Source of the DNA: Chimonanthus salicifolius
Lineage: Eukaryota; Streptophyta; Magnoliopsida; Laurales; Calycanthaceae
Assembly: GCA_013350335.1 (NCBI GenBank)
Contig: CM023539.1
Coordinates: forward strand, 41,154,631 to 41,218,630
DNA length: 64,000 nt
Direction of reading: 5' to 3'
Shown here: positions 1 through 64,000 of the stretch, one piece after another
Layout of the letters: each line of letters opens with the position of its first letter
Numbering within the stretch: position 1 is the first letter of the stretch
The notes under the pieces: generated by a model
What the model was told of the DNA's origin: nothing
What the model saw: the letters and a program-made list of their open reading frames with translations, nothing else
The model's database searches: none
Program-made: the position numbers and the translations under genes

Positions 1-1989
1 GGTCTTGATCCATTACCGAAGAATCATTAAGTTGCTAGAATAATAATTTGGTTGACCCTACAGCAAGGATTGAAGGTTCTCATTGTTGAACTTGTAAAAA
101 AATATATAATGGAAGAGTGCAATACCGAGAGAAGTATGTAATTACGTTTGTGCTGTGCTAAACAAGTGATGCAAGCGTGTGTAGCGTCAAAAGCCTTCCC
201 TTACGTTCGCTAGGATTTCAGGTCCAATAGTCTTACGGTCAATGGCTATCCCATAGCCGTTCGAATATTTATAAACGATCTACTTGTCGATGGCTTGACG
301 AACAACACCAAAGATGAACAAGTTTTCCCAAGGATTTTATGTGTTTATGGATGATTTAAGGTTAAGTCTTCTTTCAATTAAATTAGTGGTGTTTGAAAGA
401 AAGAAAAGAAGATCTAGAATTCGGCTAATGCTTAATCAAAAGTCAGACATAAATCAACATAAAATCAAATTATGTTTGGTACTTGGCTTGGATTCACAAA
501 TCCAACGGGTGGGATCGCCCCATCCCAAGGGGGTGGCCGTCGGCCTCAAGTCCACTAACTCTACTTGAATTGAGCTCCAAAATAATCCTTATTATTGACT
601 GCCTCAAAAAACTTACAACCTAGCCTTTAAATAGGCCAAAAGGAAATCCCAAACACTTCACACGTTCAAGGTTGAGTGTGATCAAAATACTAACTAATTG
701 GAGTCCAATTGGGCATGCTCATGTGGCTGCCATTGGATGCCTACATGGACCAATGAAATAAATCAAAATGGACACTAGACTTCCACATGGACGGTCCATA
801 TTTAATAATGCTAAAATTACACAATCATTCTCCAAAAACTCCACACGTTTTGGTGTTGGCACAAGTTGACCTTGCCCAATTAGCACACGTTTAGGTTGGA
901 GAGAGTTTAGCTAATGGACGGTCTACCAAGATGTTGAATTAGGGTTCGGAGCAGTTTTGCACCCCTGGACGAAAATGACTATAACTTGAGCTATGTAACT
1001 CAGATTTGGGCATTCTTGGGATCATTAGAAAGATCTTTGACTAAGCTATCCACGCCTAAAATTTCATCAAATTCCGAATTCATGTGATACCTAAAAAGTG
1101 TTCCGTAAGTCAGTGTTGTTTTCAACCATCCGATATAAACCTAACCTTGCTAGATTGTGCCATTTGTCAACTCCAAATCACTTCCATGAGCTCTCCTCAT
1201 TTCCTAGACCTTGTGAACGTGTGGGTCTCCTCCAATTAGGATCCACATGATCTCAAGTTGGGCCTTGGGCCCACAAATGGGTCCGCTTGCGCTGCATCTT
1301 CCAATTCTGGTCCCGGACCAACTAGTTTGGGTATAATACCTCTTAAAGGTGACATTCCAAACAATAAACCCAACCTAGAGTTCAAAACACTCATTGGCTA
1401 AGCCCTTTTTTGAACTACTACTATAAACAATAGAAGGAACTTTGACTTCTGAGGACTTAAGTCCACCAAAATTCTTCCTAAAACCTCAACCTATTCCTAG
1501 AACGGAGTATAAAGATCAACCTGTTTTGAGAGACCAACCCGAGAAAATATGATTCATTCTTTGCCTCCAAACCCCTGAAACTGATGGATGCTTCTAGAAA
1601 AACTAATTGGACATCAATCTCACTCTCCACTCTTTTATATTTCTAAAAAGCTTATTTCACAGGGCATCTTGTTCCTTCCCATATCTCCGTCATCATTTGC
1701 AGAACAGAGCTCAGTTTCTATCCTTCATGGTCCCCAAATCCGTTTCCTCTCCATGTTCTGATTTGATGACCTTTTCCCATTTAACTGGGCAACCTTATTA
1801 GTCCCTTCTATCTTTAAAAATAAAGATATTATTGTACTCTTCATTTCCTTTCCGAAGGAAGTCTCTTTGAACATTTTCATCCTTTTTTGGAATCAATTCT
1901 AAACAAAGATAAAAGAGGGTTTCTCCCATACATCATGGATTCCAACATTTTTCTGCTTTTTCAGGGTTTCATCTAAGCAATCCTAGTAG
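1..1989. other. Non-coding stretch, possible decayed LTR sequence
   Basis: I see no supportable exon here. Short open frames are interrupted and match nothing I recognise. A TATA-like motif followed by a leader-like stretch can be read on the minus strand near 620-640 (TTTAAATAGG on the plus strand), which would suit a decayed minus-oriented LTR, but I cannot find paired termini. The upstream exons of the prolyl 4-hydroxylase that starts at 2828 were looked for here and not found. Confidence 0.3.
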
Positions 1990-2180
1990 CCTTCCAGTGG
2001 TAGGGTTGTCAAACTAGACGCTTGCCTCATAAAGCGAGGTCTTGAGTTTGATTCACGCTCAACCCCTCCGGGCCGTTCCCCATGGTCTAAACTAGTGTGT
2101 ATGGATTGGGAGGTTTACAGATGCTTATGGGATTAGTCTCACCTCCAATGTGAGGTGGGGATACCCATGTTACAAAAAAG
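1990..2180 (+). mobile_element. Diverged tRNA-derived SINE
   Basis: The last 50 bases (GGATTAGTCTCACCTCCAAT type, then GTGAGGTGGGGATACCCATG and an A-rich tail) are nearly the same as the end of the element at 13769-13941. The head has a degenerate tRNA-like B box (GAGTTTGATTCACGC). A shared 3' body, A-rich tail and RNA polymerase III-like boxes point to a SINE. It lies in non-coding sequence just upstream of the first visible prolyl 4-hydroxylase exon, probably in an intron. Confidence 0.5.
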
Positions 2181-2827
2181 AATTTTACAATAGTGCAATT
2201 TTGAATTTATGCATCTATAACTAGTGTCTTTACTTCTTGCATTTGTAGAGTTCCTTAACTGTAAACTATTTGCTTGAATTGGTTTTTCTGTGTTGAAATC
2301 TCTCTCCCCCCCACACATATACACACAAGCAAACCTTTCAGTGATTTTTGCACACAGACACACAACCAAACCGTCAGTGATTTTCGCATATGAGATTTAA
2401 TTCTCATTTGTCTGGACTTCTTTTTTATATTTACTCTACATTAAGGCCATAAATATGCTACTAATCTGAATGTTAACTATGAAGTTTCTAGTCTTCCAAT
2501 GCTCTGGGTATCTTTCACTTTGGTTGATTATGGGATTGAAACCTTTGTAATATCAACTGTCATTTTTCTGGTTCATTTGTTTCCTTACTTAGGAAGTCAT
2601 TTGGGACCAGGCCATTGATGCTGAGGGTTATTATCTGTTGAAGTGAAAGCATTTATTGGCAATTCATTTTACCTTAAGGAGTTTGATTTTCATGTCATTC
2701 TGTTTCTTTTTGGCATTTGTGTGTGTTTCTATATAGATACATGTGTATACATATATATTGGGAAATGTCTGTTTATTTTTGAAGCTTGCAGAACTAGTTT
2801 TAACGAGTGTCAAAAATATATCTGTAG

Positions 2828-5800
2828 GATCCAATTGTTGCTGGCATAGAGGACAAAATAGCAGCATGGACATTTCTCCCAAAAGGTGTGCAAACTGTGG
2901 AGAGTGTGCTCCCCTTTTTTCTGAATCCTTTCCTTTTTTTAGTGCCATCTTTCTTTTGACCCAAGTTACAAATTGTTATGAAGTAAACATATTCCAAATT
3001 AAACTTATTGATCTGGCAACATCCAGAAAATGCTTATTTTGGCCCGCTTCTCGTGCCCTCTATCAATTAATAAAGTTACCAGTTAAAAAAAGAATCCCAA
3101 AATGATGCTTATACTGAATTAGTTAGTCTGGTGGGCCTTTGTTGCAGGCACATCCATGAAATTACATTTCAAACCTAGTTTTATGAGAATTTTGATCGAG
3201 CCAAAGTGGGGCCAAAAATCATCCAATTGGGCCACCAGATTATTGGAATAAGTGCACATGGACCTAGGGACTCATTTATGGTGCTTGGGCCTCCAAATAC
3301 CCTCTTTCAAGGTCAATATGTTGATGAGAGAGAAAAATTGCGGGATTTGCAATGTAGGTGGTCAGACAAGTCAATGTAGGTGGAGATCCCTACATTTTAG
3401 GAGTCAAAATTTGGACCAAGTGAAGTGAACGCAGTGAGCAAGGTAGGGGGTAATGTAACTAGAGACAAGAAGGTATACCGGGTGGGTGAAGCCGTTTTGG
3501 CTTCAAAACTGGGATGTAGCAAAGATGGAGCCAGGAAAATACTGCTTGCAGGGAGTAAGATGGGAATTAAATTTCTAGATTTGGAATCAGCTGAGGATGC
3601 CTTGAAAGAGATCGACTTTCGTTAGACTCAAGGCAATTCGACAGATCATCCAAAATGAAAGGACTGATGGGTTCAGTAAACCTCCTGAAAGTCTACACGT
3701 CTAGGAGAACAGGGATTGAGCAAAGGAAAGAAACATGTTGCCTAATGAGGATGATTTCTTGGAACGTGAGAGGTCTTGGCCTTGGTCTGAAAAGGAGAGC
3801 CATCCGTGGAGTTTTCAGAAAATATCGGACTGATATTATTTTCATTCAAGAGACAGAGAGGAGATTGCAAATTGGGACATCAGTGAGAGCTTGAAGTGCC
3901 AAACTATCTGAAGGTAATTCGGGTGGTCTTCTGATTTTGTGGAAGACGGAAGGCTTTGAGACAATGGCGACTATCATGGGCAATAGGACACTTTCAGTAA
4001 AAGGCAGGCTAGTGGAAGAAAAGGTGGAAGTGATTCTCACTATGTGTACGGTCCGCACTCGATGGTAGAGAGGGAACTTTTTTGGAAGGAGATTCAACAC
4101 TTGAGGAGTGGATGATCAGGGTCGTGGTGCATCGGAGGAGATTTTAATGCTACAAGATTCCCTTCGGAAAGAAGGCAACTAACAGTTGAAGAACCAACGT
4201 CTCGAAAGGCTTCTCTGACTGTATCAACTCCTCTCAGTTGATCGATTATCTGTTATCCGGAGGAAGGTTCACTTGGTCGAATGGGCAGAGTCGTCCCTCT
4301 ATGAGCAGATTGGATAGATTCTTGGTTTCTTTAGATTGGGAAGCGATGTTTAGGAGTTTGGTAAATGTGAAGCTAAGGAGGCCAATCTCAGATCATTGGC
4401 CTATACTCCTCAGTATGGAGGAAGAGGATTGGGGTCGTGGTCCCCGACCGTTTCGTTTCAATAATGCCTATTTGAGGCGTAAGGAGTTTATGGGTACAGT
4501 AAGGGAGTGGTGACTCTCATTTGACCATTTGAAGTTGAGGGTTGGACCGACTTTTGTTTACAAAGAAAATTGAAATTGTTGATGAGATGGGCAACTTGCA
4601 TGTGGAGATGGACCAGATTGGACATTTGTTGGGTGTCTGGGAGAATATGGAGGAAGGAAGGGATTTGACAGAGGGGGAAGCTAAAGAGAAATAATTGTGC
4701 ATGTCTAAACTTTGGGGACTATTAAGGAGAGAAGAGGTGGGATGGAGACAGAAATCCAGGCTACTTGATTGGAGGAGAGATAGGAACACTAAATTCTTCC
4801 ATTGGATGGCCAAAGCAAAGGCTATGGCGAATACCATGAAAGTCGCAATGGTGAATGGCAGAAGGGTGGAAGGGAAAAGGGATCTACGGGAAGCTGTCAT
4901 GAGCTATTTTGCCTCTATTTTTGCTCCAAATGGTGTGGTTAATTCATCCAGACATAGTACAAATTGTCCTGCTACACTACCTTTGGATGGCTCCTATTCA
5001 TACCCCTATGCTTAGCTCCATCCTTCAGGCCTGGAAGCCAAGATCTCTCCTTTTGCAGGTACTTCTACTTGTCCTACTTGTCCGTCCTTCATCACAACCA
5101 TGCACCTCTCACCCCCGGTCGTCTTGAGACAGGGTATACTTTTCCTTCTTTTCAGCCTAGGTACCCTTCGTGGGTGGTTCGTAGTTGGGGAGATGAGAGA
5201 CAGTTACTGGACCAACAGCAGGGGATCCCGTATCTTCGTCTACAACATCCAACAAGGGTTGCTGACCTGAGCAGATGACAACATCACATAGAGCCGACTC
5301 TACTTGGATCAGGGAATCTCAATAGGGGAGATGAGCAGCAGTTATTAGTTCACCAGTAGGGCCTCTCGGAACTTCGGCCACATCATCCAACAGTAGAAGC
5401 GGACTTGAGTAGCCCGGAGCAATACTTGGAGACAACTCTACTTAGATCATGTGCTACCCATCCTTTTGCATTCCTCCACTCTGTTTCCTATAGTGCACAT
5501 CACACCACAGGGGGAGTCTTGCCTAGAGCTAGTGGGGGACCTGAGGTTATTCCATCTAGAGAGGGGGTTACCGCTGCTAACCTTAGACCTATAAGGGTAC
5601 CACCCCTGTCAAATTCCAATGTTGCCTTGAGTGAAGGGGCCAAAAAGGTATCGTGGTTAGAAAGGGAGTTTGAGGAGGCAGAGGTGTTAAGAGGCTTTAT
5701 GATGTATGACACACATATCTTACGTGGACCCCATTTGTTAGTTGATTTATTTTTATTTTTATTTTAGATAATTTCGTTTGATGTCCTAAATATAATTTTA

Positions 5801-8800
5801 TTAGACGTCCTAGTTTAGGTGGGATTTGTATTCCCTTTAAAAGTTTCCTTCTAGAGTTAGTTTTATTTTTTATTTATATAACGATGTGCTGTAAACGAGA
5901 GGAATAAGACTCTCTCAAGAATATTGAATAAAATCAGATTACTATTTTTTATCTTCCTTCTCGTCTTCAGATCTACCAATGAGTAGATAACCTGCCGAAG
6001 GTTTTACAACCCACCTCGACTCGTCGAAGTCGAGGTTTCTCACCGGTGGTCCATCGTGTTCTACGACAGGCACCAAAGGTTGGGCTTAATCCCAGGTGTA
6101 TTCTGCCCCTGTTGCAGCTTACGGCTGAGGTCCAACCTTCCTCCATCCCACTCCATCTACCACGTCTCTCCCAGAGTTGTAGACAACCCTTCACTTTCCA
6201 TCCTTCCTGTCTCCTCATATCTCTCATGCCTCAGTTCCTTCTTCTTCTTTCCAAAGCCATCTTCTTTGCCAGAATCTCCTTGCGACTGGTTCATTTGCCT
6301 CCAATAATGTCCTGCCATTCTCCTTTCTTCCATCACCAACGTCCCATATCCCATTCTCCATCTTCTTTCCTTTCTCTCCACCATCAAGCAACCAACCTGT
6401 AGCCTTGTTTCCTATCAAAATAAGAGAGTTCTTGCCGTTTTTTGGTTAATTCTCAAAATAAGAGATTTCCAGCTGATTCATGTCTTTGATTATCCTGTTT
6501 GAAGCTTTTTGTTTGAGATGAGATGGTGGTTCTATTCCACTTATCTCTTCTTTTTGGGTTTTGGAGGTGGTTTCTAGTCTATGTGTTCTAGTTTCACCAG
6601 TCTGCTCTACAATCTAGTTAAGCACTTAAATCCATTAATTTGTTCAGCAAACATTTTCTGGTAGGAACTTTTCAGTGAACCAGGCATTACCCATTACTTG
6701 AGGATTCATTGTCAAGTGGTGAGGATGATCCTACAAAATCTCAGAACTGCTCAACTGGTTAGCTTGTGGTGTGACGCAAGTAAATGAAACATCGGAATGT
6801 GTGCATCTTAATCAAGCATCTTGAAGTTGAACTTAATACAAATATCAGGGCTTAGGTAGTTGGAATTGGGGAATGGTAACAAATATTGAGGCTTAGGTTC
6901 CATTTGGTGCGTAATAATTGGGGAATTGAATTTGTAGTTCACTGGTATTCACAGATTCCATTAAAAATCTAGCATTTGGTGCGGGCACGCGTGCATGTGT
7001 GTTTAGGTGTGCGGGTGGATGCGTTTGTTTGTGTGTGCGCTCATGTGTCAAAAAGCTGAAAATTGAATTTTCTAGAACTTGAATTATTGAAATCAGTGAT
7101 CCTCATCGTCATCATTATCATCATCGTATCATCATAGCTATTTATCCCATCTATTTGGTGTTGGCACTCATAAATGGTTCGGCAAATTTTCTATGGGCCA
7201 ATTGCCTTTTTGACAGCTGCAACTTTTTGTTTGCATCATTAAGCTCAATGGAATTAGAATTTTTGTCTTTGAGACATTATTCTCAAATCCACAAGTGTCC
7301 GACATGGGTAGATCACACATTTTGAAGTGTATGTGCAGCATAGTGTAGAAGTACAAGAATAAGTTCCTGTCGTTGGTACGAGTGTATGACGGACCAGATA
7401 AAAACTCAAGTACAAATGTTCTCTAATATAAATGAGTAGATAGACATCTTCCCATTAGCCCTGAAGCAACCAAAGTGGCAACAACCTACATAACTATCTG
7501 GAAGTTATTGATGGATCTCCTTCCACATTAGTTGCTGTTACTCTAAAGAATGTTTTTTTCTCATTACCGAGTCAACCTAGTTCTTTTCTGGATTTATTTT
7601 AAATACCAAGAATGAAGAGAACCCTTCCTACAAATATTGAAGAATAAACTACAATGCAATACACATTAAAGTGCCATCCTCCTGTTAACTTTGAATTAAC
7701 CATTCATTTGTGGGACCATGTGGAAACTATTGATGAGATCCAATCTCTACCTGCATCAGTTGCTGTCATTCTATAGAAGGCTTCTTCTCTAATTGTCCAA
7801 TCAAAATCCAGTTCTTGGTTGTTCTAAAACTGAGAAGCAAGTATGCCTTTCCTCTCACATTTCCTCCTGTTACTCCTTTCCAAACCTCACAAGATATGGT
7901 TAGAGTTACAATTTCCACATAAATCCTTCTTGGTTTGACAGCTCCAAAGCTCAAGCATTAATGAGAATCTGAAACAGCTGACCATTCAGCACATGGAAAA
8001 GAATAGGTGGGAATTCTGTTAGGCATGTTTAAAAGTATGTTGAACAAGCAAATATGTGATCAATTGATTCATAACATCCAAGAAAGGAAAAAAAATTATA
8101 GAAAGGAGAACTTAAGATTCTAGTAGGTGGAAGACTTCCAAACTTGTTTTACGAGGGAAAAGATGGTGATTATTCTACTGATAGAATACATGGACTTGCT
8201 CAAAAAACCGTTCAGATCTTCCTTCCAAAATCTCATAGTCCTTCAATTAATTGCAGTAGTTCTTGAAGTTACTATCTCAAACTCTACGTTTAGTTGGAAA
8301 TTTCCAAGCCATTCATCCCCACAATCTGCAATCTTCAAGTTCTTTGGGATGAAAGCTTGTAGAATCTACCGAAGTTGATTTTCGGTAGGTGATCATCATC
8401 CATGCAACTTCCAGTGGTAGGGGTATGCTTGTCTTTGTTCTCAATTCAAGTAGTTGCTTCACTCATTGGCTGTGGCAATTATTTGCTGAGTTTACCTTCA
8501 GGAGAAAATCCCAAATCACCGTCTACCTTATTGAAAACCTTTAAAAAATTATCTTCTTGGAAGAAATTGTACCGACCTTTTGGTGGATGGACTAAACACA
8601 TATCAAATCCATAAGCCAACTCAGTTGTCCACTACTTTTCCTTGCTCAAACTCCCAACCAAAGAGGCAAATTTGCTTAAAAAGATCAAAGGTACTTTTTT
8701 GGACAATGGGTGTGAAGCAAAGGAGAAAGACATCTTATCAATTGGAAAACTACATGTTTTCTGATGGAAAATGAGAATCTTTGTATCAGTAACATCACAC

Positions 8801-11800
8801 AAAAGAATTGGTAGTTACTGGCAAAACTATTGTGGAGTTTTGGGGGAGGAAAGAGGAGTTTTTCAGAAGTTTTAGAAACATATGGGGAGGAAAATATGGC
8901 ATGGGACACTGGTAGTAACGGAGGAGGTTCTTGGCTTGGAAAGATGTGTCCAAATTGAAAGACGATTGGACGGGGTAAAAAATCAAGGACAGATCAAATT
9001 TTGGGGTAGGAGGTGGATTAAGTGAAGCTCTAAACCTTCCATTCATTGACTTTGTGTGTTGCTACACTGAGATCGAAGGAAGGTTGATTTGGCTTTTTCT
9101 AATGTTATAGAAGAAATGGACCGTAAAGTTAAATGTACTATCATCACTGACTTTTCAAAAAAAAAGTTACTATCATCACTCATCATCATCAAAGCCTTTG
9201 TCCTGTCTATTTCGGTCTGCCTTTCGAGTTTCTACCATAAAGTTACTGTATGTGCTGTTTCTTTTTAAATATATATATACTATGCGCACATTATTATAAA
9301 CAAGATAAATGTTGTGACCCATCTTGGATGCAGGAAAGAGTTTGTGGTAGGAAACAAATGGATCTTTTCTGAGCAAATCTGTCGTCCACCTCCTTGAAGT
9401 TGTTGTCTTCACCACCTTGAAGTTGTTGTCTTCACCACATGTGAAAGCTTTTTGTTGGACAACCACCAAACAAAATTTTAATTCAAGATAACCTGAAACT
9501 CATAAAAATGGAAATCTGCAGTTCCTGAAGTTTGTATCTTACTGGCTGGATGTGGAATTGACTGTTCACTTTCCCACCCCCCACACCCCCACCCCTCCCC
9601 ACCTCCTCCTCTCCCTCATTATTATACTTAACCAGCCACATCTTATTGCATTTTCTGTTTGTTAAACATATCTGAAGTATTTTTCTGCTCTCTATTCCTA
9701 GTTATGTGGGTTGTCCCATGGACCTTTCACTCCCTTGTATATGGCTAGGACCTAGGATTCCATTCCTTTTTATAGTAGCGGTGATATTTCATGGAGAGTA
9801 TTCAACGTGCTATAGCTTCAGGAGTATCAATGCAGTGGAACAAAGTGATTCCAAGATAGTCTCCCCATGGCATGAGTGATGGAGACGATCTTTTCAGATA
9901 TTAACTGGTGCCTGACCACAAATCAGGGGATCAACACCTTGGATTGGTTTTTATATCTTTTAACTGATGCTTTTGGAATTTGTTGCCCTTATCTATTCTG
10001 TTAGAATTGGGCTTTTTTTCATGTATTTTGTAGATGTCTTATAACATGCACTTTCCATTTCAAAAAGCCTCTTGCTTGAACAGGTATTGAAAGTGGTGGT
10101 ATATCAGTAAAGGCATGTCAGGAAATTCTTTAATGATGTAGCTAATTTTGATTATACAGGTTCTTCTTCTATGCTTCAAGTTGTCTTTTGACTGTATCCT
10201 GGACTTACAGTTCAAGTAATTGTTTTTCTTGAAAAAAGAAACTCAGTTCTCTCTTTCTCAGAATTAATAAATAAGGAAAAAATGAAAAACAAAACCTAAT
10301 TCTCCTACCTTCACTGATTGACTTTCACCATTTTGTGTGTCAATGATCTTGTAATTTCTTGTAGCAAGTTGACATCTATTTTCTTGTTCCACAGAAAATG
10401 GTGAAGACATTCAAGTCCTAAGATATGAGCACGGACAAAAGTATGATCCTCACTATGATTACTTCACTGATGAGGTCAACATTGCTCGGGGTGGGCACCG
10501 TGTTGCCACTGTACTCATGTATCTCACAGATGTGGTGAAAGGGGGTGAAACTGTGTTCCCTTCAGCAGAGGTTAGTTCAACTATTTTCTTTTTCTCTGTT
10601 CTTGTATGGCCATATTCACTACTCAAAGTAGTTTAGTTTTTTTTTTTTAACAAAAAAAGAAAGAAAAATGTCGAGGTGTTATTTGGACATTTTAATATGT
10701 GAATAAAGTCAATCTGTTATTTCAACATTTTGATGGAATGGATGAAAAGGTGAAAGATCACCTAGTGAGTGACAGAATTCTATGACTGGACCCATCAACC
10801 TTTCCATCTCCACAAATGTTAGCTTTTTTGTTTCTATGATTCTGATAATTTTCTTTTATGGACCAAGAGAAATGTTGTACAAGATTGTGAAGATTCGCCA
10901 AAGGCATTACATACTCATCAAAATAGACCTGCATTGTTTGTTTGACCCCGTTACTCAACAGGTGGCCCTCTTTTCAGGAATATGTCTGGTTGGCCCCATT
11001 ATGTTGTGGGTGATGCTCAGTTTTCTTCCAAACTGATGTGTTTTCTTTGTGTTTTATGACCCAAAAATGGGCAGCCTTGCTGTGGCCCAAAATTGAAAGG
11101 GAGTAGTTCAATTGCATGGAATTTTTTTAAAAAAAATTATGAATCACTTTTCTTTGGGATGGGATTTTCACAAAAAACAAAAAAATAAAAAATAAAAATC
11201 TTTGGGATTGATACATTACCCATTTGCATGTTGGGGGAATAATTTGTTTCTTAAATGGTGGGTTTGCCCTCTCTCTCTCTCTCTCTCTCTCTTCCTGGTA
11301 GAGCTAAGAGACCCCCTTCCAACATTGTACATTTCTTCCTCATTTGAACTTGAGAAATGACATTTATTTTGTCTATAGGAGTCTTCACGTCGTAGAACCC
11401 CTGCAGCAAATGGTGATTTATCAGAATGTGCTCAGCAAGGAATTGCAGGTTGATCCACTTTCACGTTACTTGCTCTTTCAACCTATTCTATCAGGTTAAT
11501 CTTTTATGCTGACAGATTCTCTGTTTGTCTTGAAAATTCTCAGTAAAGCCACGACGAGGGGATGCACTTCTTTTCTTCAGTCTTCACCCCAATGCCACTC
11601 CAGATCCGAACAGTCTCCATGCAGGATGCCCAGTAATTGAAGGCGAGAAGTGGTCTGCAACGAAGTGGATACATGTTGATTCTTTTGATAAGATCATTGG
11701 GGGTAATGATGGTAAATGCACGGATGAGAATGCAAGTTGTGAGAGGTGGGCTGCCCTCGGGGAATGCACAAAGAACCCAGAGTATATGGTGGGAACTACA

Positions 11801-11842
11801 GGGATTCCTGGTGCTTGTAGGAGGAGTTGTAAGGTGTGCTAG
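2828..11842 (+). CDS. Prolyl 4-hydroxylase with C-terminal ShKT domain (3' part of gene, four exons)
   Basis: Coding exons are 2828-2885, 10395-10570, 11379-11448 and 11544-11842, all with AG/GT borders and matching phase. The first reads DPIVAGIEDKIAAWTFLPK; the second continues ENGEDIQVLRYEHGQKYDPH and holds the HYD iron-binding pair; the last holds the distal His (SLHAGCPVIEGEKW) and the Lys (SATKW) that binds 2-oxoglutarate. The C-terminus carries a six-Cys ShKT module ending SCKVC. Known family role: Fe(II)/2-oxoglutarate-dependent hydroxylation of proline in extensin and arabinogalactan proteins, as a type II membrane protein of ER/Golgi. The N-terminal membrane anchor and first exons are not in the window. 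The intron between exons 1 and 2 shown here is 7.5 kb and full of transposon debris. The family call is firm; the paralogue is not determined. Confidence 0.9.
3425..4940 (+). pseudogene. Broken LINE (L1-type) endonuclease region
   Basis: Conceptual translation in shifting frames gives hallmarks of a plant LINE ORF2 N-terminus: MISWNVRGLG at about 3751-3780, IIFIQET near 3837, GGRFTWSNGQ with SRLDRFLVS near 4258-4330, and SDHWPIL near 4390, i.e. an apurinic endonuclease-like (EEP) domain. A following linker (RRDRNTKFFHWMAKAKAMAN) runs to about 4850. Several stops and frameshifts break the frame, and the reverse transcriptase that should follow is absent after about 4940. An upstream 66-codon frame at 3425-3625 may be part of the element. 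It lies inside a host intron in the sense orientation. Confidence 0.75.
5684..6067 (+). mobile_element. LTR-like segment (uncertain)
   Basis: The segment begins TGTTAAGAGG right after a purine-rich run (GAGTTTGAGGAGGCAGAGG) resembling a polypurine tract, and ends TCTACGACA. Its middle has the look of an LTR R/U5 region (TCTCTCAAGAATATTGAATA). No second LTR or target duplication is visible, so this may be a truncated 3' end of an LTR element that also accounts for the unassigned sequence from about 4960 to 5683. Confidence 0.28.
8127..9110 (+). pseudogene. Decayed retroelement-like coding fragments
   Basis: Short open pieces in changing frames (8127-8378, 8402-8614, 8580-8774) are followed by a stretch reading IKFWGRRWI near 8990-9015, which resembles the FW.D.W(I/V)G motif of plant LINE polyproteins after the reverse transcriptase. 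No intact domain exists. I cannot exclude chance resemblance. Confidence 0.25.
9573..9600 (-). other. C-rich tract, potential G-quadruplex on minus strand
   Basis: Five C runs of 3 to 6 bases lie within 28 bp, separated by single A or ACA or T spacers, so the minus strand has five G runs with loops of one to three bases. This fits a quadruplex pattern with short loops. It sits in the long intron of the prolyl 4-hydroxylase gene. Confidence 0.6.
11271..11292 (+). repeat. (CT)n microsatellite
   Basis: An uninterrupted CT dinucleotide run lies in the intron about 85 bp before the third visible prolyl 4-hydroxylase exon. Confidence 0.85.
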
Positions 11843-12240
11843 AAAAGGGTGACTTTTGGCTTCTTTGTGAATAGCATCTGTCAGCGTCTTACAATGTCTC
11901 TGCATCCTACACCAAAGGAGTAAGAAGATGTTTCATTCCTTTTCTTTCTTTGACTTTTAACATTCTTTTTACTCTGTTCATGTCCACTGACTCGTATTTA
12001 CAAAGAAAATATGGAGACTCTAATATGCTGTCTATGACATTCGGCAATGCTAAGATCAAAGGCTGCTGTTTGGATTTTTGCATATTTTCTGATAATTGTA
12101 GCATCAACTGCAGCAGTGTGCAGCCATCCACCATTTGATACATCCCGACTGAGATTGTCGATGCATTTAGGTCAATCGTGGATGATGTCATAATAGAAGT
12201 ACTTTTGATATAGATTTTTTTTTTTTTTTTTTAAGATCAA
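11843..12240 (+). other. Probable 3' UTR and downstream flank of the prolyl 4-hydroxylase gene
   Basis: No coding signal follows the TAG stop at 11840-11842. A long T run occurs at about 12215-12231. A polyadenylation signal cannot be chosen with confidence. Confidence 0.4.
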
Positions 12241-12249
12241 GGTATTTAA

Positions 12250-12360
12250 GTGTCCCACCTGAATTTTCCAGGCATCTCACCTGACTAATCCTTGGGGCAT
12301 ATGTAAACCTCTCAATCTGCACATGCCTATACATAACTAAAGAGAGTGACCTTTTTTTGT
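12250..12360 (-). mobile_element. SINE-like fragment (family 2)
   Basis: The stretch with CACCTGACTAATCCTTGGGG, then AAACCTCTCAATCTGCACA and AGAGAGTGACC is similar to segments at about 26045-26130 and 46536-46661 in the same order. The last of these also carries a reverse-complement B-box-like GAATCGAACTC, suggesting a tRNA-derived SINE. This copy is truncated. Confidence 0.4.
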
Positions 12361-13275
12361 GTTGAGGGGGGTTTCATTCTAAGACATCCTACAAACAAAG
12401 GTGGGAATTGGCTCAAGCTAACCCCTCAGGGTTAAGGTACTTCTAATATAGATGAACCAATGTTTGTCAGTGTATTTTAGGTTCATTTCTATTTTTTCAT
12501 TCTTAGCCTTGCAGTGTAGATAAGCCAATAAAGAGTTTTGGAGTATAGGAGTTACTGATTAAGGATAGTATTGGGTTTAACGTCTATATATGCCTCTATA
12601 CTGAGAGAAAGTAGAATTATGTAAGATTTGGCTTGAATTCAATACAAATTCAATGGTACCCTAACTTAAAGAATTCCAAGTCTAAGAAAATCTTCGGATC
12701 AACTTCGACAGAGTGAAGCCACTCGATCACTCAACTTGGTGTACGGGTAAACGGAGTTTCGAATTGATGGACCAAAACTTCACCATAAGAATGGAATAAG
12801 GTCAAACAATGAAGAAGAAATCGACACCATCAAGAGGTGAATTTCGATTGGAACCAAAATTGAATTATGAAATTCAATTCCAATTATGTAATATTAATGC
12901 ACTCAATTGAACTCTTAAAATGCAATTTGCAATTGAACACTTGCATAAATTGAAACTAAATCAAACATGGACCCAAAATTAAATTGAAAAGAAAAATAAG
13001 AACTCATTACAGACGAGAGAACTTGAAGTTGCTCAAAGGATATTGATTTAGCTGCTGGACTGTGTGTACGGTTCTGGCCAAAACACTGGATTTATAAGCC
13101 TTTTTCTAACTAAAAAAAGAAAAAGAAAAATCCAACTTAGAATCTATAGGGCCTGCCCGAATTGGGCTTGGTTTCTTCCTTCATTGTTGAATTAAAAAAA
13201 AAAAAAGACAAAAACAGAGAAAACCTGTTGAGATCCTCGCCCAATCTGGGTTTAAATTCAGCCCTCAATCTAATC

Positions 13276-13536
13276 CAAGGGTAAAAAAAACGGCCCATCC
13301 GAGATCTCGGCCGAGACGCCGAGATCTCAGGCCAGCCGAATAACCGCCGATATCTCGCCGATATTTCTCTCTCCTTTTTTTTTTAAAATCTAGGCCGTAT
13401 TGGCTGATATTGGCGAGATCTCGCCCTAAGGTCGATACATTTCATATTGGCCGAGATATCTCGGATTTTCTCGGGCGTCCAAAATCCGAGATATCTTGGC
13501 CGATATGAGATGTATCGGCCGAGATTTCGACCCCTG
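13276..13536. mobile_element. hAT-like MITE A with CGAGATATCTCGGCC palindromes
   Basis: Ends are CAAGGGTAAAAA (left) and TTTCGACCCCTG (right). It is flanked by exact 8-bp direct repeats ATCTAATC at 13268-13275 and 13537-13544. The 261-bp body is packed with CGAGATCTCGG, GAGATATCTCGG and GGCCGATA motifs in both orientations. No coding capacity is present. The 8-bp duplication and CAGGGG-type ends fit non-autonomous hAT elements. Confidence 0.75.
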
Positions 13537-13768
13537 ATCTAATCTGATCTGAACCCCTTTTGCCTTAGAAACCGTTTCAAAAATCTGTTCAATTCCAGGC
13601 CCAGTAACGTCTAAATCTGAGATCTGTGCTGTTGCTGTTTTTCCAGCTAATCCATCCGATCTTGCAGCTGCTTTAACACCTGAAGTCGCTCACATCTTAC
13701 TGCATTATTCTCGTCCACTACCAACCCTAATGGGGGCAGCAGCCATTAAGTTTGTATATTGCCTGAAA

Positions 13769-13941
13769 ACCCGCACAGGTAGTTCAGTTGGTCTAAGTTT
13801 CTAAGATTAGACTAGAGGTCTTGGGTTCGACCCCTTCCAGACTGACTTGATACATAAGATTTACAAGTCGATTTCGTGCATCAATTGGATTAGTCTCATT
13901 TCCAATGTGAGGTGGGAATACCCATGTTATAAAAGAAAAAC
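13769..13941 (+). mobile_element. tRNA-derived SINE (family 1)
   Basis: A tRNA-like A box (GGTAGTTCAGTTGG, about 13778) and a good B box (GGGTTCGACCCC, about 13823) are spaced as in a tRNA, followed by a body ending in GTGAGGTGGGAATACCCATG and an A-rich tail. The same 3' body occurs at 1990-2180. It lies between two hAT-like MITEs. Confidence 0.65.
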
Positions 13942-14326
13942 AAGGTCCACTAGGATCCTATCACCCAGGCGGATTTCCAAAACGGTTTTGTAGTGGATAT
14001 TTTTGGTTCTAAATCCTGGGATCTTGCTGTCTAAAACAGCACTTCAGTCGGCTCAAATCCAGGTCTAAATTGGAAGCCAAAGCCCAATGGAAATTTTCCA
14101 TTTTAGGCTTCTCAACGCCCAACAGGCCCAGCGTCCAATTTGTTGCTGTTTTAGCTTTTAAGTACAAGTTGGCATTTACCATATGGTAAGGTCCACAAGG
14201 ACGGCGAGTCAGTTGCTGACATGGATTCTTGAGTTGGGTCTACTACGGTAGCAAATGGGCTTAGTTTATTGGGCTTTTCGGTACAAGAGAGTGCTTGGGC
14301 CCTCTCTTCCCTTCGTCAATCCGAGC

Positions 14327-14482
14327 CAGGGGTACAAAAATCGTTTTTACCGAGATATCGGCGTCTCGGCCGATCTTGGCCGAGAGCTCTCTCTCCTAAA
14401 TTTTTTTTGACAAATATCGGCCTTCAAAACCCCGAGATATCTCGGCCGATATGCACAATATTGGTTGAGATTTATACCCCTG
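14327..14482. mobile_element. hAT-like MITE B
   Basis: Starts CAGGGGTACAAAAATCG and ends GATTTATACCCCTG, with exact 8-bp flanking duplications ATCCGAGC at 14319-14326 and 14483-14490. The 156-bp body holds CGAGATATCGG, CTCGGCCGATC and CGAGATATCTCGGCCGATAT motifs. It has the same termini and same subfamily motif as the element at 13276-13536. Confidence 0.8.
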
Positions 14483-14490
14483 ATCCGAGC

Positions 14491-15721
14491 ATAAGTTCAA
14501 AGAGCAAATCCATTAATTTCGTTCAGCTACTTTCCATGTGCGCTATGAGATGTTAAGTAACTTTTTTTCAAACATTTCTATAAACAGTCTAATAATATGA
14601 AATTATCTCAATATTATCTTTTTGCTAATACTCTGGTGAAAATTGTAAAGTTGGTTTTTAATTTATCCAATAACTATTGTTATACTTGCTAAGCAAAAAA
14701 TTCCTATATTGATGAACTTAATTTACGATTTAAATGGTAAGTCTAAAATGATATTTAAATGATCATATGAAAAATGAGCAGCTTACTAATATTGGAATGC
14801 CTTTATGTGGGATTCACGTGTATCCATTTAATACCATGTTTACAACGTGTTCTTTTAAGACTTCAATAAAAATATTAAGATTTTTTTCTTCAGATCAAAT
14901 TAAATAAGCCTCTCTACCTGCACATATCGAATAATTCTGATTCTTTAGGTAAAGTAAGAATTGGATTCAGGACCTATACATTAGTTCTTTTTGTTATTAA
15001 TTTGTATATTATTTTAATTATAAACTTAGTATTTAAAGTTACTACTAATTTTGCCTAAACAACAAATTCTTTACTGTAAAATTTCTCGAAACCTAATTTA
15101 GGTAAAGATAAATTGTTGAATTCATGAGAAATGAAAAACTTTTCGTGATATCTAAAACTTGTTTTGGCTTAAATTAAGTCAAATTAAAATATCTCAATAT
15201 TAAATATACATTAGATAGTTATATACTATGAGGACATTGTTTATTCAAAATTTTGGCTTCAAAATCTGAACAGATCTTAGAGCACTTGGGGCATCTATAT
15301 TCTATACACAAGTATTTAATTCATGTTGCATTTCATTACCGTGTGGTTGAAGTTTATTTAGAATACACTAAATATTTAGGATATTTTATATTTAGGTCTA
15401 TATCTATGGTTTAATTGTAAAAGAATTCTTGTATTTTTGTTATTGTAATTTTGCCCTTCACATTTAAAGGCCGTTTGCAATTAGATCTGTGTAATGTTGT
15501 TGCATGAGTATATTAAGTGTATTTCAATCAATACTAATTCATTTAAACACAGGAGACATACAAATGTAGATAATTTTTTTAATGGTTATCATATATTAAA
15601 AAAAAAAAAAAAAAGGTAGAATAAAAAAAAAGAAAAAGAAAAAGAAAGAAGCTCAAAATAGGAAAGAACCAAACTATCCAAAACACTGTTACAGGATCAA
15701 AACAGGAAACAAAAAGAGAAA
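14491..15721. other. AT-rich intergenic DNA
   Basis: No coding frame, RNA gene or paired repeat is evident. An A-rich simple stretch (A run followed by GAAAAA repeats) lies at about 15597-15650. Confidence 0.4.
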
Positions 15722-16375
15722 AGTGGGCTTTTGATTTATTCGAAACAACTATTTTACTGTCAGGAGATATAGTTTTTCTAGAAATGATGTAAAATTACCA
15801 TTTTGCTCTTTTATTTTAGATCTTTCGAATGAAAATAAGTTCTTTTTTCGTTCATTCGGACGATGAAACCATCCGAACGAACATTTCAACATAAAATGCG
15901 TTCGTTTGGACGGTCTTCTATGGGTGTGGAGAGGGATTTTTAAACGAGCCGGTTTCTCAACCGATTTTTACAAACAAGGTATCAAAATTCATCTAGTCTG
16001 AATTCTATGAACTCCGGTACTGATTTTAAGTGAAAAGGGTATAGTTTTGGACTTTAAAAATCGTACCCAAATAATTAAAGAAAAATCGTGTTCCCTCTTA
16101 ATTCTTTGGATATGATTTTTGAAGTCCAAAACTATACCATTTTCACTTAAAATCAGTCTCGAAGTTCATAAAATTCAGAGTAGATGAATTTTGATACCTT
16201 GTTTATAGAATCGGTCGAGAAACGATATCGTTTGAAAATCCCTCTTTACAACCCACAGGAGATGACTGGATATTCATTCTAATAGTCTAAAACAGAAGGG
16301 CAAAATGGTAATTTTACACTATTTTTGAAAAACGAAACCTCCTGACAAAAAAGAGCATGGTCTAAATAGCCCGCC
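15722..16375. mobile_element. Long inverted-repeat MITE (MULE-like termini)
   Basis: The two halves are imperfect inverted repeats about a centre near 16075. Examples are AAGGTATCAAAATTCATCTA (from about 15977) against its complement near 16185-16204, and ACTGATTTTAAGTGAAAAGG against its complement near 16140-16160. The right end read inward is GGCGGGCTATTTAGAC, close to GGGTGGCCATTTAGAC of the element at 51706-51896. Both arms carry AAATTACCATTTTG. No clear target duplication remains, so the ends are approximate. Confidence 0.6.
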
Positions 16376-18947
16376 TTTATTTATTATAAAAGATATGGAC
16401 TTTCTTCCTATTTTTTCTTCAATTTTGAATTTAACATTCTGAGATAGATTTTGATTAGCTAGACTTGTACAATTGGGTAGATAACAATTAGAAAAGGTAG
16501 CGCATATATGAAAGAATGAAATTGATTGTAAGTAATTTAATAATTAATAAAAGGTTAAAAAAATTGAAAAGAGAACCCGAATGGAACATTTGGTGTTGTG
16601 CCGATACATCCGACACGCTTCTAGTCTTTGTCGATGGATTGTTTCATTGTGGCAACGGAAATCTTTGTCCAGACTTGTACTTTTCAACTAAGGAAATGTC
16701 ACATCACAACAGTTACAATTCTATTCTAATATGTGTGGCCCCACCTTAATTCATCAACGGCACAAATTGTTATTATCATTAGTTTTTAAAAAAAATACAA
16801 AGCTCATTGCAAGGTTTTTTTCTCTTAATATCTTTATTTTCTCATTATTTAATAAATTAGATCTTGTATGTGTTTAATCCACTTGTGTACAAATTTTATA
16901 TACACAAATTAAAATATATCTACGTCACTATATTAGTTGCTATGTTAACCCATGTCATCAAACTCTTGGCTCGTATGGGCTTAAATACCCGTATACCCGT
17001 TTGAGAAGTCAGCATTGACCGTGACAATTATTTTTTTCTTCTCGGAGTTTGAGATTTCCTATGTAATTCAGAAAGTCAAGCATAAATCACTTAACGAACC
17101 ACCCTTTGCCTTCTCCCTTGGGAGCATAGGTTGATTGGACTATGCATGCCAACGGTTGGTTGTTTCTTCATTATTGTACACGAATTTTTTGAAAAAACAA
17201 AAAAAAAAAAGAAGTGATAGTTCACCCAATTTGGATTACTTGTATTTTATTCTACATTTTTTTCAACATTTTACATATTTTTGCACTTTACTATGTAATT
17301 TGTAGTTTATTTATAAATTAGATTTATTTACTTCCTTTTTTTTATAAACGGAAACGACATCATCTTATATAGTTTTTAATTTTTTATCAGCTAAATAATG
17401 ATGCATATATAAGAGGACAGTTTTATTGTGACCAAATTTAAATGCTTGATTTAGTCTCAATCATTAATATTGTGCCTAAGCTTAAATTTCGACTCCTTTG
17501 GCATAGATTGTCAGATGGTAGGATGGAAAAAAAAAGAAGCTAGTTTGTAAGTCTAACATTAGCATATATTATACTATGCTAACTTGTAAGTCTCAAAATA
17601 CCTAAAATCCAATAGCTCTTACCTAACAAGATATTTAAATTGAATTTTGATGATTCAATAACTCAAAACATCTATCCAAAATAATAAATATTGGATCAAA
17701 ATTTCGATCAAAATCAAATACAATATTTGAGGCACTCTTCTCTCAACTGCTAGCTTTTGAGAGTAAATTCTATCTTAAAAATGTTATCATGGCATAGGTT
17801 TCTAATACGACGTCAGAGCAAGTTTTATGTGCCCAATGCATGTGAGGGCGGATCTAAAGTTTCTATGCACAGACGCAGAGCGCAGTTGCATGTGTGTCAA
17901 GTTTTCATGTGCAACTATAGGATCCAGCTGTACATGAGGATGAGTGTGAAGTGACAAAAGTCTCAAGTCCGTTAATTCAAGAAACCAATGTCTCTGTATA
18001 TCACTTGAAGCATCATTTTCTTGACGAGTAGCTTTTGAGGGTGAGTTCTACCTCAAAAATGTTATTATCATGGTTTTCTAATATTATTTGATGTAAGTCA
18101 AATCTATACCCGACAAAGTAATAAGCATAAATGCAAAAGTATCTATAATAAAACTTTTCCTCCTACATTGTTGGAGGGATTTGAATATTATACATGAATC
18201 TAAATATAAAAGTCATGGTTGAGAAGAAGTGTTCTTTGCACGATAAATAAAAAATATATCACATCAATATAATTCATCCAATCGACTAGTGCCTATACAA
18301 AATTTAAAAGGAAAAAAGAAAAGTTGAGAAAGATTATTTAAAATTTTGGAAAGAAAAAGACAATTCAAGAGCCACAAGCAAGGAGAAGTAGAGCTAAATT
18401 CCTGAAAAGATATTTGCTTTTTCGATTAAGATAGGTGATTTCAAAAGAAAAAAAAAATCAAGCTTTTTTTTTCACTGAATTAGTGATTTTAACAGATAGA
18501 CTCATGTAATCTTAAGAAATGCTATCAATATACCAACGTTGGGATCTCAAGTACAAGAGATTTCTTGGGATTTCAAGTGACATTCATCCAATGTACTTAA
18601 CCCCATGTGATCCACCAGCCCAAAGAAGAAGAAGAACTGAAGATGAGAAAGAGATTCGAAAATGACAAGGAAGGAAAGTTAAATGAACTTTACATGTCAT
18701 CATTAAATTTTAGGATACGGCCACCATTTAATATTAGATACGTTGCTTGTATTATTAATACGTAGCTGGCTGTGGTTGGATGAAGGAGAAATGTGACAGA
18801 GCAGAAGCTTAAATCCGTTTTTCCTTTTCTCATTTCACTGCCCACTTATTGGAGCTTTCTGCTCTTCTAAGCGTTACCCATTTCAGTATTTAATTGGTTT
18901 TGTAAGATCTGAAAATCAGAAGACGGCAGGAACAGAGAAAACAAGTC
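16376..18947. other. Intergenic region upstream of the AHP gene
   Basis: AT-rich sequence without a supportable gene. Two related segments, about 17750-17800 and 18028-18080 (TAGCTTTTGAGGGTGAGTTC type followed by CTCAAAAATGTTATTATCAT), form a diverged direct repeat about 280 bp apart. The last 200 bp before 18948 are the likely promoter and 5' UTR of the AHP gene, but no TATA box stands out. Confidence 0.45.
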
Positions 18948-21900
18948 ATGGAAGTGGTTCAGTTGCAGACCAGTTTGGTTGATCTCACTTCATCTCTCTT
19001 TCGTGAGGTTAGTATGCATAATATAAACAACTTTGAAAGCAAAAGAGGAGGATTCAGATGGCTCCTTTTTCTTTTTCTTTTTTTTTTTAAAAATATGGAT
19101 GTATCTTTGTCAGTTTGAAATGGTTTTGATGCTGGATTTTGTTGTTGATGCGAAGGGATTTCTGGATGATCAGTTCACTCAGCTGCAGCAGCTGCAAGAT
19201 GAGAGCAACCCAGATTTTGTTTTTGAAGTAGTCACTCTTTTCTTCGACGACTCTGACAGACTTCTCAATGAACTGGGCAACGCTCTGTGAGGAAGCTGCT
19301 CTCTCTCTCTCTCTCTCTCTCACTCTCTTTCTTTCTCTCTCTCTCTCTCTCTCTCTCTCCCTTTTGTTTGGTTTGATTTTTGGGTTCCTCTCCTTCTTTC
19401 TGGTTTGTCTATCTGAAGGGATCAGGAGTTTGTAGATTTCAAGAAGGTTGATGCAGATGTTCACCAGTTCAAGGGTAGTAGCTCCAGGTAATCCAATCCA
19501 TCCTAATATTTTCAATCTCAGTTTTTCTTGGAAAAAAAAAAAGTTTCTTCAGTCTGTTATCAGAAAACTCTCTTTAGTCCTATTAATCCTAAATGCAAAA
19601 TGGGAAGTGAGCTCTAGATAGATGGGATAATGTCTGTTGCTGATGACAACAACGACGAAGAATCCCAAAGAACTGAAATTTTAATTTGTCAATTTCATAT
19701 TACCTGTTCCACTTACGGAAATTAGAAACAAAATCACATCAGCTGTGATACTTCTATCATTAGAATAAAATGTGCATCAGATGATATTCTCTCTAGTTTT
19801 CCCTGTATATTACTAGACACTAGTTTCACATAATGGTGACAGCATTGTCCATTTTTTCACCCTTCTTTTGAATTCTTTTAACATTACAGAGTTTAAAAGA
19901 TGATAATATTCTTCATTTGAGGTTTTTAGGGTGTTTCAGATGTAAATGAACTCTTAAAGAGTAAAATAACATGTATATGAAAATATGATATTTGTTATTT
20001 GAACAGAGTTTTGGTTATGTACCAATACCACTGACTGAGATGCTACCAATTTACCTCTACACTCATGGCATATTGCAATATTCTGAAAGCCCACAACTTT
20101 CCAAGCTAGTTGTGATCAATTGAGGGTTCTGCTTCTACAATTTTTGTGTATAAAATTGTGGGTTGATGCCAAGCATTCCTCTGTTTAGTTATTTATCCTT
20201 TTTGCCAAGTAGGTATTTAGGATACACCCATGATTACAGGATTCTAGTAACATGAGTACATGATAATAATATATGATCTATTATGGTATAAATGAATGGA
20301 AAACAAAGTTGAAATGAATTTCGACTGCGATGAATGGATACTGACAATGGTTTTTGTTGAACAGCATAGGTGCACAAAGGGTTAAAAATGCCTGTATTGC
20401 ATTTCGCAGCTTTTGTGAGGAGAACAACAAAGAAGGGTGAGTTTGAGTTCAAATTCTCATCATAAATTTTCTTTCTTACAAATTATATGGCTATTGCACT
20501 TGGACAAGTCCAATATCGCAAACTTTCTTCATAGAAGTACAGTAGTCTTGCTTCTGGATAACATGAATTTAGAGGTGGTGGTTAACCACATTTTCACTAC
20601 ATTATGCTTTTGTGAACCCTATCTGGACCGCTATTTTTCCCTTATGTCTATTGTTAGATGGGGTTCTTTCAGATTTGTTTTAGGCTCTCATTCTGGGATG
20701 GGGTCATGGCCCTTCTCATAACAGGGTCAAATTTTGTGGAAACTAGTCCCCTTCTCAATTGGGTGGCTAATTTGGGAAGAATGCAATTGAAGAATCATTG
20801 ATAACAAGGCCTCACCCAAATCATGCTTGATTGAGAAAGTTGAGATCTATATTGCTCAGTGGGCAGTGCAATCTAAGGAGTTTGAAAATATTCTGGAATT
20901 TCGTGTGAGGAAAAATTGGGCTATCGTCTTCTGTATGATGTATCTGTCTTGTGGTTTTGCTTTCTTTTGATCAATGTACCCAAAACCTCTTCGGGTCTGT
21001 CTGTTTCGATGTATCTCTCTATACTTGAAAAAAAGAGAGCAAGGGGTCATGATATGGAAGCAGAGATACATTAGGAGCATGGTTTGAAACAGTGTTTTGA
21101 AAAACAGTAGCAATATGTTTTGTATTGGCCTGAATGGACCACTATACAACTGTATTATTCAATTAAAATAATTTTTTCTTTCATAAATATATGAAAAGTA
21201 GTTTCATATTTCTGTCCTGATATTTGTCCAGATAGATAGAAATATGACACTACTTTTCAAAGATAGAAAGATAGATTGATGGACACAGGTTGTTGTTTGC
21301 ATTTGATGTGTGTCGAAGACTAAAACCTACTGAAAATTTAGGAATAATGGATATTGGAAAGGAGAGATCCAGGCTACTGTTACCTCTCAACTAATGATAG
21401 TAATAATAATAAGCTATCATTATGTTATAAATGCTTTAGATTCATTGAATTTCCTATATTTCTTCACTCTATTTTCATTGATAGAGAAGTTTTGGTGTAG
21501 CCTTTGGATCATCACATATTATATGGCAATCTAATCTACAATATTTTTCCTGTTTTGTGTTGAATGGGAATTGGGTTTTGGAGTAGCAATATAACGACCC
21601 ACCTGCCAGCACAATATTGTCAGGGCCCTCACGGCATTGTTCTTGGAGCACTATCCCATACTAGCGCCCCAAAAGTCCTTGTCCTAGAAGGAGAGAAGTC
21701 CCAACTTATATACCTCAGCACTTCACACCATGCGGTATGGGATAGAGAAACACGCCCAACCTAGCTATTTTCTCTCCCATTCATACCCAACACGGGTATC
21801 ACTAGCAATATTGGTAGTTAGAAGTCATTATTCAGATGCAAAGACAAGTATTTCAAGATTTTGGCTTCAATTCTGGAGAATATTGCAATATTATAACTTA

Positions 21901-22096
21901 CATATATCCATGTTAAATGCCATAACTAACCTAGAACTGAACAATGAAAATTCCATATTGGACGTAAGCTAGCAGCTCTTGTGCAAGTCTGTTTAGGGGC
22001 ATATTTTGCAATCTTCTGCTTTCTAAAAATTGCCCTTTTTTGGATAACATGGGTGTTTAATAAACAAAATTGAAAAGTGAAGAACTCTCTCTCTCC

Positions 22097-22166
<70 letters not shown>

Positions 22167-22422
22167 AGAATTCACTTATGTCTAAACAAGAAACTCGGGT
22201 GCAGGTGCATTACATGCTTTCAACAAGTGAAACATGAGTTCTCTCTGGTGAAGGACAAGCTTGAATCTCTATTCGCGGTGAGAACTCTCTTTCTCTCTCT
22301 ATCTATCTATTTGTCTATCTCTATCGATCAGTCTGTCTAAAGTTCATTCTTCCCCTCCATGTCAATTGTAGCTGGAGCAGCAGATTTTGGCAGCTGGTGG
22401 GTTGATTCCAATGATGGAGTAG
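18948..22422 (+). CDS. AHP: Histidine-containing phosphotransfer protein (cytokinin relay)
   Basis: Six exons: 18948-19007, 19156-19286, 19419-19487, 20365-20436, 22205-22277 and 22372-22422. All introns are GT-AG and phases fit, giving 151 aa, the usual length of this family. The protein starts MEVVQLQTSLVDLTSSLFRE, continues GFLDDQFTQLQQLQDESNPD and ends AAGGLIPMME. The HPt motif VHQFKGSSSSIGAQRVKNAC holds the phospho-accepting His79. Known role: shuttling phosphate from CHK-type histidine kinase receptors in the membrane to response regulators in the nucleus. The intact His distinguishes it from pseudo-HPt (AHP6-like) inhibitors, in which Asn replaces it. The fourth intron (1768 bp) contains transposon fragments, and long CT runs lie next to two splice sites. 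I am sure of family and gene structure; the exact paralogue is undetermined. Confidence 0.95.
19303..19359 (+). repeat. (CT)n microsatellite beside an AHP splice donor
   Basis: An imperfect CT run fills most of the 132-bp intron between AHP exons 2 and 3, starting about 17 bp after the donor site. Confidence 0.85.
20640..21036 (+). mobile_element. Possible LINE 3' end
   Basis: Within AHP intron 4, a stretch that reads in pieces like the end of a LINE polyprotein (KSCLIEKVEIYIAQWAVQS) is followed by a T-rich 3' UTR-like segment and a short A run at about 21029. Stops interrupt it. The resemblance is weak. Confidence 0.3.
21586..21815 (+). mobile_element. LTR fragment related to the element at 51 kb
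   Basis: The left part (TAACGACCCACCTGCCAGCA then CAATATTGTC) matches the start of the LTR at 51167-51387 (TAACGACC...CTAGCATGATATTGT). It lies in AHP intron 4. No partner LTR is seen, so it is a fragment or a solo LTR with unclear right end. Confidence 0.4.
22085..22164 (+). repeat. Long (CT)n microsatellite in AHP intron 4
   Basis: About 80 bp of CT repeats with a few interruptions (CC, CG) end roughly 40 bp before AHP exon 5. Confidence 0.9.
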
Positions 22423-22934
22423 CAGCTTCCCATGCTTGTAACTTTCTTCAAAGGTAATTAACAGAAGGCAAAATATGAGTGAAATGGAATTGGTTGTATA
22501 AAGGAGGTTGTGAGTTTTGCTTTTATAGCATGGAAGTACAGGTCCTTTTCCTCGTATAAGTTCTTTTAACAGTGGGGAGTCATACAGAACATGAAAATGG
22601 CTGTCTTCCTTTTCATAAATATTCATTCCAACTTTCCATTATTGGGTTTCTGTTATGAATCCTCTGGCAGCACCAATCATTTGGGGAAATAACAATTCCC
22701 AATTGAAGAACTGATGTACAACAGTACAATGCTAATCATTCAAAGAGGATGATCTGATTATTCTAATTCATTTAGTTCTCACTTGGATGGGAAAATGGCT
22801 GATAACGATAATGGTGATGATCTCGTGCTTTCGATTTGAGACAACCCTTAAAACAATGAGAAACAAGATTGTACAAACTTTCGCCGATGATGTTTTCACC
22901 ATGTCTAATGCTTTCTTAGTATGCCTTAATGATA

Positions 22935-23125
22935 CTCCCTCTATCTCAATTTAATTGTCTGAAGTGGATTTTGGAATTGTCCCAAAATAGTTATCTCATT
23001 CATATTGGAGTAGCATAAAGTGTGTAGAAAATGAATGAGATCACATGGAATGCTAGCCTTATATAGAGAGTTCCTTAAAAAATATAAATGTTTCAAATGA
23101 GACAACTAAAATAGGACGGAGGGAA
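22935..23125. mobile_element. Stowaway-like MITE
   Basis: Starts CTCCCTCTATCTCAATTTAA and ends AAAATAGGACGGAGGGAA, between TA dinucleotides at 22933-22934 and 23126-23127. The ends are inverted repeats of the CTCCCTCCGT type typical of Tc1/mariner-derived Stowaway elements. The body is 191 bp and non-coding. It lies about 500 bp downstream of the AHP stop. Confidence 0.85.
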
Positions 23126-23469
23126 TATGAAATTTCATAGCAAATATTCCCAAACAAAGTTGTAAAAATCAAGATCATTTAAATGGGCTCTCATCGAACA
23201 ATCTATCAAGGAAAAGATAGACTGCTAAACACTTCCCAAATCAACTTCAAATGTAGACTAGTTTCTCATAATCCAAAATGGAGGATTCTATGTAATGGGA
23301 ACATGAAAAAACAGGAAACAAAAAAAAAAGATTCCAGCATTTTCATCCTTATCAATGCCATTTATTTGGTGTTTGACAGCTTAGTATTCCATAGATCTTC
23401 CTGTCGAAGACCCATATAACTTAAACCTGCAAACCTTGTGATATGACTAGAAGTGTAATAAACATCAAT

Positions 23470-23489
23470 ATATATATATATATATATTT
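23470..23489 (+). repeat. (AT)n microsatellite
   Basis: A run of about ten AT units. Confidence 0.8.
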
Positions 23490-23872
23490 TCTGAGGTGAT
23501 GATTTAGGATTTTTTTCACCTAACAAGAAAGTCACAAATAACAATACTATATAATATGTACTGGGAATTCTTTATCTAGAGGAACTTCTAGTGTCCTGTT
23601 TATAAAATAAATGAAGAAAGGTGATGCACATGGTTTGCTTTCTTAAAATAACCATCTTCCAAGGTCAGATCTGGGCTCTATTCCCACTGAAGCTCTTGCA
23701 AAATTTGATCCTGGCTTCCAAAGAGTGGCCAACGGGGAAAACCATGGAGATTATAGATAATACAAGAATGACCGGCTAAAATACTGGTTAGGAAAACCGG
23801 CCACGATCACCATTGTCTATTGGTCTTAACATCGTCATTGTTATAAGATCTTCACCAAAGTATCCATCACCC

Positions 23873-24219
23873 TGTTGGGGTACAAACGAGTTCTACATCG
23901 GTTGAGAAGGAGAAAAATATAAAGACTTATATGGGGCTGGATTTCTCCACCTATCAGGCTAGTCTTTTTGGCTGGAAGCCCAGTCGTAACTGTGGTGTCA
24001 GAGCTAGATCCCCAAGCCACAACATGTGGACTCAGGGATCCCTAGCCGAATGGGATGGTTGTCTACGTTCTATCCGCCAGAGAGCCTCGTTCGAGGGGGA
24101 GATTATTGGGGTACCAACGAGTCTCATGTTGGTGAGAGGGAGAAAAATATAAGGACTTCTATGGGACTGGATATGTCCACTTATCAGGCTAGTGTTGGAC
24201 TGGAAGTCGAGTCCCAACA
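23873..24219 (+). mobile_element. TRIM (miniature LTR retrotransposon)
   Basis: Two direct repeats of about 116-118 bp, at 23873-23990 (starts TGTTGGGGTACAAACGAG) and 24104-24219 (TATTGGGGTACCAACGAG, ending GTCGAGTCCCAACA), enclose a 113-bp interior. Just inside the left repeat is a primer-binding-like TGGTGTCAGAGC. Just before the right repeat is the purine tract TCGAGGGGGAGA. There is no coding capacity. This is the arrangement of a terminal-repeat retrotransposon in miniature. The flanks share ATCAC within two bases of the ends, a weak trace of a target duplication. Confidence 0.8.
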
Positions 24220-27200
24220 ATCACTACACTAAAAAAGTGTGAAATTCAATATGGGGTGTCACCATAATTGCCTTTGCGGTCATCGTCATTGTCGTTGTTA
24301 TAAAATATACGGAGTGTCTCACTAGAATAAGAAATACAAAATCATGAGGAAAATGCTGCTTTAATTGAATAGTTTAACAAAATATTGTGTTGAATATTGG
24401 TGCACTTCCACATGTCAATTTCCTGCATAAAATCTTTTTTAAAACGTAGTAGTTAGGTAGATCATGGACCTCTATTGCCAGCCAAGTTGGATGATTGAAT
24501 CAAGACTTCTGAGTCAATTCATACTTGCTTGCGTATAATACAAATCATCCCAAACAATGGATTGGGCTGATCTAGTCACTTGTTGTAAAAGATCTTGTGT
24601 CTTGGGATGATGAAGACCCATTTAGATCCAAAAATAAATATCGATGGTCACAATTTACCAAGGGGTGTTTATCATTCATACAAAAAATTACTAATATAGC
24701 TCGATGATTAGTCGAGTGCTTTAAAAGACTTGAACACCTTAGTCATAAAAAAAGATCATTACTAGATCAAAAGCCTTCTAGGCCCTAAACAAATGAAGCT
24801 CGAATATCAATAAAAGCCGAAAGTTCAATTTACTTGGTCCATTTTAAGTTGAGCCTAATAAACAATACCCACCAACCCAACTTGACCTAAATGCGAGCTT
24901 CAGGGGAGGTGGATGGACCAGGAGAAAAATTCAGTTCGCTGATACTTTCTCTCTCCGGATTTGTTGTTCAAAAAATTCTGAAAAAATTACAGAAAATTTA
25001 TAAATTCTAGACTTCATTTACATGTAATTTTTTTTATTATTTTACGGTCATTTAGATATTTAAATGTAATTTTGAAGTTACAAAATTGGGAATTTTAAAA
25101 TATTTTTTAAAAAAGTGGAAAAACATAAAAAAATCCAAAAAATGGAAAACAAAGTCGAGTAATTTTCTGCTAATTTTCACCTAAATAATGATCATTTTGA
25201 GTTATTTTTATCATTTTTTTCAAGTTTTGACTCTTAAAGAATGAACATGTATAGCTCAGCCTTAAAGCTTTGATGATAGAAGAGTTAAATGGATCTGGGG
25301 CTCAGCCGTGCTTCACCTTCGAATGCCAGAAACTGAATAGGAAAAGACAATTTGACGAGGTATCCAGTTCGAATAGATTGGAATCCATTTTCTAATTGGA
25401 TTAATGGATCCAAATAGGGTTGAGCCTAAATGAAATAACCCAACTTGACTTAACCACTTGAACTTTAGTCTGGGTTGGAGGTTGTAGGGACCTAACATAG
25501 AGATGTCAATGGGTTTGGGTATGCATTGAGTCCTCAATTTTACAGATAAGGCTTCAAAACAACATCACAACTTCTACTGAGGGACTTTAAATTCAGTGTC
25601 TCATTCAAAAGACTGTATACAGATCTTCTCCATCTGGGCCTTCTAGTAATGACTGAGGGGCCTTTTTTTAACTGCCATTACAATTGGTGCAATATGTAGG
25701 GCCTACAAAAAAATTTAATCGGGGGGCCTTTTGGCCTACTTGGGCCAGGCCACAGTACGACGCTTTTACGATGTTGAAGATGGAGGAGATAGAAAAGGGC
25801 TGCCAAGCAACATCATGTTCCGATCCTTTTTCAGGCCATTGTTACTGGCAAGGGCCCAATTAATCAATATACTCATTGTCCATGTCTTGGATACAGGGGT
25901 CAACAGTACACAGCAATTATATTTAGGGGTACAACTTAGGTCCAGCTCTTATTGGTCCTGAATGACCCAACCAGGTCTTTAGGTTGGGCTAGAGGGTGAA
26001 ATTCCTCAACCCAAAATCCGAAATGATCAGCTTGCAAATAGAATAGCCTCAGAGCACTTGATTAATCCTTAGAACATGTGCAAACCTCTCTATCTACACA
26101 CCGGATAACGCTATGGAGAGTGACCCTTTCCATTCCTATTTATCGTTGGTTTGCTAGAAACCATTGGTGTTAATGATGTATGAACTTAACGAGTTAAACA
26201 ACACAAAGCCCTTTGTCCAAACTTCTTTTGAAGAATTTTGTTAATTGTTTATACTTATAGTGTAGAAGACTAAATGGGGGGAGAATAAAATAAAATAAAA
26301 TAACTCAGGTATCTTCTAATTTAACTCATGGCTTTGATCAATATATCAAGAAATGCAACGATTGCAGGAGCAAAGTAAGATTTGAAATGCTTCAAGAGCA
26401 GGCAACAATCCATCCCATCAACACCATTTCATTCACAATTTCCATTTCACATTCAAATGTTCATAATGTGAAATGTCGTGTGATTGAACTGAAGAATGAA
26501 ATGTCAAGTGTGATTACCATAATGTGAGCTTCAAAAAGCAGATTGGAAAATGAAATTTAATAGAACTGTAACTTCTAATATAGAGTTTTACATAATGCCC
26601 ACGTACTTAAAGAGAGGTGAGAGTCCTGGATTTCTTCATAATAAAAAAAAAAAAATGAAAGACGAAAAATGTACGATTTCAGCTGTCAAAAAATATCTAT
26701 TAACAGGTAGTTACATTCACATCCTTACGTGTTTCCTTTCAGCTCACTTTTGAAATCAGAGTGAGCAATCTAGTTGAATACCATAACTCTCCAACCCATA
26801 TAAAAATTGGAAGTGGCAACCCAATTAGGTGCACCATCAAGAACCATTGCACAACACAAATACAATAGAGGCACTCACAAGATTTCAGTGGGGATACTCT
26901 CTCCTGAAATGTTCTCTCTTCCTCTGATTCCATCATTGCGCAGGATATATCTTGCAATATTGTGTTTTCACCACATTCGGCCTTACTTATCGAGCACTTG
27001 GTAATATCTACTCTAAAGACTCTTCACGTCATACTTCGCTGATTAAATTTACACGAGACTATTTTCCTTTTTCCATGGAAAATTGCAATACTCGTCAAAC
27101 AAGCCTAAAATTTCAAACCACAGTCGTTTACCGCAGAGTAAGATACACCCTCAAGCCGATGCCATGTTGTAGGTTCCATCAGTAATTACCACACACCACT

Positions 27201-27222
27201 GTGGACAACAAGCATCTCCCTC
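24220..27222. other. Intergenic DNA between AHP and the PPR gene
   Basis: No supportable gene. The stretch 24950-25250 is an AT-rich repeat that resembles 36040-36240 (shared GGTCATTTAGA.AT and GAAGTTA..AAATTG.GA). A SINE-like fragment lies at about 26045-26130. Confidence 0.4.
26045..26130 (-). mobile_element. SINE-like fragment (family 2)
   Basis: ACTTGATTAATCCTTAGAAC, then GCAAACCTCTCTATCTACAC and GAGAGTGACCCTTT match the order of motifs at 12250-12360 and 46536-46661. Truncated. Confidence 0.4.
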
Positions 27223-27223
27223 C

Positions 27224-27411
27224 ATTTCATTTTCCATTCTTGCAGATGAGGCTCACCACATGGTTTTGAGCTCGAAAACCATGTCCAGACTTGACCTTCA
27301 CAGTGTTAGATTCATGGATTTCATTGTTCATTCTTGCAGATGAAGCTTACAAGAGGGTCTTAAGGTCAAAAACCATGTCCAAACTTGACATTCTCAGAAT
27401 TAGATTTGTGA
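27224..27411. repeat. 94-bp tandem duplication downstream of the PPR gene
   Basis: Copy 1 (27224-27317) and copy 2 (27318-27411) are adjacent and share ATTTCATT..TTCTTGCAGATGA, then CCATGTCC.AACTTGAC and TTAGATT. They differ at many positions, so the duplication is old. It lies about 180 bp beyond the PPR stop codon, probably in its 3' UTR or flank. Confidence 0.7.
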
Positions 27412-27588
27412 CAACCAACACTATACCAACTGCTTATCTGGTGGATCACGAAGTTCCAATTTGAGAAGTCTTAGAACTGGGATTATGTGCCAGCCACAAC
27501 AATGGCATTGCTACTGTGCTGCCATGGATTGGCTTGATGGTCATAAGGAATCTAGTACCATGACCTCTACTTGGCTAAAGTTTGAAAA

Positions 27589-29697
27589 TCACCAATAGTC
27601 CTTGCATGAACAAGATCCATTTCTAAAATGATGGAAGCGGCTATTATCCCTCACAATAATTTCCCGACCATAGATATCTGAGAGGAGCTTAGTAACTAAG
27701 TGGCAATCATTACAGACACGAAGGTTTTTCATCACTCGAATCGGTTGACCTGGTTCAACATTAATGAGACCAAAGGCAATTGCAAGCCGTTCACTGTGAT
27801 GAGCCAATTCTTCTTCCTTCTCCTTATCTTCTATGCACAACAAAACCTGTGTCTTGTCTGGAATATATCCTGCACATTTCAGCTTCTCTCTAATCTCATC
27901 AAGCTTTGAATAGATATCTATGGACCGAGGATGTGAGCCATCACCGACAATGAATGAATGGACCACACCCTTGTGTTCTATTGAACTGTGGCCAGGCTCC
28001 TTTTTCACTTCCCTTTTCTTCATTATTCCTCTCAAACTTGAGACATCATTCCACCTGCCTGCAGCAGCATAAATATTGGAGAGAAGAACATAGCATCCAG
28101 TAGCATCTGGAGCTAGCTCAATTACACGTTTAGCTGCATATTCACCAATCTCAATATTTCCATGGTTCCGACAGCCACTGAGAAGACTCATCCAAACTAT
28201 ATCATTTGGTCTCTTCGGCATGTTTTCTATCACATCCTTTGCCTCTTCCAAGTGCCCAGCTCTACAAAGAATGTCCACCAGACACCCATAGTGTTCAGTT
28301 GTGGGTATGATTCCATATTCATTTCTCATAACTTCAAAATACCGATGCCCCTCATCAACCATGCCTACATGACTACATGCATTCAATATGCCAATGAAAG
28401 TTATACCATTAGGCTTTATTCCATATATCTGCATTTCTGAAAACAATTTCATAGCAAGGTCAGCCATACCATGCATTCCCAATCCATTGATTATCGCAGT
28501 CCAATGCCCCAACCTTCTTTTAGGAATTGCATAAAAAACTTTCAGTGCATTCTCAATACTCCCACACTTGGAGTACATGTCAATAAGTGATGTGCCAAGG
28601 ACTCCATTAATCTTAAACCCATGTCTATCCATGTAAGAATGAATCTGACTACCCTCAGTAAGGAGACCTAAGCCTGAAGAGGCAGAAAGAGCACCAACCA
28701 AGGTCGCGTCATTTGGCACCATACCGGCCCTCAGTGCTGCATGAAATATCTCCAAAGATTCCTTGAAGCGTCCATTACATTCATACCCTGCAATCATAGA
28801 ATTCCAAGTGATAATGTTTCTCTCAGGCGCTTCATCAAATAATTGGTGAGATAGATCAACTTTCCCACATTTCATATACCCATCTATCATTGCATTCCAA
28901 GATACCACATTCCTCTCTGGCATCCCATCAAAAAGTTCACGCGCAATTTCAACCATGCCACATTTGGAATAGCCATCAATCATGGCAGTCCAAGAGAACA
29001 AATCCCTCTGAGGCATTTCATCAAATACCTTACGTGCCATCTCAATCTCCCTACATTTTGCATACCCATCAATCAAGGAGTTCCAGGAGACCAAATCTCT
29101 CTCCGTCATTCTAACAAACACCTTGTATGCGGATCCCATCTTGCCACATTTCGAATAGAAGCTAACTAAGCTACTCTGCACATAGATATCTGATCCAAAC
29201 CCGCTTTTCATAGCCAATGCATGAATCTGTTCTCCTTCCTCGATTGCACGCAACCGCGCACAACCCTTGATGACACAAGGGAAGGTAAAATTATCAGCTG
29301 AGACCCGTGAATCAAGCAGCAACCCATAGAAGAGGACAATGGCATCGTCCGAGCGGTGGTTCTGGACGTAGGACTTTATGATGAAATTCCAACAAAGGGA
29401 GTCGGGTTGTTGGATGCAGTCGAAGACAGATCTAGCGTAGTCAAGATTTCCAATTTTGAGGTCGGAGTAGAGGTTTAGGAGGCGAGAAGAGACGTGGGGT
29501 TGGTGGAAAATGCCGGTTTTGATGGTGGAAGCGTGTAACTGTTGGAGTTGTCGGTGGGTTTTGCAGGATTTGAGAAGAGAGAGATGGAATTGGGATTGGG
29601 GTTGGGGTTGGGGTTGGGGTTGGGATTGAGATTGAGATTGGGGTTGTTGGGGAAGGCAAGGTTCGAGGGGCGTTTGGATTGCTGAGAATTTCAGCAT
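27589..29697 (-). CDS. DYW-class pentatricopeptide repeat protein, organellar RNA editing type
   Basis: Single intronless frame of 702 aa from the ATG at 29697 (MLKFSAIQ). A longer in-frame reading from a TTG three codons upstream is not needed. After a Gln/Ser/Pro-rich stretch (residues 17-36) comes a PLS-type PPR array with repeated DLVSWNSLIDGYAKC-like and RNVVSWNAMIDGYMKC-like units to about residue 510, then E/E+ motifs and a PG box (KKEPGHSSIEHKG). A full DYW domain of about 114 residues contains HSE (H634, E636), CNDC (C662, C665) and the terminal KDYW. Known role of the class: binding organellar transcripts and, with an intact zinc-dependent deaminase signature, C-to-U editing. The site it edits and whether it goes to plastid or mitochondrion cannot be told. 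A foldback transposon begins only 320 bp upstream of the start. Confidence 0.96.
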   Translation of the reverse strand: MLKFSAIQTPLEPCLPQQPQSQSQSQPQPQPQPQSQFHLSLLKSCKTHRQLQQLHASTIKTGIFHQPHVSSRLLNLYSDLKIGNLDYARSVFDCIQQPDSLCWNFIIKSYVQNHRSDDAIVLFYGLLLDSRVSADNFTFPCVIKGCARLRAIEEGEQIHALAMKSGFGSDIYVQSSLVSFYSKCGKMGSAYKVFVRMTERDLVSWNSLIDGYAKCREIEMARKVFDEMPQRDLFSWTAMIDGYSKCGMVEIARELFDGMPERNVVSWNAMIDGYMKCGKVDLSHQLFDEAPERNIITWNSMIAGYECNGRFKESLEIFHAALRAGMVPNDATLVGALSASSGLGLLTEGSQIHSYMDRHGFKINGVLGTSLIDMYSKCGSIENALKVFYAIPKRRLGHWTAIINGLGMHGMADLAMKLFSEMQIYGIKPNGITFIGILNACSHVGMVDEGHRYFEVMRNEYGIIPTTEHYGCLVDILCRAGHLEEAKDVIENMPKRPNDIVWMSLLSGCRNHGNIEIGEYAAKRVIELAPDATGCYVLLSNIYAAAGRWNDVSSLRGIMKKREVKKEPGHSSIEHKGVVHSFIVGDGSHPRSIDIYSKLDEIREKLKCAGYIPDKTQVLLCIEDKEKEEELAHHSERLAIAFGLINVEPGQPIRVMKNLRVCNDCHLVTKLLSDIYGREIIVRDNSRFHHFRNGSCSCKDYW
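29592..29624 (+). repeat. TTGGGG-type repeat inside the PPR coding region
   Basis: Six G runs of three or four bases separated by TT or ATT occur on the plus strand, i.e. the template strand of the PPR gene. They encode the Gln/Pro alternation at about residues 25-36. The pattern satisfies a G-quadruplex motif. Confidence 0.75.
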
Positions 29698-30016
29698 TTT
29701 GTCCAACGCCGATTCCTTCTTCAGTACACCTCGCTGCCGGTTTCCATGATTGCAGCAGACGGAAATTGAAGAATACCTTGATTAGATTAAATCACAAGAG
29801 AAAAAATACACTACAAACGTCACTCAAAAAAATAAAAAAACAAAAGAAAAAAAATAGTTCTCACCCTTTTATCCAAATTCCATTATTTTCCCCTCTTTGT
29901 TTTTTGTCTCACATTAACTCTCGTCCACGTGGTGCGTTGCTGTTAATGTCAGATTTTGCTGTGGTCTGATATTTGCAGTCTTGAATTCTCTCTTATTAAA
30001 GTTTAGAATTATTTTA
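29698..30016 (-). promoter_or_regulatory. Upstream region of the PPR gene
   Basis: Only about 320 bp separate the PPR start codon from the foldback transposon. The stretch is A-rich in the middle (29815-29850). No certain TATA box or transcription start is visible. Confidence 0.4.
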
Positions 30017-30339
30017 GGGTCTCCAGTTATACATCCGCAAAATCTCTCTTTATACATCCGTTTTTATTTTTTTAAGTGACTAATTACCATTTTGTCCCAA
30101 TATTTTTCTTAGTTCGAATGAATTCTGAGTTAATTTTGTCATTTATTCGAACAAATGGACATATGTCCATCTAATTTGATTCGTTCGAACTAATCCCCTT
30201 TATAAATCCATTTATTCAAATGAATGAAACGGGTGAACAGTAACACCCATGTTACTGTTTACCCATCTGAATGAAAACTGGTGAACAGTCACCCGTTAAT
30301 GAATAAGTAATTCATTCGAATGAATCGATTTTTTTTTAA

Positions 30340-30970
30340 ATTTCAAAATTATTTTTTAAGCATTGTGTATTTTCAAAAGTTTTCAAATTAAATATCCGGA
30401 CTAATTACTTTGATAAAAATACTTTAACATTTCAAGGTGTTTTGACACTCCGAAATATTTAAAACATAGTATTTTACAAATACGAGTATCCCTAGAGTGT
30501 GCCGAAAACATATTTAGGAGTGTCAAAAGACCTTTAAGTCTTAAAGTATATTTATCAGGTCATCGTAATTAATCCGGATATTCAATTTGAGAAATTTTGG
30601 AAATACACAGTGCTTAAAAAATAACTTTAAAGTTTTAAAAGAGATTTTATTATTTAATACACTATGCACATTATTTTTTAAGCACCGTGTATTTTCAAAA
30701 TTTCTCAAATTGAATATCCGGACTAATTACGATGACCTGATAAATATACTTTAAGACTTCAAGGTCTTTTGACACTCCTAAATATGTTTTCGGCACACCC
30801 TAGGAATACCCTTATTTGTATAATACTGTGTTTTAAATATTTAAGAGTGTCAAAACACCTTGAAGTCTTAAAGTATTTTTATCATATTATTTTAATTAGT
30901 CCAGATATTTAATTTAAAAAATTTTGGAAATACATAGTGCTTAAAAAATAACTTTAAAATTTAAAAAAAA
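30340..30970. repeat. Inner palindrome of the left arm
   Basis: From TTTTTTAAGCATTGTGTATT the left half runs through GGACTAATTAC, TTGACACTCC and TGCCGAAAACATATTTAGGA. The same motifs return as complements between 30668 and 30965. About 50 bp of unpaired spacer containing TTTAATACACTATGCACATT lies at the centre. Confidence 0.8.
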
Positions 30971-31208
30971 ATCGATTCATTCGAATAAATCAATTCATTG
31001 GTGATTCCTTCGGATGAATCACTGATTCATCAATTCATTAGTGGTTCATATCACTAATTCAGTTCATTAGAATGAATCAGGCTGATTCATTCTAATGAAC
31101 TGATTCATTTTTTTTTAAATTTCAAAGTTATTTTTTAATCACTGTATATTTCCAAAAATTTTCAAATTAAATTTCCGGACTAATCACTGTATGTTTTGAC
31201 ACTCTTAA

Positions 31209-34200
31209 TGTAATACCCTGCCCCGGATTAAGCATGTTTTAGCTTAATTTCGTGTTTTAACCGGATGATCTCGAGGTTTTTAGTCAGGGCTTTGAGGAAA
31301 GCCAAGCGAGGCCCAATCCGAGGCCGTAAGCTCGGTGATCCAGCCCGTCGAGCTGGAGGGATATTTTGGTAATTTTACCGTGTGTCGTATAAATTTTCAT
31401 AATTGGTGCGAATTGTTGATTTTCATTGATTGATAATACCCTCTTTTGAATGATTTGCATTCTAAGTTTTAAATGAATTTATTTTTCAGAAAATGATATT
31501 TAAATATCGCCCGAAAGAGAGTTTTAATTATTTTAAATATTTTCGGGAAGGAGTTAAATTTCGAAAATGGTATTGGGTGTTAGACCATTGTAATAATGAA
31601 CTAGATATTTCATTTCATCTCAAAATAAGATGTACAAATTAGTTATTTTTACATTTGTTTAATTAAGTAATTATGGGTAAAATGTGATTTTTTGTTTAAA
31701 TCAAAGGTTTTTAACGAGAGATAGTTCATGTAATTTTTATGGTGACCTAAGTTTTAAAAACCCAACCCATCTGTAAGGTTGGATCTGACTTTAGAGTTTT
31801 AAATTTATTACTTGTAGTTTAAAAATCAGTTTTTATGAAAAATAGGGCTTATCTGCAAATTTGTTTTCGATGGAGGGCTAATCTGCAACCGCAGGATTTC
31901 CTGTCAACGCCATGCAGGCGTGCTCTGGCCACTCGGCCGGATTTCCTGAATTTCCGGCAATGATGAGTGCAGTCGTCCCATCCCATCTCTTACCTTACCG
32001 ACGAATGATGAGAACTCCGTCTGTCCCGTCCCATCGCTGCTGCTGATTGTGCAGCTGATTTCCGGCGTCTCTCCTCAATCCAAATCCTATAAATTGAAGC
32101 CTTCGTCGATCATTTGAAACTCCCAGCTGAATTGCATTTTCTCTCCTTTCTCTGTTCTCTGTTCTCTGTATTTCAAAACAGACCCGTTTAAGCACCAAGA
32201 GCCTCTGTTAAGCTGCTGTTTTTAAGTAACAGTGAGCTTAGAGGAAGAAACTTCAAAAATCCGAATTTCAAATCAGGAATCAAAACCAAGGTATCCATTG
32301 CATTCCTTTTTAAATTCTAACCGATTTAGAATCAAACAAAATCGATTTTGACCATGTTTCCAATGAGAAAAACCAGTTTTAAGTTTTAAGGAAAACCATG
32401 GGTTTCATGTACCCGTGAGGATTTACCCTTAAAATCGGATGACCCTTTGAGCTTTTGAGCTCCAAACCTCCCCCTATGGAAAGAGGACTCCCAGAGGAGT
32501 CCATCAGACCAGACGGATGTGAAAAATGAATCCGGGAAGCCCTCCCTTTATGGAATCGCATTTCACCCTGTTTCCGCCGTCACTGTCTGCTGGTGCAGAC
32601 AGTTGAGGAAGACGACTCTCGGAAGGACCGAGAGTCGTTCTTCGGAAGGTCCGAACCTTCGGACGGTCTGACCCTCGGACGTTCCGAGCTTCACCCCGAA
32701 GCCCAGCACGCCCGAGGCAAACCTGACCCTTCGGACGCACCGAGCCGAGCTCGGAAGGACCGAGCCCAGTTCGGAAGGACCATCAGCCTTCGGACGTTCC
32801 GAGCTTCAACCCGAAGCCCAGACCGCCCGAGGCGAGCCAGATCCATTTCGGAAGGACCGAACATCTTCGGAAGGTCCGAACCAGCCTTCGGACGTTCCGA
32901 GCTCTGCAGACCCACCAGACTTCTATTTTCTGTTTTCTGTCTGTTCGGATGGACTTCGGACGGTCCGAAACCCAGTCTTCGGACGATCCGAAGTCAGGCC
33001 TCAAGTTCCGAGGCCAGAGACCCAGTGTTGAGTGGTTCAGATGATCCGAAGCCACTGTACCCAAGTTCCGAAGTGATGTTCCGAGGAACACAGTTTTTAA
33101 AAGAATAAAATATTGTGTGATTACCATTTTAATCTTGATTATTATTTAGTTAATGTAATTGCTCGTTGACGATGATTTAAACCCCCCTGTTAATTAAAAT
33201 TGTACTAACCCTTTTTCCTCTTACTATTTATAGTGTAAATACTATTGTATACGCTTTCAGTCCGACACTAGTCGGGAACTGAGTGATTCACTTTCAGGCC
33301 GGCACTATAGTTGGGCACTGAGTGACCTCGAGGCCTACTCAAAATGTCAGCTCTGGTCCCATCCAGAAGACAACCGAGAAGTGACCCGAGGATCTAGACC
33401 TTACTCAATAAGTCAATCAGGTCAATGCCCAGAAGACAATATGAGTTTGGACTGAGCCCCTTATGTTTATTATATTATTATCTTGTGGATAAATTAAAAA
33501 GGGATAGAAACCAAGTAGGAGACTCATTCCATTAAACCCGATATTTTGTGGGAAAATATATGATTTCCAAATTCTACGTATATGTACGTATTTGTTATGT
33601 ATATTGATTGAGCACTTGTATGTTGTTTGAACAGAGACCGCGAAACCACACAATCACGGTGAGGGAACTTAACTCTGCAGATTTTGTAAACAGGTGTTAT
33701 TTTGAGCAATGAGTGGTTTCGGTTTTGATGAACCCACTCATGTGCCTATACATGATGCACTATGGTAAGAGTGCTGGGATGATTTGATATTACGGTGTTG
33801 ACCGTATGTGTATGTAAGACTGCTTCCACGTACCTGGGCTATTGAACCAATATCGGCCATATGAGAGATGGTTTATGTCTACTGGACCATGGGCGGACCA
33901 TGCTGTCGTCAGTTGCTGACTTGAGGGTGTCAGTATCGGCTAAGTTTAAGAGCCGGAGATGTACTTGTAAGGATGTATTTTGACCGTGTCGGGACTTAAT
34001 ACTGGTCTCAGTGTAGTCGGCAGGTGTTACGGTGGTTAATGGCAGTGATTGATAGTTGATGATGTTATTATCTGATTTAAGATTATGCTTACTGTTGTCA
34101 AGCATGTGATTAACTGTTGTTAACCTGTTTTATATTTACTTAATGTGCATTGTTAATTATCCTTCACTGGGCTAGTTAGCTCACACCACTCACCTTTCAG

Positions 34201-34615
34201 GCAATGAACCCGAGGAGGAGGACCCTCTCTTTCAGGCTTAGGGCGTTTGAGCTAAAACAGTGTTTTGGGATTCCCCCGGAGCGGAATGCCCCGATCTCCT
34301 TCTGTTGGTTCTTGGAACCGTTGTTTTTGCATTAATTTGTATTTGACTTTTGTAATCGGCTATGTTGCCATTTGAGACGATGTTATAGATTGATTTATCA
34401 ATGTTGGTATCTGTTTGATCATTTTTATGAGTGGATGTTATTGTTGTGTTGAGCATATGGTACATGTTTGAGTCCACTTATCAGGCTGATGTGTAACCGC
34501 TGGGCCTAACTGTTGATCCTGCCCAGTAAGAGTGCTTGTGGTTTAGTTTACTTATCTTTCAAAAAAAAAAAAATCAGTCGCGTTCCGGGCCCACCGGTCG
34601 GGTCGGGGCGTGACA
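31209..34615. mobile_element. Solo LTR (3.4 kb), probably Ty3/gypsy type
   Basis: Begins TGTAATACCCTGCCCCGG and ends GGTCGGGGCGTGACA, with exact 5-bp direct repeats CTTAA at 31204-31208 and 34616-34620, so it inserted as one unit into the right arm of the foldback element. TG...CA ends, the 5-bp duplication, no internal pol and the 3407-bp length fit a solo LTR of a large-LTR element. A TATA-like CTATAAATTGAAG lies at about 32087. The GC-rich dyad array at 32616-33085 lies within it. The superfamily is inferred only from the termini. Confidence 0.75.
32616..33085. repeat. GC-rich array of TTCGGA..TCCGAA dyads
   Basis: More than a dozen copies of CTTCGGACGNTCCGAGC and TTCGGAAGGTCCGAAC-like units occur with irregular spacing, each nearly palindromic around GG(A/T)CC or CG. 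The array is strikingly GC-rich compared with the rest of the window. Open frames through it on both strands (for example 32593-33108 plus) are a by-product of its composition and show no domain. Confidence 0.8.
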
Positions 34616-35425
34616 CTTAAATATTTAAAACATAGTATTTTACAAATAAGGGTATCCCTAGAGTGTGCCGAAAACATATTTAGGAGTGTCAAAAGACCTT
34701 GAAGTCTTAAAGTATATTTATCAGGTCATCGTAATTAGGCCGGATATTCAATTTGAGAAATTTTGAAAATACACGGTGCTTAAAAAATAATGTGCATAGT
34801 GTATTAAATAATAAAATCTCTTTTAAAACTTTAAAGTTATTTTTTAAGCACTGTGTATTTCCAAAATTTCTCAAATTGAATATCCGAACTAATTACGATG
34901 ACCTGATAAATATACTTTAAGACTTCAAGGTCTTTTGACACTCCTAAATATGTTTTCGGCACACCTTAGGGATACCCTTATTTGTAAAATACTGTGTTTT
35001 AAATATTTCAGAATGTCAAAACACCTTAAAGTGTTAAAGTATTTTTATCAGATTATCGTAATTAGTCCGAATATTTAATTTGAAAAATTTTGGAAATACA
35101 CAATGCTTAAAAAATAATTTTGAAATTAAAAAAAAATCGATTCATTCACACTTCACGGGTTAACAGTAACACGGGTAAACAGTAACCCGCGTAACTGTTC
35201 ACCCGCTTAATTCATTCCAACTAATGGGTTTAGAAGGGTGATTGGTTCGAACGAATCAAAATTGGATGGGCTTGATTCTATTCGTTCGAACAAATGGAGA
35301 AATGAACTCGGAATTCGTTCGAATGAATGGAAACACAGGGGCAAAATGGTAATTAGCCACCTTCACCCGAAAATGGGTGTGTAGAGAGAGATTTTCCGGG
35401 TGTGTAAACGGGGACCCTTATTTTA

Positions 35426-36361
35426 GATCTATATTTAAATTTTGAAAGAAAATAAGATGTAATTGCTAAAAAAATTAAACTCATTAAAAAAATTCATAAA
35501 AATCAAAGAAAATAAATAATAATAGAAATCCTTTAGATTTTGCTAATGTGGCTGATAATTCATTTGATGAGAATTATATTCATGCTTTATTTAAGATTGT
35601 GATAACTATTTATAAAACACTTAAATCATATATTCTAGTGGTTCTCATCACATGTTTCAATAAAAATTGTTTCACCATTTATAGAATATTCACATGTAAA
35701 ATAGTTCTTGTAGAAAAGAATGCACACTCAAAACTATTGTTGCAGTGTTGAAAAAAAGGAAAAACATATCATGTGTCAATAATCTTTCTTAACTTATTAA
35801 ATGAAAAATATTAATTTATTATTTCTATTAGCTAAAATGTTAAAATTTTGTGTTTTAGAATTTGAGTCTCTAATCATTCAATTTAAGGTCTTTTATTTGT
35901 TCATTACATTTTTTTAAAATGTTGGTTCTTGATAATTCATAATCTAAAATCACTTTATTCATTTATTGAGATTAGAGTTTTTGATTCTGTAGATATTCTT
36001 TTTTGAATCATGTAAAACTATTTTTTTTTTTAATTTTTAACAGTTTGGATGGTTGTTCTTAGATTCATTTCTATGTAATTGAATCATTATTCAATGGTCA
36101 TTTAGACATCAAAATGGGGTTTTCAAGTTATGAAATTGAGATTTCAATAACTTTAAAAAAATTGAAAATGAGTCAAAAATACCAGAAAATTGAAAAATAA
36201 GTTCTAGTAATTGTCTGACAAAATTTTGATCTAGTTAATTAGTCAGAAATGTCTGTTTATAAAAAAATTTGCTCATACCTTAAATAAATAGTTGTAAACA
36301 TGAGAAAAAAATGGATTTAAATCACAAATAAAAAGAAATCAATGATCACAAACTCACGGTC
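35426..36361. other. AT-rich intergenic DNA
   Basis: No gene is supportable. The section 36040-36240 is related to 24950-25250, and similar motifs occur around 52700-52800. Confidence 0.4.
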
Positions 36362-36752
36362 ATGCTGAGGAACCGAAAACCTGGGTGGCATTTGCTGATT
36401 CACAGTGTTTCCATCCGTTTTCTCCTCGGTTTTTTTCACCGCAACACCAACTCCATTCAAGAAACCCCTACGAGTTTACTTCACATTGCTGAGAACACCT
36501 GCTCTCAGTTAATTAATCAGCCTCCTTCCCATGCTTTGGCTACTGGATTTTTTTGTATTTAGCCTGAGGATCTATCAGGCCTTGTTTTGACATTTTGTTG
36601 GCCACTTTGTGGGCCAGTTTTGTCCTTTGGCTCTCTTGGGCCATTTTTTTGTTCTATACTTTTTTTGCCTAACCCGGGCTGTGGGTTATTCTGTACATTT
36701 TGGGCTTTTCTCTTTTGAATGAAAATTACTAACCATCATTCAAAAAAAAATA
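36362..36752 (+). mobile_element. Retroelement 3' end-like segment
   Basis: A 66-codon frame followed by a non-coding stretch ends GAATGAAAATTACTAACCAT then CATTC and an A run at about 36742, the way LINE 3' ends finish in plants. Only the tail is suggestive; the frame matches no domain I recognise. Confidence 0.3.
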
Positions 36753-36870
36753 TATATATATAAGGTGTTTAGAAGCTAATACCTTGATAAATAAAATTCT
36801 TCAAAAATCCTGTCAAAAACTTGCACGAATGAAAGATCCAATGTCTCAATCGACTTTAGACGGTGGAGAT

Positions 36871-37455
36871 CTAAGGTTTAAATATCGGCTGATACATATC
36901 GTATCGGCCGATATATATATCGGCTTTTTTAAACCGAGTAATATCGGCTGATACGATAAATATTGGCCGTACAGGCCGATATTCGGTCCGAAATATCGGT
37001 CACAATATCGGCCGATATTCATAAATATCGGTATTTAAAAAAAAAAAAATTTAAACACCGATACGGTTTTTCGCGGTTTTTACACGGTTTTTCACGGTTT
37101 TTCACAGTTTTCCACGGTTTTCTAGGGTTTACGGTTCTCAGGGGTATTCACGGTTTTTTGCGGTTTTCACGGTTTTTCGTGGTTTTTCGCGGTTTTCTAC
37201 GGTTTTCCGCGGTTCAGGGTTTACGGTTCTCAGGGGTGTTCACGGTTTTTTTACTATTTTTTGCGGTTTTTTGCGATTTTGTCACGGTTCATCACTGTTC
37301 ATCACGGTTTTTTGCGGTTTTTTCATGGTTCCGATATCGGAGGAGAGAGAACATGCCGATATCGGTATAAGAGATAAAATTATCGGCCGATATATCGTCC
37401 GTATCGCATATAGGTCGATATTTACATATCGGCCGAGCCGATTTTTTGACCCCTG
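36871..37455. mobile_element. hAT-like MITE C with a CGGTTTTTC minisatellite
   Basis: Ends are CTAAGGTTTAAATATCGGC and CCGATTTTTTGACCCCTG, and the 8-bp duplication GTGGAGAT is exact at 36863-36870 and 37456-37463. Terminal parts are rich in ATCGGCCGATAT palindromes. Between about 37060 and 37340 lies an array of CACGGTTTTTCGCGGTTTTT-like units. An open frame across it (36963-37370) gives a Phe-rich repeat and is not a real gene. Confidence 0.8.
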
Positions 37456-38439
37456 GTGGAGATATCACAAAATAGACCAGAAATTTGTTAAAACTGAGCT
37501 CAAAATCATCGAAATGGTGGGTTAGAACACTTAAAAAACTCTTGAAAGGGATAAGGGTCGGTTGATGCTCGTAGGAAATGAGAAAGGAGAAGAGAAATGA
37601 CAGAAATTAAGGGTCTCTCTCCCGTGTAGGGTTCACACATTTAAAAAAATATGTTGCTCAATACCTTGCTCAAAGCTGTCGATATTTGACACAATAATAC
37701 AACTGCTTTGGGCACTAGGTCAGGCTCATCAATATTGACTGACACGCAATGCAGAGTATCATCCGCATTGTTGCACCAGCCAAATTTCTGTAACTTATCA
37801 GCCGATATCTTAACCCAAATTTTCTAACTTAATAGCATTTTCATGTAAAATGCTTTTCTCAACACAAACTTACCAAGTTATCATATTTGTCCATAGAGTT
37901 ACCTTTTTGCTTGCCCCAAATATACTTTCTTTGAAAATACAAATTTAGAAGAAATACTTTGATTTTTTATTAATTTAAAATGAGATATTAAAAAAAAATT
38001 TAAAAAAATAAGAGTAAATTTCCTTATAGATTCTTTAAGTACAAATATCTTTAAAACGAGTGGTTGATCTTCCAATTCAATAGGAGAAGAGAGAGAGAGA
38101 GATGCAATAGTGTTTTTTTTTTTTCTTTGGTTCTCATTTATAGTTTCCTTCCACTCACTTAGTAATTGAGTGATGATAGAAGACATGTACCCACGTTCCT
38201 TCACCATGATTCATAGGGTGAGGTGTTTCACCACAACTACATAATTATGGGTGACAAAGTGGAGATTCTTCTCTCTCATGACTTTTGAAATAGTAAAAGT
38301 GGGAGTAATTTAATGGGCCCAATGTTGGACTTGGTCCTACTTAAAGCCCGATAACCATTCGAGGCCCAATCTCTTACCAACAAACTATTATGGCTTTGCT
38401 TATTTATGTGTTGATTAGTTAGTCTACTTGGTCCAAGAA

Positions 38440-39215
38440 CCATTTGATTTCAATGGATCCATTTGGTTCAGGATTTGATTGATGTTCCTATCTGATTTGG
38501 GTTAAGACCATCCAATGAATCCAATTAGATTTGGATGGATCATTTTATGGATCCATCTGAATAGAGACCATTTAAGCAGTCCTGTTAGATTTTGATGGAT
38601 CATTCAGTTGATCCATTTTTATGAGTTAAACTAGCAAGATACACCAAGCGAGACTCTTTAATGAGACATGTCACTACATAGTTAATAAATCTCATATAAT
38701 TGAGTTCATTGGATAGATAATTACACGGGTATAAAATATATAGAGTCTCACTATGAGTTGATAATCCAAGTCATATAATTTTGACCTTTGAATTATGATG
38801 AGTACAGGTTATTAATTCTTAAAAGTTTAAAATCAAGAGATAAAATTATCAGATGAAGGTGAAACTTTATACACAACCTATTCATACAGATACATTACTT
38901 TTTATATCACACCCAACTAAGTGGATCCCAAAATCCATTCAATGGCACGTCTTGTTAGAGAATCTCGGTAGAGTTTTTTCCATTTTTATTTGGATTGGAT
39001 TGGACCATTTAACGGGTCCATCTGTATTCGGTTTACTATTTTGACATATCCATTTGTATTTGAGTTGGACCATGTAATGGGTCAATTTAAATCTGGGCGG
39101 ACCATTTAGTGAGTTCCAAATTGAATTTTGGTGGAGCATTTGGTGGCTCCATCTGAGTGGACTTTCTTGAGTGGATCATTTAATGGGTTCAGCTGGATTT
39201 GGATGGGACCACTTG
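38440..39215. repeat. Degenerate minisatellite of GGATCATTTAATGGGTCCAT units
   Basis: Units resembling TTTGGATGGATCATTTAATG followed by GGTCCATCTG recur with 35-50 bp spacing in 38440-38625 and again in 38925-39215, interrupted by unrelated AT-rich sequence. Copies differ widely, so this is an old tandem array. Confidence 0.6.
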
Positions 39216-39444
39216 TATTTAAAACATTGCCAAACTAGTGCAAGAATTCCCCATTATGCTTCAAGGATAGAATGGTGGTAGATCATCTTTACCATCTTGG
39301 GAGAAAGTACCAATACTACCGTTGTTAGAAATATCTCATTTAAAAATGGCTAAACGGGTTAAAATTTAAAAATACTCTTCCTTTTTTCCAAACAGTCAGT
39401 CCTTAGGTGCGTAAATGATCGACCAACTCGCCAAAGAAGAAAAA

Positions 39445-39468
39445 CAGAGAGAGAGAGAGAGAGAGAGG
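39445..39468 (+). repeat. (AG)n microsatellite
   Basis: A run of AG dinucleotides about 24 bp long. Confidence 0.8.
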
Positions 39469-41822
39469 AGAAAAACGGAGAAGAGAGAGAAGAAAAGAAA
39501 ATTTGGCCAAATGATTAATATCAGTGAATGAGCAAAGAATAAATGATTCGAGGAGTTTTGTCTGGACAGAAGAATAGTTGATTACCAGAAAGACCCTTAA
39601 CTTGGGAAGGAAGAAAAAACAAAAAAAACAAAAAAAAAAGACTTGGGTGTTGACGGATAAACTAATATTCTCAGCAATCAAATGACAGAATTGATGAGAG
39701 GCCATGAAAAGAGACAAAAGAAGAAGTGCATGTCGTATTAGGGAATATGTTCCAAACCTAATCAGCTAATTAGGAAAGGACATGAGGGCGTGACATGGCC
39801 CTTTTTCTACTTTATTACAAACAAAACCAAATTTATCAATCTCTTAATAATCATCCAATAAAGTCAATGAAACAAGTTCCCATGTCACTGTCTTGCCATT
39901 TCATTGCATTAGCTGTGATTTCACTTTAAATATTGGCAATAACCACAAATCCAAACAACCAAACACCATAGATTGCTTAGCTTAGGTGGTGTCCTCATCT
40001 CACCACCATAATACTATAATCCTCAATTCCTAATCCAACTCCAACCAACTACTGCTACATGGATTCCACCACCAAAATCAATCCAGCAGAAAAGAAGACA
40101 CAAGACAAATCCTGAGTCATGGAAAAGTACTTGCTTAAGAGAAGAGTATCATTTTAAGATAAGATAATCATAATCACAAGTGGACGGGATGTGAGGAGGA
40201 AAAAGGGAAGACGTGGGTAAACCATGATTTCTCCTCCCCAACTAGGGTAAACAAATTTGAAGTGGGAAAGGAAAGGGAGAAAAAGTGGAGCCTAATTTTC
40301 CTTTGTTTAGTAAAGGGAAGGAGGAAAATCCCCTGCATTTGGGATTTCCTGCTTTCTCCTTTCATCCAAACAGACCAAAGTGCGTTCTACCTCATTTGGT
40401 TCCTTTCATCCAAACAGACCAAAGTGATACCAGTTTAGAGTTTGAGGCACTGCGACCCAGTGTTGAACTTCTGGCAAAAACAATTCTCAACACCAATCTC
40501 ATGCTCTCCTACTACAGAGTTGCAACCAGAACTCATTACTGATAAAAGCCAAAGCATCAAAGTGGGGATCAAATCTACCAATTGGAAAAACTCATCTAAA
40601 AACTGTATCAAAATTTTTGTCACCGGCGAGATCTTTTGTGCAAACCAAGATAAATGAATGCAAATGGTGGGAATTGCTTCAAATAACCTGCCAACCCCAG
40701 GAAGAGCTAAGACTGTGAAAGCCATCCCCATTTCCTTTAAACCACGTTTCGTGGTTTCTTTGAAATGTTTTAAGGATTGATTTCCTAGGACTAAAATTTG
40801 AATATTGATCTTTCAACATTACTATACATTAAGAATAGCCCTTATCAAAATTCACTCAAATGTTATGGAAAACCAACTTATCCCATGTTTCAGGAAATAT
40901 CGAATCCATCACCTCATAAGAGTGCCGGATTTTGACACACGTCCCTACATGAATGCCAGACAACCCTCAGCTACAGAAAAATATACCATGGAACACAAAG
41001 TCGCATATATTCAACTCTGCAAAGGATGAGGTGATTTGGTGGAAAAATATCAAAGAGAAGCAATCACATAAAGAGACGTGAAAAGATGTAGTGATTAAAT
41101 CTCAAAAATTCTAGCTAACCATTAGTAGGATTTCCTGATCCACAATTAAAAAAAGTTGTGGAGGAAATTAACAGTATACAACTGAAGAACAAGAACGTGA
41201 GAGAGAAGTGAAAAAGAAACTACAAATTTGAAAGCAATCATGTCAACAATATCCAAACATCACCTTTATAACAATACTACAAACAAGTATAACATGAGGT
41301 TCACAATATCATGGATGTTTCCCATGATCTGAAATTAGCTCTTGAATATTAGCCAGGCAATGACCGATTTGCTATCAAACATTACCCCAGCAATCTGTAT
41401 ATCTTTTCTCACTGTCAGATGTTAGAAGGGGTAAGAGAACTTTCACACGCCCATCATGTCAATCCGATCATCGAATGCTTGGCGTCGGACTGGACAATTT
41501 TTTCATGCCCAAGAGTAATGGCATCAGCAAAAATGAGCTGCACGAAATTCACGCGTTCAAGCCCATATCAAGTATGTACGTATTGATGAATTGATGGCCC
41601 AAGTGATGTTGCTAAACCCAAAGCCTTACAAGATAGAACACTAGCTCTGCACCCAAATGGCTGAAAGGACAAATCCTATGAAGAACAGCCAATCCCCAAG
41701 TGCATATATAGCAAATTGATAACACAGTAAGTAGAACACATCTTATAAACTGCACACCTTCACCCAAAAAAAATTAACCCCGAGTAATAAGTCAAGCTTC
41801 TTTTATGTATATAGTAAGTATA

Positions 41823-43704
41823 TTAACAGTTGGAACTCACAAAGTTCTTAATCTCCTCCATAACACTATAGTAATGGTTGGTATTTGGGAGCAGGTAGAA
41901 ACCAATTGTTGACTGTTCAAGAAAGATGAGTTTCACATCTTGGCCTGCCTTCTCTAACCCTTCTACATAAGCCAGTTGCCAGTCGTGGACAAGATCAAGA
42001 CCAGCCACAATCACGAGGCTTTTGGGAAAGGCAAGGCCATCGAGCTTTACGGCATTGGGACCAAAGGGGTTACAGGCCGGATGATCTCTATCAGCCCCTT
42101 CAGGTAGAAATGCCTTCCAATACCAATCCCTGTCTTGAATCGTTACAAAGTATTTTCCATCCAATCTTCTCTCAGACTCTGTTCTCTTCTGGCCACCGAA
42201 CATCGGAGTAAGAAGAATGTTGCCCAAAACATTGATGTCAGATTCCATTGCCTTCATCGCGACATGGTGGACAATATTGCCACCGGAACTGTCCCCAGCC
42301 AGGAAGATATGCACCTTGGAATCCTTCCCACTCCGCAGCCAGGCCTGGGAATTCACCCATTTAAGAGCGGCCCATCCATCATCATAGGCACATGGATAAC
42401 GGTTTTCTGGGGCTCTCCTGTAATTCACAGAGATCACGATTGCATTGCAGATGCCCACAAAGCGGCGACAAAGTGAGTCATAGATGGCGCTGTTGGCAGA
42501 CGAGTGTGCAAAACTTCCACCATGGAAGAAGATTATAACAGGGACGACCGTGGAGCTTGGGGCCTGCTCAAGATCAAGAACACCCATTTGGCTGTCAGGG
42601 GCTGGTTGGTAAACACGACTCAAGAGGCCTGTAGGACGGTCGACAATGATGTCAAGGGAGATTACGCCATCAACTGGGGTGGTGTTGGAAGGGACCTTGC
42701 GGTCCAAAAATTCAGCTAGGTGCCGATTGAAGGTGCCATCAGGACGGCGGAGAAGATTATAAGCCAGCTTAAAATTGGAGATGAGAACCCAAGTATTAAG
42801 AGGGACCACCATCTGCAGAAAGCAAAATAATTTCAATTCAAATAAAACAGAAAGTAATTCTCTTCTACTCCTTTCAAATGCGTGGAAAGGAAAATGCTTT
42901 CTAAGAAATAGAAAATGTAAAATTAGACACAAGTTAGAGATTGTGATCAATTAGAAGTATTCTCCTGTACATTCATCCGAATGGAGCCATAAACAAGCTG
43001 TAATCATTCATAAAGGCAAACACTTTCCTGTCTTTTTCCCTTCGTTACTTTCTTTCTTTTTAAGCACAAACATTTCAAGAAACAACAGCTTCAAAATTTC
43101 GAATTGAGCTGCCCAGGAATCCCAAATTTGTATACAGACCGGATTTTACCGTCTTATTTACTGTAATGATCTCCTAGAACAAGGCCAGTGAAATTTCCAG
43201 TTCCAGAAATTACCGTAAAGAAAACAAAATGCGAAAAATGAAAATTTCACACCCTTTCCACGAAAGCAAACCAAACGCATATCCACCCAAATCAAGATTG
43301 GGGCAGCTAAGCAACTCTGCACCACCATCCAAAGGCAGGCACCCAAAATCGTACTCCAAAAAAAAATCCTCTCCATTTGTCGAACTTTGATCTTCCCATA
43401 CACGAGCAGTCTCCAAAACCACTCCAACTCTTCGTTTCTATACACGGAAAGGAGATTACTTTCTTGGAAATTAAGAGTTTTAAACCAAAAAAATTGAACT
43501 GAGTTTTCTTCCTATGCATCGAACCGGTGGTTAACTTTCTATTCCACCGAGCCCAAGCAAACCCAATTCCTAAAAAACAAAAAAGGAAGCCAAAATCAAC
43601 AAGAAGAGAAGAAAAAAAATGTGGAAGGGAGAGGGGGAGAGAGAGAGAGAGAGAGAGGCAAATACCTTGGATTCATTGACGTTAACCTCGTTGCTTCCGG
43701 CCAT
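41823..43704 (-). CDS. GID1: Gibberellin receptor GID1
   Basis: Two exons on the minus strand: 43704-43666 (MAGSNEVNVNESK) and 42812-41823, joined over an 853-bp GT-AG intron, giving 342 aa. The intron position after the short N-terminal exon is the conserved one for GID1. The N-terminal lid reads MVVPLNTWVLISNFKLAYNL; the alpha/beta-hydrolase core has HGG (110-112), GDSSGGN (Ser188) and Asp286, while the catalytic His is replaced (TIGFYLLPN, Ile316). That substitution separates the receptor from active carboxylesterases of the same family. Known role: nuclear/cytosolic binding of bioactive gibberellin, closing the lid and recruiting DELLA proteins for SCF-mediated degradation. The frame runs further upstream in the intron, but the splice sites and family alignment decide the start. 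Subtype (GID1A/B/C) is not assigned. Confidence 0.96.
43632..43656 (+). repeat. (GA)n microsatellite in GID1 intron 1
   Basis: A GA run lies within 10-35 bp of the donor site of GID1 exon 1; on the coding strand it reads as CT repeats just after the donor. Confidence 0.85.
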
Positions 43705-44420
43705 GGGGAAAAGGTAAAGACAACGGGATTTCAAGAAAGAATAGAACAAGTGTGGTAAGCAGACGCCCAAAATCCAAGAACGCGTTGGATCTTCCCTTCA
43801 AAGCTCCTCCCTATCTTCATTCTCCACCGTCCGAAAGCGTCAGAAACTCAAAACACAGCCTCATCCCACCGAAATAATCAAATCAAAAGCCCCAATCCCA
43901 CCTCTCCTTGGAGGGAAAGAGGAAAGCAGGGAAACAAAGCAAAAGAACGAAGGAGAGAAAGAGGGAGTTGGATGCGCAGGCCAAGAGATGAAAAAAAAAA
44001 AAAGTGATGAGCGAATGAAGGGAAAGAAGAGGGTGCGTCTGATAAGAGGAGGAGCGACACACAGGTGGAGAGAGAGAGAGAGAGAGAGAGTCAAACAAGA
44101 AGGAGGAGGAGGAAGGAGGAGACGACAAAGCGCGGGGGAAGGAGGGAGGGCCGGGCCGGGCCTATTAAGAAACAGTAAGGGCGGGGCCCACGGGTAGGGG
44201 TATCATTGGCGCTTCATTTATTTTATAAAATTGGAGGGAAGGAGACAAAAGTTTCCTGCGTGCGGCCGACGCCACGGCGCTCCACGACAAAACCTTTTTT
44301 ACCATTCTACCCTTCCTAAAGTTCTCTTTTTACCACTGAAACCCCTCCCCCCTCCCCTCTCTCAACACAGAATGGAGTCAGAGTCAGGATCGAGGAACGG
44401 CGACCGCCCACGACAAACAT
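43705..44420 (-). promoter_or_regulatory. GID1 upstream region (5' UTR and proximal promoter)
   Basis: The strand upstream of the GID1 start is CT-rich when read in the gene's direction, with a (GA)n run on the plus strand at about 44067-44091 and a GC-rich block at 44130-44290. CT-rich leaders are common in plant genes. No TATA box can be fixed with certainty. Confidence 0.4.
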
Positions 44421-45784
44421 ACAACAAATTCTCATTTCTTTCAAAAATTTGCATACTTTTCATAACGTGTTTAAAAATTAAATAAACAACATTTTTTTAT
44501 TTTTAAAATTTTTAGAATAAATCATGAAGTGGAAAAAATAAGCCTTAAACACATTAAAAAAAAAACTCATTCTGTTTATTATCTGTTGTTAAATTAAATA
44601 ATGATAAGAGTAAAATGCATTTGGAATTTATCTAATGTCTTCATTCTATTTATTTGCTATTAAAATAAAATAAAATTAAAAAAAATACAGTATTAGTATA
44701 TTTTATTTTAAATTTTATAACATTCGCCTCATCTATTTTCATCTTATAAATGTAAGGACTTTTTCTATAAATATAAAAACCCATTATTTAATTCTTCATT
44801 TGATAGGCTCACTGGGCTCTCAAACATAATAGGCATGAACTTTTAAAAAGGTGAAAAAAAAATTATATAAAACAAAACGTTAGTGAAAAAGTAAAACTAA
44901 AATATATAAATAAATAACTACATTTAGTTATATACAAAAGAATTCTTTTATTTTTTATTTTTTTTGTGAAAGATATCTCTAACATCAAAATCAAGGCAAT
45001 ATTGTTCTATAAAAGTGTACTAAAATATTGAAGAACCTAATTATATTGATTTTTGTTCTTTCTTTTTAAAAATAATTCAATAAAATTGAAAGTTCATTTT
45101 ATTAGTTGCATATGGATTAAAATTTAGCCTAGAAATTAATTTTAAGATATTTGATTTTAGCATCAAAAATCACAAAATATCTTCAAAAATGAGAAAATAT
45201 TTGGTAGTTTTTCATCGTTAAGATCAAGTAATTAAAATTTAAATTATGATTGAAATTTAATCCATCAATAATTTATTAAGTGAACTTCTAACTTCACTAA
45301 TTAGATTTTTATTAAACTCCAAAAATAAAAATAAAAATAAATGCAATCCAATTGATGAGCTACACTACAATTATGTTTTCTTCTTGTAGATAAGATCGCG
45401 TTCTTATTACGAAAATGGAGAAAACCATATCGTAAGACCCAATTTCTCTCGAAAAAGGAATTCAAATAAGAGAATTTGGACATTTTTAAGGAAAAGTCTT
45501 ATCAATTATCTCCATTTAGATATAACACGTGAGAACATCAATTCTCAGTTTCTCACAAATAAATAGTGAGAAGTTACATTCATATTATATATAAAAGATT
45601 TATATGTGGAACAACAGCTATGAAATGGGAAATAGTTAGATACCTTTGATCGTTATTTTTTTTTTTAATTTCCATTCAAGTATGACCAATTATTATTTTA
45701 AAAAAAAATTGGGAATCAAAACAATCTATGTATAATTTTAAAGTTCTTATATTAATAAATAAAAAATTATTTTATTAATATTTT

Positions 45785-45950
45785 TTTAGAAATTTATGTG
45801 TGAAAAACTGCAGGATACCAAACATAAAACTCTCATCAATGAACCCATACCCACAAGGCACACCAAAATTAGCCCACAGAAGTTCGAATCTGTAACCTCT
45901 AACTTCCTAAGACAGGAGGCAACCAATTGAGCTTTTCTCATATTTAAATC
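45785..45950 (-). mobile_element. SINE-like element (family 3)
   Basis: Read on the minus strand it has a B-box-like GTTCGAA in AGATTCGAACTTCTG, a middle with a GTGGGTATGGG-like segment, and a tail that on the plus strand is TTTTTTAGAAATTTATGTGT. Related segments occur at 47650-47790, 48701-48868 and 55815-55982. Confidence 0.45.
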
Positions 45951-46535
45951 TTAGCACGGTAATACTTTAATTTACAAGACACCTAGCAAATAGCAATAGT
46001 TTGATTTTATCCCAAATTGTTTAAAAGAATAGAAAAATAGGAGAAGTGGGGCCTAATGTAGGTGTTTTTCCAAGAATATATACCCACACATGATTGATAC
46101 CCTTGTTTTATTTGTGAAGAAACCACATATAATGTCAAAAGGATGACTAGTTTAAGTTGTACATGGTTTATTGTATTTAGACATTTGGCAAGCATCCACT
46201 AGATATGAATGACTACATTCATGGAATTAAATAAATGATATATTCTAACAACTTTATAAGAAAGGTTAATGAATGACCAAGAAAAGAGTAAGCTGAAATT
46301 CTATTGGTTGTCCTTTTTTGACAAAAATATTCTCCACATGGACGGCCAGGATTATCCAATGAGGAGTTGGTTTTGAAATAATTTCCATAGAAAGTTTAAT
46401 TTTTTGTTTTATCCCAAGCCAAAAAAAAAAAAAAATTAAGTGTAAAATGGGTGGGATTTTACCTACTTTATAAAAAAAAGTTTTTGGCGTTTCAAACACG
46501 GTTAAGTATATTTTGATGACTAAAGTGTCAAAGTT

Positions 46536-46661
46536 TTTTACAGTACCTACCTGACTAATTCTCGAGATAAACGCAAATCTCCTTATTCACACACACCAAT
46601 CAACTCTACGAAGAGTGACCCTTTAGGGTGAAACCAGAATCGAACTCAAGACTCAAATAGG
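46536..46661 (-). mobile_element. SINE-like element (family 2)
   Basis: Read on the minus strand: GAGTTCGATTCTGGTTTCAC (B-box-like), AAGGGTCACTCTTCG, GGAGATTTGCG and AGAATTAGTCAGGTAGGTAC. Similar blocks occur at 12250, 26045 and, on the plus strand, 54853. Confidence 0.5.
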
Positions 46662-47329
46662 TAAAACAATTATTTTTGTCGATGTAAATCAGAAAATTGA
46701 GTTCTAAAATATCGGTGGCGAGTCACATATATATAAATTAATTGAAATTAAAAACAAAATTAGTCAAATTTCAGATTTCATCGTTTATTAAATCAAACTT
46801 CAACCTAAAATTCAACCCAATATATTGATATTTCTAATATTTACCAATATTTTTTTCCAACTTCTCGTAATATTTTTTTAATTGAAACTAAGCTAATTCA
46901 GAATGCATATCTAATTAGGCAATGAATGTGGCCAATTACTACCTAATTAAATGCACCACCAGCCCAGTGGAATCAGACATTTAAATAATAGGAAATGATT
47001 AGGCAACACTAACAACCTCAGCGTCATCATCGTAATCGTGGACTCTGCTCTTCCACAATATCGACTCGCTCATTTAAAATTAGTCACTAATCACCACTTG
47101 TTAAATATTTATTCATATTTTAACTATGGAAATTTATTTATGCATTGATATTTTTTTTTAATAAGGGATAGGTGACATTTTACCTCCAATATAGATGTGG
47201 GTGCTCATGAGAATCAAGATAAATTAGAAATTGAGAGAAGCAAGCTTAATATAAGTAAGTGAAATGTTCATATATTATATTTATATTAAAAATTAAGAAT
47301 TTATAAACTCTGGATGCCCGTAGCTGTTT

Positions 47330-47420
47330 AAAAAGCGTGACGAATTTGAACGACTACATGACTCAAACTTAAGACCTCTAATTTATAAGTCAAAATGTCT
47401 ATCAGTTGAACAGCCCCATG
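47330..47420 (-). mobile_element. Possible SINE fragment
   Basis: The minus strand reads GGCTGTTCAACTGATAGACA at the head and AGAGGTCTTAAGTTTGAGTC further on, which resemble the A and B boxes of a tRNA-derived SINE. Confidence 0.35.
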
Positions 47421-47649
47421 TGAGACGGTAAAATTGTAATGACCTAGACACCTTATTTAAGCATTTTCATGAGCACTTCTTTGTAAGGCCCACTTGAACT
47501 AATATAATTGAGTTTGGTTGAAACTCGGACTGATTTGAAAAAATTCCATCATTGTTGTAAAATCGTAAAAAAGTGGTCAGACTTGTCGATTTAACCGATT
47601 TTCTTAAAAAAATTGTGAACCGTGGCCCATAAAAATTGGTTCAAAATTA

Positions 47650-47790
47650 TAATATAATTTTTTTTTTAATCTACATGTGGAAAACCGCAGGAAATCCAGT
47701 GTAAAACTCCTATAGGTGATATCCACTGCCCTTAAGGTACATTACTTTAGGCCATGAGGAATCCATGAATTAAACTTTAGTTAACAATTT
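47650..47790 (-). mobile_element. SINE-like fragment (family 3)
   Basis: A T run, then TCTACATGTGGAAAACCGCA and AGTGTAAAACTCC...GTGATATCCAC, is the reverse complement of the tail half of 48701-48868 with some differences. The head is truncated. Confidence 0.5.
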
Positions 47791-48197
47791 AATATTATTA
47801 ATAATATCATATTGATGACACGAGTTTAACTACGATTCAACTCAATTGAACCTTATTTAACCCAACATTGTCCTGAGATGGTTTAGTAGACGGGCTGATT
47901 TTTAAAACAATGAAAAAGATTTTTTTTTAAATAGAACACCTATCAAATTAGATTAAGTGAAACTTTATTTTAAGGATTCAAATTAAGAGTCATTTTAATC
48001 AATTTTTGACCCAATTTCTAGTCGACTTCAAGGACATGTAAAAATGCAAGGACAATAAGTAAAATTTTATATCCATCTTATTATTTTAGTCACTTAATTT
48101 TAGACCTTTTAAGATCTAGTTGTTATAAGTTATTGATTTTTTATAGCCTGGCTCACAAGCTTACGTTGATTTGATAGAGGAGCTTCTCTTAAATAAT

Positions 48198-48387
48198 AAT
48201 TCTACCGTTCTATTTTAGTTGTCTTATTTGAAACATTTGTATTTTTTAAAGAACTCCCTGTATAAAGCTAGCACTCCATATTATCTCATCTATTTTCAAA
48301 ACACTTTATCCTACTCAAATATAAATGAGACAACTATTTTGAGATAATTTCAAAATTCATATAAGACAACTAAATTGAGACAGAGAG
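48198..48387. mobile_element. Decayed Stowaway-like MITE
   Basis: The left end TACCGTTCTATTTTAGTTGTC-like and right end GACAACTAAATTGAGACAGA are inverted relative to each other. The interior (AACATTTGTATTTTTTAAAG, AACTCCCTGTATAAAGCTAG) matches the reverse complement of the copy at 22935-23125. A TA follows the right end at 48388-48389. Confidence 0.75.
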
Positions 48388-48700
48388 TATAAGTCTTCTA
48401 TTCATCCCACTCAACTGTGCAAGATCACCACTCATGATAAATCATCAATCTAGTCTCCTTAGAGTTTGGATTATTTTAAAAAATAAAAAACCACAAACGA
48501 AATAGAGAAATGGAATACGAGAACAAAGGAAGAAAGGGTTTTGTCTTTTTTATTATTTTAAAATAGATTATTTTCTATTAAAAAGAATTTTAAAAGCCCC
48601 ATAAGTGATTTGACAATTCTATAAAATGTTACACTACTATAGATGTTAAGAAACTCTAAATGTTTCCCCAACAATCTCAAATATGCTTAGCTAAATTGTC

Positions 48701-48868
48701 CACACAGTGTATTTTAATTGGTTAACTTCGCGCCTCAGAAAGCAGAAAGTATTAAATTCGAATGTCCATGGCGTAATATGGTGTATCTTAAGGGCTGTGG
48801 ATATCACCTGTGGAGGTCTTATACTGGGTTTTCTGTGATTTTCTACACATAAATTTAAAAAAAAATAA
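48701..48868 (+). mobile_element. SINE (family 3)
   Basis: Head TTTAATTGGTTAAC..CGCGCC (A-box-like), then ATTAAATTCGAATGTCC (B-box-like), a body with TTAAGGGCTGTGGATATCAC and ACTGGGTTTTCTGTG, and an A-rich tail. It is the most complete copy of the family in the window. Confidence 0.5.
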
Positions 48869-49294
48869 TTTATTATTATCATTTAAATTAAAAAATAATT
48901 GAGAGAAATGTCTTTTCATTAAAATAAAATAAGATAAAATGTGTTCCTATATATCTTTAGCTGACAATCACATGAGGCGACATCATCTTCACATTAGAGA
49001 AATTCTTTAAAGGTGATTATGTGGGGCCATGAATACAGTAAAAAGGGATGGGTCCCACAAGAAACATCATCTGTATGAAAGAAGGTTGCTTAAGAGAAGA
49101 CCCAAAAGGTTTTGTTTTTTTCTAAATGAAAGGCCACATTTTTCTTATGTCCACTCTAATCTAAATGGCAATAATAGGGACACACTTTAGAGCATCATTT
49201 GAATTTTGACCTTCTTTATATAATTAAAGTTAGACGCAATCTTTGCCTCTGATTGTAAAATGACACTTAAGGCTTCCTTCTTTATAGTTTATAC

Positions 49295-49507
49295 CAGGGG
49301 TATAAATATCAGCCAATACATATCGTATCGACCGATATATACTAGTTTTGAAAGAGTGAATATCGACCGATATATATCGTTATCGACCGATATTCACAAT
49401 ATCGGCTGAAATATCGGCCGATATTGGTTGGAGAGAGAAAAATATCGGCCGATAACGATATATCGATCGACATATCGTATCGGCCGATACCAATTTTTAA
49501 ACCCCTG
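49295..49507. mobile_element. hAT-like MITE D with ATCGGCCGATAT palindromes
   Basis: Starts CAGGGGTATAAATATCAGCC and ends CCAATTTTTAAACCCCTG. Flanks GTTTATAC (49287-49294) and GTGTATAC (49508-49515) match at seven of eight positions. The 213-bp body is mostly repeated ATCG(G/A)CCGATAT palindromes. Confidence 0.8.
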
Positions 49508-49965
49508 GTGTATACGGGCGAAGTTTGCTACTTAGTCTAATATGTGGCATTTAAGGTTTTCATAGGAAGTGGAGTTTTTCATATTTTCATAGGCTTCCAT
49601 CTTCATACAAACTTAAAATTTTAAACACATATCATCACAAATTAATAAATTATTTTAAGAAAACATTTCTATTCTTAAAATATAAATGAGCCACTCATTT
49701 TTTTTGTTTTACCTCACAAAATTTACAGGCACTGTCACAAAATTTCGAGATTTTAAAGTATTTTCACCAAAAAATTCTTTGTTTTTTTACCTTAAAATTT
49801 ATGACTTCACAAATCTAATCTACCTGATATTTTATATCTCTTATCCCATTACCATTGCTTTTTTGCAACTATTTTAATTTTTTATTATGAAAATCTATAT
49901 TTCCATTTTGTAATAATCTCTTTCGAATTGGTTTGCATCTAAAACAGTTTGACACCAATGTGTAG

Positions 49966-50367
49966 CAGGGGTCTAGATATCGGCCGATACGAAATGTATC
50001 GGCCGATATCATACAAGTTTTAAGCACCATATAATATCGGCCGATACGTATTGTATCGGCCGTACAACCTTCATATCAGCCGATATGGACGATATGTCGC
50101 CGATATATATCGGTTCGATATCGGCCGATATGATTAATATCGGTATTTAAAAAAAAAAATTCAAAACGGTAATGGGCCACGTCAAAATATTGGCCGATAT
50201 TTACATTTTCAAATTTTTTTTTTAAAAAAAACAGTTTCTTTTTCCCTTTTTTTATATTTTTTAATTCAGAAAAAATAAAATAATAAAATAATAGCTATAT
50301 TTTTTAAAAAATAAAAGGAGGAGAGAGAATCATATCGGCCGAATTCGGGCCATTTTTTGCACCCCTG
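49966..50367. mobile_element. hAT-like MITE E with ATCGGCCGATAT palindromes
   Basis: Starts CAGGGGTCTAGATATCGGCC and ends GGCCATTTTTTGCACCCCTG. Flanks ATGTGTAG (49958-49965) and GTGTGTAG (50368-50375) match at seven of eight positions. The left half is dense with CGGCCGATA palindromes; the right half is A/T-rich. The family is the same as at 49295-49507, only 460 bp away. Confidence 0.8.
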
Positions 50368-50563
50368 GTGTGTAGATTTTATTTTATTTTATTGGTTTTT
50401 TACTCCTTAAGTATTTCTATACGAAGAAAGTATTAATATATAAATGCCATTGAACTTTTACCTTGAACCACAAATAAGAAGCATTTCAATGGCAAAGATA
50501 TGACAATTATTTGAATATTTAAGTAAGATTTGTTCGAAAATTAATACATGTCAACACTGATAC

Positions 50564-50585
50564 ATATATATATATATATATATAT
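50564..50585 (+). repeat. (TA)n microsatellite
   Basis: A run of about eleven TA units. Confidence 0.8.
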
Positions 50586-51004
50586 CAAATCCAAGTTATA
50601 TGAATTGGGTCTTAATAATCAAATATTTCTATTATCTATTTTGAGTGATAATGATGAATATTTGCAACTAAACCTTGATCACATACATTTTTTGAAGAAA
50701 AGGTGTTACTCCTATTTTTTAGACATTAGTCAATGTTACAAATATCATTCTCAAAATATTATCCGCTAACAGTAATATTGGAATATTTTCAAAATTTAAA
50801 GTTTTAGCTTTATATGTTAAGAAAGTCTTGCAAAAATATCAACTTTAAAAATAATTAAAATTAGGGTCAATAAATATGCAAATGAAAAAGACATTGAAAA
50901 TTGAAATAACTACTAATAAATTCGAGGAGTGAGGGATTTAAGTCACATGAAAGGGCTTCGAGTTTATATAAATACGAGGAAATAAAAAATAAAAAATACT
51001 ATTA

Positions 51005-51387
51005 TATAACGATCGACCCACCCCACTAGCATGATATTGTCTGTTTTGAGTTTCAGTGGGTATTACAATCTACCCCCCTCAAAACTAAAGCCGTCCTCGC
51101 CTCCGCATACACAACAACCAAGCCCACACAATCAGGCAGAGAGTTGAATCATTCTTTGATACCATTTGTAACGACCGGTCCTACTAGCATGATATTGTTC
51201 ACTTTGGGTCTCACACACGGTTCGAACGACTTTCAGTTGGTGAGCCAACACACTTTTGCTCCCAAAATGCCTCATGCTAGAATGAAGAAGGTTACCACTT
51301 ATATACGAGAGAATTTCCAAAGTGTGGGATTTTTTTCTCTATATTCATGCTCCATACTATAGACTCCCTCTAGGGCGGGGTATTACA
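51005..51387 (-). mobile_element. TRIM-like LTR element with one truncated LTR
   Basis: The right LTR (51167-51387) begins TGTAACGACCGGTCC and ends GGGCGGGGTATTACA. A shortened copy at 51005-51067 keeps both LTR ends (TATAACGATCGACCC ... GTGGGTATTACA) with the middle missing. Inside, ACCCCCCTCAAAAC next to the left copy is a polypurine tract on the minus strand, and TTTGATACCA next to the right LTR is a tRNA-Met-type primer site (TGGTATCAAAG) on the minus strand. The interior is about 100 bp with no coding capacity. Confidence 0.7.
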
Positions 51388-51705
51388 TGTCATGACATAT
51401 TGTGTTATTATTTTGGTAAAAAAAAAAATCGTCCAATAAAACTGAAAAAAAAAATCTAATTGTCTGATAAAAATGAAAAATAAAATATAATGATATCTGT
51501 TATAATGATCTGAACCAAATAAGATATTTTCTTTTTTTATGTTAGGTTTCGGATCATTTTTGACACACCACTACTGTTTATAGTTTTGAAAATGACTGGT
51601 ACGTAGCTCTAAAGAGAGGTGATAACTGTTTTGAATGAAATAAAAATGGGTACTTTAGGGTTTATCATGCCATTTATAGCACGGTTCGATAATTAATTCT
51701 TGAAA

Positions 51706-51896
51706 GGGTAGCCATTTAGACACCTGACATTTCTTTTAAGAGATACCTCATTTCAAAATTTTGTATCAAAAATACAATTTTGCCCCTCAGTTTTGTGTAG
51801 AGGAGTTGTATTTAAGGGGCAAAATGGTAATTTTTACACAAAATATTGAAATAGAATGCCTCTTAAAAGAAAACTAGGGTGTCTAAATGGCCACCC
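51706..51896. mobile_element. Short MULE-like MITE
   Basis: Terminal inverted repeats GGGTAGCCATTTAGACACC and (right, inward) GGGTGGCCATTTAGACACC continue as imperfect inverted repeats through CTTTTAAGAG. Exact 9-bp direct repeats TTCTTGAAA flank it at 51697-51705 and 51897-51905. The body is 191 bp and contains GGGGCAAAATGGTAATTTTT. Confidence 0.88.
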
Positions 51897-51987
51897 TTCT
51901 TGAAAATATAAGAGAAAATTAAATAAAAGATCTCTTTGCAAAAAGATCGGTACACACCGATACACCCATCTAACCAAATATGATGAT

Positions 51988-52977
51988 CAAAGGTTATAAA
52001 ATCGGCTGATATTTATTGGTTTAGAGTATGTCGATATGTATCGGTTAGTACGTAGCATATTGTCCGTACAATGTCCACGGAATAGTATTGACTGTATTCA
52101 ATTTTCTTAATTTAAAAAATCATATTTGATCTTTTCAAGTTGAATCTTGTATTTGGATATGATTTTAAAAAGGTTTTGGAAGTAACTTTTTTGAGTGTGA
52201 AATGCATTTCTCACTTCCAAACTTTTTTCTGCTCAAATTTGACCATTTTGAGTTATCTTGATCAATTTCTCTGGATATTTGTTCTAAGATAATCCTGATT
52301 TTAGAGTTTTTAATAATTTAATGAAATAATATTGAGTTCTTATGAAATTACATGAATATTTTTTTTAATGTAACTTGTATAGTCTGTACTCTGTAGGGTA
52401 TATATGTGATTTTTCAAGTTCTTTTCAAAAAATTAATGAAAGTGGATAATTCTCATTTGGAAGTTTCTTGTGGAAAAAAATTAATGAAATGACATACATT
52501 TTTTTCAAAATTAAATAAAAAGTCCTTAACGTGATTGATATCGTTTTTAGAGTGTCTCTTTGATTTCTCTAATATTCCAATATTTTCGAGAAATTCATAT
52601 TTTTTTACGTAAAAAATTATGAACTATAATAGAAGATACATGTCACTATAGGATACTAGAGAACATGAATTTCATATTAGGGGTTTCCTCATATTTGTTT
52701 CCAACTTTCTAAAAAGTTTAGACATTTTTTAAAATTTTAGGACATTTTTTATTCTTACCAAAATTTTGACTCTCAACGGTCAAATACTCCATAAAAATTA
52801 TTATCTTTTAACAAAAATATACTCATATTAGGTTTTTCATTTTCCCTCATTTTTCATATATTTTTATAATTTTTCTAAAAAAATTCAAAAAAAGAGAGAA
52901 TAATAGCCGCAACTATATATATCAGCAATACACTCATATCGACTAATGCGTATTAGTTGCCGTTATTTTAACTCTTG
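51988..52977. mobile_element. Possible old, long member of the hAT-like family
   Basis: The left end CAAAGGTTATAAAATCGGCT and right end GCCGTTATTTTAACTCTTG resemble decayed forms of the CAGGGGT.. ATCGGC termini. Flanks ATGATGAT and ATGACGAG agree at six of eight positions. CGATATGTATCGG lies near the left end. The 990-bp AT-rich interior has no coding frame. Confidence 0.4.
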
Positions 52978-54852
52978 ATGACGAGGTGCATCCCCAGCTC
53001 TATCGTATACGTTAAAACAAAAGAAATCAAAATAATTCTATAGTCTTGCGTTTGAAGTTTTAATTATGAGATGAGATTCATCAATGACTTGCCACGTGTC
53101 TAATAGGGCACAATCTAAAATATAGGTGTCGAGTCGGTCGGATTAATCTAATATGGGATAAATTAAAAAGGCCTCATTTTATAAATCATACCCCACTAGA
53201 GTTTTTAGTGCATTCTTTTGGGTACCTAACATTTGGTATTAGAGTTTGAATCTTCACATTCATCATTAATTATGTTTTCCAAGTTCTTATCTACTTTGGT
53301 TGTATTTTTACAGCCTATTAATTCGATTTCATAAGAAATATGTAAATCAGATGTTCATAAAAAAAACAAATTTATCTCACTTAATTAATTGTTAAATCAT
53401 AAAATATAGAATGAAAAGTCAAAATAATGTACAGTCCTTTAGACCATCTTATCCAATTCAAGTTTTATAATCATTGTACGATACCATTAATTATAATTAA
53501 GAAACCTCTTGGAAGAGAATCCCATTCATGCTTAGCATATAAGCCACTTTCTAATTCATACTTTATTTCAAAGTAAACGTAGCATCTTTTACCAGGGAAT
53601 AATTTTAAAAAAGGTTGAATGGTTTTTTTTTTATTTTTTATAATCATACATGCGAAATTAATTTTTATTCAATAAAACCATTCATCTTATCAATTTTCAT
53701 TTGATGGACTCTAACTACCCTTGATCATCACAGCTACTCATCTCAAGTGTGAATTATTATTCTTACTTACTTATATTCTTGAAAATTTATAGAGACACTG
53801 TGTTTTTTGTAACAAAATAATGTTCCCGTAGAGTTACACGGTGTGGATGGTAGGGGGTTGGAGTGATGGTGATGGCCAGAAGCCCACTTCAAAAAATGCG
53901 ATCAATATATCATGTATCCACCACGATGTAAGAGGAGAATGCAGGCCAATACGTATCGACTGCAAAGCATCAGTACAGTGCTGCCAAGGTCCAGATAAGT
54001 GACAGACGGATGTGAATGGAGTTGAAAATTTATGTAGATATTCCAATCATTTTAGCCCATGTTGGGTCCAAGTTTTTTTAAATTATTCATAAATAATACT
54101 TATCACTATTAAATTTGAAATGTTGAGTATATCAATTCTTAATCTACTTTTGAAAAACAGATATTTTGCGATATTTGCATAATGCCCTTCTAAAATCTAA
54201 TAAACTTCAATTGATATTTCAATTTCCATCTCAAATTCGAAATTAGACTCAACCGAAATAAAAATTAAGAAGTTGATTATTGATTTATAATCATCATCTT
54301 AAATTGAATAACTAAGTAATATCTGCTCTAATCCATTTTTGCTTCGTCAACGTATGGCATAATATGTATTTACTTTCATAATTTTAAACATAGTACGAAA
54401 TAATACATAAAACATTAGATATACAGGATTACTATTTTCATTTTATATTTTATTAATCTTTTACCAAATTTTCGCGTTTGTACTTCGCATTTTATATATC
54501 AAAATTTCAACTGATATGCTGATGGAAATTTATTTTTATTATACCTTAATAGTCAGTAGCTTTAATTTTGATATTTCATTCTCCATGGTTGATTTTTCAT
54601 GATAATAAAGAAAATTAAATAGATCAATTTCCGTTATCTTTTGTTTTAAGAATAGTGAAAATAAAGTGAAATAAAATAAATGGATACAAATATGACTTAA
54701 ACATAAATTCCTCTATTTTATTCCATTTTGCTTCCACTATTCTTGGATCATAATGACAATTTCAAAATATTAATGGATGGCCCCAAACCCAAAAGTGGCC
54801 TCCTCACATCATAACCATCGCATTTAATGGATGATGGCCCAAACCTAAAGGA

Positions 54853-54990
54853 GTCGGTGTGATGGTCAAAAATACACCTCAAGAAGTAAAAATTTTGAGT
54901 TCGATTCTCACTCCACTTTAAAAGGCCACTCTCTGTACATTAGTAAAGGGTTAACCTAAAGGCTTGCACATGCTCTAGACATTAGTAAAG
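54853..54990 (+). mobile_element. SINE-like element (family 2)
   Basis: GGTGTGATGGTCAAAAATAC at the head and TTTTGAGTTCGATTCTCACT (B-box-like) are followed by AAAAGGCCACTCTCTGTAC and a segment related to the family at 46536-46661 read in the opposite direction. Confidence 0.45.
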
Positions 54991-55814
54991 AAAAATCTAA
55001 TGGATAATCCAACTTAATGACTCTGAATCTTTATCTACTTTAGTATTGATATCTATTATTTACATTTATCATCACCAATATTAGAGGAAAGGGTTAACTT
55101 TAGGGTTGCCCTTCTATGTTTGTACCATACTGTATTTCTAAGGTTTTCTATTGAGGGATCGTAACATTTATTTATACAGAGAGTAACAAGAAAGGCCACT
55201 GAACCAAAATTCTACAATCAAAATTATTTATTTCAATTACTAAAAATTTGATATTATAAAAGTAGTGGGTGGCAAGAATTCCAATCACCTTCACATCTCT
55301 TTGAAACCCCACTAATCAATTTTGTTCTAAACTTGTTGAACACTTTGAGCTTTTCACATTATGGTCCATCAACAATTGGGAATGTTTAAGACTTTTGTAC
55401 AGATGGGTTTTACAAGGCAATTTGTACAGAAGTTTCCATGCAATGTGAGGTACAGTGTCATGCTTTTGCCTCTTCAACCTTACTGAATTGATTACACTCA
55501 CCGCAGAAGCAGCTCATTGTTCACATGCACACAATATTCAATTCAACAAGTGTTACAAAATAATTAAGAAAAAAAGAACCCACTTGATGTATGTCCATTA
55601 TTGTTGGACTTTACAACCAGATTGACGGTTCAGATGAGATCTAAGTATTCTCATATAAAAAATACAATTATACCAGCAGAGTTGAATGCACGTGCCTTGG
55701 TTTCTTCATTCACACCTTTCCTACTCAGTACTCTTCTGTCCAGTGGAGGTGTCATCTGCTCCTCGAAAGAAAGAAGAAAAGGATAATCAACTGTAGCAGT
55801 GGATAAAAAAATCA

Positions 55815-55982
55815 ACAATTTTTTTTTTAAATTCGTGTGGGACATAGTAGGAAACTCAACATAAGATCTCATAGATGATATTACTCATTACTCTTAGGGC
55901 ACACCAGATGAAGCTATGGGAGCTCGAACTTGACACCTCCTACTTCCTAAAGTGGGAAATTACCAATTGAGTTACACCCATT
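55815..55982 (-). mobile_element. SINE-like element (family 3)
   Basis: A T run at 55820-55829 is the tail on the minus strand. It is followed by TTCGTGTGGGACATAGTAGG, then GGGAGCTCGAACTTGACACC (B-box-like on minus) and ATTACCAATTGAGTTACACC (A-box-like on minus). Confidence 0.5.
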
Positions 55983-56089
55983 TAGAAAAAAAAAAAAGCA
56001 TTTTGATTAACTTAGATTGTTACATTCATGGCCATGTTATATACACGGTACACTATACACCGTGTGAACTTATCATTATTATTATTATC

Positions 56090-56348
56090 TGTAGAAATAT
56101 AAATCACATACCACAAAACATCATAACACCGGATTTACGTGGAAAACCCATTAGGGAAAAAAACCACGATTGAAAGAGAGTTTATTATTTCAGTATATTT
56201 TTCTATATACATCGGAGATATATTTATAGGAGAGAAACTACAAGAATGAGTTCTAAATAGAACTCTGAGACCCGATTGAGTTAGGACTCTGAGACCTAAT
56301 GGAGTTAGGACTCAGAGTCCTACCCCTACTCTCTTTTCCATTTCAACA
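56090..56348 (-). repeat. Copia LTR (3' LTR of the element)
   Basis: 259 bp, TGTTGAAATGG...TTTCTACA when read on the minus strand. It holds a TATA-like TATAAATATATC (plus strand about 56218-56229) and an internal repeat of GAGTTAGGACTC.GAG. It appears identical to 61839-62097. Confidence 0.97.
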
Positions 56349-56355
56349 CTCCCCC

Positions 56356-58642
56356 TCAAGTAGGTGCGAAAATGTCGATTGAGCCCAACTTGGACAAAAT
56401 ATCTTGGAATTTAACAGCAGAGAGACTTTTTGTGAAGATATCTGCTAATTGTTGATCACTGCGAACAAACGGAGTAGAAATAACATTAGCTTGCAAATTT
56501 TCCCGAACAAAATGACAATCCACCTCAATGTGTTTGGTTCTCTCATGAAACACCGGATTTGAAGCAATGTGAATGGCAGCTTGATTATCACAAAACATTT
56601 GTGTTGGCTGATTAGAACTAAAACCCAAATCTTGCAATAAGGACCGAAGCCAAATAACTTCACTGGTGGTTAAAGCCATTGCACGATATTCTGCTTCTGC
56701 ACTTGATCTTGCAACAACACTCTGCTTTTTACTTTTCCAAGTTACCAGATTTCCTCCCACAAATGTACAATATCCTGTTGTAGATCGTCGATCAACTGGA
56801 CAACCTGCCCAATCAGCATCAGTATAAGCAGTAATGGAACTATTTCCATTCTTCCGCATCCATATTCCCCTTCCTGGAGAACCTTTCAAATATTGTAAAA
56901 TTCGATTAACAGCATTCATGTGAGTAACTGTAGGTGCATGCATAAATCTGCTGACTAGACTGACTGCATAGGAAATATCTGGCCTAGTGATCGTAAGATA
57001 AATCAATCGACCAACCAACCTTTGAAACTGACCAATATCAGATAACAATTCTCCATCATTGTCAAGCTTACCTCCACTGTCAATTGGAGTATCTGATGGT
57101 TTAACTCCCATCTTTCCAATATCCTGCAACAGGTCCAGCACATATTTTCTTTGATTAAGGAATATGCCCTTCTTTGAGTATGCAACTTCTAATCCAAGAA
57201 AATATTTTAACACTCCCAGATCTTTGATGGCAAATCTCTTGTGCAGTAGAGTCTTAAGTCTTGTAATTTCATTTTTGTCATCACCTGTGATCACTATATC
57301 ATCAACATATACTAAAACAACAGTTGTACCACACATACCTTTTTTTACAAACAACGAAGAATCAGCCGCACTCCTTTTAAGTCCATTACTCATGAGAACG
57401 GAACTGAGCTTAGCATACCACGCACGGGGAGATTGCTTAAGTCCATATATGGCCTTTTTTAGCTTGCACACAAATCCAACTTTGGATTCTTGTGAATGTC
57501 CTGGTGGAACACTCATGTATACCTCTTCTTCTAGATCACCATGCAAGAAAGCATTTTTTACATCCATCTGAGATAATTTCCAACCCTGATTTGCTGCTAA
57601 CGAGAGAATCACTCGAAAAGTGTTCATCTTTGCAACAGGTGCAAAAGTCTCTGTGTAATCTTCTCCATATGTTTGTGTAAAACCTCTGGCAACCAGTCTT
57701 GCCTTGTGTCGCTCCACAGTTCCATCACTTTTATATTTGATTTTGTATATCCAACGACACCCAACTGTCTTCTTTCCGATAGGTAACTTGACTATATTCC
57801 AAGTTTTATTATCATAAAGTGCTTGCAATTCTTCTTTCATTGCCTGTCGCCAAACAGATATGGAATTAGCTTCACGAAATGTCTTTGGTTCTTGTTCACT
57901 GGACATTGCACTCAAGAAAGCCAAATGAGACGGAGTAACATTATCATATGTCAGAGAAGCCTCCATTGGGTATGATACAGCATGGTAAGTGAAGAAATCT
58001 TTCATTCCTTTTGGAGGACGAGTCTCTCTACTCGATCTCCGTAATGGAAGAGGTGGAGCCGGTATGTCAATTGGTGGAGAAATCGGCTGAATTACTGCAG
58101 ATGTAGTCTCAGTAGAAGCTGTTGGTATTTCAATTGCTGCAGACATTGGTTGGTTATCTGGAGATATAATCACTGTATTTCTGCTACACGAGATATCATC
58201 AGTTACAGTAGGAAGAGGTACCAAATCAGATAAGTTCTCCCCCTGGGACCGATTCCCAGAATCACTATGAACTGAGAAATACACTTCAGATTCAGCGAAG
58301 CGCACATCCCGGGAGACAATGAGCTTGCGAGATGCTGGGTCATAACAAATGTACCCTTTCTGTGAAGAAGAATAGCCGAAAAAGACACATCTGACAGATC
58401 TGGCATCTAACTTGTCACGATGAAGAGGTTGGCGGTGGACATAACAGACACACCCAAACACACGCAGATGCGACAAATCAATCTTTCTATTCTTCAGCAT
58501 TTCCAATGGTGATTTAAAATTGTTAACCCGACTAGGAAGTCGATTAATCAAATAGATGGCCGTCAGAACACCATGGGACCAGTACTGCTTAGGAATATGC
58601 ATTTGAAACATAAGAGCTCGTGCAGTTTCTAAGATGTGACGG
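56356..58642 (-). CDS. Copia pol: integrase end, reverse transcriptase and RNase H
   Basis: This frame takes over from the upstream gag-pol frame after the single-base shift at 58643-58648 and runs to a stop 7 bp before the left LTR. In order it shows the end of the integrase core (RHILETARALMF), the Copia reverse transcriptase (ARLVARGFTQTYGEDYTETF, MDVKNAFLHGDLEEEVYM, the YVDD active site) and RNase H (YTDADWAGCPVDRRSTTGYC, KHIEVDCHFVRE, ending in an ADIFTKSL motif). Apart from the frameshift no stop breaks it. A longer reading of this frame up to 58758 overlaps the other frame and is probably not used. Confidence 0.92.
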
Positions 58643-60538
58643 TTTTTTCCGTTCTGACACACCATTCTGTTGTGGTGTACCCACGCAGCTAGTTTGATGA
58701 ATGATGCCTTGGCTATGAAAATATTCGGCGAAATTAGCATTGACATATTCAGTGCCATTGTCAGAGCGGAAAATTTTCACCTTGGCATGAAACTGGGTAG
58801 TGATCATGTTGTGAAAGGCTTTGAAAGCAAGAAACACCTCATTCTTAGATTTGAGTAAGTACAACCATGTAACACGAGTACAATCATCAATGAATAAAAC
58901 AAAATATTTATAACCATCATAAGAAGAAACTGGAGCACTCCATACATCAGAATGAATCAAATCAAAATGTTCAACAGATTTAGAACTAGAAGAAACAAAT
59001 GGTAAACGAGTTTGTTTAGAAAATTGACAGACATCACAAAAACTAGACGGAACAGAAATAGAAGGAAAAAGATAAGACAAAATACGACTTGAAGGATGTC
59101 CAAGCCGTTGGTGCAGGATGTGACTCTCTACTAAGTTCGTGGCTTTGTAGGCCTTAGTAGGGGAATGTAGCAAGTATAACCCATTGGAATACGTGCCTTT
59201 ACCAATCGTCCTCTTGGAAGTTCGATCCTGAAAGATGACAGAGTTAGGAGAAAAAATGACATCACAGTTCAAAGCATTAGTAAGTTTTCCAACAGACATG
59301 AGTTGAGTTGGAAAAGAAGGGACAACAAGAGCAGTAGAAGAGACGCTATTTGAAAAAAAATCAATCTGACCACGGCCGGCCACAGGAACCACAGTGCCAT
59401 TGGCTAGATAGACATCATGTTTACGGGATGATGTGGAAAAATCAGACACAGAAGAAGGAGAATTAGCCATATGATCAGTAGCACCAGAGTCAATAATCCA
59501 AGAATGACCAGTACAATGGGAAGCAAAAGACGCATGAATGGTACCTGCTGTATGAGATGAGGAAGACGGATTTGTAGAAGGCAAAGACTGACGTAGATCG
59601 CATAGGATTTGACTCAACTGATCTAGAGTGGTGGAAGTATCTGCAACATTAGCCTTGGCTCTCCTTTTTGCTTCAAAATTGGGTTTGAGATGAGGATGTA
59701 ACAACCAACAACGCTCTTTGGAGTGCCCAACCTTGCCACAATGATCACAACGAATAGTGTCCCGTCGGCCTTTATTTGGAACAGGAACCTTCTTCTTCTC
59801 AGACTCAGAGTAGGGTCGGCGCTCATTTTTATGAGTCACAAAAGCACTGGAAGAGTTCTCAGAGGATGGAGCAGCATTCATAGTTTCTTGTCGCGTTTCT
59901 TCGCGTTGAATGATAGCACAAACAGCGATCCAAGAGGGTAGCGGATCAGTCATAAGTATATTACTCCGCAAAGAGTCATATTTTGGCCCCAGGGCCCGAA
60001 GTAAAGAGAAAACTTGGTCCTCTTCATCTCGGTGCAAAAGAGTCTGTGCATCAGTGGTATGAGGACGATACAAATGTAGCTCATCCCATAGCCTTTTCAT
60101 ATGGCCAGTAAGATCGCAAAATTTCTGTTCGCCCTGTAGCGCAGTCGCAATCTCATTTTGAATCTGAAACACTCGAGCAATATTATTTCGACTACCATAC
60201 ATGCCTGTCACAGAGTCCCATAATTCTTTTGCAGAATCGGAGAATGTAAAAATTCCAGCAATGTGGGGTTCCATAGAGTTAAGAAGCCATGATCGAACCA
60301 GTTGATCATTAGATAGCCAATTATCATAAGCAGAGTCAGTATCGGTGTCTTCCGAAGTAGTAGCTGAGGCTTTAGATGCAGAGGCAGGTGCAGGAGGCAC
60401 AATCTTGCCATTGATAAACCCCAACTTTTTCTTACTACCAAGAGATAAATGAACAGCTCGAGACCAGAGAACATAATTATTTGTATTCAAGAGGACAGAA
60501 GAAAGTTTCAGACTGGGATTGCAGTCGGAGTCACCCAT
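58589..60538 (-). CDS. Copia gag, protease and integrase N-terminal part
   Basis: Starts at the ATG at 60538 (MGDSDCNPSLKLSSVLLN). The frame is open further upstream through a lysine-encoding A run, but without ATG. Gag has the NYVLWSRAVHLSL and LWDSVTGMYG motifs, then a CCHC zinc knuckle (CDHCGKVGHSKERC), the aspartic protease core (WIIDSGATDHMANS), the gag-pre-integrase motif (LHQRLGHPSSRIL) and the integrase core with DVWSAPVSSYDGYKYFVLF and RSDNGTEY. The frame ends early at 58589 because of the single-base shift; the last 18 or so codons after SERK are out of frame. Confidence 0.93.
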   Translation of the reverse strand: MGDSDCNPSLKLSSVLLNTNNYVLWSRAVHLSLGSKKKLGFINGKIVPPAPASASKASATTSEDTDTDSAYDNWLSNDQLVRSWLLNSMEPHIAGIFTFSDSAKELWDSVTGMYGSRNNIARVFQIQNEIATALQGEQKFCDLTGHMKRLWDELHLYRPHTTDAQTLLHRDEEDQVFSLLRALGPKYDSLRSNILMTDPLPSWIAVCAIIQREETRQETMNAAPSSENSSSAFVTHKNERRPYSESEKKKVPVPNKGRRDTIRCDHCGKVGHSKERCWLLHPHLKPNFEAKRRAKANVADTSTTLDQLSQILCDLRQSLPSTNPSSSSHTAGTIHASFASHCTGHSWIIDSGATDHMANSPSSVSDFSTSSRKHDVYLANGTVVPVAGRGQIDFFSNSVSSTALVVPSFPTQLMSVGKLTNALNCDVIFSPNSVIFQDRTSKRTIGKGTYSNGLYLLHSPTKAYKATNLVESHILHQRLGHPSSRILSYLFPSISVPSSFCDVCQFSKQTRLPFVSSSSKSVEHFDLIHSDVWSAPVSSYDGYKYFVLFIDDCTRVTWLYLLKSKNEVFLAFKAFHNMITTQFHAKVKIFRSDNGTEYVNANFAEYFHSQGIIHQTSCVGTPQQNGVSERKKPSHLRNCTSSYVSNAYS

Positions 60539-61838
60539 TGAGGTTTTTTTTTTTTTCTTCAATTCCTCAGGTCTGAAGTATCCGAGAAGGGGATTCTGGG
60601 AGAGTGGAGGCTCGCTTACTGCAGTGGCGGTGGCGGAGGCGGACTGAAGATTCCAACGTCTTCAGTCTTTACAATTTCTGGCCTCTCTCAGTAGTCCCAA
60701 GTTCCCAGCCATATACCCATTATTATCTGCGGCAATTCAGTAAATCTGGGCTAGCTGAAAAAAAAAAAAATACCTGTGCCACGGAACTGTAGAGAGAGCC
60801 CGACGCCGGAAGATATCTGGGCAGTCTGAAGCAGATCGGAGCCGAGGCAAACAGCTATGGCTGGCGGAGGCGCACAAGAACAGAGCTGAGACGGCCCGTG
60901 AGCTCAGGGCGGCGGACGGCCAAGGGGCAGTGCGGAAGCCGGATCTGAGAAGAACTGCAGCAGCGGCCCAAGTCTGAACAGCAGAGGCAGCAGTAGAGAT
61001 GATTGTCAGAGGGCTGCAGAGAAACACTGGTGGAAGAAGGGGAACTCTCCGTGACGCCGGCGGTGAAAGTTAATCGGAGCAAATCGGAGCAGAAGCAGGT
61101 GAGGCAGATCTGGAAACACGGTGATCGGAAGCGGAGACGCCAGGCAGATCTGGAAACACAGATCTGGAAAGATCGGCAAATGGGGCTGCTGCTGAGGAGC
61201 TTCCGGCCAGATCTGGTCACAGAAGAGAGGCTGTCAGAGCCAATGGCAGCGAAGAAGACTACCTGAAATCGAGATCAGGTGCGTGTGACGCCGAAGATCT
61301 GGTGAATCTGGCCACCCGATTTAACGATGGGCGGAAGCGGTGAGCAGAGCAGAGAGCAGTCGGCCGGGCAGAGCAGAGGCGATCCAGAGAGCGGCAGATG
61401 TCCAGATCTGGACAGCAGGGGACGCCGAAGAAGACGCCCAACGTTGGAGGAAGGAACAGATCTAGCTACCGATGCTGTCTGGCTGGCAGCGGAAATCGTC
61501 CCTGCAGTATGATGCAAACTCTCGATCGATGCTCTGAGAAAGAGCAGGTATGAGGCAGCCAATCAGATCTGAACGGGTGGAGATTGAGGTCGACACTGTA
61601 CGCCGGAACAGATGGCGTCCGGGAAGTGCGACCGAGAAACCCCCTTCGGCGGCTGAAGGGCAGTTCGGCAGCAAGTAAGCCTTCTTCAGCTCTCACGATG
61701 AGTGGCGGTTTCAAACAGTAGAAACCCCAAATCTCCGGTGAGTATTACAGAAGCACAGTGGATAGATCGGGACACACCCCAACTAGGCGGCAAGAGCCGA
61801 TAATGTCTGCGATTCGGATCGAAGTCTGACTGATACCA
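60539..61838 (-). other. GC-rich untranslated leader of the Copia element
   Basis: The stretch between the primer site and the gag start is 1.3 kb, much richer in G+C than the flanks, with repeated CAGATCTGGA and CGGAG motifs. Open frames on both strands show no domain. It presumably holds the RNA leader and packaging signals. Confidence 0.6.
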
Positions 61839-62097
61839 TGTAGAAATATAAATCACATACCACAAAACATCATAACACCGGATTTACGTGGAAAACCCAT
61901 TAGGGAAAAAAACCACGATTGAAAGAGAGTTTATTATTTCAGTATATTTTTCTATATACATCGGAGATATATTTATAGGAGAGAAACTACAAGAATGAGT
62001 TCTAAATAGAACTCTGAGACCCGATTGAGTTAGGACTCTGAGACCTAATGGAGTTAGGACTCAGAGTCCTACCCCTACTCTCTTTTCCATTTCAACA
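61839..62097 (-). repeat. Copia LTR (5' LTR of the element)
   Basis: 259 bp, matching the left LTR over its full length by eye. Read on the minus strand it is followed at once by the primer site TGGTATCAGTC. It would drive transcription toward lower coordinates. Confidence 0.97.
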
Positions 62098-62102
62098 TTA
62101 TC

Positions 62103-64000
62103 AACAATCAAAATTTTATTTATCTAATATTGACAAGTTGTTGAGATTCATCTATGAATTGCATATTAAGTTGGGACCAACCTACTATGGTTTAAGATAA
62201 AGACCTATTTTTCCACTTTCCACTTTCCACCAGCTCATGAACTTTTGATTTATTGGTTAAACATCTAAAATTTAGTATCTCAACAGGTACCATGTCTCTA
62301 ACCATGGCAAAGTCAACCTAGTGAAAGGGTTACTCAGCAACTTAGGGTAAGAGCTACCTAGTTTGGAGTGAGAGCCACTATAGAATGGACCGTCATTACA
62401 TTACAAGGAAAGTATGATGGTCTATTATATGACAAATCATTGAATAACTTAGGCTGTGTTTGCTTCATAGGTAATAGGAGTACTCCACTACTCCACTATG
62501 CTCAAAGGAAAGAGAAGAGAGGAGAGTTAACTCTAACTCTCATTAGAGTTTTTGCTCACTCTCCTCTCTCTCACAAAAAATAACATTATATGTTGACCTC
62601 ATTAGAGTTTACACAAGGTACAATATAAAACTATAAAATTCCTGTTAGGACTTAGTACGGAGTTCGACCAGTGATAATACAGATCAGATCAATAGTACAT
62701 TTATGATGAGACTCTACATGACCTAACACAATCACCAGTGTATACTAAACCTTATTTTAAGAAAGTAAAATGTCACTCCTTATTTTGTCTCTTGCCATAC
62801 ACGAGAGAGAGAGAGAGAGAGAGAGAAAATGTGGAAGATAAACACGACTTGGAGGAGTCGACTATGGTAGGTCGAGTATCACAAGAATGAGTCCAAAAGA
62901 AAGTGAAATGAAAATGAAAGGGAGAGGGGGAGAGAGGGAGAGGAGAGGGTTTGGTTGCTTTTAATGTTTGGACGTATTGGTTGTCTTTATGTGAAGGTGG
63001 CTACACATGTGCCTCACACCATCATCTCATCCCTTTCCCGTTTCTTCTTCTTTCTTCCCTTTCTCTTTTCTTCTTTCTTCCCTTTCTCTTTCTACGTCGC
63101 TCTCTGCAGCCATGGTTGCAGTGCACTAATGTGGCTGGGCTGCCCACCATTTTGTATTTCCTTTATTCTAAAGGGCGTGCTCTCTTTCTTTGCCCTTCTC
63201 TTCTCCCTACCGCGTTAGGTCAACAACTGACAACAGTTTTTGGCAGCTTCTGCCCACCCAGTCAATTACCTCTAAACAAATAAAGACAAACACACCCACA
63301 TCTCCTCCTCCTCTTTCTCCTCTCCCCATATTTATTGTTATTACTACTATTTATTGAGGACATCTCTCTCTCTCCTCCCCTTAGTCCTCAAACTTAGATT
63401 GGGTCAAATTGAAATTTAATAAACTCATTCAATCCATATTAAAATTTATTGAATTTAACTCGTTCTTATTCAAATGGTGGATTCCAAATCCAATTTTTTT
63501 ATCTAAGTTAATCGGAGCATTATTTTATAACTTACTACACTCAGATCGAGTTGACTTGAGTTAATTTTAAATTTCTCCACTCAACTCGACTAAAATTTCA
63601 TATAAATTTTTATTTTTCTAATCTAACCCTATTCAAAATATACAAATACATAACTCAAATCCATTAGTTTTTCCAAATTAAAACTCGACCTAAATTTCAC
63701 CCCAACCTCCTCTCAAAATTTTTTTTTTTTTCCTTACATCACTTTTCTTTTTCTTTTTCTCAATTGTCTCTTGAAAGTTTGGTATGGACTACCAAATGGC
63801 TTTTGGCACTCTCTGTGGCTTCTCCTTTGGTGGGGCCCTGAGCCACCTTGTTATACTTGCACATCTGTGAATAGAGACAAAGTCCCTTTGGGGCTTTCTC
63901 AGACTCTGTGGCCTTCGGTCCTTGGCCCATTCTTTGTTTTCTTTTACGGTGGCGCCTGACTCTCTGCTTCTTGTTTGTGCCTCAATGGTAAGTACTGTTC
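62103..64000. other. Intergenic DNA to the right edge
   Basis: No coding region is supportable. A GA run lies at 62803-62826 and a pyrimidine-rich stretch with a duplicated TCTTCTTTCTTCCCTTTCTC unit at 63043-63092. The last 40 bp contain CCTCAATGGTAAGTAC, a perfect splice-donor-like site after an ATG, so a gene may begin here and continue beyond the window; this is only a guess. Confidence 0.35.
62803..62826 (+). repeat. (GA)n microsatellite
   Basis: An uninterrupted GA dinucleotide run. Confidence 0.85.

Follow-up and report, generated by a model that had tools for sequence, protein, structure and literature searches.

Five short, apparently non-coding elements in the window (the whole 64,000-nucleotide stretch that was analysed, from a plant that probably belongs to Laurales) are probably non-autonomous Ac-like hAT MITEs of one divergent family, whose palindromes would be paired TCGG half-sites bound by a BED transposase encoded elsewhere. 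The five related copies are 156–585 bp long, are 70–80% alike in pairwise comparison over longer matches and lie at the coordinates given in the preliminary description of this DNA, each between 8-bp duplications:

E1, hAT-type MITE: 13276..13536, minus strand; 261 bp; T(C)TCGGCCGA(G)A flavour; palindrome centres 18 and 37 bp from the 13536 end
E1 target site duplication (TSD) ATCTAATC: left 13268..13275, right 13537-13544; exact 8-bp duplication
E2, hAT-type MITE: 14327..14482, minus strand; 156 bp; palindromes 18 bp (poor, 8/12) and 37 bp (11/12) from the 14482 end
E2 TSD ATCCGAGC: left 14319..14326, right 14483-14490; exact duplication
E3, hAT-type MITE: 36871..37455, plus strand; 585 bp; left TIR degenerate (CTAAGGT)
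E3 TSD GTGGAGAT: left 36863..36870, right 37456-37463; exact duplication
Tandem array in E3, period about 10, ACGGTTTTTC: 37063..37322, plus strand; TRF; 260 of 585 bp
E4, hAT-type MITE: 49295..49507, plus strand; 213 bp
E4 TSD: left GTTTATAC 49287..49294, right GTGTATAC 49508-49515; one mismatch
E5, hAT-type MITE: 49966..50367, plus strand; 402 bp
E5 TSD: left ATGTGTAG 49958..49965, right GTGTGTAG 50368-50375; one mismatch
Phased palindrome pair in E5, two TATCGGCCGATA: 49978..50008, plus strand; centres 18 and 37 bp from the tip
GGAGAGAGA core common to all five, E1 copy: 13366..13374, minus strand
GGAGAGAGA core, E2 copy: 14388..14396, minus strand
GGAGAGAGA core, E3 copy: 37342..37350, plus strand
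GGAGAGAGA core, E4 copy: 49430..49438, plus strand
GGAGAGAGA core, E5 copy: 50320..50328, plus strand

All five elements are flanked by 8-bp duplications, three of them exact, as reported earlier, and two with one mismatch; when duplication lengths of 4–12 were compared, each element showed ≤1 mismatch at length 8 only. The CAGGGGT...ACCCCTG ends attributed to the elements are exact at eight of the ten ends, the left ends of E1 (CAAGGGT) and E3 (CTAAGGT) being the exceptions. The window contains 15 copies of CAGGGGT, compared with 5.3 expected. A strict scan for both ends and the TSD together (≤1 mismatch) yielded four pairs at the true positions, compared with a mean of 0.007 and a maximum of 1 in 300 random offset controls, and so recovered four of the five elements; E3, with its decayed left end, was lost. 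A laxer scan (≤3 mismatches, up to 3 kb) missed E3 and yielded six pairs (0–2 in 14 offset controls), comprising E1, E2, E4, E5 and two others (25894-27569 and 33691-34980) that we considered as extra elements and took as chance. Aligned, the ten ends give the profile CAGGGGT-NN-AAA(A/T)ATCGGCC, conserved over about 20 bp except at positions 8-9, so that the TIR runs into the first half-palindrome. The TIR of Ac is short and starts with CAGGG.

Of the 10 diagnostic positions in the duplications, 8 agree with the nTnnnnAn target pattern (binomial P = 0.0023, in a small sample), with T at position 2 in all five and A at position 7 in three. Assignment to hAT-type MITEs, first proposed in the preliminary description, is well supported by this structure (8-bp TSD, target bias and conserved ends). 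P elements also make 8-bp duplications. An origin in another superfamily with duplications of this length, whether the P element or a less known group, would be compatible with an assignment that uses ends and TSD only, and P elements appear in a listing of plant MITE superfamilies (PMC7385995); we nevertheless regard it as very unlikely, as the nTnnnnAn bias and the (A/T)CGG subterminal sites both fit hAT. The likelihoods that we attach to this and the other alternatives below overlap and need not sum to one.

The palindromes are concentrated in the elements. At ≤3 mismatches, the elements (1.617 kb in total) contain 36 copies of TATCGGCCGATA (22.3 per kb) and the rest of the window 10 (0.16 per kb), a density about 140 times higher inside than outside. 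On the plus strand, all 11 copies of CGGCCGATA, all 10 of ATCGGCCGAT and 17 of the 19 copies of the shorter TCGGCCG lie inside elements; the only two exact copies of CGAGATATCTCG are one in E1 and one in E2. The two palindrome flavours distinguished previously are better read as one motif, T(A/C)TCGGCCGA(T/G)A, with the common core TCGG-CCGA, the difference between them being mainly one base outside this core. A ranking of 4-mers made with no prior motif placed TCGG/CCGA at the top (72 copies, 16-fold), with ATCG/CGAT a close second (70 copies, 16-fold) and CGGC at a higher fold (24); the near-equal score of the one and the higher fold of the other mean that counts do not settle the core. The gap from a TCGG to the next CCGA is 0 in 16 of 32 cases (abutting inverted pairs), and (A/T)CGG reaches 56 per kb inside elements versus 6 per kb outside. 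Beyond the elements, TATCGGCCGATA at ≤2 mismatches is limited to three positions, 31505, 37796 and 52000, the copy at 37796 being a lone one with one mismatch, 341 bp past E3. The density of (A/T)CGG alone is not specific, because a TCGG-rich palindromic stretch at about 32.6-33.1 kb, with neither the motif nor the ends, is slightly denser (18 per 200 bp, the highest in the window, versus 17 in E3). As a relative of the elements this stretch was rejected (no CAGGGGT nearby and no TATCGGCCGATA at ≤2 mismatches there), and it is left as a separate feature.

To call the element bodies arrays of palindromes overstates the share of perfect palindromes of at least 10 bp, which cover 13–30% of each element versus 1.7% outside. 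Compared with 200 dinucleotide shuffles per element, this coverage was above every shuffle in E3–E5, equal to the maximum in E1 and below it in E2 (0.154 versus 0.256). The suggestion that the palindromes spread until they filled the element agrees loosely with E1, E2 and E4. It describes E3 less well, in which 260 of 585 bp belong to the tandem array of about 10 bp, and likewise E5, in which much of the middle is A/T-rich filler. Nested dyads, in which two palindromes surround a short loop, occur as well. The E3 array carries GCGG besides ACGG (12 ACGG on one strand and 7 GCGG, 6 + 1 by strand, at 37040-37330), an observation that speaks against an Ac-like paired-site reading.

Inside the elements the CpG observed/expected ratio is 1.4–2.35 (0.53 outside). 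Of the 24 mismatches that affect a C or a G in the motif, 18 are of the cytosine-deamination type (C>T or G>A); the A>C/T>G share among mismatches is 11/16. The CpG ratio and the deamination-type changes could be expected if the arrays were not transposase sites and instead bound a host factor or acted as small regulatory or silencing elements rich in CpG. This is a highly improbable explanation, given that the CpG excess is accounted for by the TCGG/CCGA content and that one end keeps a fixed distance to the cleavage site, which would be needless for regulation.

That distance is specific to one end. One tip of each element has palindromes with their centres at distances of 18 and 37 bp (the first of E2 being poor), and the opposite end is unphased. 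When distances of 12–59 bp were scanned from all ten tips, 18 and 37 stood out (means of 8.0 and 7.8 of 12 matches; the next-highest distance had 4.8), and at the phased ends of E1–E5, in order, the matches of 12 were 11, 8, 11, 10 and 12 at 18 bp and 10, 11, 12, 11 and 12 at 37 bp. All ten tips have a site at 12–59 bp that matches TATCGGCCGATA in 10 or more of 12 positions. Successive palindromes are separated by 18–20 bp in 10 of 31 gaps, a window picked after the gaps were seen and to which E2 contributes none (20,000 random placements averaged 2.3, with a maximum of 9). Because the copies are related by descent, their common phasing does not amount to five independent observations. The very high genome copy number suggested earlier from five copies in 64 kb would be based on effectively three places, as the copies form two close pairs and a single.

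Folded as single strands, all five elements beat every shuffle (100 or 200 each; z −4.7 to −9.0). Such folding, the nested dyads and the tandem array of about 10 bp also present in E3 would suit hAT MITEs in which the palindromes, rather than being binding sites, arose incidentally when hairpin-driven slippage or template switching amplified a self-complementary stretch, and merely persist. We consider this unlikely, as slippage does not account well for distances of 18 and 37 bp to the tip at one end of copies that are 70–80% alike over longer matches (E2's first site again excepted), nor for a ten-end profile in which the first palindrome (positions 14-19) has a higher information content than the spacer (26-31). 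The enrichment of (A/T)CGG and the fixed tip distance at one end give good structural support to the earlier proposal of clustered putative transposase-binding motifs.

Searches of the window for a transposase and for further copies gave negative results. No hAT domain was detected in the 40 scanned of 166 stop-to-stop ORFs of at least 70 aa, no autonomous partner was found there, and the ORF spanning E2, the one of the five elements that the Pfam scan covered, had no Pfam domain. Against predicted proteins, four aligned element translations had no match at E 10 or better among 26 candidates, and the E3 ORF that runs through the tandem array had none at E 0.1 or better among 38. The window was without an Rfam match at gathering scores, and nhmmer at E 1 identified no separate locus in it beyond the five, although some matches of the E3, E4 and E5 queries overran the element edges. 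Matches by blastn at 10254, 11167, 19068 and 19506 look low-complexity and were rejected as further copies. Exact-pattern scans of viral and prokaryotic contig collections, which have little bearing on plant copies, gave no match. In a full-text literature search, with most subscription journals outside it, none of the titles listed described palindrome-filled hAT MITEs, and among the matches listed for papers containing the motif strings none was on transposons.

If the five elements are hAT MITEs with paired sites, each palindrome would represent two inverted TCGG half-sites bound by the BED DNA-binding domains of a transposase, probably of hAT origin, that is encoded elsewhere. At the phased end, the two sites, with centres at 18 and 37 bp as measured from the cleavage point, may position a transposase multimer, with sites placed less regularly at the opposite end, and additional internal sites may recruit more transposase and thereby favour amplification. 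A bolder and more doubtful possibility is a magnoliid hAT lineage in which perfect palindromes about 19 bp apart form a lattice for transposase assembly and the success of a copy is set by its number of phased paired sites. Were this so, the MITEs would be an almost pure 'transposase antenna', and divergent copies would stay alike mainly at the TCGG-CCGA sites and in their distance from one tip. The biochemistry of how hAT transposases choose among non-autonomous copies, and of the role of subterminal repeats, comes from few elements (for example, Ac, Hermes, Herves, Tgf2 and Kat1). If its paired sites are clean, phased and countable, a family would allow site number and spacing to be related to genome-wide copy number and to be tested with short synthetic ends.

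The elements are no new class; they appear to form a new family within a well-known kind, one in which the layout is unusually regular. Members of the hAT superfamily have short TIRs of 10–25 bp (PMC3942097) and subterminal repeats at each end (PMC4890040). The Brassica nigra hAT MITEs BniHAT-1/2 are likewise short with TIRs and an 8-bp TSD, but unlike the elements here they are 666–673 bp long and 70–75% A+T, and the main text of the paper contains no word starting with 'palindrom' or 'subterminal' (PMC7385995). Closer in geometry is Hermes, the house fly hAT, with 8-bp TSDs, an nTnnnnAn target preference and asymmetric ends, in which bp 11-27 of the left end form a quasi-palindromic repeat pair bound by two BED domains (PMC10368747). 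This likeness concerns geometry alone, as the Hermes site is AAG(T/C) rather than TCGG, and Hermes is described as having just one other palindromic repeat pair, far inside (PMC10368747). The maize Ac/Ds elements (Ac group) share the short CAGGG-starting TIR and the 8-bp TSD. Also similar are the subterminal sites of Ac transposase, for which ACG, TCG and A/TCGG are reported on either strand, both direct and inverted (Becker & Kunze, cited in PMC1978519). The Ac/Ds family proper is recognized by three or more AAACGG hexamers, of which the five elements together hold just 2; Ds1 elements, short non-autonomous relatives of Ac with little in common beyond their ends, are described as mostly lacking these hexamers (PMC3260210). 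In contrast to Ac/Ds, the sites in the elements described here are often abutting inverted pairs, recur at a spacing of about 19 bp and occupy a considerable share of the element.

The five hAT-type MITEs in the window (E1, 13276-13536; E2, 14327-14482; E3, 36871-37455; E4, 49295-49507; E5, 49966-50367) have CAGGGGT...ACCCCTG ends, directly abutted in all five by an 8-bp target site duplication (TSD; three exact, two with one mismatch). Among duplication lengths of 4–12, one mismatch or fewer was reached only at length 8. A strict scan (at most one mismatch summed over both ends and the duplication) found four of the five elements, against a mean of 0.007 and a maximum of 1 in 300 offset controls; given the duplications and near-zero controls, the preliminary description of five such elements, three with exact duplications, holds. 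E3 has an exact duplication and a decayed left end, so its identification rests on the right end, TSD and body. The block GGAGAGAGA occurs exactly once in each element, away from the palindromes (nine times in the remaining 62.4 kb), and thereby gives the copies a common orientation, with E1 and E2 on the minus strand and E3–E5 on the plus strand. Inter-element blastn matches of at least 46 bp had 70–80% identity (that is, limited pairwise similarity), and E1–E5 are old or diverse relatives rather than a single recent burst. Four of them form two close pairs, separated by 790 bp (E1–E2) and 458 bp (E4–E5), and E3 stands alone; the preliminary suggestion of a very high genome copy number is unsupported. 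Partners within the pairs (13276-14482 and 49295-50367) are alike in palindrome flavour and orientation, the copies being very different; linked insertion and a hot spot cannot be told apart from two pairs.

K-mer rankings, made without a prior motif and with the tandem insert of E3 set aside, placed TCGG/CCGA first among 4-mers in the elements (72 copies, 16-fold), ATCG/CGAT a close second (70 copies, 16-fold) and CGGC/GCCG third, yet with a greater fold (24); the top 5-mer and 6-mer were CGATA/TATCG and CCGATA/TATCGG. CCGA abuts TCGG in half (16/32) of the TCGG sites that have a downstream CCGA within the same element. Across 36 motif matches (hits to TATCGGCCGATA with at most three mismatches), the A of TATCGG was the least constant half-site position (16 mismatches; core T, C, G and G had 4, 9, 8 and 7, respectively), and 18 of the 24 mismatches at core C or G were C>T or G>A, the expected pattern of cytosine deamination. 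Eleven of the 16 at that A were A>C/T>G, the very change that converts one into the other of the two flavours formerly assigned to E1–E2 and E3–E5. Given this variability, the flavours are not distinct palindromes and are, on the substitutions observed, a single putative site, T(A/C)TCGG|CCGA(T/G)A, with the core TCGG|CCGA. The earlier word ‘arrays’ is fair if imperfect copies are counted and fails for perfect palindromes of at least 10 bp, which cover just 13–30% of the elements.

With the ten element ends aligned at the tip and the 12-bp palindrome slid over distances 12–59, two distances stood out, with mean scores of 8.0 of 12 at 18 bp and 7.8 at 37 bp (next best, 4.8). Positions 1–20 of the ten-end profile read CAGGGGT-NN-AAA(A/T)ATCGGCC, and the inverted repeat therefore takes in the first half-site. 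The signal came mostly from one end per element, hereafter the phased end (L, left; R, right): E1R, E2R, E3L, E4L and E5L had 11, 8, 11, 10 and 12 matches at 18 bp (E2 thus having a poor first site) and 10, 11, 12, 11 and 12 at 37 bp. The other ends (E1L, E2L, E3R, E4R and E5R) had 8, 4, 6, 4 and 6 at 18 bp and 3, 3, 5, 7 and 4 at 37 bp, their nearest sites with at least 10 matches lying at 35, 43, 23, 24 and 29 bp. Ten of 31 successive-site gaps were 18–20 bp (20,000 random placements: mean 2.3, maximum 9), a range picked post hoc with the gaps already seen, with no such gap from E2 and from non-independent copies; the strength of this result lies in site position being kept while spacer bases diverge.

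The highest (A/T)CGG density of the window (18 per 200 bp) was at about 32.6–33.1 kb, where 32600-33080 is a dense run of a different palindromic repeat with TTCGGA(A/C)GGTCCGAA-like units. This stretch has neither CAGGGGT nearby nor the ends or palindrome of E1–E5, and an overlapping 171-aa ORF had no Pfam match; as it equals the elements in density, density by itself is not diagnostic. Within E3, 37063-37322 comprises about 27 imperfect copies of the 10-bp unit ACGGTTTTTC, and CAGGGGT occurs twice inside it, at a spacing of 92 bp. Another foldback or inverted-repeat family is probably represented by two long inverted-repeat structures of visible similarity (30305-31187 and 34616-35133), whose longest arms measure 222 nt (92% complementary) and 175 nt (95%), with 46 nt between the arms in both; 15774-16332 is a MITE-like nested inverted repeat of about 560 bp (arms of 63, 45 and 113 nt). 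Pfam scanning of 40 of the 166 stop-to-stop ORFs (at least 70 aa) revealed no hAT domain or autonomous partner among those scanned, and provided the following gene and retrotransposon calls:

11534-11839, plus strand: 2OG-Fe(II) oxygenase/ShK exon
27592-29781, minus strand: PPR-DYW gene
41826-42950, minus strand: gibberellin-receptor-like gene
about 56.4-60.7 kb, minus strand: Copia-type retrotransposon

The gibberellin-receptor-like protein is nearest to those of Chimonanthus praecox, at 89% identity, and Persea americana, at 87%, so that this plant DNA probably comes from a member of the Laurales. The Copia ORFs are flanked by two tandem arrays of 60 bp each (56258-56317 and 62007-62066), which share one 24-bp consensus and have equal scores; they may lie within the two LTRs of the element. 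Weak, sub-cut-off Exo_endo_phos matches (3595-3891 and 4190-4510; E = 5.5e-5 and 0.006) are possibly a decayed LINE.

Subterminal repeats are what hAT transposases recognise. The earlier proposal that the palindromes are putative transposase-binding sites is favoured by the A/TCGG half-sites, the Hermes-like position and the phasing at one end, and is the best explanation once refined to paired A/TCGG sites with end-specific phasing. In the simplest model, each predicted TCGG|CCGA site would be occupied by two BED domains from an Ac-like transposase, the palindromes at 18 and 37 bp in the phased end would together set up the complex, and additional internal sites would recruit more transposase. 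The array of ACGGTTTTTC-like units inserted in E3 could be a second route to extra A/TCGG sites, which is speculation because GCGG units also occur in it. The regular layout makes the elements a handy test case. E1–E5 look like a new family within a well-known type of element, and nothing in them requires a new mechanism. A/TCGG, a reported subterminal site of the maize Ac transposase (Becker and Kunze, as cited in PMC1978519), is present in E1–E5. For the house fly element Hermes, PMC10368747 describes asymmetric ends and cooperative binding at left-end bp 11–27, a quasi-palindrome gripped by two BED domains; its centre is bp 19, and that of the first E1–E5 palindrome lies between bp 18 and 19. 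E1–E5 thus combine an Ac-type half-site with a Hermes-like position.
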